Assembly (NCBI GenBank): GCA_030683995.1
Contig: JAUXPH010000015.1
Coordinates: 1-64,000, forward strand
DNA: 64,000 nt
Origin: Lutibacter sp.
GTDB taxonomy: Bacteria > Bacteroidota > Bacteroidia > Flavobacteriales > Flavobacteriaceae
Reading direction: 5' to 3'
Shown in pieces: positions 1 to 64,000 of this stretch. Position numbers and translations under genes: made by a program. Each line of letters opens with the position of its first letter. Within the stretch, counting starts at the first letter, position 1. Below the pieces are notes generated by a model, which had not been told where the DNA came from, made no database searches, and saw only the letters and a program-made list of their open reading frames with translations.

Positions 1-135
1 ATTTATTAATTCATCGTAAACAAAGGAAAAATCAATCAGGTCATTAATCTTTCTGAGTAGATTCTCTTTTGGAACAATCAAATCATATAGTGAACCATAC
101 TCAGTAAATTGAATTGTTTTTTGTTGTAACAGCAT
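1..135 (-). CDS. IS1182-family transposase, N-terminal fragment cut by window edge
   Basis: The minus-strand frame opens with ATG at 135 and stays open for 45 codons to the window edge. The translation contains the stretch SLYDLIVPKENLLRKINDLI followed by DFSFVYDEL, which I recognise as the start of IS1182-type (DDE, DUF772-containing) transposases common in Flavobacteria. These enzymes catalyse excision and insertion of their own element. Only the N-terminus is visible, so I cannot say whether the gene is intact. It points away from fabI, out of the window. Family assignment is from memory of the motif, not a search. Confidence 0.7.
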   Translation of the reverse strand, partial: MLLQQKTIQFTEYGSLYDLIVPKENLLRKINDLIDFSFVYDELIN

Positions 136-170
136 ATATATATTAGGTGTTTAAGACGATACAAGATACA

Positions 171-210
171 AAAAAAGGAGTAGATAAACTTGCGTTTCTA
201 CTCCCTTTTT
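171..210 (-). terminator. Rho-independent terminator, probably for fabI
   Basis: Read on the minus strand, a GGGAGTAG arm and a CTACTCC arm enclose a loop of about 14 nt and are followed by a run of seven T. It lies about 80 bp past the fabI stop. It could instead belong to the insertion sequence, where such hairpins shield the transposase from read-through. Confidence 0.6.
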
Positions 211-292
211 ATTAATATTTAAGTCTTAAATTGACTTTTTCAGTGGCCTCGATTTTAAATCACCGCTTTTTTAATATTTAAAGTATATAATA

Positions 293-1159
293 CTATTTTT
301 TATCCTTATTTTTTGAATCCTCAACAACTTTTTCAGGTTCTGGTTGATAATCTTTCATGAAATCTTCCATAATTGCGGTACTTACACCCATATTAGAGAA
401 ACCTCCATCGTGAAATAAATTTTGAAGTGTCACTTTCTTAGTCAGATCTGAAAATAAACTTATGGTATAATCCGCACATTCTAAAGCTGTTGCGTTTCCA
501 AGTGGCGACATTTTTTCTGCATAAGCAATAAATCCGTCGAAACCTTTTACACCGCTTCCGGCAGTGGTTGGCGTTGGAGATTGGGAAATTGTGTTGACTC
601 TTACTTTTTTATCTCTTCCGAAGAAATAGCCAAAACTACGTGCAACCGATTCTAAATATGCCTTATTATCTGCCATATCATTATAATCAGGAAAAACGCG
701 TTGCGCCGCCATATAAGATAATGCCACAATACTTCCCCATTCATTCATAGCATCTCTTTGATATAACACACTCATTAATCTGTGAAAAGACAGCGCAGAA
801 ACATCAAAACCTGTTTTTGTAAAATTATAATCTTGGTGTGTATAGTGATTTCCCCTGCGAACATTAACCGACATACCAATGGAATGCAAAACAAAATCAA
901 TTTTTCCACCTAATATTTTCATGGCACCATCCACCAAATCTTCAAGATCCATAATTGATGTGGCATCAGCTGCAATTATTTCTGAACCTGTTTTTTCCGC
1001 CAATTCAGCTATAGTTCCAAGTCTCAATGCAACAGGCGCATTTGATAAAACAAATATTGCACCTTCTTCATGAGCTCTTTCTGCAACTTTCCAGGCGATT
1101 GATTTTGAATCTAAAGCTCCTAAAATAATTCCTTTTTTTCCTTTAAGTAAATTATACAT
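293..1159 (-). CDS. fabI: Enoyl-[acyl-carrier-protein] reductase (NADH) FabI
   Basis: FabI reduces trans-2-enoyl-ACP to acyl-ACP in the last step of each fatty-acid elongation cycle, in the cytoplasm. The 288-residue protein is a short-chain dehydrogenase fold with an N-terminal dinucleotide-binding segment (ILGALDSKSIAWKVA, residues 12-26). It has the FabI catalytic spacing Tyr149, Tyr159, Lys166, matching Tyr146/Tyr156/Lys163 of the E. coli enzyme. The C-terminus carries about 20 extra charged residues beyond the usual 260-270. It follows recN with a 54-bp gap that holds its own -7 box, so it can be transcribed separately. Identification is secure. Confidence 0.97.
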   Translation of the reverse strand: MYNLLKGKKGIILGALDSKSIAWKVAERAHEEGAIFVLSNAPVALRLGTIAELAEKTGSEIIAADATSIMDLEDLVDGAMKILGGKIDFVLHSIGMSVNVRRGNHYTHQDYNFTKTGFDVSALSFHRLMSVLYQRDAMNEWGSIVALSYMAAQRVFPDYNDMADNKAYLESVARSFGYFFGRDKKVRVNTISQSPTPTTAGSGVKGFDGFIAYAEKMSPLGNATALECADYTISLFSDLTKKVTLQNLFHDGGFSNMGVSTAIMEDFMKDYQPEPEKVVEDSKNKDKK

Positions 1160-1197
1160 AATTGTATTTGTTTTTGATTTAATTTTAATTTAAGCTG

Positions 1198-1205
1198 CAA
1201 ATATA
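1198..1205 (-). promoter_or_regulatory. -7 box of fabI promoter
   Basis: TATATTTG on the minus strand fits the Bacteroidetes consensus TAnnTTTG and lies 38 bp upstream of the fabI ATG, between recN and fabI. No convincing -33 TTG was seen. Confidence 0.55.
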
Positions 1206-1213
1206 GTAATTTC

Positions 1214-2866
1214 TTAATTTAATAACTGCTTAGCGTGTTCAATAGCGGTTTTTGAAATCTCTTTTCCACCCAACATTTCAGCTATTTCCTCAATTCTTTC
1301 ACTTTCAGTCAATTCTTTTAACCGTGTTACTATATTATTTTCAATATCTTCTTTGTAAACTTTATAATGTTGTTTTCCTTTTGCGGCAATTTGCGGTAAA
1401 TGGGTAATGGTAATCACTTGCATATTCGCACTCATTTGTTCCATAATATCAGCCATTTTAGTGGAAACATCACCCGAAACTCCAGTATCAATTTCATCAA
1501 AAATAATGGTGGGCAATTTTAAATATTCTGAAAGAATGGCTTTAACCGATAACATGATTCGCGACATTTCACCTCCTGAAGCAATTTTTTTCAATTCCCC
1601 AAAATTAGCGCCTTTATTTGCCGATATAAAAAGTTGCAGCTCGTCTTTTCCGTTTTGAAAATACTGTTTTGTATGCTTGATGCTGAAATTAAAACGGGTA
1701 TTTTCCATTCCCAAATTTTCTAGGCTGTTTTCTAGCTTTGAAACAAGTACCGGAATTGCTTTTTCTCTTTCATCAAAAATTGATTTCGCCAATTTGTCAA
1801 TTTTTTCGGCAACATTGTTAATTTCTTTTTCTTTATCTATAATTGCTGCGGAAGAATTTTCTACCGCATCAACTTTTACCGAAAGTTCTTCTTGCTTTTG
1901 AAGCAATTCAGCAATGGTGGTAACTGCATGCTTTTTTTGCAAATTGTAAATCAATTGCAATCGGTCGTTCAGCTTTTGCAATTCCAACGGATCAAAATCG
2001 ACGTTTTCATAGAAATCTTCAATCTCGCCGGCAATATCATCAAATTCAATTTTAACGCTTAAAATACGATGATGAAGCGCTTCGTATTCATTTGAAAATG
2101 AAGAAATTCTATGGATGCTTGTCAAAAATGAATTCAACAGTGTTTGTAAACCAATTTCTTCGCTTAACGCAAGTGCCTGTGCTTCAGACAGATTTAGTTT
2201 TATTTCTTCAATATTGTTCAATTTATCCAACGACTGCTCAATAACTTCCTGCTCATCTGTCTGTAACTTGGCCTTTTTCAGCTCATCGAATAAATGCAAG
2301 TTGTATTCATAGTTTTGCGTGGCTGTCTCCTGATTCTTTTTGAGTTCATTCAGCTCTTTGGTCAACTGCGTAAACAATTTCAACCCGCGTTTGTACGATT
2401 CAATTTTTGGCGCATTGCCGGCAAGCGCATCAATAATCTGAAACTGAAAATTCACATCCGACAATTGGTGGGTTTGATGTTGGGAATGCACATCAATCAG
2501 TTTTTCGCTTAAATCCTGCAAAACCTGCAACGTTGTAGGCGTATCGTTCACAAAAGCACGAGATTTTCCGCTGGGTGCTATTTCTCTTCTGATGATGGTT
2601 TCGTTTTCAAAATCAATGTCATTTTCATCAAAAAATCCTTCCAACTGATAATTAGAGATTAGGAATTTTGCCTCAATGATGCATTTTTTATCAACATCTT
2701 TCAACGTTGAAATATCAGCTCTTTTTCCCAAGACCAATCCAAGTGCTCCCAATAAAATAGATTTACCCGCGCCGGTTTCACCGGTTATTGTAGATAAATA
2801 ATCCCTGAAATTAACAGATAAACTATCTATTAATGCATAATTTTTTATGGAAAGATTTGTAAGCAT
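1214..2866 (-). CDS. recN: DNA repair protein RecN
   Basis: RecN is an SMC-like ATPase that acts early in recombinational repair of double-strand breaks. The 550-residue protein has the Walker A motif GETGAGKS at 29-36, a long central coiled-coil region rich in Glu, Lys and Leu (about 150-370), then the ABC signature ASGGEMSR and the Walker B region TIIFDEIDTGVSG near the C-terminus. This is the standard RecN order and length. It lies 23 bp downstream of the DUF4835 gene in the conserved Bacteroidota run bamD-rpoZ-coaBC-DUF4835-recN, and is probably co-transcribed with it. Confidence 0.96.
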   Translation of the reverse strand: MLTNLSIKNYALIDSLSVNFRDYLSTITGETGAGKSILLGALGLVLGKRADISTLKDVDKKCIIEAKFLISNYQLEGFFDENDIDFENETIIRREIAPSGKSRAFVNDTPTTLQVLQDLSEKLIDVHSQHQTHQLSDVNFQFQIIDALAGNAPKIESYKRGLKLFTQLTKELNELKKNQETATQNYEYNLHLFDELKKAKLQTDEQEVIEQSLDKLNNIEEIKLNLSEAQALALSEEIGLQTLLNSFLTSIHRISSFSNEYEALHHRILSVKIEFDDIAGEIEDFYENVDFDPLELQKLNDRLQLIYNLQKKHAVTTIAELLQKQEELSVKVDAVENSSAAIIDKEKEINNVAEKIDKLAKSIFDEREKAIPVLVSKLENSLENLGMENTRFNFSIKHTKQYFQNGKDELQLFISANKGANFGELKKIASGGEMSRIMLSVKAILSEYLKLPTIIFDEIDTGVSGDVSTKMADIMEQMSANMQVITITHLPQIAAKGKQHYKVYKEDIENNIVTRLKELTESERIEEIAEMLGGKEISKTAIEHAKQLLN

Positions 2867-2889
2867 TCTTGTAATTTAATGTTAAGAAT

Positions 2890-3777
2890 TTACTTGATGT
2901 CGTTCCACTTAGCCGCGTTAAGAGGTGAAATTTTGAGTAAGTCTTCTTTTAATTTAAAAGTATCATAGTTTGGTCCATCTGAAAAAACAGAGACAATTTC
3001 ATCAGCTTTCGCGTCCATAAAAACCCTTAATAAAGTGGCATTCGGACGAGAATCGTAGATGGTTTTTAACATTCCGATGGATTCCGCAATTTTTTGTTTT
3101 GCTCTTTTTTTATCCTGATGCATCACATCCAACCCTTTCAAATGATAGGTATACAATGCGGAGCGAAATAAACTGTAAGTTGGCGCCAAAATATGGTCGA
3201 TTAAAATAAATCTGGATTTGGATCCATCACTTTGATTCCATCCGGCGTATCCGCTTTGTTGCGATTGCACCACAATATTTTGTGCTTTTGTAAAAAAATT
3301 TGTGCCGCCATTTAAAGCAAATGTGTCGGCATCCATTCCTAAAATGGCATAAACATAAAATGAAACTATGGCGCTCAAATTGGATTCGAACTGGTTTTCA
3401 TTAAACTGTAACGGCTCGTACTCTACATATTTAAAGGAAAAATTATCATCTTTAAAATTAAAAACCGGTGTTAAATAAGTTGAACTGTAAATGGGACGTG
3501 AAGATTGTATTTGAATATGCCCCTTAAAATCGTCGCCAGACTGCTCTAAAATAGTGATCGTTAAATTGCAGCTAATGCGTTCCTGAGGAAGATAATTAAG
3601 ATTCGTCCAACGTTTTTGATTCACAAACTCATTCAATGAATTCTCCAACGTTTTAAAAATTTGTTTGTTTGATCCCGGAATTTTATCTGCATTCACAGCG
3701 ATGGTACAGTTTAATTCCTGTGCATTTAGCTGGGCTGTAAAAAAAAGAATACTAAGCAGTTGAACTATTTTACGCAT
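2890..3777 (-). CDS. DUF4835 family exported protein
   Basis: A 295-residue protein of unknown function, recognised as the DUF4835 family that sits between coaBC and recN in many Flavobacteria. The first 19 residues form a cleavable signal peptide ending in QLNAQ, so the mature protein is periplasmic or secreted. No catalytic motif is evident; the C-terminal half is charged and probably helical. Its start overlaps the end of coaBC by 13 bp, so expression is probably coupled to that gene. Conservation of the neighbourhood is known; function is not. Confidence 0.85.
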   Translation of the reverse strand: MRKIVQLLSILFFTAQLNAQELNCTIAVNADKIPGSNKQIFKTLENSLNEFVNQKRWTNLNYLPQERISCNLTITILEQSGDDFKGHIQIQSSRPIYSSTYLTPVFNFKDDNFSFKYVEYEPLQFNENQFESNLSAIVSFYVYAILGMDADTFALNGGTNFFTKAQNIVVQSQQSGYAGWNQSDGSKSRFILIDHILAPTYSLFRSALYTYHLKGLDVMHQDKKRAKQKIAESIGMLKTIYDSRPNATLLRVFMDAKADEIVSVFSDGPNYDTFKLKEDLLKISPLNAAKWNDIK

Positions 3778-4985
3778 AAAATCTGATTCAAAATTACATT
3801 AAATATATCTTCGGCGACCTCTGCTTTAGATTTTATACTAAATTCTGAAATTTTTTCGAATTTATCAATGATTGTGACTTTATTTGTTTCTTTTTTAAAT
3901 CCGGCGCCTTTATCCTGTAGCGAATTCAACACAATTAAATCTAAATTCTTCGATTTTAACTTTGTAATGGCATTTTCCAATTCACTATTTGTTTCCAACG
4001 CAAAGCCAACCAAAAACTGCTGATTTTTAACTTTACCCAAGGAAGCCAATATGTCTTTGGTTTTCACCAATTCAATGGTCAAGGTATCGGATGTTTTCTT
4101 TATTTTATTTTCTGCAACTTCTTTAGGTTTGTAATCTGCCACGGCAGCCGAAAGAATGGCAATATCAACTGAGCTAAAATATTTATGGACTTCATGGTAC
4201 ATTTCTTCGGCGCTCACCACATCAATTCTTTGAATTAGAGAATGTGACACTGTTTCATTTGAATTTCCTGTAATCAAAAAAACTTCAGCGCCTAAATTGG
4301 CGGCTTTTTTGGCCAATTCAAATCCCATTTTACCGGAAGAATGATTTCCTATAAACCTAACAGGATCAATGGCTTCATACGTTGGTCCGGCAGTAATCAA
4401 AACTTTTTTGTTGAATAATGGCAATCCTTGAACAATCTCATTTTCAATAAATGATACAATATTTTCGGGTTCTTCCATACGGCCTTCCCCTACCAAACCA
4501 CTCGCGAGTTCACCGCTTGCCGGCGGAATAAAAACGTTCCCGAAACTTTGTAATTTTTCTATACTATGCTTTGTAGCCGGATGTTGGTACATATCCAAAT
4601 CCATTGCAGGCGCAAAATACACCTTGCATTTGGCCGATAAATAAGTGGCTAACAATAAATTGTCGCAAACGCCATTGGCCATTTTAGACAAAGTATTTGC
4701 AGTTGCCGGAGCAATAAGCATATAATCGGCCCACAAGCCTAAATCTACGTGGCTGTTCCATTGTTCGTTTTCTTCATCTCCTTTTTCAAAAAAGGTAGAA
4801 CAAACCGGATTTTTGGACAATGTTGAAAGTGTAAGCGGCGTGACAAAATCTTTGGCTGCAGGTGTCATCACAACTTTTACCTGCGCGCCCGATTTCACAA
4901 AAAGTCGCACTAAATGTGCTGTTTTATAAGCAGCAATACCGGCGGTAACGCCCAATAGTATTTTTTTACCGCTTAAAATGGACAT
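3765..4985 (-). CDS. coaBC: Bifunctional phosphopantothenoylcysteine decarboxylase / phosphopantothenate-cysteine ligase
   Basis: CoaBC joins cysteine to 4'-phosphopantothenate and decarboxylates the product, two steps of coenzyme A synthesis. The N-terminal flavoprotein domain (about 1-190) shows GVTAGIAAYK, the His-containing NSHVDLGLWAD segment and the APAMDLDMY substrate-recognition loop. The C-terminal ligase domain (about 190-400) begins with KVLITAGPTYEAIDPVRFI and contains the NHSSGKMG motif. The 406-residue length is normal. It abuts rpoZ directly (stop and start in adjacent codons) and overlaps the DUF4835 gene, indicating one transcript. Confidence 0.97.
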   Translation of the reverse strand: MSILSGKKILLGVTAGIAAYKTAHLVRLFVKSGAQVKVVMTPAAKDFVTPLTLSTLSKNPVCSTFFEKGDEENEQWNSHVDLGLWADYMLIAPATANTLSKMANGVCDNLLLATYLSAKCKVYFAPAMDLDMYQHPATKHSIEKLQSFGNVFIPPASGELASGLVGEGRMEEPENIVSFIENEIVQGLPLFNKKVLITAGPTYEAIDPVRFIGNHSSGKMGFELAKKAANLGAEVFLITGNSNETVSHSLIQRIDVVSAEEMYHEVHKYFSSVDIAILSAAVADYKPKEVAENKIKKTSDTLTIELVKTKDILASLGKVKNQQFLVGFALETNSELENAITKLKSKNLDLIVLNSLQDKGAGFKKETNKVTIIDKFEKISEFSIKSKAEVAEDIFNVILNQILCVK

Positions 4986-5312
4986 CTATTTTTGAGGTTC
5001 TTCTGGATTTCTGTAATAAATTTTACCGTCTAACCATTCTTGCACTGCAAGTGCTGTTGGTTTTGGTAATTTTTCATAAAATTTAGACACCTCAATTTGT
5101 TCTTTGTTTTCAAAAACCTCATCCAAACTGTCGGTATACGTTGCAAACTCTTCTAATTTTTCAACCAATTCATTTTTTAAATCGATGCTAATTTGGTCTG
5201 CTCTTTTTGCTATAATAGTGATTGCCTCGTAAATGTTGTTTGTTGGCGCCTCAATTTTATTTTTGTCGTAAGTAACAGTGGTATTCGGTGCTTTTGTGTT
5301 TTTATAATCCAT
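4986..5312 (-). CDS. rpoZ: DNA-directed RNA polymerase omega subunit, Bacteroidota type
   Basis: The 108-residue protein matches the omega subunit that helps fold and bind the beta' subunit of RNA polymerase. The recognisable core is NIYEAITIIAKRADQIS (residues about 26-42) followed by a helix KNELVEKLEEF; the N-terminal 25 residues and the C-terminal tail are lineage-specific. Its ATG overlaps the bamD stop in a TAATG junction and its stop abuts coaBC, so it is central in the operon. Small size and weak similarity to proteobacterial omega make the name rest partly on conserved position. Confidence 0.85.
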   Translation of the reverse strand: MDYKNTKAPNTTVTYDKNKIEAPTNNIYEAITIIAKRADQISIDLKNELVEKLEEFATYTDSLDEVFENKEQIEVSKFYEKLPKPTALAVQEWLDGKIYYRNPEEPQK

Positions 5313-6130
5313 TAGTTTTGAGTTTTTATGACGGTTATAGCATTTAATTCATTGCTTAATTCGGAAATTAATTTTTTGGTTTCGTCTAAATATTTTGACT
5401 CGGGAAAACTTCTTTCAAATCGCTGATGCACTTTTATGGCTTCGTTAATCCTCTCTTCCTTTTTAACAATAATACTGTTTGTTGCCAAATAATAAGCCGA
5501 TTTAAACTTCAGATACATCGCTTCTTCTTTGTAGGAAGTGCCTAAATAATCTGAAAGTAAATTGTCAAAAGCAACCATTGCTGCTGTATAATCTTGGGTA
5601 TGATAATATTGTTTTGCTATCTCGAAAGATTTTTTTTCCAATTTTAAGGTTAATTCCTTGATGTTTTTATTGGCATCAGGAACTTTATCGGAGTCCGGAA
5701 ATTTATAGATAAAAGATTGTAGCGCCGTGATGGCTTCCTTTGTGTCCTTTTGATCTAAACTATATACCGGTGACGCCAAATAATAACTGTAAGCTGACAA
5801 ATATGCGGCTTCTTCAACCTTTGAACTTTTTGGATAACCTTTTACAAATTTATCAAAATAATAAGCCGCTAAACTATATTGTTTGGTGTTATAATGTGCT
5901 TGGGAAACCATATATTGAATACGCTCCATTTGAGGTTTTCCTCTATAACTTGGCGTTATTTTCTCAAATAAAGCAATGGCTTTTGTATACTTTTGTTCAT
6001 CATACAATTTAACCGCCAACATATATTGCTCTTCACTGGTTCCTTTATTCAACACTTTTTGGTATTCACCGCAAGATGAAAAGCCCAAAGCGACTAACAA
6101 AATGAAAATATAAATCTTATTTTTTTGCAT
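5312..6130 (-). CDS. bamD: Outer-membrane assembly lipoprotein BamD
   Basis: BamD is the essential lipoprotein partner of BamA in inserting beta-barrel proteins into the outer membrane. The 272-residue protein has a lipobox ending at Cys20 (ALGFSSC). Tetratricopeptide-like helical repeats follow, visible as recurring YTKAIALFEKI, YSLAAYYFDKFVKGYPKS and YTAAMVAFDNLLSDY patterns. It is the first gene of the minus-strand run through recN. A -7 box ends only 4 nt before its ATG, suggesting a leaderless message. Confidence 0.95.
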   Translation of the reverse strand: MQKNKIYIFILLVALGFSSCGEYQKVLNKGTSEEQYMLAVKLYDEQKYTKAIALFEKITPSYRGKPQMERIQYMVSQAHYNTKQYSLAAYYFDKFVKGYPKSSKVEEAAYLSAYSYYLASPVYSLDQKDTKEAITALQSFIYKFPDSDKVPDANKNIKELTLKLEKKSFEIAKQYYHTQDYTAAMVAFDNLLSDYLGTSYKEEAMYLKFKSAYYLATNSIIVKKEERINEAIKVHQRFERSFPESKYLDETKKLISELSNELNAITVIKTQN

Positions 6131-6134
6131 TTGG

Positions 6135-6142
6135 CAAAATTA
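6135..6142 (-). promoter_or_regulatory. -7 box of bamD operon promoter, leaderless start
   Basis: TAATTTTG on the minus strand is followed by CCAA and then the bamD ATG. With transcription beginning 4-6 nt past the box, the message would begin at or next to the start codon. Confidence 0.55.
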
Positions 6143-6250
6143 GTTATTTATTATGGATTATTAAAATGATTTTTCACTTGGGAATAAACCACAAAAATAA
6201 CGCGCTTTTCCTATAAATAGTGCCCGTGAATCCTAATTGTTTGTTAATTA

Positions 6251-6766
6251 TTAGGCTGGTGGCGCAACAGAGCTTACAACAGTAAGTCGTTTAATATCAT
6301 TGTCAAACAAGTACAAACCGCCTTTATCGTCGCCAATTAAATTAATTTTATCTAAAATAGTTCGGGCCTGCGCTTCTTCTTCTATTTGTTCGGCAACATA
6401 CCACTGTAAAAAGTTATGCGTTGCGTAGTCTTTTTCTTCCAATGAAATATGCACCAATTCATTAATGCTTTGGGAAACAAAGACTTCGTGTTTGAACAAG
6501 GTTTCAAACATATTTTTTATGGAACCAAATTCAAGTGCTGGCGCGCTTAATTCTGTAACCATTGCGTGTCCGCCGCGTTCGTTGATATATTTAAAAAATT
6601 TAAGCATATGCAATCTTTCTTCATCAGATTGTGCATACATAAATTGAGAAACGCCTTCCAAGCCTTTAATTTCTGACCATGAAGCCATCGCCAAATATAT
6701 TTGTGAAGACTCTGCTTCAATTCTGATTTGCTTGTTTAAAATGGATTGCATTCTTTCTGATAACAT
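6251..6766 (-). CDS. ftnA: Non-heme ferritin
   Basis: Ferritin stores iron as a ferric mineral inside a 24-subunit shell after oxidising ferrous iron at a di-iron centre. The 171-residue chain carries the ferroxidase ligands at the same numbers as E. coli FtnA: Glu17, Glu50, His53, Glu94, plus Glu126, Gln127, Glu129 and Glu130 in the third-site region. It has no heme-ligand Met of the bacterioferritin type that I can identify. It is transcribed alone from a -7 box at 6831-6838, with about 50-60 nt of leader, and lies 120 bp upstream of bamD. Confidence 0.95.
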   Translation of the reverse strand: MLSERMQSILNKQIRIEAESSQIYLAMASWSEIKGLEGVSQFMYAQSDEERLHMLKFFKYINERGGHAMVTELSAPALEFGSIKNMFETLFKHEVFVSQSINELVHISLEEKDYATHNFLQWYVAEQIEEEAQARTILDKINLIGDDKGGLYLFDNDIKRLTVVSSVAPPA

Positions 6767-6816
6767 ACTTTTTGATTTTTTAATGTTGTTTTATGATAAT
6801 TTCTAAATACTAAAAT

Positions 6817-7692
6817 CTAATAATTAGCCGCAAAGTTAGTTATTTTTTGTTGTAAATCATACGAAGCATTTACCAAAGGCAATCGCACGTTTTCTGAGCA
6901 AATACCCGAATTTTTTAGTAAAGCTTTTATTCCTGCCGGATTTCCTTCTTCAAATATATAATCGATGCAATCCATCACTTTGTAATGAAGTTCATTGGCT
7001 TTTGCAACATTCCCTTTTAATCCCTGTTGAATCATTTCTGAAAAATCTTTAGGCAAACCTTGTCCGATAACCGAAATTACGCCAGCGCCACCAGCCAAAA
7101 CCATGGCCAAAGCAATCATATCGTCGCCCGAAATAACCATAAAATCTTTTGGTTTGTGCTGAATTAACCGCATCGCCTGAACAATGTCTCCCGCCGCTTC
7201 TTTAACCGCCACAATATTTTTAAAATCTTTGGCCAGTCTTAAAATTGTTTTTGCCTCCACATTTTTTGCAGTTCTTCCAGGCACATTATACACAATAATT
7301 GGCAACGGACTTGCTTCTGAAATGGCTTTAAAATGCTGATAAATTCCTTCTTGCGTTGGTTTGTTATAATAAGGCGAAACGGAAAGTATCGCTGAATATG
7401 CCGATAAATCAGAAGTTTTAATTTCTTGCACCACCGCCATCGTATTATTTCCGCCAATGCCAATAACCAATGGAAGTCGGCCGTTATTGGCCTTAATGAT
7501 GGTTTCTTTAACCTGTTCCTTTTCTTCTGAAGTTAACGTAGCAGGTTCGCCGGTGGTTCCCAAAACCACCAAATAATTTACGCCATGGTCTATTTGAAAA
7601 TTAACCAAACGTTTTAACCCTTCAAAATCAATCGATTTATCCTCCTTAAAAGGTGTTACCAAAGCAACTCCGGTTCCTAACAATTCTATCAT
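6817..7692 (-). CDS. dapA: 4-hydroxy-tetrahydrodipicolinate synthase DapA
   Basis: DapA condenses pyruvate with aspartate semialdehyde, the first committed step to diaminopimelate and lysine. The 291-residue TIM barrel shows the Schiff-base lysine Lys164 in VAVKEAAGD, the proton-relay Tyr135 in [10 protein letters not shown], and the [13 protein letters not shown] loop (104-116). Its ATG overlaps the stop of the upstream DUF6913 gene by 4 bp, so the two are translationally coupled. The dapF epimerase of the same pathway is 27 kb away. Confidence 0.97.
6831..6838 (-). promoter_or_regulatory. -7 box of ferritin promoter
   Basis: TAACTTTG on the minus strand, fitting TAnnTTTG, 64 bp upstream of the ferritin ATG. 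It overlaps the last codons of dapA. Confidence 0.5.
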
Positions 7693-8213
7693 TGCACTAT
7701 CTTTAAAATGACTAAATATTTTATTAATTCTTCATGAAACAAATCAATCTCATCTGGCTCGCACCTTATCAGTAAATCATACAACCGTTTGTCCATGTGC
7801 GCAAAACCAACCCTAAACGCAGCTTTGCATTGCAATAGTAGTAAGTTGAGATATACATTGTCAACTTTGCTGTAATTAATTAACAAATCATAGTTATTTG
7901 TTAAAATATTTTTTAATTTTTCAGAGTCAATTTTACCGTACCAGCTAAAATCTTTCGGTGTAATAATATCGTCTGTTTCTTTTTCATTTCTCAATTTTCT
8001 TTGGAAAACAACCACTTTTATATCGCTTTCAGAAATTTTCAACAAGGTTGCAAGTTCCCGTACCACTAGCTCTTTTTCTATATTGTCATCAAAAAAAACA
8101 AGTACTTTTTTCACTTCGTCAAACGGACTTTTATGTTCGTTTTTGAGGAAACCTGGCAATGTTTTTTTAAAATAAATTTGATTGCTTTTTCGTTTAAATC
8201 CTGTAAAAATCAT
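7689..8213 (-). CDS. DUF6913 family protein
   Basis: A 174-residue cytoplasmic protein of unknown function. It has no signal peptide or membrane segment. Charged N-terminal residues precede an alternating beta/alpha pattern ([33 protein letters not shown]). I recognise it as the family often found just upstream of dapA in Flavobacteria. The fold pattern resembles small nucleotide- or sugar-binding domains, but no motif supports a function. Its stop overlaps the dapA start (ATGA), and it is divergent from the 5'-nucleotidase pair. Confidence 0.75.
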
Positions 8214-8265
8214 CTATATTTACGCTTTAGTCACAAAATTAATTAAAATCATCAGTATAGCAACA

Positions 8266-9030
8266 ATGAAAAAATTTATTATTTCATTTATTATTTTCTC
8301 AGCCCTTTTCAGCTGCAAAAGCCAATTGCCGCAATTGGTTAAAATTGAAGGAAAACAAACCACTGTCAATGAGACCATTGCATCAAACAAAACCATTGAA
8401 AATACCATTAAACCTTACAGGGAAAAGGTTGAAAAAGAAATGAGTACCGTGATTAGCTACACCCCAATAAATTTGTACAGAAATGATGGTAATTTAGAAA
8501 GCAGTTTGGGAAATTTGATGGCAGATTTAAGTTATGAAAGGGCAAATCTGGTTTTTAATTCAAGAACAGGAAAAAATATTGATTTTGCCATGTTTAATTA
8601 TGGCGGCATCAGAGCCGGAATTTCGAAAGGAAACATCACCAATGAAAGCGCTTTTAATTTGATGCCTTTTGAAAATAGTTTGGTGGTGGTTGAATTGACA
8701 TCAGAAAAAATAATGGAATTGGTAAATTACCTGATTTCAGAAAATGTTGCACATCCGCTATCAAAACAGTTTAATTTAACCGTCACAGAAAAAGGCTCCG
8801 ACTTAAAAATAAATAACGCCGCCCTCGACACCTCAAAAACCTATTTTGTGCTGACATCAGATTATTTGCAAACTGGCGGCGACAATATGAATTTCTTTAA
8901 AGATCCTGTGAATATTTACCTACTCGATTATAAAGTGAGAAATGCCATTATTGATTATTTTAAAGCAACGGATACCATTAAAGTTTCTTTGGATGGAAGG
9001 TTTAGAAATGAAAAAACATTAAAGAATTAG
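8266..9030 (+). CDS. 5'-nucleotidase C-terminal domain lipoprotein
   Basis: This encodes only the substrate-binding C-terminal half of a UshA-type 5'-nucleotidase. I chose ATG 8266 because it gives a lipoprotein signal with Cys17 (FSALFSCKS); the frame extends upstream but that part reads as leader. The 254-residue product shows family motifs SSLGNLMADLSYERAN, FNYGGIRAGISKGNIT and DYLQTGGDNMNFF. The catalytic metallophosphatase half is the next gene, 4 bp downstream, so two secreted polypeptides probably pair to dephosphorylate nucleotides in the periplasm. Confidence 0.9.
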   Translation: MKKFIISFIIFSALFSCKSQLPQLVKIEGKQTTVNETIASNKTIENTIKPYREKVEKEMSTVISYTPINLYRNDGNLESSLGNLMADLSYERANLVFNSRTGKNIDFAMFNYGGIRAGISKGNITNESAFNLMPFENSLVVVELTSEKIMELVNYLISENVAHPLSKQFNLTVTEKGSDLKINNAALDTSKTYFVLTSDYLQTGGDNMNFFKDPVNIYLLDYKVRNAIIDYFKATDTIKVSLDGRFRNEKTLKN

Positions 9031-9034
9031 GAAG

Positions 9035-9943
9035 ATGAAGAGAAGAAATTTTATACAAAAATCAACAGCGGCAACTGCATTTTTAACCCTTGGCGGACTC
9101 TCATTGCAATCGTTTGCTTCCAAAAACACCAAACACATCACCATTTTGCACACCAATGATGTGCACAGCCATATTGATCCGTTTCCAATCACCGACAGCC
9201 GATATCCCAATATGGGTGGCGTTGCGCGGCGTGCAACTTTGGTTGAAGCGATCAGGAAAGAAAATCCGAACACCTTATTGTTAGATGCCGGAGATATTTT
9301 TCAAGGAACGCCCTATTTTAATTTTTATGGCGGTGAATTGGAATTTAAATTGATGAGCATGTTAAAATATGATGCGGCCACCATTGGGAATCACGATTTC
9401 GACAATGGCATTGACGGATTGTTTGCGCAATTGCCTCACGCACAATTCGACTTTCTGTCGGCGAATTACGATTTTAAAAACACCGTTTTAAATTCCCACA
9501 TAAAACCTTATAAAATTTTTGTGAAAGACGGCATTAAAATTGGTGTTTTCGGTCTCGGAATAGAACTTCAAGGATTGGTCGACCCAAAAATGTATAAAGA
9601 AACTTTGTATTTGGATCCGCTTGAAATTGCACAGGACATGAGCCGAATTTTAAAAGAAGACGAATATTGTGATTTGGTCATTTGCCTTTCTCATCTTGGT
9701 TATCATTACAAAACAGAAAAAATAAGCGATTTGGAATTGGCTTCAAAAACAAAAAATATCGATTTAATCATCGGCGGCCATACCCATACTTTTTTACCAA
9801 AACCAACGGTCACAAAAAATAGTGTTGGCGAAAATGTGCTGGTAAATCAGGTTGGTTGTTTCGGCCTAAATTTAGGAAGAATAGATTTTTATTTCGATAA
9901 TGATAAAAATCTGGCAAGCAAAGGAAAAAGTATCATCGTTTAA
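9035..9943 (+). CDS. Tat-exported metallophosphatase (5'-nucleotidase N-terminal half)
   Basis: The 302-residue protein is the catalytic half of a UshA-like nucleotidase. It begins with a twin-arginine signal ([10 protein letters not shown]) and a hydrophobic stretch ending ASKN. Di-metal ligands lie in [37 protein letters not shown] and [10 protein letters not shown], the standard calcineurin-like order. It lacks the C-terminal nucleotide-binding domain, which is supplied by the preceding gene. Folding in the cytoplasm with metals before Tat export is consistent with its signal, whereas its partner is a Sec lipoprotein. Confidence 0.93.
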
Positions 9944-9957
9944 AAAATTTAAAGAAA

Positions 9958-10998
9958 ATGCGCATAGAAACCGATTTAAAATTAGGATTTACAGATGTTA
10001 TGATTCGTCCAAAACGTTCAACGTTAAGCTCAAGATCCTTGGTTAGCTTAGACAGAGAATTTATTTTTTTGCACAGCAAACAAAAGTGGAGCGGCGTTCC
10101 TGTCATGGCTGCAAATATGGATACAGTCGGCACCTTTGAAATGGCTACCGCGCTGGCAAATCACAAACTTTTTACGGCAATTCACAAACATTATTCTTTG
10201 CAAAAATGGAAAGAGTTTATGCAAACTGCCAGCGAAAAAATAACAGATTATATTGCCGTAAGTTCAGGAATAGGTTCTGCCGATTCAAAAAAATTAGCTG
10301 CCATCTTTAGCCAGCATCCGCAACTTAAATTTATTTGCCTTGATGTTGCAAACGGCTATTCTGAACATTTTGTGAATTTTGTAAAAAAAACCCGAGAACA
10401 ATATCCTGATAAAATAATTATGGCCGGAAATGTGGTTACCGGTGAAATGGTGGAAGAATTGTTATTGGCAGGCGCTGATATGATTAAAGTGGGCATTGGC
10501 CCAGGCTCTGTGTGCACCACCCGAGTTAAAACAGGTGTCGGTTATCCGCAATTGTCAGCAATTATTGAATGCGCCGATGCCGCTCACGGATTGGGCGGAC
10601 AAATAGTTTCCGACGGCGGCTGTAAAATTCCGGGCGATGTGGCTAAAGCATTTGGCGGCGGTGCCGATTTTGTGATGTTGGGCGGTATGTTTGCCGGACA
10701 TACAGAAAGCGGCGGAAAAATTATTGAAATTAATGGAGAAAAATTCAAACAATTTTATGGCATGAGTTCTGAAACCGCTATGAACAAACACGTTGGCGGC
10801 ATTGCAGATTATAGGGCTTCTGAAGGTAAAACTGTTGAAATCCCCTTTCGTGGAGCGGTTGAAAATACCGTTCAGGATATTTTGGGCGGATTGCGTTCAA
10901 CCTGCACATATGTTGGCGCAAGCAGGTTAAAAGAACTCACAAAAAGAACCACTTTTATTCGTGTTCAAGAACAGCACAATGAAATTTTTTCGAAATAA
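9958..10998 (+). CDS. guaC: GMP reductase GuaC
   Basis: GuaC deaminates and reduces GMP to IMP using NADPH, balancing purine pools. The 346-residue barrel has the catalytic Cys186 in [10 protein letters not shown], numbered as in the E. coli and human enzymes, followed by [20 protein letters not shown] and [14 protein letters not shown] phosphate-binding loops. It lacks the CBS-domain insertion of IMP dehydrogenase. It lies 14 bp after the metallophosphatase in the same direction. The three genes form a likely nucleotide-salvage unit, since the pair upstream releases nucleosides from extracellular nucleotides. Confidence 0.96.
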
Positions 10999-11049
10999 TT
11001 TTTTATAAACACTTCAAATTTAAGCAGTTTATTTTCACCAATATCAGTG

Positions 11050-11709
11050 TTAATTGCTGCTTTTTTCTGTATCTAAAACCATAGACCTGTAAATTAAATA
11101 TTGCGCAATAATGTACGTTCCCATAATTAACACTCCGAAAATCTCTTTTGGAAGGTAAAATTTATTGATGGCCAAAAGCGCATCTGAAATCATAAAAACA
11201 ATCGCTCCAATCAACATCCAAATTGATTTGGCGGATTTCGTTTCTATGTAATTAATCAGCGAAACTACCCCAAACATGGAGATTGTAAATCCGTATATTA
11301 ATACATGAACCAAAAGCTCACCAAGTGAATCCTTCAGGGTGAAAATAAGCAATGACAAAAATATACCAAATGGAATTATAGCGGTTAAAATGTTTAAAAA
11401 TGAAACTTTTTTGATGCGATGTATCACAATTTTTATAAATATAATATGCGCAATCAAAAAAGAAATCAACCCTATTTTAAAAGGAAGTTGCCCTGAATAC
11501 ATTAAAAACACATCTCCAAAAAATGAGAAAATCAACACTGTTGAATACCATTTATTTGTTTCAGAAACCGACTTTGTGTACAAAAATAACAAGGCCAACA
11601 TTACAAAAGGCTTAAATACATAAAGCAGGCCTTCAATCTTAAAGATAATTCCTATCAGGTCTAAAGCAGAAACTAAGATAAATGCAAAAAGCGCAATTTT
11701 TTTAATCAT
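11050..11709 (-). CDS. YhhN family membrane protein (lysoplasmalogenase-like)
   Basis: A 219-residue integral membrane protein with about eight hydrophobic segments. It matches the YhhN/TMEM86 family, whose animal members hydrolyse the vinyl-ether bond of lysoplasmalogen; bacterial roles are mostly untested. I placed the start at ATG 11709 (MIKKIALFAF) because the longer frame from 11745 would overlap the cytochrome gene and adds a poorly hydrophobic leader. It follows the 12-heme cytochrome gene by 11 bp and may share its transcript, though a functional link is not evident. Confidence 0.8.
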   Translation of the reverse strand: MIKKIALFAFILVSALDLIGIIFKIEGLLYVFKPFVMLALLFLYTKSVSETNKWYSTVLIFSFFGDVFLMYSGQLPFKIGLISFLIAHIIFIKIVIHRIKKVSFLNILTAIIPFGIFLSLLIFTLKDSLGELLVHVLIYGFTISMFGVVSLINYIETKSAKSIWMLIGAIVFMISDALLAINKFYLPKEIFGVLIMGTYIIAQYLIYRSMVLDTEKSSN

Positions 11710-11720
11710 TTTAAAAAGTT

Positions 11721-13616
11721 TTATTTCCAGCTTGGCAATATACAACTTTTATCCAATTTTTTCAACAAAGGTTTAATGCCGTTAACTAAACTTTGTTTCA
11801 TCACTTTAGAATCGTCTTTGTGGCATTGCAAACAAGCGCCAACCAACAATAATTGCTGTTGTTCATTAACTGTGAAAGGCCTAAAATCCAGTCTCGTTGA
11901 ATTGATGACACCTTTTTTAGGCGCAGTTAAAAATGGAATCCAGGCATCTTCAGGCAAGTTGTCATTTGGATTATTTGCATATTCCGGCGTAAAATTCCAT
12001 TTCCCTTTGCCGTTTTCAACATCATATTCCAATTTTCCATTTCCGTAACCCAAAGTTGCCGAATTTGCGTGGCACGACTTGCAATCACGCACGCTTTTGG
12101 TGATTGTATGCGGGGAATTCGCAGCATACAATCTGAAAAAAGAAACATCCTTTCCAATTTCCTTTCCTGCATAACTTCCTTTGTCAATTGTTAAAATCAT
12201 TCCTGGAATAGCAGGTTCAATATGCCTTTTGTTTTTAGATTCCCTAACGCCCATTGCGGGAAGTGATGAGGAAAATTCGGCAACATGTTCTCTCCACTGG
12301 CCTTTTCCATATTTTAAATCCAATAAATCGAAAGCGCGAGGCTCATTTTTGTCGTATTGATTATGACAACCAATGCAACGCGATGTCCACGACGAATGGC
12401 AAGTGGCGCAACTTACATTTTTATGGGCATTGTCTCGGGAACAAACTTCCGACTGAGGTTTTAACTTGTGAATTTTACCGTCCTTTTTACCAATTAAAAA
12501 TGCATTTCCTGCAGCATCTACATAAGTGTTCACCAATGGGTGCTTGCCATTTTCAACAGTAATAATAGGTTTGTCAGTATGTTTATAATCACGATGCAAA
12601 AAAACCAACAAGCTTTCTGCATCTAACTTGCTGTACACCGTGGTATTTGGTTTGTCTTTAAAATGACAATCGGAGCATTGCAGTTTTACGGCTTGTTCTG
12701 CGTGGGCATATTTTTTTCCGTCGCCCATAACTTCGTGTGAGGAATGGCAATCTACGCACAACAAACCTTTGTTATGATGCAAATCTTCTCCTATATATTT
12801 ATAAACGCGTTTGTCTTCAGAAACTTTAAAACCATTATTTTGTGGCATTTCTTTTTCATCCAACACCGTTTCCTGCCAACCTTCATAATTGGTAGAAATT
12901 CTGCTCGATCGACTGTGGCAGCCATAACAATGCTCATTTCTAACAAATATATTTGTGGCGGGGTGAAATTTTGGCAAAACTTTTTTATTCGAACTTAAAT
13001 ACTTTTGCAAATCGTTTTTCGCTTCTTTGGAATAATTTAAGTGACAGGCATTGCAACCTCCGTCCCTGCTTAATTGGGTAATTTCACCAAATTCCGTTTT
13101 TTCGGCGCCTAAGTGACAATTGGCGCATAAATCCCTGATGTGTTTATCGGCTGCTGAGTTTTTAACATCTTTTATATGATAATGTTTGTCGGGTGAATCA
13201 GCTTCGCCAAAAATGTATTTATCCACAGCTACCAAACCGCTGTTGGTGGTCATCAAAGAATTTTCGATTTTAGCCAGTTCATTTGGATGACATTTTCCGC
13301 AGGTTTCTTTGGCATCGGCCAAATTTCCGGGAATTAATACCATTCCTTTATGTGAATCATCTTTATCTAAAGTGTTGGGATTTCCCAAATGACAACTTAT
13401 GCAACCAATGAGTTCCGGATTGTGATAATCAGAATCTCCTTTGGTGCCCATGTGACAGTTTTGGCAAGATTCTTTACCTATATTCTCAATTTTGATATAC
13501 TTTCCTTCTTCAACAAAGTTTTTCTGAAAATAATTTTTACCCTTCAAAATAAATAGTACAATAAACAGCGCAATGACTAGGGTAAAACCGGCTATTTTGA
13601 TATGTTTTATTTTCAT
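11721..13616 (-). CDS. Membrane-anchored dodecaheme cytochrome c
   Basis: The 631-residue protein carries twelve CXXCH heme-attachment motifs, with first cysteines at residues 51, 72, 106, 164, 188, 230, 287, 314, 403, 414, 512 and 595. One hydrophobic segment (about 8-24) acts as an uncleaved anchor, leaving the heme domain in the periplasm. It is divergent from the molybdopterin oxidoreductase operon across a 264-bp regulatory gap, so it probably carries electrons to or from that enzyme or directly transforms a sulfur or nitrogen compound. Octaheme tetrathionate reductases and hydroxylamine-type enzymes are smaller relatives in style. I cannot name the family, and no CXXCK active-site heme is present. 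Confidence 0.9.
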   Translation of the reverse strand: MKIKHIKIAGFTLVIALFIVLFILKGKNYFQKNFVEEGKYIKIENIGKESCQNCHMGTKGDSDYHNPELIGCISCHLGNPNTLDKDDSHKGMVLIPGNLADAKETCGKCHPNELAKIENSLMTTNSGLVAVDKYIFGEADSPDKHYHIKDVKNSAADKHIRDLCANCHLGAEKTEFGEITQLSRDGGCNACHLNYSKEAKNDLQKYLSSNKKVLPKFHPATNIFVRNEHCYGCHSRSSRISTNYEGWQETVLDEKEMPQNNGFKVSEDKRVYKYIGEDLHHNKGLLCVDCHSSHEVMGDGKKYAHAEQAVKLQCSDCHFKDKPNTTVYSKLDAESLLVFLHRDYKHTDKPIITVENGKHPLVNTYVDAAGNAFLIGKKDGKIHKLKPQSEVCSRDNAHKNVSCATCHSSWTSRCIGCHNQYDKNEPRAFDLLDLKYGKGQWREHVAEFSSSLPAMGVRESKNKRHIEPAIPGMILTIDKGSYAGKEIGKDVSFFRLYAANSPHTITKSVRDCKSCHANSATLGYGNGKLEYDVENGKGKWNFTPEYANNPNDNLPEDAWIPFLTAPKKGVINSTRLDFRPFTVNEQQQLLLVGACLQCHKDDSKVMKQSLVNGIKPLLKKLDKSCILPSWK

Positions 13617-13632
13617 TTGTACAGTTATGAAA

Positions 13633-13640
13633 CAAATTTA
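13633..13640 (-). promoter_or_regulatory. -7 box of cytochrome promoter
   Basis: TAAATTTG on the minus strand, 17 bp from the cytochrome ATG, with a TTG 21 nt upstream as a possible -33 element. Unlike the three palindrome-bearing promoters, no inverted repeat lies at the matching position. Confidence 0.5.
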
Positions 13641-13769
13641 CAATAAATAAAATTTAAGCGCCAATAATAAAATAATAGTTGCTTAAAAAGTAATTCGTTT
13701 TAAAAGAGTATATTAACACACTAAAGCGACTTTTATCACATATATAATGTTGAATTTCAGACTGTCAAT

Positions 13770-13783
13770 GTAACAATTGTTAC
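13770..13783 (+). promoter_or_regulatory. Distal palindrome GTAACAATTGTTAC upstream of the molybdoenzyme operon
   Basis: A perfect 14-bp inverted repeat in the divergent gap, with the half-site geometry of Crp/Fnr-family operators. The same GTAAC-N4-GTTAC pattern recurs at 20276-20289 and 40754-40767. Its centre is 32 bp upstream of the proximal palindrome. It could also act on the divergent cytochrome gene. Confidence 0.75.
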
Positions 13784-13801
13784 CGTTTTTAACTATGTTT
13801 A

Positions 13802-13815
13802 ATGACATTTGTCAT
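13802..13815 (+). promoter_or_regulatory. Proximal palindrome ATGACATTTGTCAT upstream of the molybdoenzyme operon
   Basis: Inverted repeat ATGACA-N2-TGTCAT whose centre lies 29.5 bp upstream of the first base of the -7-like box at 13838. That would be near -41.5, the class II activator position. Matching elements with identical spacing occur upstream of 20408 and of the SQR gene. Confidence 0.75.
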
Positions 13816-13837
13816 CCTATAAACTTGTATCTGTAAA

Positions 13838-13845
13838 TACCTTTA
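13838..13845 (+). promoter_or_regulatory. -7-like box of the molybdoenzyme operon promoter
   Basis: TACCTTTA, one base from TAnnTTTG and followed by C. The same TAnnTTTAC form occurs at the SQR promoter. An imperfect box with no -33 TTG suits an activator-dependent promoter. Confidence 0.55.
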
Positions 13846-13880
13846 CATCCGAAATAAATTAGAAATAAATTATCATACTT

Positions 13881-16124
13881 ATGACTACTTCAAGAAGAAA
13901 ATTTATCAAAATTTCTGCTTTAGGTTTAGGAGCTGTAGCAGCATCAACAACTGCAATAAATATGTTTGGATCCAATTCATATATAGATGAATTGGTTAAA
14001 CAAAATGTTTCCAAAAAATTTAAAAGAACCGCCACCTATTGCGAAGTTTGTTTTTGGAAGTGTGCCGCCTGGACGTATACAAATGAAGACGGAGAAATTA
14101 AAAAAATTATTGGCAACGACGACGATTCCCATAGTTACGGTCGATTATGTCCGAGAGGAACAGGAGGCGTTGGAATGTATACTGATGAAGATCGACTTAA
14201 AACGCCTTTAATCAGAACAACCGTAAACGGTGAACAAACATTCAGAAAAGCAAGTTGGGATGAAGCCCTTGATTTAATAGCCTCGAAATTTAAAGGCATT
14301 AAAGAAACTCATGGCGCAGAATCCATTGCTTTAATCAAACATGGAGCTCCCGGTTCGCATTTAGAACATCTTTTGAAAGCGTTTGGATCGGACACAATTG
14401 CTGAGCCAGCTTATGCACAATGCAGAGGACCGCGTGAAACTGGCTTTAATTTAACTTTTGGCTCTTGGGTAGGCTCACCGGAACCTACAGATATTAGAGA
14501 CACAAAATGTTTGGTGCTGATAGGTTCACATATTGGCGAAAATATGCACAACTCTCAAGTTCAGGAAATGTCTGACGCCATTGATAGTGGTGCCACTATT
14601 ATTACTGTTGATCCTAGACTTTCAACGGCAGCAAGCAAATCGAAATTTTGGCTTGCCATTAAACCTGCAACCGATATCGCTTTAATGCTTTCTTGGATGA
14701 ATGTTTTAATAGAAGAAGGCATTTATGATAAAGAATACATCAACAAATATGCAACAGGTTTTGATGAATTGAAAAAACATGTGAGCCAATTCACACCAGA
14801 ATGGGCTTACGGAATTACCACCATAAAACCTGACGTGATAAGAGAAACCGCACGAGCTATGGCGCATGCCGCTCCTGCTGTAATTATTCATCCCGGCCGG
14901 CACGTAGTTTGGTATGGTGATGATTCACAAAGAGCAAGAGCGATGGCCATTTTAAATGCGTTATTGGGTTCTTGGGGAAGACGTGGCGGTTTTTACTTTA
15001 AAGAAGCCGCTAAAGTTCCTAATTTTCCAGCACCAGCTTATCCGGAGCCAAAATGGGGATGGAAAGAAATTGGAGAGAAATATCCTTTGGCGCAAATGGG
15101 AATTACCAATGAAGTTATGAAATGCATGCTTCCTGATAAAGACAATAAATATCCGGTAAAAGCATTAATGGTTGCAGGCACAAACATCACCAAAGCGATG
15201 CCGAACAAAAAATTGTTGGAAGACGCTATGGATGCATTAGATTTTATGGTTGTTATTGACACGATGCCGATGGATGTAACCGGTTATGCAGACGTTGTTT
15301 TACCAGAATGCACTTATTTAGAACGTTACGATGATATTCGTTCCGCAACCAACAGAGAACCTTCCATTGCCATTAGAGTACCTGCAGTTGAGCCAAAATA
15401 CGACTCAAAACCTGCTTGGTGGATGGCCAAACAAATTGGTGAGCGTTTAGGCTTGGGCGCTTATTTTAACTATGATGATTTCAAAGAAGTGATTGAATGG
15501 CAGTTGAAAGAAATGGGAACTTCTTTAGAGGAAATGGAAAAAATAGGCGTAAAAAATTATCCTCGCAAATCTGGACCAATGTATATAAATGAAGATGAAA
15601 CGTATCATTTTCCTACAGATAACGGAAAAATTCATCTTTATTCCCAGGAATTAAAAGATTTAGGATTTGACCCATTACCAAATTACACAAAACACCCAGA
15701 ACCGCCTCAAGGTTTTTACAGATTAAACTATGGAAGAGCTCCAATGCACACTTTCAGCAGAACTGCAAATAACCCTAACTTAAACGATTTGAAAAAAGAA
15801 AATGACCTTTGGGTAAATCCGAAAGTTGCCAGAATCATTGGGTTGAAATCGGGCCAGGAAGTTTGGCTAAAAAATCAGGATGATATTATTTCCACATTTT
15901 CAATAAAAGTGAGAGTTACTGAAAGAGTTCGTTGGGATTCTGTATATATGGTGCACGGCTTCGGACACCAAAACAAAGAATTAAGCCGAGCCAACGGAAA
16001 AGGAATTAACGATACGGAACTAATTACCAAAGTATTCACCGATCCAATTATGGGCGGAACCGGAATGAGAGGAAATTTTGTTGCCATTTTAACTGAAAAC
16101 CCTTATAAAAATACTGAGATATGA
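13881..16124 (+). CDS. Tat-exported molybdopterin oxidoreductase, polysulfide/thiosulfate reductase type catalytic subunit
   Basis: The 747-residue catalytic subunit of a periplasmic molybdo-bis(pyranopterin guanine dinucleotide) enzyme. A twin-arginine signal (SRRKFIK, residues 4-10) precedes a [4Fe-4S] site Cys54, Cys57, Cys61, Cys90 and a probable molybdenum-ligating Cys181 in AYAQCRGPR. Length, Tat signal, Cys ligand and the following FeS and NrfD subunits match the PsrA/PhsA branch, whose members reduce polysulfide or thiosulfate; relatives oxidise sulfur compounds or act on tetrathionate. The neighbouring rhodaneses and YeeE proteins support a sulfur substrate. Substrate and direction are inferred, not shown. 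Its stop overlaps the next start by 4 bp. Confidence 0.9.
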   Translation: MTTSRRKFIKISALGLGAVAASTTAINMFGSNSYIDELVKQNVSKKFKRTATYCEVCFWKCAAWTYTNEDGEIKKIIGNDDDSHSYGRLCPRGTGGVGMYTDEDRLKTPLIRTTVNGEQTFRKASWDEALDLIASKFKGIKETHGAESIALIKHGAPGSHLEHLLKAFGSDTIAEPAYAQCRGPRETGFNLTFGSWVGSPEPTDIRDTKCLVLIGSHIGENMHNSQVQEMSDAIDSGATIITVDPRLSTAASKSKFWLAIKPATDIALMLSWMNVLIEEGIYDKEYINKYATGFDELKKHVSQFTPEWAYGITTIKPDVIRETARAMAHAAPAVIIHPGRHVVWYGDDSQRARAMAILNALLGSWGRRGGFYFKEAAKVPNFPAPAYPEPKWGWKEIGEKYPLAQMGITNEVMKCMLPDKDNKYPVKALMVAGTNITKAMPNKKLLEDAMDALDFMVVIDTMPMDVTGYADVVLPECTYLERYDDIRSATNREPSIAIRVPAVEPKYDSKPAWWMAKQIGERLGLGAYFNYDDFKEVIEWQLKEMGTSLEEMEKIGVKNYPRKSGPMYINEDETYHFPTDNGKIHLYSQELKDLGFDPLPNYTKHPEPPQGFYRLNYGRAPMHTFSRTANNPNLNDLKKENDLWVNPKVARIIGLKSGQEVWLKNQDDIISTFSIKVRVTERVRWDSVYMVHGFGHQNKELSRANGKGINDTELITKVFTDPIMGGTGMRGNFVAILTENPYKNTEI

Positions 16125-16654
16125 GATATGCAATGATAATTGACACTTTAAAATGTGTTGGATGTAGTGATTGCGTTGTTGCTTGTCAAACCGAAAACGA
16201 CGTGCCAATAGGGTATTGCAGAGATTGGATTACTGAAACCGTAAATGGTTCCTATCCAAATCTGGAATTAGAATTAAAATCTGAAAGATGCAACCATTGC
16301 GACAATGCGCCTTGCGTAAGATGTTGCCCAACTGGCGCAAGCTATGTTGGCGTTGGCGGAATCGTTTTGGTCACTGCCAATGAATGTATTGGTTGTGGCG
16401 CTTGCATAGAATCTTGTCCTTACGATGCACGTTACCAACATCCTGATGGTTATGTAGATAAATGCACCTTCTGTCATCACAGATTAGAAAAAGGACAACT
16501 ACCTGCTTGTGTATCTGTTTGTCCAACAAAATGTATGTATTTCGGAGATTTAGACAATCCGAATAGCGAAGTTTCACAATTACTAAAAAATAGAAAACAT
16601 AAAACATTGGCTCCTGAAGCAGGAACCAACCCACACGTTTTTTACTTAATTTAA
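16121..16654 (+). CDS. Four-cluster [4Fe-4S] electron-transfer subunit, PsrB/PhsB type
   Basis: The 177-residue subunit passes electrons between the molybdoenzyme and the membrane quinone subunit. Four cysteine groups are visible: CVGCSDCVVAC (12-22), CNHCDNAPCVRCCP (about 57-70), CIGCGACIESCP (about 89-100) and CTFCHHRLEKGQLPACVSVCP (about 114-134, cited here in parts). It has no signal peptide, so it would be exported bound to the Tat-dependent catalytic subunit, as known for PsrAB and DmsAB. Start and upstream stop overlap (ATGA), giving tight coupling. Confidence 0.93.
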   Translation: MRYAMIIDTLKCVGCSDCVVACQTENDVPIGYCRDWITETVNGSYPNLELELKSERCNHCDNAPCVRCCPTGASYVGVGGIVLVTANECIGCGACIESCPYDARYQHPDGYVDKCTFCHHRLEKGQLPACVSVCPTKCMYFGDLDNPNSEVSQLLKNRKHKTLAPEAGTNPHVFYLI

Positions 16655-16664
16655 TATTAAAATT

Positions 16665-17624
16665 ATGCAAGAAGAATTATTTACAAGCGGAAGAAATATT
16701 CCTCATATAGATCCTTCATTAGAAATTTGGCACTGGCCAATATCGCTTTACCTATTTTTGGGAGGAATAGCTGCGGGAATCCTGTTTTTTGCAGCCCTTT
16801 TTTATGTACTGGGAAAAGAAAAAGAGTATCCGGCGGCTGTTAAATTTGCCTCAATCATACCTCCAATTGCTTTATCAATAGGGTTGTTGGCATTGGTTTA
16901 TGATTTAACGCATAAATTATACACTTGGAGGTTGTACACCACCTTTAGAATTGAATCCCCAATGTCTTGGGGTGCTTGGGTATTGCTGATTGTGACGCCA
17001 CTTTCATTTTTTTGGTTATTCAGTTATTATGCTGAAATTTATCCTAAAACAGAAGGAAAGTTGCAATTATTGAAAAAATTCAAATTTTTGGCAACTTTTG
17101 AACAATTTTTAAAAACCAACAGATTATACATTGCTTATGCATTAATTCCTTTAACCTTGGTTTTAGGTGTTTATACAGGCATTTTACTTTCGGCTTTTAA
17201 TGCAAGACCGCTATGGAACAATGCCATTTTAGGACCATTATTTTTAACATCCGGACTTTCAACAGGTGCTGCCGCTATTATTTTAATGGCAAAAACCAAA
17301 AAGGAAAAACATTTGTTCAGCAAAATAGATTTGGCATTAATTATTGTTGAATTGGCTTTAATCGTTCATATGATAATGGGATACTATGCCGGTTCGCAAG
17401 TACAGCTAGAAGCGATGCAATTATTGGTTGGCGGTGATTTTACACTCATGTTTTTTGGTTTTGTGGTAATTCTCGGATTAATTATCCCAGCCACACTTGA
17501 GCTTATAGAACTTATTGGCTATAAAGTTCCTGTAATAGTGCCTGCAATGCTGGTTATTCTGGGCGGATTAATATTTAGATTTGTAATGGTAGAAGCCGGA
17601 CAACTAACCCGTTTTCTATATTAA
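16665..17624 (+). CDS. NrfD/PsrC-type quinone-interacting membrane subunit
   Basis: A 319-residue integral membrane protein with about eight transmembrane segments (near 27-49, 57-80, 99-120, 152-172, 186-206, 219-240, 252-274 and 283-304). This matches PsrC, which oxidises or reduces menaquinone on behalf of the molybdoenzyme. Charged residues within helices, such as the DLTHKLYTWR loop after helix 2, are typical of the quinone pocket region. It lies 10 bp after the FeS subunit and completes a three-subunit complex. Confidence 0.92.
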   Translation: MQEELFTSGRNIPHIDPSLEIWHWPISLYLFLGGIAAGILFFAALFYVLGKEKEYPAAVKFASIIPPIALSIGLLALVYDLTHKLYTWRLYTTFRIESPMSWGAWVLLIVTPLSFFWLFSYYAEIYPKTEGKLQLLKKFKFLATFEQFLKTNRLYIAYALIPLTLVLGVYTGILLSAFNARPLWNNAILGPLFLTSGLSTGAAAIILMAKTKKEKHLFSKIDLALIIVELALIVHMIMGYYAGSQVQLEAMQLLVGGDFTLMFFGFVVILGLIIPATLELIELIGYKVPVIVPAMLVILGGLIFRFVMVEAGQLTRFLY

Positions 17625-17635
17625 AACAAGAAATC

Positions 17636-18169
17636 ATGAAAAAAGAATTAAAACAAAAAAGTAAGCACATTTATTGGAATCCTTATTATGGAGGTTTTTT
17701 ATTGGGAATTCTAATCTTGTTTACCTTTTATTTAACAGGTAGAGGTCTAGGGGCCAGCGGCGCCATGAAAAGTAGCGTTGTTTCTATTATTGAATCTGTC
17801 GCGCCAACGCATGCCGAAGAAAGCAGCTATTACAGTAAATTTATAACTGAAGATGAATCCCCAATGAAAAACTGGCTGGTATTTGAAACACTGGGCGTTT
17901 TGATTGGTGCATTTATATCTGGTGGCTTAAGTGGAAGAATTGGCTGGAGAATTCAACATTCTCCTAAAATTACAAGCAAACGCAGACTTGTATTTGCGGT
18001 AATTGGCGGTGTTTTATTTGGACTGGGCGCGCAAATTGCACGTGGCTGCACAAGTGGTGCTGCATTAAGCGGCATGGCTGTACTTTCAACGGGAGGCTTT
18101 ATCACCATGCTGGCCATTTTTGGTTCGGCGTATGCAACGGCTTACTTCTTTAGAAAAAATTGGATTTAA
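17636..18169 (+). CDS. YeeE/YedE family half-size transporter, first subunit
   Basis: A 177-residue membrane protein of the DUF395 (YeeE/YedE) family, whose full-length members such as TsuA take up thiosulfate through a relay of cysteines. The N-terminal TGRGLGASGAMKS loop and the C-terminal IARGCTSGAALSG loop with Cys138 are the family signatures. It contains about four hydrophobic segments, half the usual number, and pairs with the next gene. Such split pairs accompany sulfide-responsive operons in other bacteria. Likely role: moving thiosulfate, sulfane sulfur or another sulfur anion across the inner membrane. Confidence 0.9.
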   Translation: MKKELKQKSKHIYWNPYYGGFLLGILILFTFYLTGRGLGASGAMKSSVVSIIESVAPTHAEESSYYSKFITEDESPMKNWLVFETLGVLIGAFISGGLSGRIGWRIQHSPKITSKRRLVFAVIGGVLFGLGAQIARGCTSGAALSGMAVLSTGGFITMLAIFGSAYATAYFFRKNWI

Positions 18170-18192
18170 TTAAATAAAAAAATAAAAAAATT

Positions 18193-18783
18193 ATGGGACC
18201 TTTAATTCCTAACGGCGTAATTCCATATGAATGGGACAATATAATCGCCATATTAATTGGTATTGCTTTCGGATTTGTTTTGGAAGCGTCTGGATTTTCA
18301 TCCTCCAGAAAACTTGCCGGTGTTTTTTACGGCTATGATTTTGCCGTTTTAAAAGTGTTTTTTACCGCTGCTTTGGTTGCTGTAATTGGTGTTTACTATA
18401 TGGATTACCTTGGATTCTTAGATATCAATCAACTATATGTTCACCCAACTTATTTATGGGGAGCAATTATTGGCGGAATTATTATGGGTGTGGGATTTGT
18501 TGCTGGCGGATTTTGCCCAGGCACAAGTTTATGTGCGGTGGCTATCGGTAAAATTGACGCCATCGTTTATGTAGGCGGAATTATGGTTGGAATTTTCATT
18601 TTTTCTGAATTATATCCATTATTTCAACCCATTTACGAAGGTTATTTTTACGGAAATGTAACCTTGGAAGATTCTCTTGGCATAAATCCATATTGGTTTG
18701 TATTTATATTTTCCATTATTGCAATTGTAGCATTTGTAATATCTGATATGGTGCAAAAAAGAGTTAAAAAAATATTTTACTAA
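18193..18783 (+). CDS. YeeE/YedE family half-size transporter, second subunit
   Basis: A 196-residue partner of the preceding gene. Signatures are the ASGFSSSRKLAG loop (32-43) and the VAGGFCPGTSLCAVA loop with Cys108 and Cys114, followed by further membrane segments. Together the two halves supply the loops found in one full-length YeeE protein. It lies 23 bp downstream of the first half and 12 bp upstream of the first cysteine-tailed rhodanese-like gene, consistent with handing sulfur between transporter and carrier. Substrate is inferred. Confidence 0.9.
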   Translation: MGPLIPNGVIPYEWDNIIAILIGIAFGFVLEASGFSSSRKLAGVFYGYDFAVLKVFFTAALVAVIGVYYMDYLGFLDINQLYVHPTYLWGAIIGGIIMGVGFVAGGFCPGTSLCAVAIGKIDAIVYVGGIMVGIFIFSELYPLFQPIYEGYFYGNVTLEDSLGINPYWFVFIFSIIAIVAFVISDMVQKRVKKIFY

Positions 18784-18795
18784 AAAAATAACACC

Positions 18796-19458
18796 ATGGT
18801 TAAAAAAAAGATCGCAAAAGTTTTAGCTTTCAGATATAAAATTTTGGCAGCAATTTTGATTTTACTTGCCGGAGGTTTGGTTTTATTGCCTAAATACCAA
18901 AAACACGAAGGCATAAAGCCTGAAGAATTATTAAGTAACACCATCAGCCCGGAAAGATATATGACTACCGATCGGTTGGCGCATATAATAATCAACCAAG
19001 ATCCTTCCTTTATATTGATTGACGTAAGGGATGAAAAAAGTTTTGCAAGTTATTCGCTTCCAAATGCCATTAACATTCCGCTTAAAAAATTATTTGATGA
19101 AGATTCTGAAGGCTACTTAAATCAAAATCAATTTGATGTGGTGCTTTTTTCAAATGATCATTTTTATGCAGATCAAGCCTGGATTTTATGCAATCGCTTA
19201 GGATATAAGCATATGCGTGTATTAAAAGGTGGCATAAACCAATGGTATACAACAATTATTAATCCGATGAAACCGGCTGAAAATATGGCAGCTGCGGAAT
19301 ATGAATTGTATACAACAAGAAAAGCAGCCAGCATGTTTTTTGGCGTAGTTTATCCTGAACAAGTAAAAGTGGAAGCGCCTAAAATTGTAAAAGAAGCGCC
19401 TAAAAAAGTAATCACTATTGAAAAGAAAAAGAAAGCAGAAGCCGAAGGCGGTTGTTAA
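18796..19458 (+). CDS. Membrane-anchored rhodanese-like protein lacking the catalytic cysteine, with C-terminal Gly-Gly-Cys tail
   Basis: A 220-residue protein with one membrane segment (about 15-32, positively charged N-terminus inside) and a periplasmic rhodanese fold. The LIDVRDEKSFASYSLPNAINIP segment is recognisable in two pieces (LIDVRDEKSF, SLPNAINIP). The loop that should carry the catalytic cysteine reads VVLFSNDHFYADQA, with Ser119-Asn120 instead. The C-terminal tail KKVITIEKKKKAEAEGGC ends in cysteine and is repeated in the next gene. Only Cys132 and Cys220 are present. Role unknown; a carrier of persulfide on the tail is a hypothesis. Confidence 0.85.
   Translation: MVKKKIAKVLAFRYKILAAILILLAGGLVLLPKYQKHEGIKPEELLSNTISPERYMTTDRLAHIIINQDPSFILIDVRDEKSFASYSLPNAINIPLKKLFDEDSEGYLNQNQFDVVLFSNDHFYADQAWILCNRLGYKHMRVLKGGINQWYTTIINPMKPAENMAAAEYELYTTRKAASMFFGVVYPEQVKVEAPKIVKEAPKKVITIEKKKKAEAEGGC
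19399..19458 (+). repeat. 60-bp repeat encoding the Gly-Gly-Cys tail, copy 1
   Basis: The last 60 bp of this gene including the stop match 20041-20100 at 57 of 60 positions. All three differences are synonymous. Confidence 0.9.
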
Positions 19459-19482
19459 TTTTAAACTTTATAAAATACACTT

Positions 19483-20100
19483 ATGAAAGAATTAGAAAAA
19501 ACCAAACGTATATCAATAGCCGCAACGCTTTTTATATTGGCAGTAATCATAGGGCTTTTAACTTACAAAAGACCAAAAAATGTATATGCCATTAACTCTA
19601 AAGACACCCTTGAAAAAATAACAAGCGCGAATTACTTTACCACTTTAGAAGAGTTGAAAAATCCGGAATATGTGTTAATTGATATCAGAAATCAATATGA
19701 GTTTGAAAAAGGCCATTTAGAAAATGCGATTAATATTTATGCTGCCGAGATTTTAAGCGATGACAATATAAAAGTTTTTGATGAATTGAAAGAAAGTAAT
19801 AAAACGGCTATTTTGTATGGAAATAATCCGCAAGAAGTAAATGCCCCTTTTCTTATTTTATATCAATTAGGCTATGACAATATTAAACTGCTGACTATTG
19901 AAAATAGCTATTTGCAAAATAAGTTAATCACTAAAAACAGCGAGATAGAAAAGTCTGAAGCCGATATAACCGCATTTATAAATGAATCGGTTAAAAAAGC
20001 GAATGCAACCGAAACCGTAAAAAAAGAGGTGGCGGCACCTCCTAAAAAAGTAATCACCATAGAAAAGAAAAAGAAAGCAGAAGCCGAAGGCGGCTGTTAA
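19483..20100 (+). CDS. Second membrane-anchored rhodanese-like protein lacking the catalytic cysteine, single C-terminal cysteine
   Basis: A 205-residue paralogue of the preceding gene with a membrane segment (about 10-28) and a rhodanese fold (YVLIDIRNQYEFEKGHLENA, about 63-82). The active-site loop reads TAILYGNNPQEV, with no cysteine. The only cysteine in the whole protein is the last residue, at the end of the tail shared with its neighbour. Between domain and tail is a charged, probably flexible linker (about 150-187). It is the last gene before a strong terminator at 20104-20147. Confidence 0.85.
   Translation: MKELEKTKRISIAATLFILAVIIGLLTYKRPKNVYAINSKDTLEKITSANYFTTLEELKNPEYVLIDIRNQYEFEKGHLENAINIYAAEILSDDNIKVFDELKESNKTAILYGNNPQEVNAPFLILYQLGYDNIKLLTIENSYLQNKLITKNSEIEKSEADITAFINESVKKANATETVKKEVAAPPKKVITIEKKKKAEAEGGC
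20041..20100 (+). repeat. 60-bp repeat encoding the Gly-Gly-Cys tail, copy 2
   Basis: Matches 19399-19458 with three synonymous differences, while the rhodanese domains upstream are clearly diverged. This suggests gene conversion or strong constraint on the tail. Confidence 0.9.
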
Positions 20101-20103
20101 TTT

Positions 20104-20147
20104 AATCAAAAAAAGCTGTTTAAAAAAACAGCTTTTTTTTTGATTAA
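20104..20147 (+). terminator. Terminator ending the molybdoenzyme operon
   Basis: AAAAAGCTGTTT and AAACAGCTTTTT arms form a hairpin with long flanking A and T runs extending to AATC/GATT, directly after the last rhodanese-like gene. It can act in both directions. Confidence 0.85.
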
Positions 20148-20275
20148 ATTCCAAAAATTTTATTTTTCAAAACAGCTGCTTTCCTCTTTGATATACCCAG
20201 TTTTCCACTTCAAAAAAACAATAATTACCACCTGTAATTTTACGTTACAAACCTCCATTTTTATTAAGAAAAAAT

Positions 20276-20289
20276 GTAACATATGTTAC
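20276..20289 (+). promoter_or_regulatory. Distal palindrome GTAACATATGTTAC upstream of the exported rhodanese operon
   Basis: Perfect 14-bp inverted repeat of the same class as 13770-13783. Its centre is 44 bp upstream of the proximal palindrome. Confidence 0.75.
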
Positions 20290-20319
20290 TGTAAAGAACG
20301 TGTATATATTGCATGCTGA

Positions 20320-20333
20320 ATGACAAATGTCAT
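20320..20333 (+). promoter_or_regulatory. Proximal palindrome ATGACAAATGTCAT upstream of the exported rhodanese operon
   Basis: ATGACA-N2-TGTCAT, arms identical to 13802-13815. Its centre is 29.5 bp upstream of the -7 box at 20356, the same spacing as at the other two sulfur promoters. Confidence 0.75.
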
Positions 20334-20355
20334 ACTAATAAATCCTATCCATAAT

Positions 20356-20363
20356 TAATTTTG
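20356..20363 (+). promoter_or_regulatory. -7 box of exported rhodanese operon
   Basis: TAATTTTG, a full match to TAnnTTTG, 45 bp upstream of the ATG at 20408. Confidence 0.65.
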
Positions 20364-20407
20364 TGGCATAAATAACACCTATAATTAATATTAAATTAAA
20401 CCCAATC

Positions 20408-21430
20408 ATGAAAAAAATAACATCATATTTTGTAATGCTTTTTATAACAACTGCTTTATTAAGTGGTTTTAAAAGTAACGCTCAGGATAGTGCGGAAACG
20501 CCAAAATCAGAGTTTGAATTGTTGGTCCAATATTTAGAAGAAAATGGAAATTACATCAATACCGACGCGCCTTCAATGATCAATGCAACCGAAATTAAGG
20601 AGAATTTAAAAAATCCAAAATATTTAATCATTGACATCAGAAAAGACACTGATTATGAAAAGGGCTTTATCAAAGGAGCCATTAATGTTAAGGCTGAAGA
20701 ATTAATTCATTATTTTGACAAGAAAATTAAACCAGCCAATTACGATAAAATTACCATCGTATGCTATTCTGGCCAATCAGCGTCATATTTCAGCGCTGTT
20801 TTAAGAATTCTTGGTTACAACAATGTGTATACTTTAAAATGGGGTATGAGTTCTTGGGGCAAAAGTTTTGCACAAAACATTTGGACTAAAAACACTTCCA
20901 GCGCTTTTGCGGGAAAGATAGAAACCAAACCAAACCCAATGCCTGCTAAAGGAGACACTCCAGTACTGGCAACAGGTAAAACCAATGCAAAAGAAATTCT
21001 AAAATCAAGGGCAGAAATGGCTATTGCAACCGTTTATAAAGATTTTATTACCAAAGCAGAAGATGTGTTTGCAAACCCAGCAAACTATTATATCGTTAGT
21101 TATTGGAATGAAGAAAAGTACAATAATGGGCACATTCCGGGTTCTGTACGATACGAACCTAAAAAAGCTTTCAACTTGGCCATTGATTTAACCACATTGC
21201 CAAAAGACAAAAGAATTATTGTACAATGTGCAACAGGTCAAACTTCGGCATACATAACCGCATATTTACATATGTTAGGGTACAATGTTGGCAACTTAGC
21301 ATATGGCGCCAACGGATTTATGAATAGCGTATTGGTAACAAAAGGTGAAGGCTGGGACGCTTTCACACCAAAAGATATTAATGAATTCCCAGTGGCAACT
21401 AAAGAGCTCGCAGCTCCAGGTTGTGACTAA
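20408..21430 (+). CDS. Exported tandem rhodanese with C-terminal Gly-Cys-Asp
   Basis: A 340-residue periplasmic sulfurtransferase with signal peptide 1-26 (ending KSNAQ) and two rhodanese domains. Domain one (about 55-155) has the active loop CYSGQS at Cys119; domain two (about 215-315) has CATGQT at Cys274. Both loops keep the catalytic cysteine, unlike the two anchored paralogues. The chain ends APGCD, placing a third and last cysteine at residue 339. Rhodaneses move sulfane sulfur from thiosulfate or polysulfide to a thiol acceptor. It heads an operon with another tandem rhodanese and a porin. Confidence 0.9.
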   Translation: MKKITSYFVMLFITTALLSGFKSNAQDSAETPKSEFELLVQYLEENGNYINTDAPSMINATEIKENLKNPKYLIIDIRKDTDYEKGFIKGAINVKAEELIHYFDKKIKPANYDKITIVCYSGQSASYFSAVLRILGYNNVYTLKWGMSSWGKSFAQNIWTKNTSSAFAGKIETKPNPMPAKGDTPVLATGKTNAKEILKSRAEMAIATVYKDFITKAEDVFANPANYYIVSYWNEEKYNNGHIPGSVRYEPKKAFNLAIDLTTLPKDKRIIVQCATGQTSAYITAYLHMLGYNVGNLAYGANGFMNSVLVTKGEGWDAFTPKDINEFPVATKELAAPGCD

Positions 21431-21497
21431 CAAAAACCTCATAAACAATGGGGATTATTAAATTCAAAAACAATAAATTAATTTAAAATTAAAAAAA

Positions 21498-22523
21498 ATG
21501 AAAAAATTATCACGATTATTTATCGGACTTTTTATAATACCGATGTTCTTATTAACTTCTTGTGACAGAGGAGATGACGTGGTTGTGAGTACCACACCTA
21601 AGTTTAATGTCCTAAAAGATTATATGGTCGCCAATAGTCTTGATCTGGACAAAATTTTAACCTCTACAGACAACATTTCTTTCATTTTAGACGCTCCGGC
21701 TGCTGCTTTAGATGTTACAACATTTTTAAACACCTATTACATTATGGACGTAAGAGCTGCTGCAGATTTTGCCACAGGCAGGGTTGCAGGGGCTAAAAAC
21801 GTTGCTTTTGCCAATATTTTAACTGATGCAACTGCGGCAAAAGCTGCAGGAAACACCAAAGATATTTTGGTAATTTGCTATACCGGTCAAACCGCTACTT
21901 ATGCAACAGCTTTATTGCGTTTGTACGGATTTAAAAACACTAGAGCGCTTAAATGGGGTATGTCTGGTTGGAATCCAGCTTTTGACAAATATACTGCAGG
22001 TATTGGAAATATTGTACAAGGAAATTCCTTCTGGACTAACGTTGCAACACCTCCAACTCCCCCATCTTATGAAGTACCAACTCTTTCAAGTTCTGCAAGT
22101 GACGGATTGGCAATTTTAAAACAACGCGTAGAAGCTGTTGTTGCTGAAGGCACAAAAACTGTTACGCCAGCTGCAGTAGCAGCAAATCCAACAGGCTTTT
22201 TCTTAAATGATTACAAAAGTGCCGCTGATTATACAGGTTATGGCCATTTTACAACCGCATACAGAATTCAACCTTTAACATTGGCTCTAAACAATCATTT
22301 AAACATCAATTCATCGCCAACAGCCAAAGTTGTTACTTATTGCTATACCGGCCAAACATCTGGAGTTGTAACCGCTTTTTTAAGGGTAATGGGATATGAT
22401 GCTTATTCTATGAATTTTGGAATGAACGGATTATGGAATGAAAATCCTTTTTGGCCAGCACCACCAGTTGGAAACAAATGGGTAGCTTCAAGAATAAAAT
22501 CTTACCCAACAGTAACCAATTAA
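21498..22523 (+). CDS. Tandem rhodanese lipoprotein
   Basis: A 341-residue lipoprotein with lipobox LLTSC at Cys22, then a short acidic stretch and two rhodanese domains. The loops CYTGQT at Cys127 and CYTGQT at Cys282 both carry the catalytic cysteine. Domain one has the usual YIMDVRAAADFATGRVAGA segment; domain two replaces the DVR element with LNDYKSAADY, so its fold is more diverged. Anchored in the outer or inner membrane facing the periplasm, it would act next to the soluble rhodanese encoded 67 bp upstream. Base composition and alanine content are higher than in its neighbours. Confidence 0.9.
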   Translation: MKKLSRLFIGLFIIPMFLLTSCDRGDDVVVSTTPKFNVLKDYMVANSLDLDKILTSTDNISFILDAPAAALDVTTFLNTYYIMDVRAAADFATGRVAGAKNVAFANILTDATAAKAAGNTKDILVICYTGQTATYATALLRLYGFKNTRALKWGMSGWNPAFDKYTAGIGNIVQGNSFWTNVATPPTPPSYEVPTLSSSASDGLAILKQRVEAVVAEGTKTVTPAAVAANPTGFFLNDYKSAADYTGYGHFTTAYRIQPLTLALNNHLNINSSPTAKVVTYCYTGQTSGVVTAFLRVMGYDAYSMNFGMNGLWNENPFWPAPPVGNKWVASRIKSYPTVTN

Positions 22524-22590
22524 TAACTTTTAAGCAAAGAAGTTTTAAAAAAATCCTAAAACTTCTTTCTCTTAAATAAAATATCTACTT

Positions 22591-23637
22591 ATGAAAAATA
22601 AATTAATGTTATTATTGGCGTTCCTATTCATTTTCCAAGCAAACAAAGTTTTAGCGCAAGGATGTGATGAAGGTGATGATAAGGCCAAAGAGGAAAAATC
22701 CGAAGTAAAAGCGGATGATTCGAAAATAAAAGTTTTTGGATTTTTACAAGCGCAATATGATTATGATGTGTTTAGTGATGCCAATAGTTTTAAATTTAAA
22801 AGAGCAAGAGTTGGTGTGACAGGAGCTGTGGCGAAAGATTTTACCTATTATATGGTGTTGGAAACTGCGCCCTTGCTAAGCTCTAACGGCAGCGTTTACT
22901 TATTGGATGCGTTTATTACTTATCACAATAGTGATTGGGTTAAATTGTCTTTAGGACAATTTAAACAACCTTTCGGTTTAGAAGTAAATACAGCTTGCAA
23001 TGCGCTGACTACTATTGAAAGATCGATGATTTCTGATCAATTAGTAGCGCCGCAACGCGATTTAGGTTTGATGTGGTTAGGTGGCAATAAAGACACCAAA
23101 TTACGATACGCGATTGCTTTGCAAAACGGAAGCGGCATAAGCACTGTTGACAACAATAAGAAAAAAGACATTAGTGGTAGAGTTTCTTACAAACCTTTTG
23201 ATTTTTTAACTGTTGGTGGCAGTTACCGTTATGGTTTCCCAACCAACAATGATGATGAAAGAACCACTTATGGTGCAGATGCTGAAGCAAAATACAAAAA
23301 CTTTAAACTTGTTGGAGAATATATTTACGATGAAGGCTCTTACAATGCAGCAGCTAGCGGAGGTTGCGGTGGCGCACCATCTACTTTAGGTCCAAAAAGA
23401 CAAGGCGCTTATGTTACTGCTTCTTACCTAACCAAATGGAACATTGAACCTGTTTATAAATATGAATATTTTGACACTTGTTTGGATTATTCAAAAAATA
23501 TGAATGAAATAGTTACTATGGGTGTAAATTATTATATCAATAGCGCTACTCGTTTACAAGTGAATTATCAATATAAGGTTGAATCGTACGAAATTGACAA
23601 TGATGCCTTCTTAGTTCAATTGCAAGTTAAGTTCTAA
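22591..23637 (+). CDS. OprO/OprP-type outer-membrane porin
   Basis: A 348-residue beta-barrel porin with signal peptide 1-23 (ending VLAQ) and a mature N-terminus GCDEGDDK that includes Cys25 in an acidic, charged stretch. The repeated pattern of amphipathic strands and the motif FLQAQYDYDVFSD followed by FKFKRARVGVTGA match the phosphate-selective porin family (PF07396), and the last strand ends in Phe. A glycine-rich loop with Cys (SGGCGGAPS, near 254) is unusual. It probably admits anions such as thiosulfate or polysulfide for the periplasmic rhodaneses and molybdoenzyme. Anion identity is inferred from context. Confidence 0.88.
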   Translation: MKNKLMLLLAFLFIFQANKVLAQGCDEGDDKAKEEKSEVKADDSKIKVFGFLQAQYDYDVFSDANSFKFKRARVGVTGAVAKDFTYYMVLETAPLLSSNGSVYLLDAFITYHNSDWVKLSLGQFKQPFGLEVNTACNALTTIERSMISDQLVAPQRDLGLMWLGGNKDTKLRYAIALQNGSGISTVDNNKKKDISGRVSYKPFDFLTVGGSYRYGFPTNNDDERTTYGADAEAKYKNFKLVGEYIYDEGSYNAAASGGCGGAPSTLGPKRQGAYVTASYLTKWNIEPVYKYEYFDTCLDYSKNMNEIVTMGVNYYINSATRLQVNYQYKVESYEIDNDAFLVQLQVKF

Positions 23638-23661
23638 TTTATTTTATAATTATTTGAATTG

Positions 23662-23696
23662 AAAAACTCTTGATTTAAATCAGGAGTTTTTTTTTT
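23662..23696 (+). terminator. Terminator after the porin gene
   Basis: AAAACTCTTGATTT and AAATCAGGAGTTTT pair as a nearly perfect 14-bp stem with one G-T wobble, followed by a T run. It closes the rhodanese-porin operon. Confidence 0.85.
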
Positions 23697-23704
23697 ATTA
23701 TTCC

Positions 23705-23712
23705 TATATTTG
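23705..23712 (+). promoter_or_regulatory. -7 box of crp-like gene
   Basis: TATATTTG, 17 bp upstream of ATG 23730 and 29 bp upstream of the alternative ATG 23742. Confidence 0.55.
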
Positions 23713-23729
23713 CCTTATTAATTTCATTA

Positions 23730-24395
23730 ATGCCTTTTATTATGAATACTGATGAAACACTGTTAAGGAGCAAATTAGATGATTATTATTCAGAAATTTT
23801 TGAAAAGGAATTAATTGATGAGATCGTTGAAACAGGAATCTATAGAGTTATTGCCAGCGGCGAAACTTTAATTGACATTGGCGATAACATGACTCATGTG
23901 CCACTGATCTTAAAAGGAGCCGTGAAAATTATTCGCGAAGATAAATACGGCCACGAAATAGCCTTATACTTTCTGGAAAGAGGAGATACCTGCGCCATTT
24001 CATTTGTAAACTGCATAAACAGGTCTAAAAGTATGTTCCGCGGAGTCGCCGAAAAAGAAACAGAAGGCATATTTGTGCCTGTTTCTAAAATTGATGATTG
24101 GTTAATTAAGTACAAATCCTGGCGTCATTTTATTATAGACAGCTACCATATGCGCCTAATTGAAATGGTTGAATCTATTGACAGTTTGGCATTTATGAAG
24201 TTAGATGACAGGTTGCATAAGTATTTGGTGGATAAAGTTAAAATAATGCAAGACAACACTTTAATAATTACCCACCAAGAAATTGCCGATGACATTAACA
24301 CCTCACGCGTAGTGGTTTCGCGCTTGCTTAAAGTTCTTGAAAACGAAGGCAAAGTAATCATCCGCCGCAACAGAATTATTATTGAAAATATTTAA
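23730..24395 (+). CDS. Crp/Fnr family transcriptional regulator of the sulfur island
   Basis: A 221-residue regulator with an N-terminal cyclic-nucleotide-binding-like barrel (about 30-125), a dimerisation helix and a C-terminal winged helix (about 165-220). The recognition helix is TSRVVVSRLLKVL, with Ser192, Arg193 and Arg198 at the DNA-contact positions and Val in place of the Glu of E. coli CRP. It lacks the N-terminal Fnr cysteine cluster, but Cys88 and Cys95 lie in the loop GDTCAISFVNC. Its position beside the sulfur operons makes it the leading candidate to bind the paired palindromes there. A shorter start at 23742 is possible. Confidence 0.9.
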   Translation: MPFIMNTDETLLRSKLDDYYSEIFEKELIDEIVETGIYRVIASGETLIDIGDNMTHVPLILKGAVKIIREDKYGHEIALYFLERGDTCAISFVNCINRSKSMFRGVAEKETEGIFVPVSKIDDWLIKYKSWRHFIIDSYHMRLIEMVESIDSLAFMKLDDRLHKYLVDKVKIMQDNTLIITHQEIADDINTSRVVVSRLLKVLENEGKVIIRRNRIIIENI

Positions 24396-24657
24396 AGCGT
24401 TATTCAAAACCAGGCAAATCTGTAATTACTTTCTAAAAAAACAATTCAAAAAAACCATTTTCATTTAATTATTTGGGCATTCCCCGCAAATTCAATTTAC
24501 AATTAACAATCATTGTTGTCTGGAAAAAATTTTCAAAATAAACAGGTCCCATTTAGATTGAGATTGATTTGTTGTTATGAATTTTTATCGGAATACATTG
24601 ATTAACAATATAAAAATCCGGAATATAACATATAACATTTAACCAATAACCAAAAAC

Positions 24658-25524
24658 TTAAAAAGAACATTTCACCATCCGGTCAACACCATAAATGTCT
24701 TTTTTAAGTTCAATATTCTTAAAACCTTTTGTTTTTAACAAATCAACAGTTTCCATCCCTAAATATTGATTGATTTCAAAATACAAAACGCCATTTTTCG
24801 TCAGGTGATTCTTGGCCAGTTCGGTGATTTTATCGTAAAATAAGAGCGGATTTTCATTTTCCACAAACAAGGCAATATGCGGTTCGTTGGACAGCACGTT
24901 TTGTTGCATTAAATCTTTTTCCGATTCGCGAACATAAGGCGGATTGCTTACAATAACATCAAAATCACCTTCTAATTTCTCAAGTGTTAAAATATCGGCC
25001 TGTATAAAATCAATGGTCACCTGGTTAAATTCAGCATTGTTTTTGGCAACATTTAAAGCTTCCTCAGAAATATCTAACGCAGAAACTTGTGCATTCGGCA
25101 AGTTTTTGGCCAAGGAAATAGCAATGCATCCACTTCCTGTACCAATATCCAATATTTTAAGAGATTCGCTTTTTTTGTGATCCTGCCTGCCGATAGGCAG
25201 GCTTTGAACAATCCATTCCGCCAATTCTTCTGTTTCAGGCCTTGGAATCAGCACATTTTTATCGACTTTAAACATGAGTCCGTAAAATGCGGTTTCCCCA
25301 ACAATGTATTGAACGGGAATCTGATTTTTTAATTTCAATAAGGCATTTTCCATAAAATACAAATCGTCACGATCCAATTCAAAATTGTGCTCCAGCGCCA
25401 ATTGAATCCGCGATAAATGCAACTTAAATTCAATCAAAATATTGAAAAAAGATTGAATTTCCGTTTCCGGATAGTCGTTGGAAAGTTCTAAAAAGAAATG
25501 ATGTTTAAATTCCTGAATCAGCAT
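24658..25524 (-). CDS. prmC: Peptide chain release factor N5-glutamine methyltransferase PrmC
   Basis: PrmC methylates the glutamine of the GGQ motif in release factors, raising termination efficiency. The AdoMet site ILDIGTGSGCIAISLAK and the catalytic loop IVSNPPYVRESE are clear. I place the start at ATG 25524 (MLIQEFKHHF), which overlaps the acetyltransferase stop as TAATG; the longer frame from 25545 would overlap that gene by 22 bp. An unusual insertion SLPIGRQDHKK between the N-terminal domain and the AdoMet motif is encoded by a GC-rich hairpin (25185-25202). Confidence 0.95.
   Translation of the reverse strand: MLIQEFKHHFFLELSNDYPETEIQSFFNILIEFKLHLSRIQLALEHNFELDRDDLYFMENALLKLKNQIPVQYIVGETAFYGLMFKVDKNVLIPRPETEELAEWIVQSLPIGRQDHKKSESLKILDIGTGSGCIAISLAKNLPNAQVSALDISEEALNVAKNNAEFNQVTIDFIQADILTLEKLEGDFDVIVSNPPYVRESEKDLMQQNVLSNEPHIALFVENENPLLFYDKITELAKNHLTKNGVLYFEINQYLGMETVDLLKTKGFKNIELKKDIYGVDRMVKCSF
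25185..25202. repeat. GC-rich palindromic element inside prmC
   Basis: Perfect 7-bp arms GCCTGCC and GGCAGGC around a GATA loop, strikingly GC-rich for this AT-rich region. It is translated in frame as part of LPIGRQ, an insertion in PrmC. It resembles dispersed REP-like palindromes seen in Bacteroidota genomes. Confidence 0.7.
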
Positions 25525-26015
25525 TACAATTCTTTTAACATCCATAAATTGCAGGAATAATGTCCGGTATCGCCCATTGGTGCATCCAAATCATTAAAAC
25601 CCACTTTACGGTACAATTTTCGGGCATCTTCCATATAAGGCAAGGTTTCCAAATAACACTGTTCAAAACCAAACGCTTTCGCTTTTTGCAAACAGGTTTC
25701 CATCATCTTGCTTCCCAAACCAATGCCTCGGGCTTCGGGCAAAAAATACATTTTTTGCAATTCGCAAACATTTCCTTCATAATTATCCAATTGTTTGATG
25801 CCCGCACCGCCAAAAATTTCGCCTTCTTTTTCAATCACATAATAAATGGCTTTTTCTGTGTCATAAGCTTCATACAATGTGTCCAAAATTTTATCGGCAT
25901 AAGCGGTACCCACTTTGGGAACGCCGAATTCAATCAAAATTTTACGGATTACTTTCGCTATTTTCTTATTGTCATCAGGTTGAATTTCTCTGATTTTAAA
26001 GTTGTTGGGAGTCAT
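25524..26015 (-). CDS. GNAT family N-acetyltransferase
   Basis: A 163-residue GCN5-related acetyltransferase. The acetyl-CoA binding motif is LPEARGIGLGSKMMETCLQK in the middle (about 98-117), preceded by the strand CELQKMYF and followed by YLETLPYMEDARKLYRKVGF, the normal motif order. Substrate cannot be predicted. It is the first gene of a two-gene unit with prmC and is divergent from ribD, which begins 22 bp away. Confidence 0.9.
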   Translation of the reverse strand: MTPNNFKIREIQPDDNKKIAKVIRKILIEFGVPKVGTAYADKILDTLYEAYDTEKAIYYVIEKEGEIFGGAGIKQLDNYEGNVCELQKMYFLPEARGIGLGSKMMETCLQKAKAFGFEQCYLETLPYMEDARKLYRKVGFNDLDAPMGDTGHYSCNLWMLKEL

Positions 26016-26025
26016 TTTAATGTGT

Positions 26026-26033
26026 TATTTTTG
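26026..26033 (+). promoter_or_regulatory. -7 box of ribD, leaderless start
   Basis: TATTTTTG ends 4 nt before the GTG start proposed at 26038, the same spacing as at bamD, trmD and murQ. Confidence 0.5.
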
Positions 26034-26037
26034 TGTG

Positions 26038-27087
26038 GTGAATATACACGAAAAATATATAAAACGCTGCATTGAACTTGCGAAAAATGGCTTGGGTTTT
26101 ACCTATCCAAATCCGCTGGTTGGCAGTGTCATTGTTTTTAACGGTAAAATAATTGGCGAAGGTTGGCATCAAAAAGCTGGCGAACCGCACGCCGAAGTAA
26201 ATGCCATAAATTCGGTTAAGAACAAATCATTATTGAAAAATGCCACCATTTATGTGAATCTAGAGCCTTGTTCCCATTACGGAAAAACCCCGCCTTGCGC
26301 GAATTTAATCGTGGAAAACGGCATTAAAAAAGTGGTGATTGGCAGTGTGGATGCGAACAGTAAGGTAAGCGGAAAAGGGATTTTGCATTTGGAAAATAAC
26401 AACTGTGACGTCATTGTTGGTGTTTTGGAAAATGAATGTTTAAATTTAAACAAACGATTTTTCACCTTTCACAACAAAAAAAGACCGTTTATCGTCTTAA
26501 AATGGGCAGAAACACAAGCCGGATTCATAGATAAATTACGTGATTCAACTTCGGAAAAATCGCCAAACTGGATTTCAAACACCAATTCTCAACAATTGGT
26601 TCATAAAATGCGCGCTGAAGAACAGGCAATTTTGGTGGGCACAAATACGGCCTTGAATGACAATCCGAAATTAAACGCCAGAAATTGGTTTGGATTGGAT
26701 CCGGTTCGGATTGTGTTGGACAAATCATTAAGAATTCCTTCTCATTATCATTTGTTGGACGGAAGCGCAAAAACGATTGTTTTCACTGAAAAAACACCTG
26801 ATAAAAGTGTAAACGAAAACATTCATTTTGAACAAATAAATTTCAGTAAAAAACTTGGGGAACAAATTTGTGCCGTTTTATACCATCACGAAATTCAATC
26901 CGTAATCATTGAAGGCGGTGCACAAACGCTTCAAACTTTTATTGATGAAAATTTATGGGATGAAGCTTATGTTTTTGTCGGAAACAAAAAATTTGAAAAC
27001 GGACTCAAAGCACCTGAACTAAAAAAAGTGCCAAAAGAAATTCAGAAAATTTCAGATGACGCTTTAAAAATTTATGTGAATTATTAA
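26038..27087 (+). CDS. ribD: Bifunctional riboflavin biosynthesis protein RibD
   Basis: RibD deaminates and then reduces the pyrimidine intermediate of riboflavin synthesis. The N-terminal deaminase domain has the zinc site His51, Glu53 (HAEVNAI), Cys78 and Cys87 (EPCSHYGKTPPC); the reductase domain fills about 145-349. I chose GTG 26038, giving MNIHEKYIKRC as in homologues; an ATG at 26002 would overlap the divergent acetyltransferase, and ATG 26020 adds a cysteine-rich leader. Its stop abuts that of the convergent asparaginase gene. Confidence 0.93.
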   Translation: MNIHEKYIKRCIELAKNGLGFTYPNPLVGSVIVFNGKIIGEGWHQKAGEPHAEVNAINSVKNKSLLKNATIYVNLEPCSHYGKTPPCANLIVENGIKKVVIGSVDANSKVSGKGILHLENNNCDVIVGVLENECLNLNKRFFTFHNKKRPFIVLKWAETQAGFIDKLRDSTSEKSPNWISNTNSQQLVHKMRAEEQAILVGTNTALNDNPKLNARNWFGLDPVRIVLDKSLRIPSHYHLLDGSAKTIVFTEKTPDKSVNENIHFEQINFSKKLGEQICAVLYHHEIQSVIIEGGAQTLQTFIDENLWDEAYVFVGNKKFENGLKAPELKKVPKEIQKISDDALKIYVNY

Positions 27088-28140
27088 TTATTCGGGTTTC
27101 TCAAACATTTCAATTTTGGTTTCTCCGCTCGATTTTTTAAATCCCCTGAACATCCCTGTTGAGTTAAAATCCCAGTGAACATCACCGTTTTTATCCAATA
27201 AAATGATGCCTCCTTCGCCGCCAAGTGGGCCAATTTGGTTAAAAAGCACTTCATTTAAAGCTTCTTTCGGACTTAAATTTTTGTACTTTATCAAGCTTGA
27301 AACTTCATGGCCCGCAACCGTTCTCATAAAATATTCGCCGGTTCCCGTGCAAGAAATGCCGCAAGTTAAATTGTTCGCATAAGTTCCGGCACCAATAATT
27401 GGGACATCGCCAATTCTTCCATATTTTTTATTGGTCATTCCTCCGGTAGAAGTTCCTGCAGCAATATTTCCGTTTTTATCGATCGCAACAGCGCCCACAG
27501 TGCCAAATTTATGGTCGTCAATCAATTCGTTTTTAATCAAATAGGCCGTATGGTCCAATTGTGTTTTTTCCTGTCCCTGAATCTCGCGCAATTGATTTAA
27601 TCTTTTTTCGGTAAAAAAGTAGGAGCTGTCCACCATTTCAATGCCGAATTTTTTGGCCATAATTTCTGCGCCTTTTCCCGAAAGCATCACGTGTTCGGAA
27701 CTGTCCATCACCAAGCGAGCGGCTAAAATCGGATTTTTAATATGATTTACGCCTGCAACTGCTCCGGCATTTAAGTTTTGCCCGTCCATAATCGCAGCAT
27801 CCATCTCCTGATTTCCCTCACTGTTATATACCGAACCTTTCCCGGCATTAAATAAAGGAGAATCTTCCATCACATTAATGGCCGCTTGCACGGCATCCAG
27901 TGAAATTCCGCCTTTTTCTAGAATAGCGTAACCGGCATCAAGGGCTTCCTGCAATTTTTGCGCATAAGCATCCTGTTGTTCCTGGGTAAAATATTCCCTT
28001 TTAATTCCTCCGGCACCTCCATGGATAACTATGGCGAATGAATTTGGTTCCCGCACCGTTTCAGTTTCTTTTTTGGCAGGTTCAATGTCGCACGACATTA
28101 AAACGATTGTAGTAAGCAATAGTGTTGCAATTTTTCTCAT
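27088..28140 (-). CDS. Isoaspartyl peptidase / L-asparaginase lipoprotein
   Basis: A 350-residue Ntn-hydrolase of the plant-type asparaginase family. These precursors cleave themselves before a threonine that becomes the nucleophile, here Thr214 in KFGTVGAVAIDKNG. Further motifs are HGGAGGIKREY, NAGKGSVYNSEG and STGGMTNKKYGRIGD. A lipobox ends at Cys17 (IVLMSC), so the enzyme is exported and lipid-anchored. It would remove isoaspartyl residues from peptides or hydrolyse asparagine outside the cytoplasm. A -7 box (TATATTTG, 28160-28167, minus strand) lies 19 bp upstream. Confidence 0.93.
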   Translation of the reverse strand: MRKIATLLLTTIVLMSCDIEPAKKETETVREPNSFAIVIHGGAGGIKREYFTQEQQDAYAQKLQEALDAGYAILEKGGISLDAVQAAINVMEDSPLFNAGKGSVYNSEGNQEMDAAIMDGQNLNAGAVAGVNHIKNPILAARLVMDSSEHVMLSGKGAEIMAKKFGIEMVDSSYFFTEKRLNQLREIQGQEKTQLDHTAYLIKNELIDDHKFGTVGAVAIDKNGNIAAGTSTGGMTNKKYGRIGDVPIIGAGTYANNLTCGISCTGTGEYFMRTVAGHEVSSLIKYKNLSPKEALNEVLFNQIGPLGGEGGIILLDKNGDVHWDFNSTGMFRGFKKSSGETKIEMFEKPE

Positions 28141-28204
28141 AGTACTTTATATTGTTTTTCAAATATATTAAAATTAAAACGGAAAATTAAGCATTTGCTT
28201 TTGA

Positions 28205-28212
28205 TATATTTG
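28205..28212 (+). promoter_or_regulatory. -7 box of IMPACT-family gene
   Basis: TATATTTG, which would start transcription near 28218, just before the first in-frame ATT codons of the downstream gene. Confidence 0.5.
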
Positions 28213-28225
28213 TGCTTTAAATATC

Positions 28226-28846
28226 ATTGTTATTTCTGAAAACGATACATATAAAACCATTGAAACAGCCCAAGGAGATGCGCTTTTTAAAGAGAAAGGC
28301 AGCAAATTTATTGGCTATGTTTTTCCCATAGAAAACGAAGATGAAGTTAAAATTCACCTCTTAGAATTAAAGAAAAAACACCACGCCGCACGGCATTGGT
28401 GTTATGCCTGGCAAATGGGCGTTGCAGACAAAAGCTATCGGGTGAATGATGACGGCGAACCAAATAATTCGGCAGGAAATCCCATTTATGGACAAATTTT
28501 ATCAAAAGACCTTACCTATGTGTTGGTGGTGGTTGTTCGATATTTTGGCGGAACCAAATTGGGCGTTGGCGGACTCATAAATGCTTATAAAACAACGGCA
28601 AAATTAATTTTGGATGAAGCGGTTATCGTCGAAAAGACGGTCAATATTTCTTTTCAGCTGACTTTTGAATATGTTGATATAGATAAAGTGATGCGAATAA
28701 TAAAAGAAAATGATCTTGAAATTTTGGAACAAAAAATGAATTTGGATTGTTCTTTTTTAATTTCGGCCAGAAAAAAAAATGCGGCAAAAATTGTTCAATT
28801 GTTTAATGATTTGCGCTGCCTTAAAATTCGGGAAATCAAGCACTGA
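28226..28846 (+). CDS. IMPACT (YigZ) family protein with no ATG at its natural start
   Basis: The reading frame is open from 28205 and encodes a full IMPACT-family protein of about 206 residues. The N-terminal domain begins NDTYKTIETAQGDALFKEKG and runs through HHAARHWCYAWQMGV to the DDGEPNNSAGNPI and YFGGTKLGVGGL motifs. The first ATG (28415) falls after about 60 residues of conserved domain, so it cannot be the true start. No ATG, GTG or TTG occurs in frame before it; ATT codons at 28226 and 28232 are the best candidates. YigZ proteins are linked to translation control, function uncertain. It overlaps the convergent thioesterase by 11 bp. Confidence 0.8.
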   Translation: MVISENDTYKTIETAQGDALFKEKGSKFIGYVFPIENEDEVKIHLLELKKKHHAARHWCYAWQMGVADKSYRVNDDGEPNNSAGNPIYGQILSKDLTYVLVVVVRYFGGTKLGVGGLINAYKTTAKLILDEAVIVEKTVNISFQLTFEYVDIDKVMRIIKENDLEILEQKMNLDCSFLISARKKNAAKIVQLFNDLRCLKIREIKH

Positions 28847-29243
28847 TCTCACGCAATTTTTCTAACACATATTCTGGAGCTCGGGTTGGTTTGTTGGTTT
28901 TCATATTTACAAAAACCAAAGTGGTTTTTGCCGTTGTCAACAATTCGCCTTCTTCATTGTATACTTCATAGGAAAATTCAATCTTTGCGGACGGAAGTTT
29001 GGGTAATATCGTTTTTAAGGTAAGTAAATCATCATATTTTGCAGGCTTTAAATAGTTTATGTTTAAATTCATCACGGGCAGCATAATACCATCTTCTTCC
29101 ATTTTTTTATAGGTGATTCCCAGTTTTCGAAGCCATTCCGTACGGCCCATTTCAAAGTATTGGGCATAGTTTCCATAGTAAACAAAACCCATCTGGTCTG
29201 TCTCGCCATAGCGCACCCTAAATTGAATTTTGTCTGATTTCAT
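28836..29243 (-). CDS. Acyl-CoA thioesterase, 4HBT/YbgC type
   Basis: A 135-residue hotdog-fold thioesterase. The signature RYGETDQMGFVYYGNYAQYF places the catalytic Asp at residue 16, as in 4-hydroxybenzoyl-CoA thioesterase and YbgC. Such enzymes hydrolyse short or medium acyl-CoAs; in some bacteria they associate with the envelope Tol-Pal system, but no tol genes are nearby. It is transcribed alone, head to head with dnaA and convergent with the IMPACT gene. Confidence 0.92.
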   Translation of the reverse strand: MKSDKIQFRVRYGETDQMGFVYYGNYAQYFEMGRTEWLRKLGITYKKMEEDGIMLPVMNLNINYLKPAKYDDLLTLKTILPKLPSAKIEFSYEVYNEEGELLTTAKTTLVFVNMKTNKPTRAPEYVLEKLREISA

Positions 29244-29321
29244 TTTTTTTATTTTACGACCTTCATAATACGGAAAAAAAAAATAAGAATCAATAGCGAT
29301 TTTATTTTTTTATGCTAAAAT

Positions 29322-29330
29322 TTATTCACA
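29322..29330 (+). promoter_or_regulatory. Single DnaA box upstream of dnaA
   Basis: TTATTCACA fits the DnaA box TTATNCACA. It sits 84 bp before dnaA and could mediate autoregulation. No cluster of boxes or AT-rich unwinding array was found, so this is not evidence for an origin. Confidence 0.45.
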
Positions 29331-29413
29331 TTTTTGTAAAGCCAAAAATAGCTTAAAGTTTGCTTTAAGTTAATCAACTAGTTTATAACTTTTATAATTG
29401 CGTTTAATAAAAA

Positions 29414-30841
29414 ATGAGTAAAACTGCATCATCAGTTTGGGAAGAGTGTCTGTCTTTCATTCAGGACAACATTAAACCACAAGCTTTCAAAACTTGGTTT
29501 GAGCCAATCAAACCTGTAAAATTATCTGGTGAAGCACTTACTATTCAGGTACCCAGCAAATTTTTTTATGAGTGGCTGGAAGAGCACTACATTAAGTTAT
29601 TAAGAGTGGCTTTGGTAAAACAATTGGGGGAAGATGCCAAACTGATTTATGATGTTCGAATGGAGAACAATTACAGCAGCAACAACCAGCATACCGTAAA
29701 AATTCCAAGTTCCAACAGAAATCCGATGGTTCCGCAAGGAGTTTCATTTCCATTAGATGTTAATAAGCGTGAATTAAAAAATCCGTTTATCATTCCGGGG
29801 ATTCAAAAAGTTAAAATTGAATCACAGTTAAATCCAAATTACAATTTCGAAAATTTTATTGAAGGGGATTCAAACAGGCTGGCACGTTCAGCAAGTATGG
29901 CTGTTTCCAATAAACCTGGAGGAACTTCTTTTAATCCGTTGCTGATTTACGGCGGTGTTGGTTTGGGCAAAACCCATTTGGCTCACGCCATTGGTGTTGA
30001 AATTAAAGACAAATATCCTGATAAAATTGTGCTGTATATTTCTTCCGAGAAATTTACCCAGCAATATATAGATTCCGTAAAAGGAAATTCAAGAAATGAT
30101 TTTATTCATTTCTACCAAATGATTGATGTTTTATTGATTGATGACGTTCAGTTTTTATCGGGTAAAACAGGAACCCAAGATGTGTTTTTCCATATTTTTA
30201 ACCATTTGCATCAAAATGGAAAACAGGTCATATTAACGTCTGATAAAGCTCCGGTTGATATGCAGGATATTGAACAGCGCTTGCTTTCTCGTTTTAAATG
30301 GGGATTGTCTGCCGAACTTCAGGCACCGGATTATGAAACACGTGTTCTCATTTTACAAAATAAATTGTACAGAGACGGGGTAGAAATGCCGTTTGAAATT
30401 GTAGAATATATCGCAAAAAACATAAAATCAAATGTAAGGGAATTGGAAGGTGTTTTAATTTCTCTCATCGCACAAGCATCATTTAACCGAAAGGAATTTA
30501 CCTTAGCTTTAACAAAACAAATTGTCGATAAATTTGTTAAAAACACCAAACGAGAAGTTTCCATTGAGTATATTCAAAAAATTGTTTCCAACTATTTTGA
30601 ATTGGATGTGGCCACTTTGCAATCAAAAACACGCAAGCGTCACATCGTTCAAGCACGCCAATTGGCGATGTATTTTGCAAAGAGAATGACAAAAGCTTCA
30701 TTGGCCAGCATAGGTTCCCAAATAGGAAAAAGAGATCACGCCACCGTACTTCACGCTTGTAAAACTGTTGATAACTTGACAGAAACCGACAAGCAATTTA
30801 GAAAGTATGTGGATGATATCACCAAAAAACTTACTTTTTAA
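29414..30841 (+). CDS. dnaA: Chromosomal replication initiator DnaA
   Basis: DnaA binds origin boxes and opens the duplex to start replication. The 475-residue protein shows domain I at the N-terminus (VWEECLSFIQDNIKPQAFKT), the AAA+ Walker A GGVGLGKTHLAHAIG (about 179-193), Walker B LLIDDVQFL, the SNVRELEGVL sensor helix, and the domain IV signature IGKRDHATVLHACKTV at about residue 440. Length is normal. It is followed after 9 bp by a tyrosine phosphatase gene and then a methyltransferase gene. Confidence 0.98.
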   Translation: MSKTASSVWEECLSFIQDNIKPQAFKTWFEPIKPVKLSGEALTIQVPSKFFYEWLEEHYIKLLRVALVKQLGEDAKLIYDVRMENNYSSNNQHTVKIPSSNRNPMVPQGVSFPLDVNKRELKNPFIIPGIQKVKIESQLNPNYNFENFIEGDSNRLARSASMAVSNKPGGTSFNPLLIYGGVGLGKTHLAHAIGVEIKDKYPDKIVLYISSEKFTQQYIDSVKGNSRNDFIHFYQMIDVLLIDDVQFLSGKTGTQDVFFHIFNHLHQNGKQVILTSDKAPVDMQDIEQRLLSRFKWGLSAELQAPDYETRVLILQNKLYRDGVEMPFEIVEYIAKNIKSNVRELEGVLISLIAQASFNRKEFTLALTKQIVDKFVKNTKREVSIEYIQKIVSNYFELDVATLQSKTRKRHIVQARQLAMYFAKRMTKASLASIGSQIGKRDHATVLHACKTVDNLTETDKQFRKYVDDITKKLTF

Positions 30842-30850
30842 CACGCCGAA

Positions 30851-31315
30851 ATGACTAAAATATTGATGGTCTGTCTCGGCAATATATGCCGATCGCCTTT
30901 GGCAGAAGGAATTTTAAAATCCAAACTTTTTAGGGCTAATGTCATTATTGATTCTGCCGGAACGGGTGCTTATCATATTGGTGAAAATCCCGACAATCGT
31001 TCCATAGCCATCGCAAAAATAAACGGTATTGACATCACCAACCAACGCGCCAGAAAATTTTTGGTGGAAGATTTTGATGAATTTGACCATATTTATGTAA
31101 TGGACCATGAAAATTACCGAGATGTCACTGCAATCGCGAGGAATAAGGAAGACATTGCGAAGGTGAAAATGATTTTGAATGAAGTGTTTCCGACCGAAAA
31201 TTTGGATGTTCCCGATCCTTATTTAGGAGGAGATTACGGATTTAAAAATGTATATAGGATGCTGGATGAAGCTTGCGATATCATTGCAAAAAAAATAAAT
31301 CTGGATGGATCATAA
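30851..31315 (+). CDS. Low-molecular-weight protein-tyrosine phosphatase
   Basis: A 154-residue phosphatase with the P-loop CLGNICR (Cys8 to Arg14) followed by SPLAEGIL, and the general-acid aspartate in VPDPYLGG near residue 121. These enzymes dephosphorylate tyrosine kinases or other proteins; in many bacteria they act in polysaccharide export, but no cognate kinase lies here. It overlaps the following methyltransferase gene by 11 bp and so is probably co-translated with it. Confidence 0.94.
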   Translation: MTKILMVCLGNICRSPLAEGILKSKLFRANVIIDSAGTGAYHIGENPDNRSIAIAKINGIDITNQRARKFLVEDFDEFDHIYVMDHENYRDVTAIARNKEDIAKVKMILNEVFPTENLDVPDPYLGGDYGFKNVYRMLDEACDIIAKKINLDGS

Positions 31316-32021
31316 AAAGGGTTTTTTATACTTGCTTCCAACAACTTTAGGCGACAATGAGCCTATGGAAGTGCTTCCCGTGTTGGTCAAAGAAATGATA
31401 GAAAAACTCGATTATTTTATTGTTGAAAACGAAAAAACAGCCCGTAAATTTATAAAACGTATTGCTCCGGGAAAATCACAGCCTTCATTGACCCTTTTTA
31501 GCTTGGATAAATATGCCGATAAACTGGAAGTTAGCACGTATTTGGATGTTTGTGCAAAAGGCATTTCGGTGGGGTTACTTTCTGAAGCCGGCGTTCCTGC
31601 AATTGCCGATCCGGGCGCAGAAATTGTTAATTTGGCGCATCAAAAAAACATTAGGGTAATTCCTTTGGTTGGCCCGTCTTCCATCATTTTAGCGATGATG
31701 GCTTCAGGTTTTAACGGCCAGAATTTTGCCTTTAACGGTTATTTGCCCATTGATGCTTCCGAAAGAAAAGAAGCTATTAAAAGTTTGGAAAAATTGTCGA
31801 AAGATAAAAACCAGTCGCAAATTTTTATTGAAACGCCGTATCGGAATGAAAAATTATTCATCGATTTAAAAAGCTCTTTAAATCCATCAACAAAACTATG
31901 TGTGGCTTGTGATATTACTTTAACGGGAGAATACATTAAAACCTTGGATATTAAAGACTGGAAAAACGAACATCCTGATTTGCAGAAAAGACCCACCATC
32001 TTTATAATTCATAAAGAATAA
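31305..32021 (+). CDS. SAM-dependent tetrapyrrole-methylase-fold methyltransferase (RsmI-like)
   Basis: A 238-residue protein of the family that includes RsmI, the 16S rRNA C1402 2'-O-methyltransferase. It shows FLYLLPTTLGDNEPMEVLP, the middle motif LLSEAGVPAIADPGAEIV and the GPSSIILAMMASGFNGQNF segment. It is shorter than RsmI, and Bacteroidota usually carry both this protein and a true RsmI, so the target may differ. It ends at a strong bidirectional terminator. Confidence 0.88.
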   Translation: MDHKKGFLYLLPTTLGDNEPMEVLPVLVKEMIEKLDYFIVENEKTARKFIKRIAPGKSQPSLTLFSLDKYADKLEVSTYLDVCAKGISVGLLSEAGVPAIADPGAEIVNLAHQKNIRVIPLVGPSSIILAMMASGFNGQNFAFNGYLPIDASERKEAIKSLEKLSKDKNQSQIFIETPYRNEKLFIDLKSSLNPSTKLCVACDITLTGEYIKTLDIKDWKNEHPDLQKRPTIFIIHKE

Positions 32022-32055
32022 AAAAGGCCTGAATTTTACAATTCAGGCCTTTTTT
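32021..32055. terminator. Bidirectional terminator
   Basis: Arms AAAAAGGCCTGAATT and AATTCAGGCCTTTTT form a perfect 15-bp stem around TTAC. It ends the dnaA-side transcript and the convergent lysozyme-like gene. Confidence 0.9.
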
Positions 32056-32077
32056 ATAATCTTTAAAATGTATTGGA

Positions 32078-32701
32078 TTACATTACCTTAGGATTTTTAT
32101 CCGCTTCGATAATTGAAGTGTCATAACCTCCAAATTTTTTCAGGTAATGTTGCATTGAAGAGCCAAAAGCATCCGTAAATTTGTGTTTGCCGTTGGTTCT
32201 CAAATATTCTTTGATGTTTCCTGTTCCAGCCAAATGCGCGGCGGCCAAGATGCCTGACTCCGTAATTTCTATACCGTTAATTTTTTTACCAACCTTTTTT
32301 TCAATCTCCTTTCTTAAAATCCACTTGTTTAGGGAACACAATGCCATAAATGCATCTTCCTGTAATTCAGTGTTTTCTAAGAAATGTTCTTTGTCATGAA
32401 TGTTAAATCTCTTCAAGGTCGACTCTCCAAATTGATATTTACCCAAGTATCCAAAGGAACTGACAATGTCATATCTTCCGCCAGATTCTCTAAAAGCCAA
32501 AGCTTCTTTAAATCCATTGAATGATTTGCCCACAAAAGGAATGTTGCTTTTTATGATTGGGGAAACCTCTTTTTCGGTCGGGACCAGTGCGATTTCGGTG
32601 GTGGAATTATTGGTGCTGCTAACGACTTTTTTATCTTTTGTAAAACTTGATATAAAAACGCCTATGGTCAGTAAAATTGTAAAAAATATTGTTTTTTTCA
32701 T
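32078..32701 (-). CDS. Exported lysozyme-like (transglycosylase) protein
   Basis: A 207-residue exported protein with an N-terminal signal or anchor (about 1-20) and a lysozyme-like domain. The segment KEALAFRESGGRYDIVSSFG (65-84) has the Glu of the ESGG motif expected for a goose-type or SLT lysozyme fold, followed by YLGKYQFGESTLKR and a later AAHLAGTGN loop. Similar proteins in Flavobacteria are annotated as peptidoglycan-binding or LysM proteins; I see no LysM repeat. Probable role in cell-wall remodelling. Neighbouring mltG is also a transglycosylase. Confidence 0.7.
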   Translation of the reverse strand: MKKTIFFTILLTIGVFISSFTKDKKVVSSTNNSTTEIALVPTEKEVSPIIKSNIPFVGKSFNGFKEALAFRESGGRYDIVSSFGYLGKYQFGESTLKRFNIHDKEHFLENTELQEDAFMALCSLNKWILRKEIEKKVGKKINGIEITESGILAAAHLAGTGNIKEYLRTNGKHKFTDAFGSSMQHYLKKFGGYDTSIIEADKNPKVM

Positions 32702-32906
32702 AATTTAATGGTGTTTGGCCTATTAAATTTCTGGGACAAATGTACAACTTATTTTTTAAACAGCAGAAAAAACGCAAAAAGGCCTTTTCTTTTAATAAAA
32801 ATTTAACAAAAATTACTATTTGTTGCATTAAAATTAAAAATATAAAACCTTACTAAAAAGCTTGGTTTAACTGGGCAAACCAGTCCTTTGAGAAATAATA
32901 AAAAAA

Positions 32907-33941
32907 CTATCTGTCAACACCTTGTTTGTTTATCCATTGTTGGTACTTGGCGGCATTTTTATTGTGTTCGTCTAACGTTTTTGCAAACTCGTGGGTTCCA
33001 AAAGTTGTTACGCTGGCGCACATAAAGTAATAATCGTGATTGGCCGGATTAAGAACCGCTTCAATGGAAGAAATGTCGGGCATTGAAATTGGTCCTGGAG
33101 GCAAACCTGTGTTTTTATAAGTGTTGTATGGCGAGTTAATTTCCAAATCTTTCGAAAACACGCGTTTAATTACCGTTTCATCTCCCAATTTGGCCTTTAA
33201 AGCAAAAATAATGGTTGGGTCGGCTTGCAGCGGCCAGCCACTGGTCAATCTGTTCAAATACAATTTGGCCACAATAGGTCTTTCACTTACCGTTGCCGTT
33301 TCTTTTTGGACAATGGAAGCAAGGGTTATGACTTCATTTTGGGTTAAATTTAATTTTTTTGCTTTTTCCAACCGTTCGGTGTCCCAAAATTTGGTGTATT
33401 CATCCAGCATTTTGGCCCTAAAACTCTCGGCAGTCGTATTCCAATAAAATTCATAAGAGTTTGGTACGTACATTCCGATGGCTGTTTCAAGGGTAAATCC
33501 AGCTTCATCTAAAAATGTTTGATCAGTAATAACTTTTAGCAGCGAAATGGAATCGGCTTCAATTTGTTGGGAAATTCTTCCCGCAAGTTTTTCAAATGTG
33601 TCTTGGTTGTTAAATGACAGGTTCACCATGGTCTGGTTGCCGCTTCGCAGCATTTTTATCAGGTCAAAGTTACTCATCCCCTTTGAAATTTTATATTTCC
33701 CCGGTTTAACAGCTTCCGGATAATTTAATTTTTTGGCTACCCAAACAAATGGTTTTACCCGTTTTAAAAACGGACGCGCTAAATTTTCAACATCCTCAAA
33801 ATCACTGTTTGTGGGAATATATAAAAATCCATCTTGAACAGCATTGGCCCTAAATAGTTTGCTGTAAAGGCTAAAACCTAATACGCTGCCAAGAATGAGC
33901 AATAAACCAAGAATTAATAGTAAAAGTTTTTTAGAGTTCAT
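32907..33941 (-). CDS. mltG: Endolytic murein transglycosylase MltG
   Basis: MltG cleaves nascent glycan strands and sets their length. The 344-residue protein has one N-terminal membrane segment (about 6-26), a LysM-like region, then the YceG catalytic domain with the probable catalytic Glu214 in ASIVQKETATV, followed by VAKLYLNRLTSGWPLQADPT. It overlaps the upstream acetyltransferase gene by one base (TAATG) and is the last gene of a dapF-GNAT-mltG unit, joining diaminopimelate supply with murein processing. Confidence 0.95.
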   Translation of the reverse strand: MNSKKLLLLILGLLLILGSVLGFSLYSKLFRANAVQDGFLYIPTNSDFEDVENLARPFLKRVKPFVWVAKKLNYPEAVKPGKYKISKGMSNFDLIKMLRSGNQTMVNLSFNNQDTFEKLAGRISQQIEADSISLLKVITDQTFLDEAGFTLETAIGMYVPNSYEFYWNTTAESFRAKMLDEYTKFWDTERLEKAKKLNLTQNEVITLASIVQKETATVSERPIVAKLYLNRLTSGWPLQADPTIIFALKAKLGDETVIKRVFSKDLEINSPYNTYKNTGLPPGPISMPDISSIEAVLNPANHDYYFMCASVTTFGTHEFAKTLDEHNKNAAKYQQWINKQGVDR

Positions 33942-34465
33942 TAGGGGGTTTTAATTAATTGATATAAAATTTCATCTTTATAAGAATTATTGGCGTAAAT
34001 CCAGTCTTTTTTAACACCTATTTTTTTAAAATTAAACTTTTCAAAAAGTTTGATGCTTTTATGGTTTTCAGCCGTGATATTTGCAAAAACTTGGTGCACG
34101 TTTAAGTACAAAAATGCATAGTCAATCACCATTTCCAATGCTTCTGAGCCATAACCTTTGCCTTGATATTGAGGAAGCATTAAAATACCTACCCCAACCC
34201 TTTTATGTTGCGGATTAAATTCGAACAAATCAATCATACCCACAGGAATGTTCTGCGTATTGCAAATTACAAATCGGTATTGTTTGGCTTCATAAATATC
34301 CTGATGTGCATTTTCAATATAATTTTGAAGTATAAATTTGGAATATGGTATTTGCGTGCCGCTAATTTCCCAAAAGGATTCGTCATTTTCCGCAGAAAAC
34401 AAAAAATCCAGATCTTCTGGTTCTAACGCACGCAGGTTGCTATTTTTGCTGTGTAAAGTTGCCAT
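33941..34465 (-). CDS. GNAT family N-acetyltransferase, RimJ/RimL-like
   Basis: A 174-residue acetyltransferase. The acetyl-CoA loop MLPQYQGKGYGSEALEMVID (about 97-116) and the C-terminal ANITAENHKSIKLFEKFNFK are typical of RimJ/RimL-like proteins that modify protein N-termini or small amines. Both ends overlap neighbouring genes by one base, so it is embedded in the dapF-mltG operon. No substrate can be assigned. Confidence 0.9.
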   Translation of the reverse strand: MATLHSKNSNLRALEPEDLDFLFSAENDESFWEISGTQIPYSKFILQNYIENAHQDIYEAKQYRFVICNTQNIPVGMIDLFEFNPQHKRVGVGILMLPQYQGKGYGSEALEMVIDYAFLYLNVHQVFANITAENHKSIKLFEKFNFKKIGVKKDWIYANNSYKDEILYQLIKTP

Positions 34466-35244
34466 TATACATTGATATTTCCTTCGAAAACAAATTGGGC
34501 CGGACCTTTTAAAAACACGTTTTTATAACAGTTGTCCTCTTTTTTAAATGATACCTCCAAGTTACCACCTAAAACTTCAATAAAAATTCTTTCGTCGGCA
34601 GTTCTGTTTGTTTTATTGGCTGCTATGGCCACAGCCGTTACGCCGGTTCCGCAAGCCAATGTTTCATTTTCCACACCGCGCTCATAAGTTCTCACCTTAA
34701 AAGAATTATCCGAAATTTGTTCCACAAAATTAACGTTAGTTCCTTCTTCAAAATAAGGAGCGCCATACCTTATTTTTGCCCCAATTTCAGTAACGTTTAG
34801 CGGTGCAACAGCATTGCAAAATTTCACGTGGTGCGGTGAGCCTGTATTTAAAAAAGTATGGGTGTCGTATATTTCGATATTTTCAATATCAGCCATTTGC
34901 AGATTTATCAAATCGTTTTCAATCTTGGCGTAATGCAGTCCGTCAGTGGCTTCAAAAGTGGTTTCATCGCCAATAATGGCCAGTTTTTTGGCAAAAGCCA
35001 CAATGCAACGTCCGCCATTTCCGCACATACTTCCTTCCTTGCCATCTGCATTGTAATAAATCATGGTAAAATCTTGCTTTTCTGATGATTCCAATAAAAT
35101 CAATCCGTCAGCACCAATGCCAAACCTTCTGTCACATAGTTTGTGAATAAGTTCAACATTGTTTTTAGGGAAAAATAGTTTTCTGTTATCGACCATAATA
35201 AAGTCGTTTCCCGCACCCTGATATTTGTAAAAATGAATTTCCAT
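34465..35244 (-). CDS. dapF: Diaminopimelate epimerase DapF
   Basis: DapF converts LL- to meso-diaminopimelate, needed for peptidoglycan and lysine. The 259-residue protein has both catalytic cysteines: Cys74 in GSMCGNGGRC and Cys198 in ETLACGTGVTA. The start GAGNDFIMVDN near the N-terminus is also diagnostic. A -7 box (TACATTTG, minus strand 35250-35257) ends 5 nt before its ATG, suggesting a leaderless message that continues into the acetyltransferase and mltG. Confidence 0.97.
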   Translation of the reverse strand: MEIHFYKYQGAGNDFIMVDNRKLFFPKNNVELIHKLCDRRFGIGADGLILLESSEKQDFTMIYYNADGKEGSMCGNGGRCIVAFAKKLAIIGDETTFEATDGLHYAKIENDLINLQMADIENIEIYDTHTFLNTGSPHHVKFCNAVAPLNVTEIGAKIRYGAPYFEEGTNVNFVEQISDNSFKVRTYERGVENETLACGTGVTAVAIAANKTNRTADERIFIEVLGGNLEVSFKKEDNCYKNVFLKGPAQFVFEGNINV

Positions 35245-35249
35245 TGTTG

Positions 35250-35257
35250 CAAATGTA
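35250..35257 (-). promoter_or_regulatory. -7 box of dapF operon, leaderless start
   Basis: TACATTTG on the minus strand, then CAACA and the dapF ATG. Confidence 0.5.
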
Positions 35258-35369
35258 CTAAATTCAGAATGGTTTTATTCATTAAATTTTTGTGAAAAAT
35301 TTTAGTGTTAAAAATTGTTAAAAGACCGTTAACAAAGAGTTAAAGCAATTTTTTAAAAGAAGAAATCGT

Positions 35370-35377
35370 TAATTTTG
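35370..35377 (+). promoter_or_regulatory. -7 box of degP-like gene
   Basis: TAATTTTG, 26 bp upstream of the chosen ATG. The longer frame from 35377 starts inside this box, which argues for the start at 35401 or 35404. Confidence 0.5.
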
Positions 35378-35403
35378 TGTTCATAAATTTAATAAATTGG
35401 ATG

Positions 35404-36810
35404 ATGAAAAATATAGTAAGCATGATATTAATTTCAGCTTTGGGAGGCGCAATAACTTTGGGTACTTATGTCTTGTTTTTTGAAAAACCACAGATTCAAA
35501 TTGAAAAAAAGGTCGATTCTTTGCTGAACACGATTCCCGCAAATTATTCCAATGCAATGTATTCTTCAGGAGAAAATACCGATTTTACCATTGCTGCAGA
35601 AAAAACACTCAATGCCGTAGTGCATGTAAAAAACACCATGTACAAAACCATAAAAGATCCTTTTGCTGAGTATTTTTACGGAGAAGGTTATGGAACAAGG
35701 CAATATTCACAAATAGGAACGGGAAGCGGTGTTATTATTGCCGCGGATGGTTACATTGTCACCAACAATCATGTGATAAAAAACGCAACGGATATTGAGG
35801 TTACGATGGATAATAAACGGACTTATAAAGCCAAGTTAATTGGTGCAGATCCTTCCAATGATATTGCATTGCTAAAAATTGATGCAAAAAATTTGTCCTA
35901 TATTACGCTTGGTGACTCCGATAATGTTAAGGTAGGCGAATGGGTTTTGGCGGTTGGGAATCCTTACAATTTAACTTCTACCGTTACTGCGGGTATCATT
36001 AGCGCCAAAGGAAGGGATTTGGACGGCACAACAAACATAGATTCATTTTTGCAAACAGATGCGGCTGTAAATGCAGGAAACAGCGGTGGCGCTTTGGTGA
36101 ATATTCGCGGTGAATTGATTGGGATTAACACCGCAATTTCTTCCATGACTGGTTCATTTATAGGTTATTCTTTTGCGATTCCTTCCAATATTGTTAAAAA
36201 AGTGATTGAGGATTTGATGGAATTCGGGAATGTGCAAAAAGCAATTTTGGGTGTAAACGGCGTTGAATTGAACAGTGAGCTGGCCGACAAATTAAATATT
36301 GATAACACAAGCGGATTTTATATTTCCAACGTGATTGAAAATTCTGGAGCGCAAAAAGCCGGATTAAAAGTGAATGATGTTATTGTGAAACTCGACCAAG
36401 TGAAAATAGTCACTTTCGCCGATTTAAATGGCTATATAAGCACAAAAAGACCTAATGACGTAGTGAATGTCGCTTTTTTAAGAAACGGCAAAATACGTGA
36501 GGTGAATGTAACTTTAATTAAATATGAAATCACCAAAGTGGCAGCATTGGGATTGGATTTGGAAAATTTAACTGCGGCCGAATTAAAAAAACTTAACATC
36601 ACCAATGGCGTAAGAATTACAGAAATCACCAATAAAGAATTGGCGAATTATGGCGTTAAAAAAGGCTATGTCATTATTTCAATTGATGACAATAAAGTGT
36701 ATAATGTGAACGACGTAAACAATATGATCGCCAATAAAACGAGCGGAGAAGTGATGCGCATAGAAATGCGTAATTTAAAAGGCGAACAGGAACGCTATAT
36801 TTTTAGGTAG
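35404..36810 (+). CDS. Periplasmic serine protease, DegP/HtrA family
   Basis: A 468-residue HtrA protease that degrades misfolded envelope proteins. An N-terminal membrane segment (about 4-25) anchors or exports it. The trypsin-like domain carries the triad His123 (VTNNHVIKN), Asp153 (PSNDIALL) and Ser227 (NAGNSGGAL). Two PDZ domains follow (about 265-350 and 375-465). I chose ATG 35404 over upstream codons because the promoter -7 box overlaps the longer frame. It is transcribed alone, and a terminator at 36864 follows. Confidence 0.95.
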   Translation: MKNIVSMILISALGGAITLGTYVLFFEKPQIQIEKKVDSLLNTIPANYSNAMYSSGENTDFTIAAEKTLNAVVHVKNTMYKTIKDPFAEYFYGEGYGTRQYSQIGTGSGVIIAADGYIVTNNHVIKNATDIEVTMDNKRTYKAKLIGADPSNDIALLKIDAKNLSYITLGDSDNVKVGEWVLAVGNPYNLTSTVTAGIISAKGRDLDGTTNIDSFLQTDAAVNAGNSGGALVNIRGELIGINTAISSMTGSFIGYSFAIPSNIVKKVIEDLMEFGNVQKAILGVNGVELNSELADKLNIDNTSGFYISNVIENSGAQKAGLKVNDVIVKLDQVKIVTFADLNGYISTKRPNDVVNVAFLRNGKIREVNVTLIKYEITKVAALGLDLENLTAAELKKLNITNGVRITEITNKELANYGVKKGYVIISIDDNKVYNVNDVNNMIANKTSGEVMRIEMRNLKGEQERYIFR

Positions 36811-36819
36811 AAAAGCTGA

Positions 36820-36848
36820 AAGACCGGAGACAGAAGACCGGAGACGGA
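36820..36848 (+). repeat. Short direct repeat GACCGGAGAC
   Basis: GACCGGAGAC occurs twice, about 15 bp apart, just after the protease stop and in a G/A-rich block unlike the flanking DNA. Such GACCGGAGAC-type strings occur between genes in Flavobacteria. Confidence 0.5.
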
Positions 36849-36863
36849 AGTTCAATTATATTG

Positions 36864-36893
36864 AAAAAAGCTGCTTTTACTGGCGGCTTTTTT
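36864..36893 (+). terminator. Terminator after degP-like gene
   Basis: AAAAAAGCTGC and GCGGCTTTTTT arms with one G-T wobble and a T run. Confidence 0.75.
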
Positions 36894-36988
36894 ATTGATT
36901 TTAACAGATGTTTTTTTACGGATAAATATGTTGCGAAATCGTTTGAAATGGGTACTTTTACCGAATATTTAAACAAAACAATTTTAAT

Positions 36989-38434
36989 ATGTCATTTAAC
37001 GAACTTTACGAAAAAGAACTTGCTTTTCAGGCCGAAAGAAGAAGAGCAGCGGTTGAATTAATTAGAATTATCAGCGATTTATGGTATGATGATACTATAG
37101 AATTGGTGTTGTTCAGAAATCAATTAAACGATCGAAACGTAAGTGAAATTATTAGTCTGGTTGACTACGCCAGCGATTTTGTGGAAAAACCAATTTCAAT
37201 TTTTGAAGCGGTGGAAATTGCGCGTGAAATTAAAAACCAACACTTGCCGCCTTCAAAATTGGATATCGGCAAATTGGTGTATGAGTTTCATTTAGACAAT
37301 AAACCGAAATCCGTAAAAGATTTTGTAGAAGACAAATTGAAAGAAGCTAAAAATTCTGGCGGAATTGAGCCAAAAGACGTGGTACTTTATGGATTCGGAC
37401 GCATTGGACGTTTGTTGGCCCGCGAATTAATGGCGCGTACCGGAAAAGGAAATTTAATGCGTTTAAGAGCCATTGTGACCCGTGGTGAAATTAACGAAAC
37501 CATCTTGGAAAAAAGAGCGTCTTTGTTAAGAAACGATTCGGTTCATGGAGATTTTCACGGTACCGTAACCGTTGATTCTGAAAAAAACGCATTAATCATT
37601 AACGGGTTAACGGTAAATGTTATTTCCGCAAATACACCCGAAGAAATTGATTATACAGCATATGGAATTTCTGATGCTTTGGTGATCGACAATACAGGCG
37701 CTTTTAGAGATAAAGAGGCGTTAGGCCGGCATTTAAAATCGAAAGGGGTTTCTAAAGTATTGTTAACGGCGCCTGGGAAAGGCGTTCCAAATATAGTTCA
37801 TGGCGTAAATCACTTGGAATACAATCCAAACGAAGTGGATATTTTTTCAGCGGCTTCCTGCACCACAAACGCCATCACGCCGGTTTTAAAAGTTATTGAA
37901 GACAATTTTGGCGTTGAATACGGCCATTTGGAAACCATTCATGCTTACACAAACGACCAGAATTTGGTTGACAATATGCATAAAAAATACAGAAGGGGAA
38001 GAGCGGCAGCCTTAAATATGGTGATTACAGAAACTGGTGCAGGCAGCGCAGTTTCTAAAGCTTTGCCTTCTTTTGAGGGAAAACTAACCTCAAATGCCAT
38101 TCGGGTTCCTGTTCCCAACGGATCTTTGGCTATTTTAAATTTGCGATTGGAAAACGCGGCAAGCAAAGAAACTATTAACGGAATGATGAAAAAATATGCG
38201 TTGGAAGGCGATTTGGTGGAGCAAATTAAATATTCTTTAAGCAACGAATTGGTTTCCTCCGATATTGTTGGAACCGCCGCACCGGCAATTTTCGACAGTT
38301 ATGCAACCATTTCAAGCAACGACGGCAAAAACGTTATTTTATATGTTTGGTACGACAATGAATTTGGATATATGCATCAGGTAATTAGATTGGCGCGTTA
38401 CATTTCAAAAGTAAGACGATTCAATTATTATTAG
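36989..38434 (+). CDS. gap: Glyceraldehyde-3-phosphate dehydrogenase, long form
   Basis: A 481-residue GAPDH with an N-terminal extension of about 125 residues before the Rossmann motif VVLYGFGRIGRLLAREL. The catalytic Cys291 lies in FSAASCTTNAITP, and His in LETIHAYTNDQN follows. This long class is common in Bacteroidota beside a canonical 330-residue GapA; the extension (FNELYEKELAFQAERRRAAV onwards) is helical and of unknown role. It may favour the gluconeogenic direction, but the sequence does not show this. A bidirectional terminator follows. Confidence 0.93.
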   Translation: MSFNELYEKELAFQAERRRAAVELIRIISDLWYDDTIELVLFRNQLNDRNVSEIISLVDYASDFVEKPISIFEAVEIAREIKNQHLPPSKLDIGKLVYEFHLDNKPKSVKDFVEDKLKEAKNSGGIEPKDVVLYGFGRIGRLLARELMARTGKGNLMRLRAIVTRGEINETILEKRASLLRNDSVHGDFHGTVTVDSEKNALIINGLTVNVISANTPEEIDYTAYGISDALVIDNTGAFRDKEALGRHLKSKGVSKVLLTAPGKGVPNIVHGVNHLEYNPNEVDIFSAASCTTNAITPVLKVIEDNFGVEYGHLETIHAYTNDQNLVDNMHKKYRRGRAAALNMVITETGAGSAVSKALPSFEGKLTSNAIRVPVPNGSLAILNLRLENAASKETINGMMKKYALEGDLVEQIKYSLSNELVSSDIVGTAAPAIFDSYATISSNDGKNVILYVWYDNEFGYMHQVIRLARYISKVRRFNYY

Positions 38435-38480
38435 GAATTAACAAATAATAAAAATTAGTCTTTTGTTCATTACATAAACT

Positions 38481-38514
38481 AAAAAAGGATGTTTTTTTGA
38501 AAACATCCTTTTTT
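38481..38514. terminator. Bidirectional terminator between gap and dsrE
   Basis: Arms AAAAAAGGATGTTTT and AAAACATCCTTTTTT form a perfect 15-bp stem around TTTG. It ends both gap and the convergent SQR-TusE-DsrE operon. Confidence 0.9.
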
Positions 38515-38534
38515 AAATTTAAGTTTATAATGTG

Positions 38535-39038
38535 CTATGTAAAAATGATTTGGGTTCTGTCTCCATCGCATAATTCGTAAAATTCGCCAATGGTGATAAT
38601 ATCTTTTACTTCATCCGACAATTGCGATTTGGTTAATTTAAACATATCCACAGCAAGTCTACATGCGTAAATGGTGCCGCCACCAGCGGTTATCATTTCT
38701 AAAAATTCATCAACAGGAGGCATTCCCAGTTCGTCCATTTGTTTTCGCATCATTGAAGATACTGCTGATTCAACGCCTGGTAATCCGCCAAGCATGGTTG
38801 GAAATGGCAATCCGCCCGGCATTTTCATAGCCGGATTTCCGGTTGTTGCGGTGTGCAAGTGATTCATCGACTTTTTTGTGATTCCTTCCAAGCCAAAGAA
38901 AGTGAAAAATAAATTTGTTTCAATACCTTCCATTACAGCGCCATTTGCCATAACCAATGAGGCATAAACATCTTCTAAATTTCCTTTAGCGCATATTATA
39001 CAAACTTTTTCTAATGGTTTTTTTTCTTTCGTTTCCAT
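38535..39038 (-). CDS. DsrE/DsrF-like sulfur-trafficking protein
   Basis: A 167-residue cytoplasmic protein of the DsrE family, which binds persulfide on a conserved cysteine and passes it to partners such as TusA or DsrC. The chain begins with KVCIICAKGNLEDVYASLVM, has a Met/Gly-Pro-rich middle (about 68-110), and carries the candidate active-site Cys126 in GGTIYACRLAVDMF. The longer DsrE2-like form fits its size. It is the last gene of an operon with a TusE protein and an SQR-like flavoenzyme, 15 bp after tusE. Confidence 0.88.
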   Translation of the reverse strand: METKEKKPLEKVCIICAKGNLEDVYASLVMANGAVMEGIETNLFFTFFGLEGITKKSMNHLHTATTGNPAMKMPGGLPFPTMLGGLPGVESAVSSMMRKQMDELGMPPVDEFLEMITAGGGTIYACRLAVDMFKLTKSQLSDEVKDIITIGEFYELCDGDRTQIIFT

Positions 39039-39053
39039 ACTTATGATTTTAAA

Positions 39054-39365
39054 CTAAATACAACTGGTTGGTTTAGGGATTCCTGCTATTTTTGAGGAGA
39101 ATTTTAAAGGCCCTTTTGGGAACAATTCGTATAATTGTTTGATATCAACAATTCCCGATTTACCAACGCTTCTTATGGTTAACGCCTCTTTAGCGATTGT
39201 TTTTTCGCGTAAATAATTGAGAACTTCAAAATGTTTATCTGTTAATTCAATATTTAATTCTTTTGCAATTTCATTTGCAATTTCTTTGTTCCATTGAGTC
39301 ATATCTTCTAGGTATCCGTCATCTGTAACTTTCACCTCAACTCCTGCTATAGTTTTTACAGCCAT
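39054..39365 (-). CDS. TusE/DsrC family protein with a single C-terminal cysteine
   Basis: A 103-residue sulfur carrier of the DsrC/TusE family. The C-terminal arm ends AGIPKPTSCI, placing the conserved carrier cysteine at penultimate residue 102. The second cysteine of true DsrC, 11 residues earlier, is Ser91 here, so it cannot form the trisulfide-type bridge used with DsrAB and is closer to TusE. No DsrAB, TusA or TusBCD is encoded in the window. It lies between the SQR-like gene (21 bp upstream) and dsrE. Confidence 0.9.
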   Translation of the reverse strand: MAVKTIAGVEVKVTDDGYLEDMTQWNKEIANEIAKELNIELTDKHFEVLNYLREKTIAKEALTIRSVGKSGIVDIKQLYELFPKGPLKFSSKIAGIPKPTSCI

Positions 39366-39386
39366 AATATTTAGTTTTAATAGTTA

Positions 39387-40640
39387 TTAATTATTTTTTT
39401 CTGGTTTTATATCAAATACTTTTCCTTTAAAGCTCATATTTCTCGATACAAATGGAATTGCAATTCCTTTTAAAAGCATATTCCAGTATATCCATCTAAA
39501 TGCCAATTTTCCCCAATGATTTAGTACGCTTTCTTTTAAAAGTGACATAGGACCTATTTTTGCGAAAGGAAATTTTCCGTGTACAGGTTCTGTTACATAA
39601 TTAAAATCGATGAGCAACGCCTTGTTGTTTCCCGTTTCAATAAAACAGTTTGCGTGGCCGTCAAATTCTTTTTTTAATGGAAATCCGTCAATATATAACA
39701 GAATATTGTCTGTCAAAGTTTCCGCTTCAAAATGGGCAACTGAGCCAGCTTTGGAAGCGGGAACATTCGTTGCATCACCAATTACAAAAATATTTTTATG
39801 TGCATTTGATTGCAGCGTGTTATGGTCTGTCGGCACAAAATTTAAATCATCGCCCATACCCGATTTTTCTATCACTTCATCACCCTTATTAGTTGGAATG
39901 GTCACCAGCAAATCAAAAGGGATTCTTCTGCCTTCATAATCAACAATTTCTTTGGTGTCATTATCTACGTGTTCAATCGCAAAATCAATTTCGATATTTA
40001 TGTCTTTTTCTTTTAAAAGGTAATTCAACGCCGTGGTACAGGTTGGTTTTGTAAACGCACCCGAAAGCGGTGTAACATAACTAATTTCCACCTTGTCTCT
40101 CATTCCTTTGTCACGGAAATATGAATCGGCCAAAAAAGCAAATTCTAAAGGCGCAACCGGACATTTAATCGGCATTTCAGTTATATGTACCAGTAATTTT
40201 CCGCCTTGCCAATCTCTTAATTTATCTCTTAATGCCAAAGAACCTTCATAAGTGTAAAAGTCGAAAATGTCTTTTTTCCAAAGTGGCCCCAACAATCCGT
40301 CAGTTTCTTCAGGCGCAATTTTACAGCCTGTAGCAATAATTAATACATCATATTTTAAAGTTTCACCTTCCAGTTCAACCTTATTTTCTTCGGGAATGAT
40401 TTTCTCTATTTTTTTTTGAACGTAATTTACATCTTTAGGAATAAATTTTTTCCCGACTTTTTTTACTTGATTTTCATTATAAATATCAAAAGGAAGAAAT
40501 AAAAATCCAGGTTGATAATAATGCGTTTTGAATTGGTCAACTATGGTGATATTCCATTTATTGAGATATAGTTTTGGCCTAAGGTGATTAGCCATCATTG
40601 TGCCTGAAGTGCCCGCACCTAATATAACTAAGTTTTTCAT
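39387..40640 (-). CDS. Sulfide:quinone oxidoreductase-like flavoprotein
   Basis: A 417-residue FAD-dependent oxidoreductase of the SQR/FCSD group, which oxidises sulfide to polysulfide or persulfide with quinone. It has the N-terminal FAD motif VILGAGTSGTMMANHL, the second loop IIATGCKIAP, and FVIGDATNVPASKAGSVAHF for the flavin ribityl site. Candidate active cysteines are Cys160 in MPIKCPVAP and Cys332 in HANCFIETG, at the places used by SQR; Cys106 and Cys201 are also present. The C-terminal helices suit membrane surface binding. It heads the operon controlled by the palindrome pair at 40732-40767. Confidence 0.88.
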   Translation of the reverse strand: MKNLVILGAGTSGTMMANHLRPKLYLNKWNITIVDQFKTHYYQPGFLFLPFDIYNENQVKKVGKKFIPKDVNYVQKKIEKIIPEENKVELEGETLKYDVLIIATGCKIAPEETDGLLGPLWKKDIFDFYTYEGSLALRDKLRDWQGGKLLVHITEMPIKCPVAPLEFAFLADSYFRDKGMRDKVEISYVTPLSGAFTKPTCTTALNYLLKEKDINIEIDFAIEHVDNDTKEIVDYEGRRIPFDLLVTIPTNKGDEVIEKSGMGDDLNFVPTDHNTLQSNAHKNIFVIGDATNVPASKAGSVAHFEAETLTDNILLYIDGFPLKKEFDGHANCFIETGNNKALLIDFNYVTEPVHGKFPFAKIGPMSLLKESVLNHWGKLAFRWIYWNMLLKGIAIPFVSRNMSFKGKVFDIKPEKNN

Positions 40641-40701
40641 TTTTAAATGTTTAATTTACGAATGGGTTTATTGCTATTCTAAAATAACTTTTAATATTTT
40701 G

Positions 40702-40709
40702 TAAAGTTA
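40702..40709 (-). promoter_or_regulatory. -7-like box of the SQR operon
   Basis: TAACTTTA (followed by C) on the minus strand, the same TAnnTTTAC form as at 13838. It lies exactly 29.5 bp from the centre of the proximal palindrome. Confidence 0.55.
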
Positions 40710-40731
40710 CTTAAGTTGCTTTATGCTATTT

Positions 40732-40745
40732 ATGATAATTATCAC
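40732..40745 (-). promoter_or_regulatory. Proximal palindrome of the SQR operon promoter
   Basis: On the minus strand GTGATAATTATCAT, containing the perfect 12-bp palindrome TGATAATTATCA. It matches RTGAYA-N2-TRTCAT with the other two sulfur promoters and keeps the same spacing to the -7 box. Confidence 0.7.
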
Positions 40746-40753
40746 TATCGTAA

Positions 40754-40767
40754 GTAACTATAGTTAC
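40754..40767 (-). promoter_or_regulatory. Distal palindrome GTAACTATAGTTAC of the SQR operon promoter
   Basis: Perfect 14-bp inverted repeat. Its centre is 22 bp upstream of the proximal palindrome in the direction of transcription. Confidence 0.75.
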
Positions 40768-40834
40768 AGACAAAAACGACTTAAAGTTGAAGTGCCGGAA
40801 AGTTTTTATAACCTTATCAAATCAAAAAATATGA

Positions 40835-42865
<2,031 letters not shown>

Positions 42866-42919
42866 TTTTTAGAAATCTATTGGTTTAAATGCATTTGGGA
42901 TTGCCCTTCGAATTTGGAT

Positions 42920-42942
42920 AAACCTTTCCTTTTAAGGTTTTT
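42920..42942 (+). terminator. Weak terminator-like hairpin after ligA
   Basis: AAACCTT and AAGGTTT arms with a 7-nt loop and five T. The stem is short, so strength is doubtful. Confidence 0.4.
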
Positions 42943-43028
42943 CGCCGATAAAGAATATTACGAAAATTCCGGCCACTTTTTCATTGACTTTGGAATTTTT
43001 AACTTGTCAACTTTTCAACTTAAAATAA

Positions 43029-43036
43029 TATCTTTG
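43029..43036 (+). promoter_or_regulatory. -7 box of trmD, leaderless start
   Basis: TATCTTTG, then CCAA and the trmD ATG. A TTG about 22 nt upstream could serve as the -33 element. The junction copies that of bamD. Confidence 0.55.
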
Positions 43037-43040
43037 CCAA

Positions 43041-43718
43041 ATGCGAATTGATATCATTACCGTTTCACCAGAACTGATTAAAAGTCCGTTTGAATATTCC
43101 ATTATTAAACGCGCCATCGACAAAAATTTGGTGGAAGTTATCTTTCACGATTTGAGGAAATATGCGTTAAATGATTACGGAAAAATTGACGATTACCAAT
43201 TTGGCGGCGGCGCTGGAATGGTTTTAATGATTGAACCCATTGACAAATGCATTTCGAAACTTAAACTGGAGCGCGATTATGATGAAATTATTTACCTCAC
43301 GCCCGATGCGCCAACTTTAAACCAGCAATTGGCAAATACTTTGTCTTTGGCCGAAAATATATTGATTCTTTGCGGACATTATAAAGGTGTGGATCAGCGT
43401 GTAAGGGAATTGTTGGTCACCAAAGAAATTTCTATAGGAGATTACGTTTTGAGCGGCGGAGAATTGGGCGCAGCTGTTTTATGCGATGCCATTATTCGAT
43501 TGATTCCCGGCGTTTTAGGCGATGAATCTTCGGCATTGACCGATTCGTTTCAAGACAATTTACTTTCGCCTCCGGTTTACACGCGACCATCGGAATACAA
43601 AGGGCTTGAAGTGCCAAAAATACTGTTGTCGGGCAATTTTCCGAAGATTGATGAATGGCGGAACGAACAAGCGATGGAAAGAACAAAAAAAATAAGGCCG
43701 GATTTGTTGGAAGACTGA
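43041..43718 (+). CDS. trmD: tRNA (guanine37-N1)-methyltransferase TrmD
   Basis: TrmD methylates G37 of tRNAs to prevent frameshifting. The 225-residue SPOUT protein shows [13 protein letters not shown], the knotted AdoMet site [12 protein letters not shown] and [14 protein letters not shown], then the [17 protein letters not shown] segment. It lies upstream of rplS, a common pairing, though each has its own -7 box here. Confidence 0.97.
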
Positions 43719-43728
43719 TCTTTTTTAT

Positions 43729-43736
43729 TAAATTTG
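43729..43736 (+). promoter_or_regulatory. -7 box of rplS
   Basis: TAAATTTG, about 70 bp upstream of the rplS ATG, leaving a leader of roughly 65 nt that could hold ribosomal-protein control. Confidence 0.5.
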
Positions 43737-43806
43737 CACACTCAAAATTAACCTCTGACGAAAATCGTGAATGTTGGTCATTGAAAAACCCATTAAAAAA
43801 TTAACA

Positions 43807-44157
43807 ATGGAAGATTTAGTAAAATTTGTACAAGACAAATTTGTAACTGCAAATGAGTTGCCAGAATTTCAGGCAGGAGACACGATTACTGTGTACTACG
43901 AAATTAGAGAAGGCGAAAAAAAACGTACCCAGCATTTTAGAGGTACCGTAATTCAACGCAGAGGCGCAGGAGCTTCTGAAACATTTACCATCAGAAAAAT
44001 GTCGGGAACCGTTGGTGTTGAACGTATTTTTCCGTTAAACTTACCGGCAATTGAAAAAATTGAAGTGAACAAACAAGGTAGCGTACGCAGAGCACGTATT
44101 TTCTACTTTAGAGGTTTAACAGGTAAAAAAGCAAGGATTAAAGAAAAAAGACGTTAG
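43807..44157 (+). CDS. rplS: 50S ribosomal protein L19
   Basis: L19 sits at the interface of the large and small ribosomal subunits. I chose ATG 43807 (MEDLVKFVQDKF), the start used by L19 homologues; the frame is open from 43771 but the added MLVIEKPIKKLT is leader. The 116-residue protein contains FQAGDTITVYYEIREGEKKR, FRGTVIQRRGAG and the C-terminal GKKARIKEKRR. A strong terminator follows 21 bp after the stop. Confidence 0.97.
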   Translation: MEDLVKFVQDKFVTANELPEFQAGDTITVYYEIREGEKKRTQHFRGTVIQRRGAGASETFTIRKMSGTVGVERIFPLNLPAIEKIEVNKQGSVRRARIFYFRGLTGKKARIKEKRR

Positions 44158-44178
44158 TCTGTTTTCCTTTAAAAATAT

Positions 44179-44211
44179 AAAACCCGTTTTGAAATTCAAA
44201 ACGGGTTTTTT
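44179..44211 (+). terminator. Terminator after rplS
   Basis: AAAACCCGTTTT and AAAACGGGTTTT arms around GAAATTC-type loop, followed by T. Confidence 0.9.
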
Positions 44212-44841
44212 GGTTATTAACATTTGTTAATAAGTGCGGTTCATATCTTGTTGAAAACAAAACGATTATAAATTTGGAAAATTAAAATATACGTGCTTAT
44301 TTTACAAAAGGAATTAGCAGGAGTGCTTACATAAACGTTAGAATGCAAGTTTTATAGTTGAACCAAAAAACCTCGTTGCGAATTTCCTTATGTTCTTGAA
44401 CATAGTTTTTAAAACCGCGCTTTAACAAGTAATGTGCCCAGTATTTAGCATGAATAACAGGAACATGGTTTTAAAAGCACATTTTAAAACAGCAATCTTA
44501 AATCGAGTAGTTTTTAGGAATTACAACAAAGTTTTAGAGACTGTTTTAAAAGAAACATCTAATTTAATAAGAACTTGATTCGTAAGAAAACAGGTTACAG
44601 TAAAAAATTTAAGTGTAGGTTATTCTTTAAGGAGCATAACGAAAACGACTAAATCTTTAACTGGTAACTTATTAAAAAAAGAGTTTCAGCAAATAGCCAT
44701 AATACTGAGCAATCAATATTATGGCTTTTGTTTTTTAGCCATTGCAATTTTTGCAAAATTCACCTCTCTTTTTTAAATTAAAAACAAAATTACCCCCTTA
44801 TTTATAACGTTTTCGAGGGCGATTTTTCCCTCATAATTCCC
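44212..44841. other. Gene-free stretch with protein-like but interrupted reading frames
   Basis: No gene can be called in about 630 bp. On the minus strand a 47-codon open stretch (44330-44470) reads like protein (HAKYWAHYLLKRGFKNYVQ), but it has no ATG near its upstream end, and the same frame continues past its stop through ALLLIPFVK to another stop. On the plus strand ATG 44465 opens a 37-codon frame to 44578. A hairpin with a T run lies at 44695-44735. It may be gene remnants or a non-coding RNA. Confidence 0.5.
44695..44735 (+). terminator. Terminator-like hairpin with no obvious gene upstream
   Basis: AGCCATAATA and TATTATGGCT pair perfectly over 10 bp with a 12-nt loop, followed by TTTGTTTTTT on the plus strand. 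It has no protein gene to terminate, raising the possibility of an RNA gene in 44212-44735. Confidence 0.6.
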
Positions 44842-44849
44842 TATATTTG
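44842..44849 (+). promoter_or_regulatory. -7 box of icd
   Basis: TATATTTG, 81 bp upstream of the isocitrate dehydrogenase ATG. Confidence 0.5.
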
Positions 44850-44885
44850 CACAACGCTAAACGAAATTAATTTACCCTGCTATAA

Positions 44886-47186
<2,301 letters not shown>

Positions 47187-47228
47187 TTAAAGTTTGACAT
47201 GATTTAAAAAGAAATTTTCATACTTCGT

Positions 47229-47262
47229 AAAAAAGCAAGAACTCAAATTCTTGCTTTTTTTT
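47229..47262 (+). terminator. Terminator after icd
   Basis: AAAAAAGCAAGAA and TTCTTGCTTTTTT arms form a perfect 13-bp stem with a T run. Confidence 0.9.
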
Positions 47263-47320
47263 GTTTATATAACGATATGAAATAAATTGACGCAAAAATA
47301 TAGAACTAAGCAAAAATGAG

Positions 47321-47328
47321 TATTTTTG
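47321..47328 (+). promoter_or_regulatory. -7 box of murQ, leaderless start
   Basis: TATTTTTG, then AAAA and the murQ ATG. Confidence 0.5.
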
Positions 47329-47332
47329 AAAA

Positions 47333-48154
47333 ATGGATTTCACAAAAACCACTGAGCAAGCCTCCAATTACCATCATTTGGAAAAAATGAGTGTTAATGA
47401 ATTGTTGACGCATATCAATTCTGAAGATAAAACTGTTCCAAATGCGGTTGAAAAAGTGATTCCCGCCATTGAAAAATTGGTGAAGGAAATTGTGCAACAA
47501 TTGAAAAAAGGTGGCAGGTTGTTTTATGTAGGTTCAGGAACCAGCGGCAGATTGGGAATACTGGACGCATCTGAATGCCCGCCAACTTTTGGCGTTTCAC
47601 ACGATATTGTGATTGGTATTATTGCCGGCGGCGATACCGCTATCAGAAAAGCAGTTGAATTTGCCGAAGATTCCACCACACAATGTTGGGAGGATTTAAA
47701 AGTCCATCACATCAACAGCAATGATGTTGTTATCGGAATCGCTGCTTCAGGAACCACGCCTTATGTGATAAACGGCATCAAAAAATGCAATGAAAATGGT
47801 ATTTTAACTGGTTGCATAACCTGCAATGTTGGAAGTCCGCTCGCAAAAATCGCTAAATTTCCCATTGAAGTTTTGGTGGGCCCGGAATTTGTGACCGGAA
47901 GTTCAAGAATGAAAGCAGGAACCGCCCAAAAGCTCATTTTAAATATGATTTCAACCAGCGTTATGATCCAACTTGGAAAAATAAAAGGCAATAAAATGGT
48001 TGATATGCAATTGACTAACGATAAACTGGTGATTCGCGGAACAAAAATGCTGATGGAAGAATTGAATATTTCAGAAGAAAAAGCCATTGAGCTGCTGGTA
48101 AAATATAAAAATGTACGAACTGCAATCCACAATTATACAGATGGGAACGGATAG
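47333..48154 (+). CDS. murQ: N-acetylmuramic acid 6-phosphate etherase MurQ
   Basis: MurQ splits the lactyl ether of MurNAc-6-phosphate, feeding recycled cell-wall sugar into amino-sugar metabolism. The 273-residue SIS-domain protein shows YVGSGTSGRLGILDASECPP, the IGIAASGTTPYVI phosphate loop and GSSRMKAGTAQKLILNMIS. It starts a three-gene run with a small DUF6095 membrane protein and an ATP-grasp protein, both overlapping in turn. No muropeptide transporter or kinase is adjacent. Confidence 0.95.
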   Translation: MDFTKTTEQASNYHHLEKMSVNELLTHINSEDKTVPNAVEKVIPAIEKLVKEIVQQLKKGGRLFYVGSGTSGRLGILDASECPPTFGVSHDIVIGIIAGGDTAIRKAVEFAEDSTTQCWEDLKVHHINSNDVVIGIAASGTTPYVINGIKKCNENGILTGCITCNVGSPLAKIAKFPIEVLVGPEFVTGSSRMKAGTAQKLILNMISTSVMIQLGKIKGNKMVDMQLTNDKLVIRGTKMLMEELNISEEKAIELLVKYKNVRTAIHNYTDGNG

Positions 48155-48365
48155 AAAAGAAATGGTTCGGGGCTTAAAATATGCGATGGCCACTTTGCCC
48201 CTTATGGTTGCGGCGCCAATTTTAATAACCATTGGCTACAAAGCCATCAAACAGCAAAACAATTATTTATTCCTTATTGTTGGCATTGTACTGGCAATAA
48301 CCGCTATTGTTTTAGGTATTTTAGGCATCAAAATAATTTTAAATGGCCTTTTTAACAACAAATAA
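48141..48365 (+). CDS. DUF6095 family small membrane protein
   Basis: A 74-residue protein with two membrane helices (about 12-33 and 40-70) joined by a polar KQQNN loop. I recognise it as the DUF6095 family seen after murQ in Flavobacteria. I chose ATG 48141 (MGTDRKEMVRG), which overlaps the end of murQ by 14 bp; an upstream ATG at 48111 would overlap by 44 bp. Function unknown. Its stop overlaps the next start as TAATG. Confidence 0.8.
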   Translation: MGTDRKEMVRGLKYAMATLPLMVAAPILITIGYKAIKQQNNYLFLIVGIVLAITAIVLGILGIKIILNGLFNNK

Positions 48366-49408
48366 TGGGAATCCCAAGTTTCAATAAAATTACAAACTGG
48401 GAATATTGGCCTTCTTATCTTTTTTATGTTCCGCTATTGCCGTATGCCATTTATTTGGCGATAAAAGCGCGAAGTTTTGGATTCTTTTCAGCCGTTAATC
48501 CGGGAATTGAAGGCTCAGGAAACGGATTGGAATCAAAATACAAAACCCTTCAATTGCTGCCTTCCAACTATCGCCCGAACAGCATTTTTGTCGAAAAAGG
48601 TGAGAATCTTGATAAAATATTGCCAAAAATTGCCAAAAGTAATATTCAATTTCCTTTAATCATAAAACCTGATATTGGTTTCAGAGGTTTGCTGGTGACA
48701 AAAATTAAGGACGAAGCTGACCTTTCTGTTTATCTTAAAAAATACAATTCCATCAATTTAATTATTCAGGAATTTGTGGATTATAAAAAGGAATGCGGTA
48801 TTTTTTACCATAGAATTCCGGGCGAAAAAAAAGGTAATATTACTTCAATAACCTTGAAAAAATATTTAACGGTTATGGGTAATGGAAATTCAACACTTTT
48901 GGACTTAATTTTATATGATGAAAGAGCTAAACGTTATGCCAAATACCTTTTTGAACTAAACAAAAATAGCCTTGAGTTCATTCCAAAAAACAAGGAAGAA
49001 GTTGTGCTGAACATGATTGGAAATCACTCAAAAGGAACACAGTTTATAAATGGCAATTATTTAATAAACAGCGAATTGGAGTGTTTTTTAGATGAATTAA
49101 ATGCTAAAATTGATGGCTGGTATTATGGAAGAATGGATTTGAAGTACAACAATTTTGATGAATTGCTGAAAGGTGAAAGCTTTAAAATTATTGAAATCAA
49201 CGGTATCATATCTGAACCCACCCATATTTACGATGCTTCAAAAGGAAGTTATTTTAAGGCTTTAAAATCGATTCAAAATCATTGGAAACTCATCTATATC
49301 ATTGGCGTAAAAAACAAGAAACTAAACAAGGGAAACTACACCAATTTGAGCTATTTAATTGCCGTTTATTTCAACTATAAAAAGTATTTAAATAAGGTAA
49401 CGCGTTAA
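48365..49408 (+). CDS. ATP-grasp-like protein, D-alanine ligase-related
   Basis: A 347-residue protein whose central and C-terminal parts look like an ATP-grasp fold: FPLIIKPDIGFRGLLV for nucleotide binding, LIIQEFVDYKKECGIFYHRI, then YYGRMDLKYNN and FKIIEINGIISEPTHIYDAS with metal-binding Asp, Glu and Asn. The N-terminal 40 residues include a hydrophobic segment (LFYVPLLPYAIYLAIKA), suggesting membrane attachment. ATP-grasp enzymes join a carboxylate to an amine or thiol; the substrate here is not known. Coupling to murQ hints at cell-wall sugar or peptide metabolism. Confidence 0.7.
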   Translation: MGIPSFNKITNWEYWPSYLFYVPLLPYAIYLAIKARSFGFFSAVNPGIEGSGNGLESKYKTLQLLPSNYRPNSIFVEKGENLDKILPKIAKSNIQFPLIIKPDIGFRGLLVTKIKDEADLSVYLKKYNSINLIIQEFVDYKKECGIFYHRIPGEKKGNITSITLKKYLTVMGNGNSTLLDLILYDERAKRYAKYLFELNKNSLEFIPKNKEEVVLNMIGNHSKGTQFINGNYLINSELECFLDELNAKIDGWYYGRMDLKYNNFDELLKGESFKIIEINGIISEPTHIYDASKGSYFKALKSIQNHWKLIYIIGVKNKKLNKGNYTNLSYLIAVYFNYKKYLNKVTR

Positions 49409-49411
49409 ATA

Positions 49412-49906
49412 CTACTTCTGAAAATTCGTTTTAGGCGTGGTTGGGTTAAACCCGAAATCTGCATCCGGAAGTGCAATTCCCAGTTGAGAAATCACATAAC
49501 CCACACTTGCAAAATGATGAATGGCGTGGCTGTGCGCTTGTATTAAAATGCCACCCAAGGTATAATTCACCGAAACAATTCCCAAGCCCAAATCATCGGT
49601 TACCATAATAATTTTATTAAAATCCTCTTTTTCAATTAATTTCAATCGTTGAATAATCTCTTCAAAATAAGCGATTCCGTATTGTGTGTAATTTTCGGCC
49701 AATTCATTTCGTTTTCTGTTGATTAAATTGATGTTGCCCGATTCCAAGCCGATCAAAACACAATCAAAAACATCCAAAATATGACGCATATGAACTCCTA
49801 TACTTGAATAATATGGCGCAATGGTTGTGTTGTTATATTCATCATCAGAAATGCAATTCAACAGCTGAATTCCTCTGTTTAAGTTTTTTTCAATCGCTTC
49901 AATCAT
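49412..49906 (-). CDS. DinB family protein
   Basis: A 164-residue four-helix-bundle protein of the DinB/YfiT superfamily, many members of which are metal-dependent thiol transferases. Candidate metal histidines appear in GVHMRHILDVFDC (His34, His37) and in QAHSHAIHHFASVGYVI near residue 130. It faces the ATP-grasp gene tail to tail with 3 bp between stops. Substrate unknown; low-molecular-weight thiol chemistry is possible but not shown. Confidence 0.85.
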   Translation of the reverse strand: MIEAIEKNLNRGIQLLNCISDDEYNNTTIAPYYSSIGVHMRHILDVFDCVLIGLESGNINLINRKRNELAENYTQYGIAYFEEIIQRLKLIEKEDFNKIIMVTDDLGLGIVSVNYTLGGILIQAHSHAIHHFASVGYVISQLGIALPDADFGFNPTTPKTNFQK

Positions 49907-49940
49907 ACCGAAATATTATTAATGTTTTTCTATTTAAAAT

Positions 49941-50555
49941 TTAACCTATTAGCTTAATCAACGTGAAAATTCCCAGTGATAAAAATAATAAACTCAAAAT
50001 AATATTGATGTTTGTCGCAATAAATGAAATTCTCTTACTGATAATTTTCGCAAAAAATATGTAGGTGTAAAATAACAAAAATGAACCTATTGCCGCTCCC
50101 AAAATAAATAAGAAAATATAGGGCTGTTCAATGATAATTTTATTGATGGAACCCAAATAAATACTGATGCCCAGATAAAATGGAATCGCCAGCATATTTA
50201 CCGAAGACATTGCCATTCCTTTAAAAATATAATTTCCTTTACTGATTTTGCTTTTTGCATCCATTTTTTTACGCGACATCATAAAAAAGAAAATGGCCAA
50301 GATGAAAAACACAAAAACGCCTGCCAATTTTAAAAATTCAATCACTTTTGGGTTTTTAATAAAAAATTCGGCAAAAAACAAGGCGATTCCTGCCTGAATA
50401 AAAACAATGACTGCAGCACCCAATGCAAATTTTACGCTTTCTATTTTGCCTACATTCAACCTGGTTTTTAGCACGGTCATATTCAGCATTCCGGGAGAAA
50501 TCAATCCGAAGTAAGCCATTCCGATGCCGTAAATAACGTGAAGAAAATATGCCAT
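49941..50555 (-). CDS. LysE family transporter
   Basis: A 204-residue integral membrane protein with six hydrophobic segments. The N-terminal GLISPGMLNMTVLKTRLNVG resembles the PGP-containing start of LysE/RhtB exporters, which expel amino acids or related small molecules. Substrate cannot be predicted. It is separated from the flippase gene by 81 bp and from DinB by 34 bp on the same strand, so it may be the last gene but one of a longer transcript. Confidence 0.85.
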   Translation of the reverse strand: MAYFLHVIYGIGMAYFGLISPGMLNMTVLKTRLNVGKIESVKFALGAAVIVFIQAGIALFFAEFFIKNPKVIEFLKLAGVFVFFILAIFFFMMSRKKMDAKSKISKGNYIFKGMAMSSVNMLAIPFYLGISIYLGSINKIIIEQPYIFLFILGAAIGSFLLFYTYIFFAKIISKRISFIATNINIILSLLFLSLGIFTLIKLIG

Positions 50556-50636
50556 TTGTTTGAAGTTGAAAAGGTTAAATATTAAAAGTTTAAAGGCTAA
50601 GGTTAAAAAATCTTGATTCCTTAATAGACTATAGTG

Positions 50637-52100
50637 CTATTCATTTTTTGAAACATATTTAGACACAAAACCATCAATATCTTTTGAAATATTTAATTTA
50701 TTGATAAGCAAAAAATACACTGCTGAAATAATTACGCCTTTAATCCCAATATTAACAATTGGATGAAAATTGAAATTCCAAAAATAAAACACTGCGAATA
50801 TTGCAGAAATAATGATTGCCAATTTAATGGTATTCAAATCAAAAGGCTGAATTTTTAATTTGGATTTTAAATAAATAATTTTAAGCAAGCTATACACAGC
50901 AACCACAATAAGTGTCGCAATTGCCGCTCCGTTTATGCCAATTAAATCGATCAGCCACTTGTTTAAAAAGATAATACTGACGGCCATTGCCAGCGATAAA
51001 TAAAAAAATATTTTATAGTATTTTGAGTTTAACAAAATGGCATTTCCGGTTCCCAAAGCCAATTCTATCAGTTTTGAAACGGAAATAATTAACACAACCC
51101 AAATTCCTTTGGTAAATTCAGGTTTGTTTATTAAGGCATATAAATCGACAATGTTTAAATTAATCAATAAAAAAAACAGGCCGCCAATAACCAATAAATT
51201 TATGGAAGTCTGTTTGTACAGCTTTTCAACCTCAACAATATTATTTTCATTCATATCTTTTGCGGTGATCGGACTAGTAATTTGCAGCATAGCGCGCGTG
51301 GGAATGCCAATGACGCTAGCAATATAAATTCCTACGGAATAATAAGCGACTTGCGCAATTTGTTCCATTTGGGGAATCATAAACTTATCGATTTCCAGTA
51401 AGACTCCAGAAGCAGATCCTGCCACAATGATATACAAGGAAAAGGTAATTATTTCTTTTAAATTTGAAGGAAGCGCAAATTTAAACGTTGGTTTATACAC
51501 ATAAAAAGCATAAAGCATCATAATTAGGGTGCTGATTCCATAAACAATTACCACTCCGTAAATAAATTGTTCATTGGTGAGCCATTTAAAAAATACCGCA
51601 AACAATAAAAATGTGGTACAAATTCGAGGAAAAATTTCTTTGATGAAATTTCCGAAAACAGAATTGAATTGCACTTTTGTCCACGAATAAAAAACCTCAA
51701 AATAACCCATAAAAATAGCCAACAGAAATATAAGATACGTATATTTTTTGATGATGGGGTTTTCCATAGAAATCCAATTCGCTATAGTTTCATAGATAAA
51801 AGCCCCCGCAAATGCCAATGGAATGATGATAAACAACGGCAAGATAAGCGTTGTGGTCAAAAAACCATCTTGTTCTATTTTAGTTTTATAGGAAGAATAA
51901 AACTTGACGATGGTATGTTGCATTCCAAAAACGAGCAATGGCAAAATAATATTTGCGGCAGAAAGCAAAAAGGTAATCAACCCAAAATAATCTTCGTGCA
52001 AAAAATGGGTATATAAAAACAGCACATTGATGCCGCCCACCCCAAAACCTAAAAAAATAATGAGCGTATTAAAAAAAGACTGCTTTAAAATAATTCCCAT
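50637..52100 (-). CDS. Polysaccharide flippase, Wzx/MOP family
   Basis: A 487-residue membrane protein with about twelve to fourteen hydrophobic segments and the N-terminal QSFFNTLIIFLGFGVGGINV pattern of oligosaccharide flippases in the MOP superfamily. It would move lipid-linked repeat units across the inner membrane for capsule, exopolysaccharide or O-antigen. Its start overlaps the wecB stop by one base, placing it last in a four-gene surface-polysaccharide operon. Confidence 0.9.
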   Translation of the reverse strand: MGIILKQSFFNTLIIFLGFGVGGINVLFLYTHFLHEDYFGLITFLLSAANIILPLLVFGMQHTIVKFYSSYKTKIEQDGFLTTTLILPLFIIIPLAFAGAFIYETIANWISMENPIIKKYTYLIFLLAIFMGYFEVFYSWTKVQFNSVFGNFIKEIFPRICTTFLLFAVFFKWLTNEQFIYGVVIVYGISTLIMMLYAFYVYKPTFKFALPSNLKEIITFSLYIIVAGSASGVLLEIDKFMIPQMEQIAQVAYYSVGIYIASVIGIPTRAMLQITSPITAKDMNENNIVEVEKLYKQTSINLLVIGGLFFLLINLNIVDLYALINKPEFTKGIWVVLIISVSKLIELALGTGNAILLNSKYYKIFFYLSLAMAVSIIFLNKWLIDLIGINGAAIATLIVVAVYSLLKIIYLKSKLKIQPFDLNTIKLAIIISAIFAVFYFWNFNFHPIVNIGIKGVIISAVYFLLINKLNISKDIDGFVSKYVSKNE

Positions 52101-53179
52101 TACAACAATTTAATAATTTCCTCATAAATCTTCTCCCCTACATTTTCTCCGAATAATTCCATCTCAAAATCAGCTTCTGAATTTTGAAAATCGTTAAAAG
52201 CCTTAAACATCTTTTCCTTGCCACTGCCAACAATTTTAGCAAATCCGTTGGTTACAAGTTCCACCCATTCAGTTTCTTCCCTGGCAATAATACAGTGTTT
52301 TTTATTGAAAAATGCTTCTTTTTGGAGTCCACCACTATCAGTAACCACCATATTGCATTTTTTTAAAAGCGTCAACATATCAAAATACCCGACCGGATCA
52401 ATTATTTTTAGGTCGTACGTTAAATGATGCTCTTCTAAAATGGCTTTCGTTCTCGGATGTAAAGGCAACACCACCTGTTTTTCTTTGCTTATTAATGCCA
52501 ATCCTTCAAAAATTCCCTTAAGTTTCTCCAAATCATCCGTATTTTCCTGACGGTGGATGGTTGCCAACACAAATTCATTGGGAACTAAGCTTAAATTTGA
52601 AATTATGGACGATTTTTCTTCAGAAATTTTACTGTAATAGCCAACGGCATCTTTCATTATATCACCACATTTTACCATTTTTGCCGATAAATTTTTGTAT
52701 CCTTCTTTTTGCAAATTTTCGATGGCCGTTTCTGTAGGGCAAAGCAATAAATCGGAAATTCTGTCGGTTAAAATTCTGTTGATTTCTTCGGGCATTTTCA
52801 TATTATAGGAGCGCAATCCCGCTTCAATGTGAACAATTTTGATATTCATTTTTTTTGCGGCCAATGCTCCGGCCAACGTGGAATTTGTGTCTCCGTAAAC
52901 CACCACCAAATCAGGATTTTCCTTGGTTAAAACCGACTCAATTTCCACAAGCATTTGTCCGGTCATAGCGCCGTGACCCATTCCGTTAATCGCCAAATTG
53001 TATTTAGGTTTCGGAATGTCCATTTCTTCAAAAAATATGTCGCTCATATTGGCATCATAATGCTGGCCGGTATGTACAATCACCTCCTCAACATCTTTGT
53101 GTTTGGTGATTATTCGACTTAATACAGCCGCTTTTACAAATTGAGGCCTTGCCCCTAATATGGTTACAATTTTGTTCAT
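52100..53179 (-). CDS. wecB: UDP-N-acetylglucosamine 2-epimerase (non-hydrolysing)
   Basis: The enzyme interconverts UDP-GlcNAc and UDP-ManNAc, supplying ManNAc or its uronic acid for surface polysaccharide. The 359-residue GT-B protein shows ILGARPQFVKAAVLSRI, VHTGQHYDANMSDIFFEEM, VYGDTNSTLAGALAAKK, HIEAGLRSYNMKMPEEINR and TDSGGLQKEAFF near the nucleotide site. It overlaps its neighbours by 1 and 4 bp. Some close relatives act on other 2-acetamido sugars, so the exact epimer is not certain. Confidence 0.92.
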   Translation of the reverse strand: MNKIVTILGARPQFVKAAVLSRIITKHKDVEEVIVHTGQHYDANMSDIFFEEMDIPKPKYNLAINGMGHGAMTGQMLVEIESVLTKENPDLVVVYGDTNSTLAGALAAKKMNIKIVHIEAGLRSYNMKMPEEINRILTDRISDLLLCPTETAIENLQKEGYKNLSAKMVKCGDIMKDAVGYYSKISEEKSSIISNLSLVPNEFVLATIHRQENTDDLEKLKGIFEGLALISKEKQVVLPLHPRTKAILEEHHLTYDLKIIDPVGYFDMLTLLKKCNMVVTDSGGLQKEAFFNKKHCIIAREETEWVELVTNGFAKIVGSGKEKMFKAFNDFQNSEADFEMELFGENVGEKIYEEIIKLL

Positions 53180-54456
53180 TCTGTGATTTTATATATGAGT
53201 TCCGAAACTTTTTTGGTAAGTTCCTTTCTGTGAAATTGGGCAATATTTTTTGAATTAGCCGTTAAATTTCCTTGCTTAAATTTAGCATATAAATTTAACA
53301 TAGCTAATTTTAAAGTTTGTTTATCTTCAAAATCCACTACCGAGCCTCCGTTGGTTTCTTTTATTATCTCAGCCAAGTCGCCATTTGTTGGTGCAATTGC
53401 CAAAATCGGACGTTTTGCCATTAAATATTCAAATATTTTTCCGGTGATGATGCCTTTTGCACTTGGCACATTGTTTACGATGAGCAACAAAACCAATGAT
53501 TTTTTCTGAAATTCCACCACTTTATCGTGAGTCACATAATCAATGATCTGAACATTTTTGGTAAGTTGGTGTTTTGAAATATCATTTAATACGGAAGCAT
53601 CTATTTTCCCAATAAGCTTCAATTCAAAATCTGCAGCAAATTCCTGGTTTTCTAAAACAATTTCCGCTAAAACTTCCCACAACATTTTCGGATTCCTGTC
53701 GGCATTCATCAACCCAATATGCGTCATCGTAAATTTTGGGTCCAATTCAGCAATAGTATCACCAAACTCCTCGTCAAAACCATTGGTAACCGTAATTACA
53801 TTGCTGTTAAACTTCATGAAATTCTCTTTCATGGTATTACCTACAACCAAAACGGCATCAGCATTTTTTAACACTTCATTTTCTAAAAAATGGTGTTCTT
53901 GTATGGCTTTATTGGTCAAAGGCAATTGTTGAAAATAATCTATTTCTGTCCATGGATCTCTAAAATCGGCAATCCACTTTATGTTGAGTTCCTTCTTTAA
54001 ATTTAACCCAATTAAGTGCATACTGTGTGGCGGACCGGTAGTGATCACCACATCAATTTTGTTTGATTTTAAATACTTTTTTAAATAAACAGTCGATGGT
54101 TTTACCCAGAATTTACGGGCATCGGGAATAAAATAATTTGCGCGAATGTATTGCAGTATTTTACCAAAAAAAGACGGATTCGGGTTAATAAATCCGGCAC
54201 TTTCCGTTTTCTTTTTTCCGAAGAAAGCGAACAAATTATTGGGTTCCCAAATGGGTAATCTTAAAACTGCAATGCCTTGTGGAATGTCTTTAGCCAGCGA
54301 TTCGTCTAAAATTGGGTATTTGGGATTTTCAACAGTATAAACAACGGGTTCAATGCCAAAATCACGAAAATATTTCACAAACTTAAGCCAGCGCTGTACG
54401 CCTGAACCTCCTGCAGGAGGCCAATAATAGGTGATAATAAGCGCTTTTTTCATCAT
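53176..54456 (-). CDS. Glycosyltransferase family 4-like protein
   Basis: A 426-residue GT-B fold enzyme. The N-terminal acceptor domain begins ALIITYYWPPAGGSGVQRWL with the glycine-rich loop, and the C-terminal donor domain includes VPSAKGIITGKIFEYLMAKRPILAI with the Glu of the EX7E-type region. Acceptor and sugar are unknown. The start may be either of two adjacent Met codons. It overlaps wecB and the following transferase by 4 bp each. Confidence 0.88.
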   Translation of the reverse strand: MMKKALIITYYWPPAGGSGVQRWLKFVKYFRDFGIEPVVYTVENPKYPILDESLAKDIPQGIAVLRLPIWEPNNLFAFFGKKKTESAGFINPNPSFFGKILQYIRANYFIPDARKFWVKPSTVYLKKYLKSNKIDVVITTGPPHSMHLIGLNLKKELNIKWIADFRDPWTEIDYFQQLPLTNKAIQEHHFLENEVLKNADAVLVVGNTMKENFMKFNSNVITVTNGFDEEFGDTIAELDPKFTMTHIGLMNADRNPKMLWEVLAEIVLENQEFAADFELKLIGKIDASVLNDISKHQLTKNVQIIDYVTHDKVVEFQKKSLVLLLIVNNVPSAKGIITGKIFEYLMAKRPILAIAPTNGDLAEIIKETNGGSVVDFEDKQTLKLAMLNLYAKFKQGNLTANSKNIAQFHRKELTKKVSELIYKITE

Positions 54457-55643
54457 TTACTTAAATTGGCATATAAAGCAATTAATTTTTCTGATGTTTT
54501 TTCCCAGCAAAATTCTTCCTCCACAAATTGTTTCCCGTTTTGTCCCAAACGCTCCCTTAAAGCTTCATCATCATATAATTGCAATACTTTATCCGCAAAA
54601 TCTTGGGCATTTTTCTCCAAATGCACCAACCCGGAATTTGTTCTTTCAAATAAATTTTTCTGTGCAATGGCATCGCTCACCAAAACGGGTTTTCCAAAAC
54701 TCATATATTGAAAAAGTTTGTTTGCATAAGCCACATCGTGCTGAATATTTCTGAGCAACGGAGAAATACAAACGGCACTTGCTACAATATATGAAGGAAA
54801 CAACGATACATCCTGCCAACCTTGAAAATCAACCTTATTTTCAAGGTTTAAATCAATGACTTGCTGCTTCAAAATTGGATCTGTAGAGCTTATTCCCACA
54901 ATGACCAACTTAACATTTGGAATTTTTTCCTTTAAAAGCAACAATGATTCAATGGCCGTTTGCAAACCTCGGCGCAGTCCGGTATCGCCCAAATATAGAA
55001 TCACAAAGTTGTTTTTGTAAGTATCAACAATCGAATTGTCAATTTTAGCGTCTTTATAAAACGACTGATGTACGGTATTTGGAACCAACACAATTTTATT
55101 CCGGTCGATTTGTGTCCGCTCAACAACTTCTTCAATAAATTCTTGTGAAACCGTAATTATTTTGGTTGCTTTTTGAATAAATTCTTCCTCCTTCTGTTTC
55201 CACTTTTTTGGCGAAATCAATTGTTTTCCCGGAAATTTTTGAAGATGGGCATACAATTTCATTATTTCTGGCATATTGTCGTGCAAATCTAACACTGTTG
55301 GCAATTTCAAGGTTTTATTTGCCATAAAAACAGCTTCAGCAATTTTCATATCGTGAATGTGAATGGCTTCAATTTTATATTTCTTTAAAAAATGACCTAT
55401 TTTCCAATTCATTAAATTTGAATAAAATGGAAAGGTATAAGCCAAAGCCGATAGTTTATATTCCAATTTATTGGATGGATAACGCTTAACTTGGATATTC
55501 TTAATTGAACAGTCAGCCTCATTTTTATGGTATTTCAAACAAAACAAAAAAACTTCGTGACCTTTTTCAATTAAAGAAATTGCTTCATTTTCAACCCGGG
55601 GATCGGGCGGAAATGTTTTGTCCAAAATCATTCCAATGCGCAT
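54453..55643 (-). CDS. Glycosyltransferase family 4 protein
   Basis: A 396-residue GT-B enzyme with N-terminal KTFPPDPRVENEAISLIEKG, a motif common to transferases making bacterial exopolysaccharide. The donor domain contains YLGDTGLRRGLQTAIESLLL and YANKLFQYMSFGKPVLVSDA. It is the first gene of the operon GT-GT-wecB-flippase. No -7 box was found close upstream, and 225 bp separate it from a candidate small ORF and terminator. Confidence 0.88.
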   Translation of the reverse strand: MRIGMILDKTFPPDPRVENEAISLIEKGHEVFLFCLKYHKNEADCSIKNIQVKRYPSNKLEYKLSALAYTFPFYSNLMNWKIGHFLKKYKIEAIHIHDMKIAEAVFMANKTLKLPTVLDLHDNMPEIMKLYAHLQKFPGKQLISPKKWKQKEEEFIQKATKIITVSQEFIEEVVERTQIDRNKIVLVPNTVHQSFYKDAKIDNSIVDTYKNNFVILYLGDTGLRRGLQTAIESLLLLKEKIPNVKLVIVGISSTDPILKQQVIDLNLENKVDFQGWQDVSLFPSYIVASAVCISPLLRNIQHDVAYANKLFQYMSFGKPVLVSDAIAQKNLFERTNSGLVHLEKNAQDFADKVLQLYDDEALRERLGQNGKQFVEEEFCWEKTSEKLIALYANLSK

Positions 55644-55856
55644 AACAACTATTTTTTTAGCAATAAATTTAATGACCTGATTTTTGGAAATGAAACTAAA
55701 ACACTTAGCGCGTAGTTTAAATTATTGGGCACTATTAAAAAAACTAAAGTACTAAACATTAGGCAAGTAAATAAAAGGTGAATTCTTTGGCAAGTTATAG
55801 ATTTAATTGTAGAATATCAATAAAAATAATTTTCAGAAAATATAACATTTAAGCAT
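55644..55856. other. Gene-free upstream region of the polysaccharide operon
   Basis: AT-rich DNA containing no gene or clear motif that I could identify; it should hold the promoter of the leftward glycosyltransferase operon. Confidence 0.5.
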
Positions 55857-55882
55857 AAAAAAAGGTGCTTAAAGCACCTTTT
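55857..55882 (-). terminator. Minus-strand terminator overlapping a small ORF stop
   Basis: AAAAGGTGCT and AGCACCTTTT arms around a 3-nt loop, followed on the minus strand by a run of seven T. On the plus strand the T run is broken. It includes the stop codon of the candidate ORF at 55869-55982. Confidence 0.7.
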
Positions 55883-55982
55883 CCTCTTTCATAACCTGAT
55901 TTACCCTTTTCAAATAATTTTCCTGCAATTGAGTTGACTGATGCGAATATACATCGTATATCTCAAAAAAAAAATAGCGCAT
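55869..55982 (-). CDS. Candidate 37-residue small protein
   Basis: A minus-strand ATG at 55982 opens a 37-codon frame whose stop falls inside the terminator hairpin. The peptide starts MRYFFFEIYDVYSHQS and ends LKRVNQVMKEEKVL, a hydrophobic start and a basic, helical end. The coupling of stop and terminator argues for a real transcript, but the length is within chance for AT-rich DNA, and a run of ten A/T inside the frame weakens the case. Function unknown. Confidence 0.35.
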   Translation of the reverse strand: MRYFFFEIYDVYSHQSTQLQENYLKRVNQVMKEEKVL

Positions 55983-56034
55983 TTATAAGCGTGCATTTTT
56001 TATGCATAAAAGTGCTTTATGACTTTATAAACGC

Positions 56035-56042
56035 TATATTTG
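56035..56042 (+). promoter_or_regulatory. -7 box of sensor kinase operon
   Basis: TATATTTG, 21 bp upstream of the kinase ATG. Confidence 0.5.
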
Positions 56043-56063
56043 ATGTTTAATAGCTGTACTTAA

Positions 56064-58994
56064 ATGACTAAAATTACCCGTATTTTAATTGCATTCTTGC
56101 TATTTAGCACAAATTTATTGGCCCAAATTCCCGGATTAACACAATTTACCACAAATAATGGTTTGCCCAGCAATACCATTTATGATATTGTTCAGGATGA
56201 AAATGGCTTTATTTGGTTTGCGACAGATTATGGAGTAAGTAAATTTGACGGCCTGACATTTAAAAATTACACTGTCACTGACGGACTTCCAGGAAATGAA
56301 ATTTTAGCCTTTTACAAAGATTCAAAAAATAGAATATGGATGACAGCATTTAGTGGGGATATTGGCTTTATACAAAATGGATTTTTTTACAATAAGAATA
56401 ATTTAGGGTTTTTAAGTCAATTACAATTTACAAAATTTATTGACGATATTTTTGAAGATTCAAAAGGGCAAATTTGGTTTAGTCAGGATGCAAATAACAT
56501 TAAAGTTCTTAATACAGAATTAAATATTAAAAAAATTTCTACAGTTGATGACATTAAATTAACTTACAATTCCTTTATTATTGAAGATATCCATAAAAAA
56601 GTACACTTATTGACATATTTAAATAAGGAAAAAAAAATTAATGTTATTGCAAAACCATTATTGGATAATTCAAAATTATCAGTATGGAAAGATTTTAATG
56701 CAAGCCAATTTCCATATTCTACCCTTGAAAAAATAAATAATAATTTCGGAATGCTATTAAGGGAAAAAGATGAAATTATTAAAAACATCTCTAAATATAT
56801 AATCCAAGAGAATAATAGTTATCTGGTTAGAACCTATAAAATTGGAAAAGATTATTGGGTTACAAATCTCAATAAAGGTGTTTACATTTTTAATGATGAG
56901 GATAATTATCAAAGTCCTAAAAAAATCTTAAAAAACTACCAATCTACGCGTGCTTACATTGATTCGGAAAATAATATCTGGATTGGTACCCAATCCAATG
57001 GCATATTTCTATTTCCAAATCTTAAAATCCAAGGAATTCAGTTTGATGATGCAAAAAAGAACGATTTGCATTCGTTAAACTTATTTCAAAATAAATTGAT
57101 TTTAGGGAATGATCTAAACGAGGTTATTATTTTAAATCCAGAAACCTTACAAACAATTGAAACCCTGAAATTGGATAATAACAACAGAAGAATTAGACAT
57201 TTGAAAGTTGGAAAAAATCAGCTTTTTATTTTGGGAGATAATAACATTGCCCAATTAAATTCCAATTTAAAGCTTGAAAGCGTTAAAAGTATGTATGATG
57301 TTGATTTTTCAAAAACCAATTTAAAAAACTTCAAATCGATTTCAATTGTTGATCAGGAAATTTATACTGCCAATTCAAATGGGGTTGCTAAAATTAACAG
57401 CACTACCTTATTAACTGAAAAATTATGGAATCAAAGAAGCACTGCTATTTGTTATGCCGGAAATGACAGCCTTTATATTGGCACCACCAAAGGATTATAC
57501 CTTCAAACCGCCGGTAAGACTAAAAAATATGATATTGGCAAACAATTCGATGAAAGTATTATTTATTCTTTAGAAAAATCCTCGAGAGGATTATTGGTTG
57601 GCTCAAACGCTTATGGTTTAGGAATATTAAAAAATGGAAAATTTAAAATAATTTCAACTTCAAACGGACTTTTAAGCAATTATATAAAATCCATTTTTGT
57701 GGATTCAAAAAACGATATTTGGCTTTCCACAAATTTAGGTCTAAACCGTCTTACGCTGGATAACAGCAATAATTTGGTTCATTTAAAAACTTACACCATT
57801 TCAGATGGATTGTACAGCAATGATGTTAGAGCTTGTTATGTTGATGAAAATAAAGTATATGTGGCGACTTCGAACGGCTTAAATATTATTGACATTTCAA
57901 AGGAAGAAAATTCAATGTTGGCCCCTAGAATTCATATTAACGATATTTTGTTGAACAATAATATTATTGAAAAAACAAACAATCAAACATTTGATTTCCA
58001 ATCCAATAACATTCAATTTAATTTCTCAGGAATATCTTTTAAAAGTTTGGGAAACATCACCTTTAAATACCGGTTGTTGGGATTGGAGCCCGATTGGATT
58101 GAGACCAAAAACAATACCGTTAGATACGCTGAATTACCGCCAAACAACTATACTTTTGAAGTAAAAGCCATCTCAAAAAATAATTTGGAAAGCATAAATC
58201 CATCCATATTTTCCTTTCAAGTAAAACCACCCATTTATAAAACCTGGTGGTTTATTAGCATCGCAATTTTGATGTTGATATTATTCATTGCCTATTTATT
58301 TTACCGCAGAAACCAAAAAATAAAACAACAAGAAAAAATCAAAGAGAATATTTCCAATTTGCGTTTTAAGGCATTAAACGCGCAAATGAACCCGCATTTC
58401 ATCAACAATTTATTGGTGAACATTGAAGATTTGGCGAATAAGGGAGACATTGAGGAAGTAAAAAACTGTTTGGGGAAATTCGGCGAATTGGTAAATTTGA
58501 TTCTGCAGTCAACCAAATCAAACCTAATTAATTTAACCGATGAAATTGAAATGGCCAAATTATATTTGGAACTTCAAAAATTAAGATTCCATAAAAATAC
58601 CTCTTACACTATTGATACAGAGTCCATTTCACCAGAAGAATTGGAAAATATTTTGGTGCCGCCAATGATTTTACAGCCAATTATTGAAAACTCCTTTAGA
58701 CACGGTTTTAAAAATGGAAATAAAATGAATCATATTGCCTTGAATTTTAATATTGAGGGTGATGAATTTCTCATTTGTGAAATTTCGGATAACGGTGTTG
58801 GCATTCAAAAAAATGAAAATTCCGCAACCTCAAGCAGTTCCGGAATCTCATTTTCCAATATTAATGAACGCCTTCAATTGATTAATGTTACAAAAAGTGA
58901 AGAAAATTTAGTGATTATTTCAAATGTAACAGATGAAATCAATACCTTAGTGGGATTGAAAGTAACCTTAAAAATTCCCTTAATAAGTTTTTAA
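56064..58994 (+). CDS. Propeller-sensor histidine kinase, LytS type
   Basis: A 976-residue membrane sensor. Signal peptide 1-21 (ending LLAQ) is followed by periplasmic two-component-regulator propeller repeats (FATDYGVSKFDGLTF, WIGTQSNGIFLF, WLSTNLGLNRLTL and others) and a Y_Y_Y domain (about 640-720). A membrane helix lies at about 728-748, then a LytS-type kinase with phospho-acceptor His778 in QMNPHFINNLL and an ATPase domain with the N box IIENSFRHGF. Unlike hybrid SusR-type sensors it has no receiver or AraC output; the LytTR regulator 8 bp downstream is the partner. The ligand is unknown; nearby polysaccharide genes are a possible target. Confidence 0.93.
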   Translation: MTKITRILIAFLLFSTNLLAQIPGLTQFTTNNGLPSNTIYDIVQDENGFIWFATDYGVSKFDGLTFKNYTVTDGLPGNEILAFYKDSKNRIWMTAFSGDIGFIQNGFFYNKNNLGFLSQLQFTKFIDDIFEDSKGQIWFSQDANNIKVLNTELNIKKISTVDDIKLTYNSFIIEDIHKKVHLLTYLNKEKKINVIAKPLLDNSKLSVWKDFNASQFPYSTLEKINNNFGMLLREKDEIIKNISKYIIQENNSYLVRTYKIGKDYWVTNLNKGVYIFNDEDNYQSPKKILKNYQSTRAYIDSENNIWIGTQSNGIFLFPNLKIQGIQFDDAKKNDLHSLNLFQNKLILGNDLNEVIILNPETLQTIETLKLDNNNRRIRHLKVGKNQLFILGDNNIAQLNSNLKLESVKSMYDVDFSKTNLKNFKSISIVDQEIYTANSNGVAKINSTTLLTEKLWNQRSTAICYAGNDSLYIGTTKGLYLQTAGKTKKYDIGKQFDESIIYSLEKSSRGLLVGSNAYGLGILKNGKFKIISTSNGLLSNYIKSIFVDSKNDIWLSTNLGLNRLTLDNSNNLVHLKTYTISDGLYSNDVRACYVDENKVYVATSNGLNIIDISKEENSMLAPRIHINDILLNNNIIEKTNNQTFDFQSNNIQFNFSGISFKSLGNITFKYRLLGLEPDWIETKNNTVRYAELPPNNYTFEVKAISKNNLESINPSIFSFQVKPPIYKTWWFISIAILMLILFIAYLFYRRNQKIKQQEKIKENISNLRFKALNAQMNPHFINNLLVNIEDLANKGDIEEVKNCLGKFGELVNLILQSTKSNLINLTDEIEMAKLYLELQKLRFHKNTSYTIDTESISPEELENILVPPMILQPIIENSFRHGFKNGNKMNHIALNFNIEGDEFLICEISDNGVGIQKNENSATSSSSGISFSNINERLQLINVTKSEENLVIISNVTDEINTLVGLKVTLKIPLISF

Positions 58995-59002
58995 ATATTT
59001 TT

Positions 59003-59758
59003 ATGATAAGTGCCATTATTATTGAAGACGAGAATGCTGCATACAGACATCTCAAAAACATTTTAGAAAATAATTACAGTTCCGAAATTACGATAGTTGG
59101 CCACGAAACTGGTGTAGAAAAAGGAATTAAATTGATAAACGACCTAAATCCGCAATTGGTGTTTTTAGACATCCAATTGCAGGACGGGGATGGTTTTGAA
59201 ATATTGGACCACTTTTCAAATTCTTCATCATTTGAAGTGATTTTCACCACCGGACTAAAAGATTACAAAGAAAAAGCGATGGATTATTTTGCTTTTTATT
59301 ATCTGAATAAACCAATACAAGAAGATCAATTAATTGGCGTTGTAGATAAATTTCTATCGAAACAAACCGCTTTTAATTCCGAAAAATATCTCGCTTTTAA
59401 ACATCAGATGGAAAACAAAAATCATAAAATATCCCTTCCGATGAATAATGGAGATTTTACGATTGTTGACATAGATGATATTTTATACTGTGAGGCCGAC
59501 GGAAGTTACACCAACTTTTATACCACTGATAATAAGGTTTATACCACTTCCAATAATTTAAAAAAAGTGGAAAACATTTTAATGCAGGCCACTTTTTTTA
59601 GAATACATCGTTCAACGCTTTTAAATCTAAAGCACGTTGTTCAATTTAACAATACGGGTGAATTGGTGCTCTCAAACAAAAAAAAGCTGCTGGTCTCTTC
59701 AAGAAATAAAACGAATTTCTTAAGAGTTCTTAAATTGATGAATTATTCTATCAGTTAG
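59003..59758 (+). CDS. LytTR family response regulator
   Basis: A 251-residue regulator with an N-terminal receiver domain, phosphorylated at Asp56 in QLVFLDIQLQDG, and a C-terminal LytTR DNA-binding domain (about 145-248, ILYCEADGSYTNFYT and FFRIHRSTLLNLKHV). It is co-transcribed with the sensor kinase. LytTR proteins usually bind pairs of direct repeats; none was searched systematically here. Its end overlaps the convergent YfhO gene by 8 bp. Confidence 0.95.
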   Translation: MISAIIIEDENAAYRHLKNILENNYSSEITIVGHETGVEKGIKLINDLNPQLVFLDIQLQDGDGFEILDHFSNSSSFEVIFTTGLKDYKEKAMDYFAFYYLNKPIQEDQLIGVVDKFLSKQTAFNSEKYLAFKHQMENKNHKISLPMNNGDFTIVDIDDILYCEADGSYTNFYTTDNKVYTTSNNLKKVENILMQATFFRIHRSTLLNLKHVVQFNNTGELVLSNKKKLLVSSRNKTNFLRVLKLMNYSIS

Positions 59759-62171
59759 TTTTTCTTTTTTCAACAAAAAACCAACCTGTAAAAATAATCA
59801 AAAGCAATCCGTATGAAATTAAAGTGATTGTGTTTCCTTTTTTAACAACTGTGGGTTCAAATTTAAATTCGATTTTATGCGTTCCTTTTGGAATCTCTAA
59901 TCCACGCAACACAAAGTTAACGCGGTAATGCGGTGTTAAATTTCCATCAATATAGGCATTCCATCCATCCTTATAAAAGATTTCAGAAAACAAAGCAAAC
60001 TGATTTGAGTTTGCATTAAAATCGTAAACCATATTGTTTAAGGAATAAGATGTCAGTTGAATTGATGCTGTTGAATCTTTTGGGTAATTGGTTTTAAAGC
60101 CTTCAGAAACAAACCTTTTGTCGATAACTGCTTCCGTTTTTGTCTTTAAACTGTCCAAAGCCAATATTTCTTCATTCGCGTTTTCAACAATTTTAACGGT
60201 ATTTACCAGCCAGGCATTTCCATTGGGTTCAGGATTTTGCTGCACCGTTTCTCGTCTGCTTCCATCTTCAAAAACAAAGTATTTGGTGTTCAGCATATTT
60301 AAGACTTCAATATTATTTTTGGCGATATGAAAATCGAACAATTCTTGATACCGTTCCATTTTTGCGGCGTGATAACCGCCAATTGAATTGTGGAAATACG
60401 AAGTACTGCCATCGTTCATTGGGTCAACTATAAAATTGGCAACCCGGTAATGACTTTTATCTTTAAGAATTTCCCGGTCAATTTCCGAAGCCACAAACGG
60501 TTTGTCAATTTCTCTGGCATTTTGGAAATCGGCATTGTTTACATAGCGTTTATCCACCGAAACCAAATCGAACAAAATTACTGTACCTAGAATAATCAAG
60601 GCATAATTTTGATTCAATTTTTCTTTAACGAACAACCACAAAATTCCTGCGGAAATCGTTACAAAAACAAGTGTCCTAAAACTATCTGAAAAGAAAATCG
60701 ATTTTCTGTCGGCTATAATGGCCTCCAAAAATCCCGGCAACATTTTATCGTAGCTTGCATCTCTCAAGCCTTCAAAATCGAAAAGGTTTGTGCCGAACAA
60801 GGTGAATATCAATGCAATTCCGCCCGTAATAAAAAAGCTGTTTTTTAACGCTTTCAATTTAATTTCAGCAGCATTTGTATTTGTAAAAAATTCTTTCAAG
60901 GCCAATATTCCCAATAATGGAATTGCCAACTCTGCGAGAACCTGAATGGATGAAACCGCCCTGAATTTATTGTACATCGGAACATAATCAATAAAAAAGT
61001 CGGTTAAAAAATTAAGGTTTTTCCCCCAGCTTAGCAATATTGAAAACACAACAACGCCCACCAACCAATTTTTTAATTTTCCTTTTACCAAAAAAGTTCC
61101 AAGAAAAAACAAAAACACCAACACGGCACCAATATAGGCCGGCGCTTCCACAATAGGCTGTTTTCCCCAATACATCGGAGCATATTCAGAAAATTCTTTG
61201 GCTTGTCTTGGCTCTGTCTTGTCTTTTAAAAAGTTGTAAATATTGGAATCCAATCCCACATTTTCATAATTTCCGCCGCCCATAAAACGGGGAATAAATA
61301 AATTGAATGTTTCCGGAATTCCATAACTGTAATCGGTAATATATTCTTTTGACAATCCGCTGGAAGCTTTTTTCGGAGATCCATCAGGATTGATGGTAAG
61401 TTCGCTTTTTCCTCGTGTGCTGTGCGAAACATATTCTTTAGTTGCCAATAAACTGGTGGCATTTGTGCCAATCGCCAACACAACAGCCACCACTAAAATG
61501 GCAATACTTTTAAAAAATGCATGCAATTGTTTTTCTTTAAACGCCTCAATTAAATAGAAAACACCCAAAATTAACACTGCAAAAAACAAATAATACGTCA
61601 TTTGAGGGTGGCTTGCCTTAATTTCCAAAGACATAGCGACGGCAGTGAGTAAAAAACCCCACAAATAGTTGCGTTGCAGCACCATTAAAATACCCGCCAA
61701 AACCAATGGCATATAAGCAATTGCGTGCGCTTTTGAATTGTGGCCAACACCAAGGATTATTATTAAATAGGTGGAAAATCCGAAGGCCAAAGCGCCCAAA
61801 ATGGCCAGTTTATATTCCACTTTTAAAACAGTCAGCAAAACAAAAAAGCCCAAGAAATACAAAAATAAATAATCGGCAGGTTTTGGTAAAAATCGTAAAA
61901 AACCATCTAATTTTTTAACATAATCATTTGGATATAAAACACTTAAATTATACGTTGGCATTCCTCCAAAAGCAGCATTGGTCCAATACGGTTCGGCATC
62001 ATTTTCTGCGCGAAAATCGTTGATTGCTTTCGCCATTCCCGTAAATTGCCTGATGTCATTTTGAAATATTTTTTTTCCTTCAAGAATCGGAGAAAAATAG
62101 GCGACAGAAACTAAAATAAAAGTTGCAATGGCAATTAAGTAAGGAACCGCTTTTTTGATGGGTAAATTCAT
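59751..62171 (-). CDS. YfhO family membrane protein
   Basis: An 806-residue membrane protein with about a dozen hydrophobic helices, large periplasmic loops and a C-terminal soluble region (about 560-770). It matches the YfhO family of GT-C-like proteins; B. subtilis members add sugars to teichoic acids, and the Bacteroidota role is undetermined. The early segment YWTNAAFGGMPTYNL is characteristic. It directly follows the DUF4834 gene with no gap, as in many Flavobacteria. Confidence 0.9.
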   Translation of the reverse strand: MNLPIKKAVPYLIAIATFILVSVAYFSPILEGKKIFQNDIRQFTGMAKAINDFRAENDAEPYWTNAAFGGMPTYNLSVLYPNDYVKKLDGFLRFLPKPADYLFLYFLGFFVLLTVLKVEYKLAILGALAFGFSTYLIIILGVGHNSKAHAIAYMPLVLAGILMVLQRNYLWGFLLTAVAMSLEIKASHPQMTYYLFFAVLILGVFYLIEAFKEKQLHAFFKSIAILVVAVVLAIGTNATSLLATKEYVSHSTRGKSELTINPDGSPKKASSGLSKEYITDYSYGIPETFNLFIPRFMGGGNYENVGLDSNIYNFLKDKTEPRQAKEFSEYAPMYWGKQPIVEAPAYIGAVLVFLFFLGTFLVKGKLKNWLVGVVVFSILLSWGKNLNFLTDFFIDYVPMYNKFRAVSSIQVLAELAIPLLGILALKEFFTNTNAAEIKLKALKNSFFITGGIALIFTLFGTNLFDFEGLRDASYDKMLPGFLEAIIADRKSIFFSDSFRTLVFVTISAGILWLFVKEKLNQNYALIILGTVILFDLVSVDKRYVNNADFQNAREIDKPFVASEIDREILKDKSHYRVANFIVDPMNDGSTSYFHNSIGGYHAAKMERYQELFDFHIAKNNIEVLNMLNTKYFVFEDGSRRETVQQNPEPNGNAWLVNTVKIVENANEEILALDSLKTKTEAVIDKRFVSEGFKTNYPKDSTASIQLTSYSLNNMVYDFNANSNQFALFSEIFYKDGWNAYIDGNLTPHYRVNFVLRGLEIPKGTHKIEFKFEPTVVKKGNTITLISYGLLLIIFTGWFFVEKRKTN

Positions 62172-62444
62172 TTATTTATCGTCTTTAACTTCTTCATAAT
62201 CAACATAGTCTCCTATATCTTTATTTCCTTCTTTATAGTCCGAAGGTTTTTTGGCAATCACTGTTTCGCCCACTTTACCGGTGGTGTTTTGTTGTTGGTT
62301 ATTAAATTGCTGTTGTTGGTCTCTCATTTTTTTCTCCACATTGTTAATAATTTTCCCCACAAACAATGGCAAAATATACCTTCCTATAAATTTAATAGCA
62401 TAATATATAATTACTATAATCGCTAACGTTCTTAAAAATCCCAT
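62172..62444 (-). CDS. DUF4834 family small membrane protein
   Basis: A 90-residue protein with an N-terminal membrane helix (about 4-33) and a polar tail rich in Gln and Asn (DQQQQFNNQQQN) ending in acidic residues. It belongs to DUF4834, paired with YfhO in Flavobacteria. Function unknown. Confidence 0.82.
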   Translation of the reverse strand: MGFLRTLAIIVIIYYAIKFIGRYILPLFVGKIINNVEKKMRDQQQQFNNQQQNTTGKVGETVIAKKPSDYKEGNKDIGDYVDYEEVKDDK

Positions 62445-62515
62445 TTCATCGAGTTTAAATAAACTCCAAAAATAACAATTTGAGAGGAACTAAAACGTTT
62501 AATTATATAAAATCT

Positions 62516-62523
62516 TATCTTTG
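62516..62523 (+). promoter_or_regulatory. -7 box of outer-membrane barrel gene
   Basis: TATCTTTG, 21 bp upstream of the ATG at 62545. The longer frame from 62521 starts inside this box, favouring 62545. Confidence 0.5.
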
Positions 62524-62544
62524 ACACATCAAACATTTTGTACT

Positions 62545-63486
62545 ATGAAAAACACACTATTTTTAGTTCTCTTTTTAGCAAATTTTCAGCTGATAACTGC
62601 CCAATACACCGAAATTATCAACTCAAAAAGACCTGGTTTTTCTGAAAGTCCTTATGGTGTTGGCACCAACGTTTATCAGTTTGAAAGCGGTATGTTTTAT
62701 AACAGCAGCAATGATGAAAGTCTTGGTGCAAAAGCGAAAACTTTGGGTGGCGAATTGTTTTTTAGGGTGGGGAAATTTAAAGAACGTTTGGAATTTAACG
62801 CCAATGTGGCTTACCAACGTGATGAAGTCAATAACTTTCCAAACCCAAATTATCATATAAAAGGAATAAGCGACCTTACCGTTGGCGCAAAATATTTGTT
62901 TTACCAACAAGAATTTACTGACAAGTCTAAAGAAATTCGCAGCTGGAAACGTAGAACGGCTTTTGATAAAAAGCGTTTGATTCCATCTGTTGGGGTTTAC
63001 GGCGGAGCGCACTTAAACTTTTTGGGGAAAGATTATAAAAGCGATGAAGGTATTAGCTATAAAGGCGCTCTTTTGCTGCAAAATGATTTTTCGGATCGCT
63101 TGATTTTATTGACAAATTTACTTGCCGACAATATCACTTCAGAAGATAAATATTACTCGTATATTGTGACAATGACCTATGCCATCAATCAAAATTGGTC
63201 TTATTTTATTGAAAATCAAGGGAAATATTACAACGATTTTTCGCCAAATTATCAGTTCGGTACAGGAATCGCCTATTTGGTGACCGAAAATTTGCAAGTG
63301 GACGCTTCAGCAAGAACCAATTTTTTTGATGATTATTCCTATGTGTACGCCACAGCCGGATTTGCCTGGAGACTGGATCGCCACAAGGACGCATTTGTCT
63401 ATAAAAATGCACCTCAAGAAACCATGTCGAAAACACCAAACAGAAAAGGATTTTTTTCCAGAATATTTAAGAAAAACCGTAACTAA
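62545..63486 (+). CDS. Outer-membrane beta-barrel protein (transporter family)
   Basis: A 313-residue exported protein with signal peptide ending LITAQ at about residue 19. Alternating amphipathic strands continue through the chain (NVYQFESGMFYNSS, ISDLTVGAKYLFYQ, WSYFIENQGKYYNDFSPNYQFGTGIAY in parts, VYATAGFAWRL). It resembles the MetA-pathway phenol-degradation barrel family PF13557, a loose group of uncharacterised outer-membrane proteins. The C-terminal 30 residues are basic and may lie outside the barrel. Confidence 0.75.
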   Translation: MKNTLFLVLFLANFQLITAQYTEIINSKRPGFSESPYGVGTNVYQFESGMFYNSSNDESLGAKAKTLGGELFFRVGKFKERLEFNANVAYQRDEVNNFPNPNYHIKGISDLTVGAKYLFYQQEFTDKSKEIRSWKRRTAFDKKRLIPSVGVYGGAHLNFLGKDYKSDEGISYKGALLLQNDFSDRLILLTNLLADNITSEDKYYSYIVTMTYAINQNWSYFIENQGKYYNDFSPNYQFGTGIAYLVTENLQVDASARTNFFDDYSYVYATAGFAWRLDRHKDAFVYKNAPQETMSKTPNRKGFFSRIFKKNRN

Positions 63487-63501
63487 TATCATTCAATTTC
63501 T

Positions 63502-64000
63502 ATGATTACACTGCAAGAAATGACATCAAAAAAGGAAATGAGGGCTTTTGTTGAGTTTCCTTTTAAATTATATAAAAACAATCCTTATTGGGTTCCTCCT
63601 ATTATTAATGATGAAATTGAATCTTTTGGCAAGACCAAAAATCCAGTATTTCAACACGCAGAAGCGCGTTTTTTTGTTGCGTTAAAAAACAATGAAATCG
63701 TTGGAAGAATCGCCGCAATCATTAACCATCTTGAAATTAATGAACAAAATGTAAAAAAAATGCGTTTTGGCTGGTTCGATTTTATTGATGACCTCGAAGT
63801 TTCAAAAATGTTATTGAAAAAGGTGGAAGAAATTGGCAAACAAAACAAACTGGAATATATGGAAGGGCCATTGGGCTTTTCAAACCTAGATAAAGTGGGC
63901 GTTTTAACCGAAGGTTTCGAACATATTGGCTCTATGATTACCTGGTACAATTATCCATATTACCAAGAACATCTTGAAAAACTGGGGTTTGTTGTCGAAA
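63502..64000 (+). CDS. N-acetyltransferase-like protein, truncated by window end
   Basis: An open frame from ATG 63502 runs 166 codons to the window edge. It begins MITLQEMTSKKEMRAFVEFP, continues with KNNPYWVPPIINDE, and shows FFVALKNNEIVGRIAAIINH and GPLGFSNLDKVGVLTEGF. This fits a large GNAT-related family in Bacteroidota annotated as N-acetyltransferase or GTP cyclohydrolase by association. Substrate unknown; the C-terminal half is outside the window. Confidence 0.75.
   Translation, partial: MITLQEMTSKKEMRAFVEFPFKLYKNNPYWVPPIINDEIESFGKTKNPVFQHAEARFFVALKNNEIVGRIAAIINHLEINEQNVKKMRFGWFDFIDDLEVSKMLLKKVEEIGKQNKLEYMEGPLGFSNLDKVGVLTEGFEHIGSMITWYNYPYYQEHLEKLGFVVE

Follow-up and report, generated by a model that had tools for sequence, protein, structure and literature searches.

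The window, i.e. the whole stretch of 64,000 nucleotides that was analysed, corresponds to positions 1 to 64,000 of the forward strand of contig JAUXPH010000015.1 from Lutibacter sp. (GCA_030683995.1; its 3.08 Mb are referred to below as the own genome). It contains three sulfur operons with the promoters P1, P2 and P3, each of which combines a distal GTAAC-N4-GTTAC palindrome, a proximal FNR-type palindrome and a -7 box (Table 1). The positions of all six palindromes, their spacings and the -7 boxes had been described in a sequence-only reading and were borne out by direct reading of the window, in which exact matches to either motif were not found beyond these sites. The distal and proximal centres are separated by 32 bp at P1, 44 bp at P2 and 22 bp at P3, and 29.5 bp lie between the proximal centre and the start of the -7 box at all three promoters. 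As the -7 box occupies positions -12 to -5 in the transcription start site map of F. psychrophilum (PMC9723704), and provided that the host is alike, the proximal sites would be centred at -41.5, which supports the class II geometry suggested earlier. A candidate FNR class II promoter for the crp gene at 23730 was rejected; the match at 23671 is an apparent terminator stem behind the porin gene (AAACTC..GAGTTT, T run).

Table 1. Promoter elements and genes of the window
Feature	Positions	Strand	Remarks
P1 distal site GTAACAATTGTTAC	13770..13783	+	centre about -73.5; direct read
P1 proximal FNR-type site ATGACATTTGTCAT	13802..13815	+	centre -41.5; matches own-genome class II pattern
P1 -7 box TACCTTTA	13838..13845	+	direct read
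Molybdopterin oxidoreductase	13881..16124	+	best NCBIfam model PhsA, below cut-off (463.5 of 694 bits)
4Fe-4S ferredoxin subunit	16121..16654	+	domain search
NrfD-type membrane subunit	16665..17624	+	domain search
Two YeeE/YedE (Sulf_transp) genes, half-size	17636..18783	+	domain search
Two genes with rhodanese domain	18796..20100	+	domain search
P2 distal site GTAACATATGTTAC	20276..20289	+	centre about -85.5; direct read
P2 proximal FNR-type site ATGACAAATGTCAT	20320..20333	+	centre -41.5; matches own-genome class II pattern
P2 -7 box TAATTTTG	20356..20363	+	direct read
Two double-rhodanese proteins (P2 operon)	20408..22523	+	domain search
Porin, Porin_O_P family	22591..23637	+	domain search
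Crp/Fnr protein P0001 (window Crp)	23730..24395	+	R180, V181 (CRP numbering), Cys88, Cys95; candidate distal-site binder
DsrE2-like protein	38535..39038	-	below NCBIfam cut-off, above Pfam cut-off
TusE/DsrC-family protein	39054..39365	-	domain search
Type III sulfide:quinone oxidoreductase	39387..40640	-	above cut-off of selenoprotein-subtype model
P3 -7 box TAACTTTA	40702..40709	-	start 40709; direct read
P3 proximal FNR-type site GTGATAATTATCAT	40732..40745	-	centre -41.5; matches own-genome class II pattern
P3 distal site GTAACTATAGTTAC	40754..40767	-	centre about -63.5; direct read

The paired sites in the own genome and in relatives

It should be noted that GTAACN4GTTAC alone is not enriched by the measure of the reversed-pattern control, since it occurs 10 times in the own genome versus 17 times for the control; RTGAYANNTRTCAY occurs 13 times (control 0). 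The strict pair (GTAACN4GTTAC-N5..35-TGAYN4RTCA) is found three times in the 3.08 Mb, namely at P1, P2 and P3 (control 0), so that the refuting case named in the sequence-only reading, a pair equally common at unrelated genes, was not seen for the strict pair in the own-genome scan. The pair is present in 33 of 37 genus genomes versus none of 23 genomes of other families, with no control match in all 60, and a wider draw revealed it in 10/50 Flavobacteriaceae and 4/246 other genomes (control matches in 1 and 2, respectively). Matches to the molybdoenzyme were obtained in six of the seven pair-bearing genomes tested versus none of the four pair-less genus genomes.

A relaxed pair precedes the molybdoenzyme gene in 62 of 78 relatives (80 promoters minus 2 with less than 150 bp upstream) versus none in any of 20 shuffled sets. 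Upstream of other open reading frames it occurs in 25 of 1139 cases, and 22 of these are the P2 rhodanese gene; as 34 loci carry this gene, the relaxed P2 pair is present at only 22 of the 34, which was counted against the dual-activator reading presented below. Among 80 pairs of relatives, 63 have the -7 box at 29.5 bp. The genomes of the pair scans, the loci and the close-homolog proteins overlap, and the counts are not deduplicated.

The spacings at the sulfur promoters mostly follow steps of about 10.5 bp (22, 31-33, 43-44, 53 and 64-66 bp) and are gene-specific in relatives (22 at 13 places, 44 at 9 places); off-phase spacings of 17, 19, 26, 39 and 68 bp, and of 55 bp in the own genome, were also seen. 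The spacings at P1-P3 and in relatives thus support the proposed helical phasing of the distal site. Of the pairs examined in relatives, 49/80 are located at the three sulfur operons, and the remaining ones include sites before FadL-, tryptophanase-, HypA- and cytochrome-type genes. The regulon marked by the pair is therefore not one of sulfur genes alone, as the earlier designation had it, because the proximal motif is general and non-sulfur genes lie behind pairs in relatives.

The proximal site

The proximal class II pattern has 54 matches in the own genome (control 0), among them ccoI, ccoS, a PFOR-like and a FeoA-like gene (names assigned by eye), and because of this number the proximal palindrome is predicted to be a general FNR-type class II site that is not specific for sulfur. 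On contig C47, proximal-type sites are located between an fnr-like gene and ccoI as well as before ccoS, and the FNR-like protein has an N-terminal CxxC plus further Cys (genes and residues identified by eye). An FNR-type protein, most likely this one beside the cbb3-oxidase genes, would bind the proximal palindrome at -41.5 and mediate class II activation at low oxygen. FNR class II promoters of E. coli are alike in having a site near -41.5 and driving anaerobic energy genes, and 19 of 23 sites at FNR-activated E. coli promoters with a known transcription start lie within 4 nt of -41.5 (PMC3688515). They differ in that the promoters described here have the Bacteroidota -7 box TAnnTTTG and the half-site TGAYA, and that a second, upstream Crp/Fnr partner is proposed.

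The distal site and its candidate regulators

The GTAAC-N4-GTTAC palindrome is most likely the site of the Crp/Fnr subfamily that comprises the window Crp (P0001) and a paralog encoded on contig C13. The window Crp, which had been put forward as the regulator, is thus retained as a candidate for the distal site, shared with the paralog, and not for the proximal one. Both proteins have the recognition helix SRVV, and they alone combine R180 with a residue other than Glu at position 181 among the six own-genome Crp/Fnr proteins examined (five weaker HTH matches were left out). The two clades (window-type and C13-type) comprise 91 proteins, and 89 of them have Val181.

In four families of the order, the GTAAC motif adjoins genes of this subfamily. 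Sites beside subfamily crp genes often precede rhodanese, TauE, SulP or YeeE genes; 12 of the 18 neighbours listed look sulfur-type (9 by Pfam, 3 by eye). In the order set, which comprises 101 loci among the matches listed, one of them unalignable, an exact GTAAC site lies at most 250 bp from the gene in 21 of 65 V181 homologs versus 1 of 35 E181 homologs, and none was found nearby at 44/65 V181 homologs. Locus L315, with an exact GTAAC 12 bp behind the match where the open frame runs on, is not among the 21. An unbiased scan returned GTAAC as the leading inverted repeat near V181 homolog genes. Directly behind the C13-type crp gene, GTAAC is present in 11 of 20 genus relatives, and neither a GTAAC nor a GTGAT site was found there in 5 of the 20; in the own clade this site is GTGATN4ATCAC with an unchanged helix, which was counted against our reading. 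In the own genome, GTAAC sites on other contigs lie in front of genes for two rhodaneses, an Fe-S subunit and a thioredoxin, so that the regulon extends beyond the 27 kb of the sequence-only reading. Among these sites, L003 has a class II-type position ahead of a rhodanese gene, and only one own-genome site (L005) lies inside an open reading frame.

The two palindromes share a 14-bp geometry (TAA/TGA-N6-TTA/TCA), as would be expected if a single Crp/Fnr protein bound to a strong and a weak site, one of two options raised by the sequence-only reading. This is very improbable, because each motif occurs singly at a gene set of its own, the recognition helices of the own genome split into E181 and R180/V181 types, and 51 of 62 pair-bearing molybdoenzyme promoters have an A-type base in both distal half-sites and TGA in the proximal site. 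The other option, two Crp/Fnr-family inputs, is supported.

A code of residues 180/181 has been described, as has the GTAAC motif bound by HcpR2 (PMC1274295), and the palindrome GTAACnnnnGTTAC of HcpR2 in clostridia, Bacteroides and Thermotogales is identical to the distal motif, with a residue other than Glu at position 181 in both cases (PMC1274295). The distal site might therefore be a nitric-oxide site of the HcpR2 type, and the operons would answer nitrogen oxides rather than sulfur. However, HcpR2 has Pro181 and an hcp target (PMC1274295), whereas Val181 and sulfur-type genes are found here; no Pro181 was present among the six own-genome proteins examined, and GTAAC frequently has sulfur-type genes and SRVV crp genes as its neighbours, which makes an HcpR2-type site highly unlikely.

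We infer the binder, the direction of regulation, the signal and the AND logic as follows: with a probability of roughly 0.7, P1-P3 are dual-activator promoters with an FNR-type protein at the proximal and an SRVV-type Crp/Fnr protein at the distal site, and both low oxygen and sulfur are probable signals for the three operons. The window Crp and/or the C13 paralog would bind GTAAC-N4-GTTAC on the same helical face as the FNR-type protein (-63.5, -73.5, -85.5) and add class I-type contacts. A -41.5 site together with an upstream site is also known from Crp promoters, whose sites lie at -41.5, -61.5 and -93.5 (PMC5957442), but two different proteins are proposed for P1-P3.

The distal protein might instead repress, or gate FNR until sulfur is present. 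Crp/Fnr proteins are capable of activation and repression, a FadL-type gene of the own genome has a GTAAC site about 79 bp downstream of its FNR-type site, and the persulfide- or sulfide-responsive CstR, SqrR and BigR are repressors (PMC9774590 and the BigR abstract). Nevertheless, this is unlikely, because the sites of the sulfur promoters lie upstream, mostly in phase and at class I distances, and elsewhere a class II distance is observed (28.5-30.5 bp from the box for 9/23 crp-adjacent sites in the order and for two own-genome rhodaneses), both of which are activating positions.

Within the dual-activator reading, the C13 paralog alone might serve the distal sites, and the window Crp would be a duplicate with another role, e.g. 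in feedback. Of the 37 genus genomes, 34 are listed with a paralog-type match, at 58-62% identity to the window Crp. The pair is also retained in five genomes (G001, G006, G015, G019 and G027; completeness 62% for G015 and 88% for G027) that have only the paralog type or less, with no match of at least 70% to the window Crp. The shared recognition helix and the position of the window Crp directly behind the P2 genes argue against a sole role of the paralog, which is thus conceivable but somewhat doubtful. Window-type Crp is also present in the pair-less genomes G013, G018 and G036.

Some relatives carry GTGAC-type distal sites. In a comparison of 12 such genomes with 13 GTAAC genomes, an additional R180/E181 regulator, with 71-100% identity to the query, turned up in 4 and 0 of them, respectively; among the stronger matches, no such regulator is seen in the two Lutimonas genomes whose distal site is a perfect GTGACN4GTCAC. 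A match between distal GTGAC and a nearby SRET-type Crp held in 4/12 genomes only and was abandoned. Tabulated by residue 181, the base of the left half-site gives 16:0 against 1:6 (p 7e-5 uncorrected), but on the tree this contrast comes down to two independent pairs, one agreeing and one without difference, and for a site near the gene the two pairs on average lean the opposite way (same 0.4, other 1.0; L367 was left out of the tree-pair test). Covariation with the recognition helix was therefore dropped as proof.

The regulator subfamily and its putative signal

To our knowledge, little is known about the regulation of sulfide and thiosulfate use in Bacteroidota. The present analysis names a regulator subfamily together with its likely DNA site and its gene set, and it offers a promoter grammar, in which a class II FNR site is combined with a phased site further upstream and which is testable in culturable flavobacteria. 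TauE is common to this gene set and those of CstR, SqrR/BigR and FisR. The overlap includes sulfurtransferase, dioxygenase and SQR, and these regulators also have conserved cysteines, but they are of the CsoR, ArsR and Fis types, whereas a Crp/Fnr fold with activator-like site positions is found here (PMC9774590).

In the open-licence literature, no account of the P0001/C13 subfamily as a sulfur regulator was found, and in a review of sulfur sensing FNR is absent and the word Crp appears only twice (PMC9774590). CrpPg of Porphyromonas (2GAU) was considered as a described version of the subfamily and rejected: 2GAU is absent among 30 PDB matches of P0001, and the CrpPg paper does not contain the word sulfur. 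PgRsp of Porphyromonas was set aside as well, as GTAAC and rhodanese are absent from the PgRsp paper.

P0001 scores above the cut-off for HTH_Crp_2 and cNMP_binding, and its model (mean pLDDT 86.8) has NtcA, 3dv8, Vfr and CRP as the nearest PDB entries. Cys88 is present in 71/71 window-type and 20/20 C13-type proteins and has an equivalent in 100/100 order-wide homologs. Cys95 is found in all 71 close homologs (proteins below 190 aa were left out of that alignment) and lies elsewhere in the C13 type, and the position of the second Cys varies order-wide. The Cys-Cys geometry of the model was not used, the mean pLDDT of residues 91-100 being 63.

CRP contacts cAMP via G71, E72, R82, S83, T127 and S128, and the CRP residue is kept by none of the 91 subfamily proteins at any of these six positions; a single G in the column of residue 128 likewise differs from the residue of CRP. 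Because the cAMP contacts are lost, a Cys is invariant and the sites often precede sulfur genes, the signal of the distal protein would most likely be reactive sulfur. A tentative extension is that the subfamily might be a widespread Flavobacteriales reactive-sulfur sensor of the Crp/Fnr fold that does the work of CstR, SqrR and FisR: its cNMP pocket would have become a thiol switch (Cys88 and the second Cys), and it would read GTAAC-N4-GTTAC, exert class II control of neighbouring metallo-beta-lactamase-rhodanese, TauE, SulP or YeeE genes, and act in phase behind FNR, which would make sulfur respiration and sulfide oxidation dependent on low oxygen as well as on sulfur.

Geometry and conservation of the paired sites

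Re-reading of the sequence placed all six palindromes, three distal GTAAC-N4-GTTAC sites and three proximal FNR-type RTGAYA-N2-TRTCAT sites, exactly where the sequence-only reading had located them, and a pattern scan of the 64 kb revealed no further exact match to either motif. Its distances held as well, including the 29.5 bp between the proximal centre and the start of the -7 box at all three promoters.

Sites and features in the window and in the Lutibacter genome (G000)
Feature	Position	Strand	Detail
P1, molybdoenzyme operon	distal 13770-13783; proximal 13802-13815; -7 box 13838	+	spacing 32 bp; box TACCTTTA
P2, rhodanese/porin operon	distal 20276-20289; proximal 20320-20333; -7 box 20356	+	spacing 44 bp; box TAATTTTG
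P3, SQR-TusE-DsrE operon	distal 40754-40767; proximal 40732-40745; -7 box from 40709	-	spacing 22 bp; box TAACTTTA
YeeE/YedE transporter	17636-18783
Apparent terminator, porin/crp	23664-23696		stem contains TGATTTAAATCA
Window Crp (P0001)	23730-24395	+
SQR	39387-40640
GTAAC site	contig C33		unknown gene; spacing 17
GTAAC site	contig C65		Fe-S subunit; spacing 55
GTAAC site (L006)	G000:C52:2731		rhodanese gene; 29.5 bp from -7 box
GTAAC site (L003)	G000:C32:19333		rhodanese gene; 28.5 bp from -7 box
GTAAC site	contig C24		thioredoxin
FNR-type class II site and GTAAC site (L001)	G000:C11:128883-128974		FadL-type gene; GTAAC in its leader
GTAAC site	contig C44		inside an ORF
Third Crp paralog (L251)	G000:C13:45426-46025		behind yeeE genes

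In the Lutibacter genome the distal motif by itself is not enriched (10 sites versus 17 for the reversed-pattern control), and the proximal motif is (13 versus 0). The strict pair (GTAACN4GTTAC-N5..35-TGAYN4RTCA) occurs there exactly at P1, P2 and P3 and at no unrelated gene, in keeping with the specificity that had been claimed for it; a wider gap adds the C33 and C65 sites, both of which lie upstream of an FNR-type class II site. The strict pair was found in 33 of 37 genomes of the same genus (own included) and in none of 23 genomes of other families, with no control match across those 60. The four pairless genomes of the genus (G004, G013, G018, G036) lacked a molybdoenzyme match at E 1e-100, and the same search found one in six of seven pair-bearing genomes; in the seventh, G007, the pairs lie at SQR and a cytochrome. 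Among 296 genomes drawn from the order, the pair was present in 10/50 Flavobacteriaceae and 4/246 others, compared with control matches in one and two genomes, respectively, and thus its occurrence outside Flavobacteriaceae is near chance level.

The nearest named relative of the window's molybdoenzyme is 99% identical and comes from a Lutibacter MAG. Eighty loci orthologous to the molybdoenzyme locus were collected, 78 of them with sufficient upstream sequence. A relaxed pair plus box precedes the molybdoenzyme in 62 of the 78, whereas all 20 shuffled sets gave zero. Among 1139 upstream regions of other ORFs in these loci, 25 have it, of which 22 belong to the P2 rhodanese gene and one to a crp gene. 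No relaxed pair was detected at this position in 16 loci, 11 of them (L098-L100, L102, L104-L110) from Saprospiraceae, Cyclobacteriaceae, Bacteroidales, and unplaced Bacteroidetes or Flavobacteriales, the others being L042, L078, L082, L083 and L091.

The P1-type spacings are mostly in register, namely 32 (44 loci), 31 (4), 33 (2), 22 (3), 43 (2), 53 (2) and 75 bp (1), with 17 (3) and 39 bp (1) off phase; these loci share ancestry, so the independent events are fewer than the loci. The P2-type pair is present in 22/34 loci, with a spacing of 43-44 in 14, 64-66 in six, and 31 and 68 in one each. With steps of about 10.5 bp, the distal protein would stay on the same side of the DNA.

Genes downstream of the pairs

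The scan of 60 genomes yielded 82 pair places, and the next gene was assigned for 80 of them, including P1; the remaining two are P2 and P3. The genes were the molybdoenzyme (27, spacing 32/31), SQR (13, spacing 22), FadL-type (10, 31-32), double rhodanese (9, 44), tryptophanase-type (5, 19), HypA (4, 26), acetyl-CoA-synthetase-convergent (3), multihaem-cytochrome-type (2) and seven singles. Pfam was applied to single members (FadL, L113 and own L001; cytochrome, L159; HypA, L114; beta-eliminating lyase, L129), the other names rest on N-terminal similarity or inspection by eye, and L144, L152 and L179, whose start codon the script missed, were assigned manually. The sulfur regulon that had been proposed stands in part: 49 of the 80 pairs are located at the three sulfur operons, but other pairs in relatives precede non-sulfur genes.

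The spacing is constant for each gene type, and a TA..TT[TC] box lies at 29.5 bp in 63/80 pairs, compared with at most 5/80 at any other offset between 8.5 and 79.5 bp. The hypA pairs (L114, L150, L155, L172) and the beta-eliminating-lyase/tryptophanase-like pairs (L122, L129, L130, L184, L190) fall outside the helical phasing seen at the sulfur promoters. FadL-type genes of relatives, with GTAAC 31-32 bp upstream, differ from own L001, in which GTAACAATTGTTAC lies in the leader about 79 bp downstream of the centre of an FNR-type class II site. The rhodanese genes L006 and L003 have GTAAC alone, at class II distance; the own-genome scan listed no FNR-type class II match there.

Candidate proteins at the two sites

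According to a transcription start map of F. psychrophilum, the -7 box lies at -12 to -5 (PMC9723704), which would put the proximal centre at -41.5, the class II position that had been postulated. Among FNR-activated promoters in E. coli, 19/23 have the site within 4 nt of -41.5 (PMC3688515). A search for the class II form TGAYN4RTCA-N22..24-TANNTTTR gave 54 matches in the Lutibacter genome and none for the control; one, at 23671, is probably the stem of the apparent intrinsic terminator between porin and crp, which imitates such a site in pattern scans. Thirty matches were fetched, and the 23 with a downstream ORF include, by eye, ccoI, ccoS, FeoA-type, pyruvate- and indolepyruvate-ferredoxin-oxidoreductase-type, pyruvate phosphate dikinase-type, FadL-type and YeeE genes. 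An FNR-type class II site separates ccoI from the divergent fnr-like gene on contig C47. The proximal motif thus looks like a general low-oxygen site.

For the distal site, the window Crp (P0001) and its paralog on contig C13 share the recognition helix SRVV. P0001 has the Crp fold (profile matches, structure model and PDB comparison). At the positions of the CRP residues G71, E72, R82, S83, T127 and S128, all 91 proteins of the two clades have other residues. Cys88 and Cys95 are invariant in 71/71 close homologs of P0001, and Cys88 also occurs in 20/20 C13-type proteins and, as an equivalent, in 100/100 homologs across the order among the loci examined; over residues 91-100 the model is too uncertain for placing Cys95. 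In the group of the third Crp paralog (34% to P0001, helix VSREAISR), each Cys column is kept by at most half of the members.

The own genome has 11 HTH_Crp_2 matches, and among the six examined (five above the cut-off plus the third paralog), R180 with Val181 is found only in the window Crp and the C13 paralog. Rodionov et al. (2005; PMC1274295) assign the motif GTAACnnnnGTTAC to HcpR2 proteins and tie residues 180/181 to the half-site. Among 101 loci examined of the matches listed across the order, an exact GTAACN4GTTAC lies within 250 bp of 21/65 homologs with Val181 (four families: f1, f5, f7, f11) versus 1/35 with Glu181, leaving 44/65 of the former with no exact site nearby. An unbiased scan for 5-bp inverted repeats ranked GTAAC first around Val181 homologs (21/65), followed by TGTAA with a 6-bp gap (9), an extension of the same site, and others (at most 4); around Glu181 homologs nothing comparable appeared (maximum 3/35). 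Behind C13-type crp, GTAACN4GTTAC lies 9-18 bp past the match end in 11/20 genus relatives (10 exact), GTGATN4ATCAC takes the same place before yeeE in the own clade (L251, L261, L263, L268; 4/20), and neither is present in 5/20. A -7 box lies 28.5-30.5 bp further on in 9/23 of the sites that closely follow crp. Of 18 neighbouring genes listed, 12 are sulfur-type (TauE 4, SulP 4, YeeE 2, rhodanese 1, metallo-beta-lactamase-rhodanese 1; nine by Pfam, three by eye), four of these (L332, L316, L315, L346) coming from Glu181 homologs or loci outside the 21; the other six are less clearly of that type, two encoding short unknown proteins, two outer-membrane-efflux-like proteins, one a haem-binding protein and one a metal-binding domain.

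Taken together, the evidence argues strongly for FNR as the binder of the proximal site and an SRVV-Crp (the window Crp, its C13 paralog or both) as that of the distal site. FNR at -41.5 would act as class II activator and SRVV-Crp, at class I distance and mostly in phase, as second activator, with sulfur as its likely signal; this two-activator logic and its signal are suggested less firmly than the identity of the binders. Against the scheme stand the 44/65 Val181 homologs without an exact site close by, the pairs at non-sulfur genes in relatives, the own-clade site behind C13 crp, which is not GTAAC, and the GTGAC-type distal sites of some relatives, which are accounted for only in part. 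Moreover, correction for the tree left the test of half-site base against residue 181 with two independent pairs, of which one agreed and the other showed no difference, and the two pairs for site presence near crp leaned the opposite way. Either SRVV paralog may act at the distal site; five pair-bearing genomes (G001, G006, G015, G019, G027) have no match of at least 70% to the window Crp. Taken singly, FNR class II sites, the GTAAC motif and sulfur-responsive regulons all have precedents; our literature search found no account of their combination, of a phased two-regulator grammar, or of this Crp/Fnr subfamily as a possible sensor of sulfur in Bacteroidota.

Two further observations concern genes of the window. 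SQR scores above the cut-off of the NCBIfam model for the selenoprotein subtype of type III SQR, though its frame is open, and the YeeE/YedE transporter consists of two half-size genes in reversed order, the profile end preceding the profile start.
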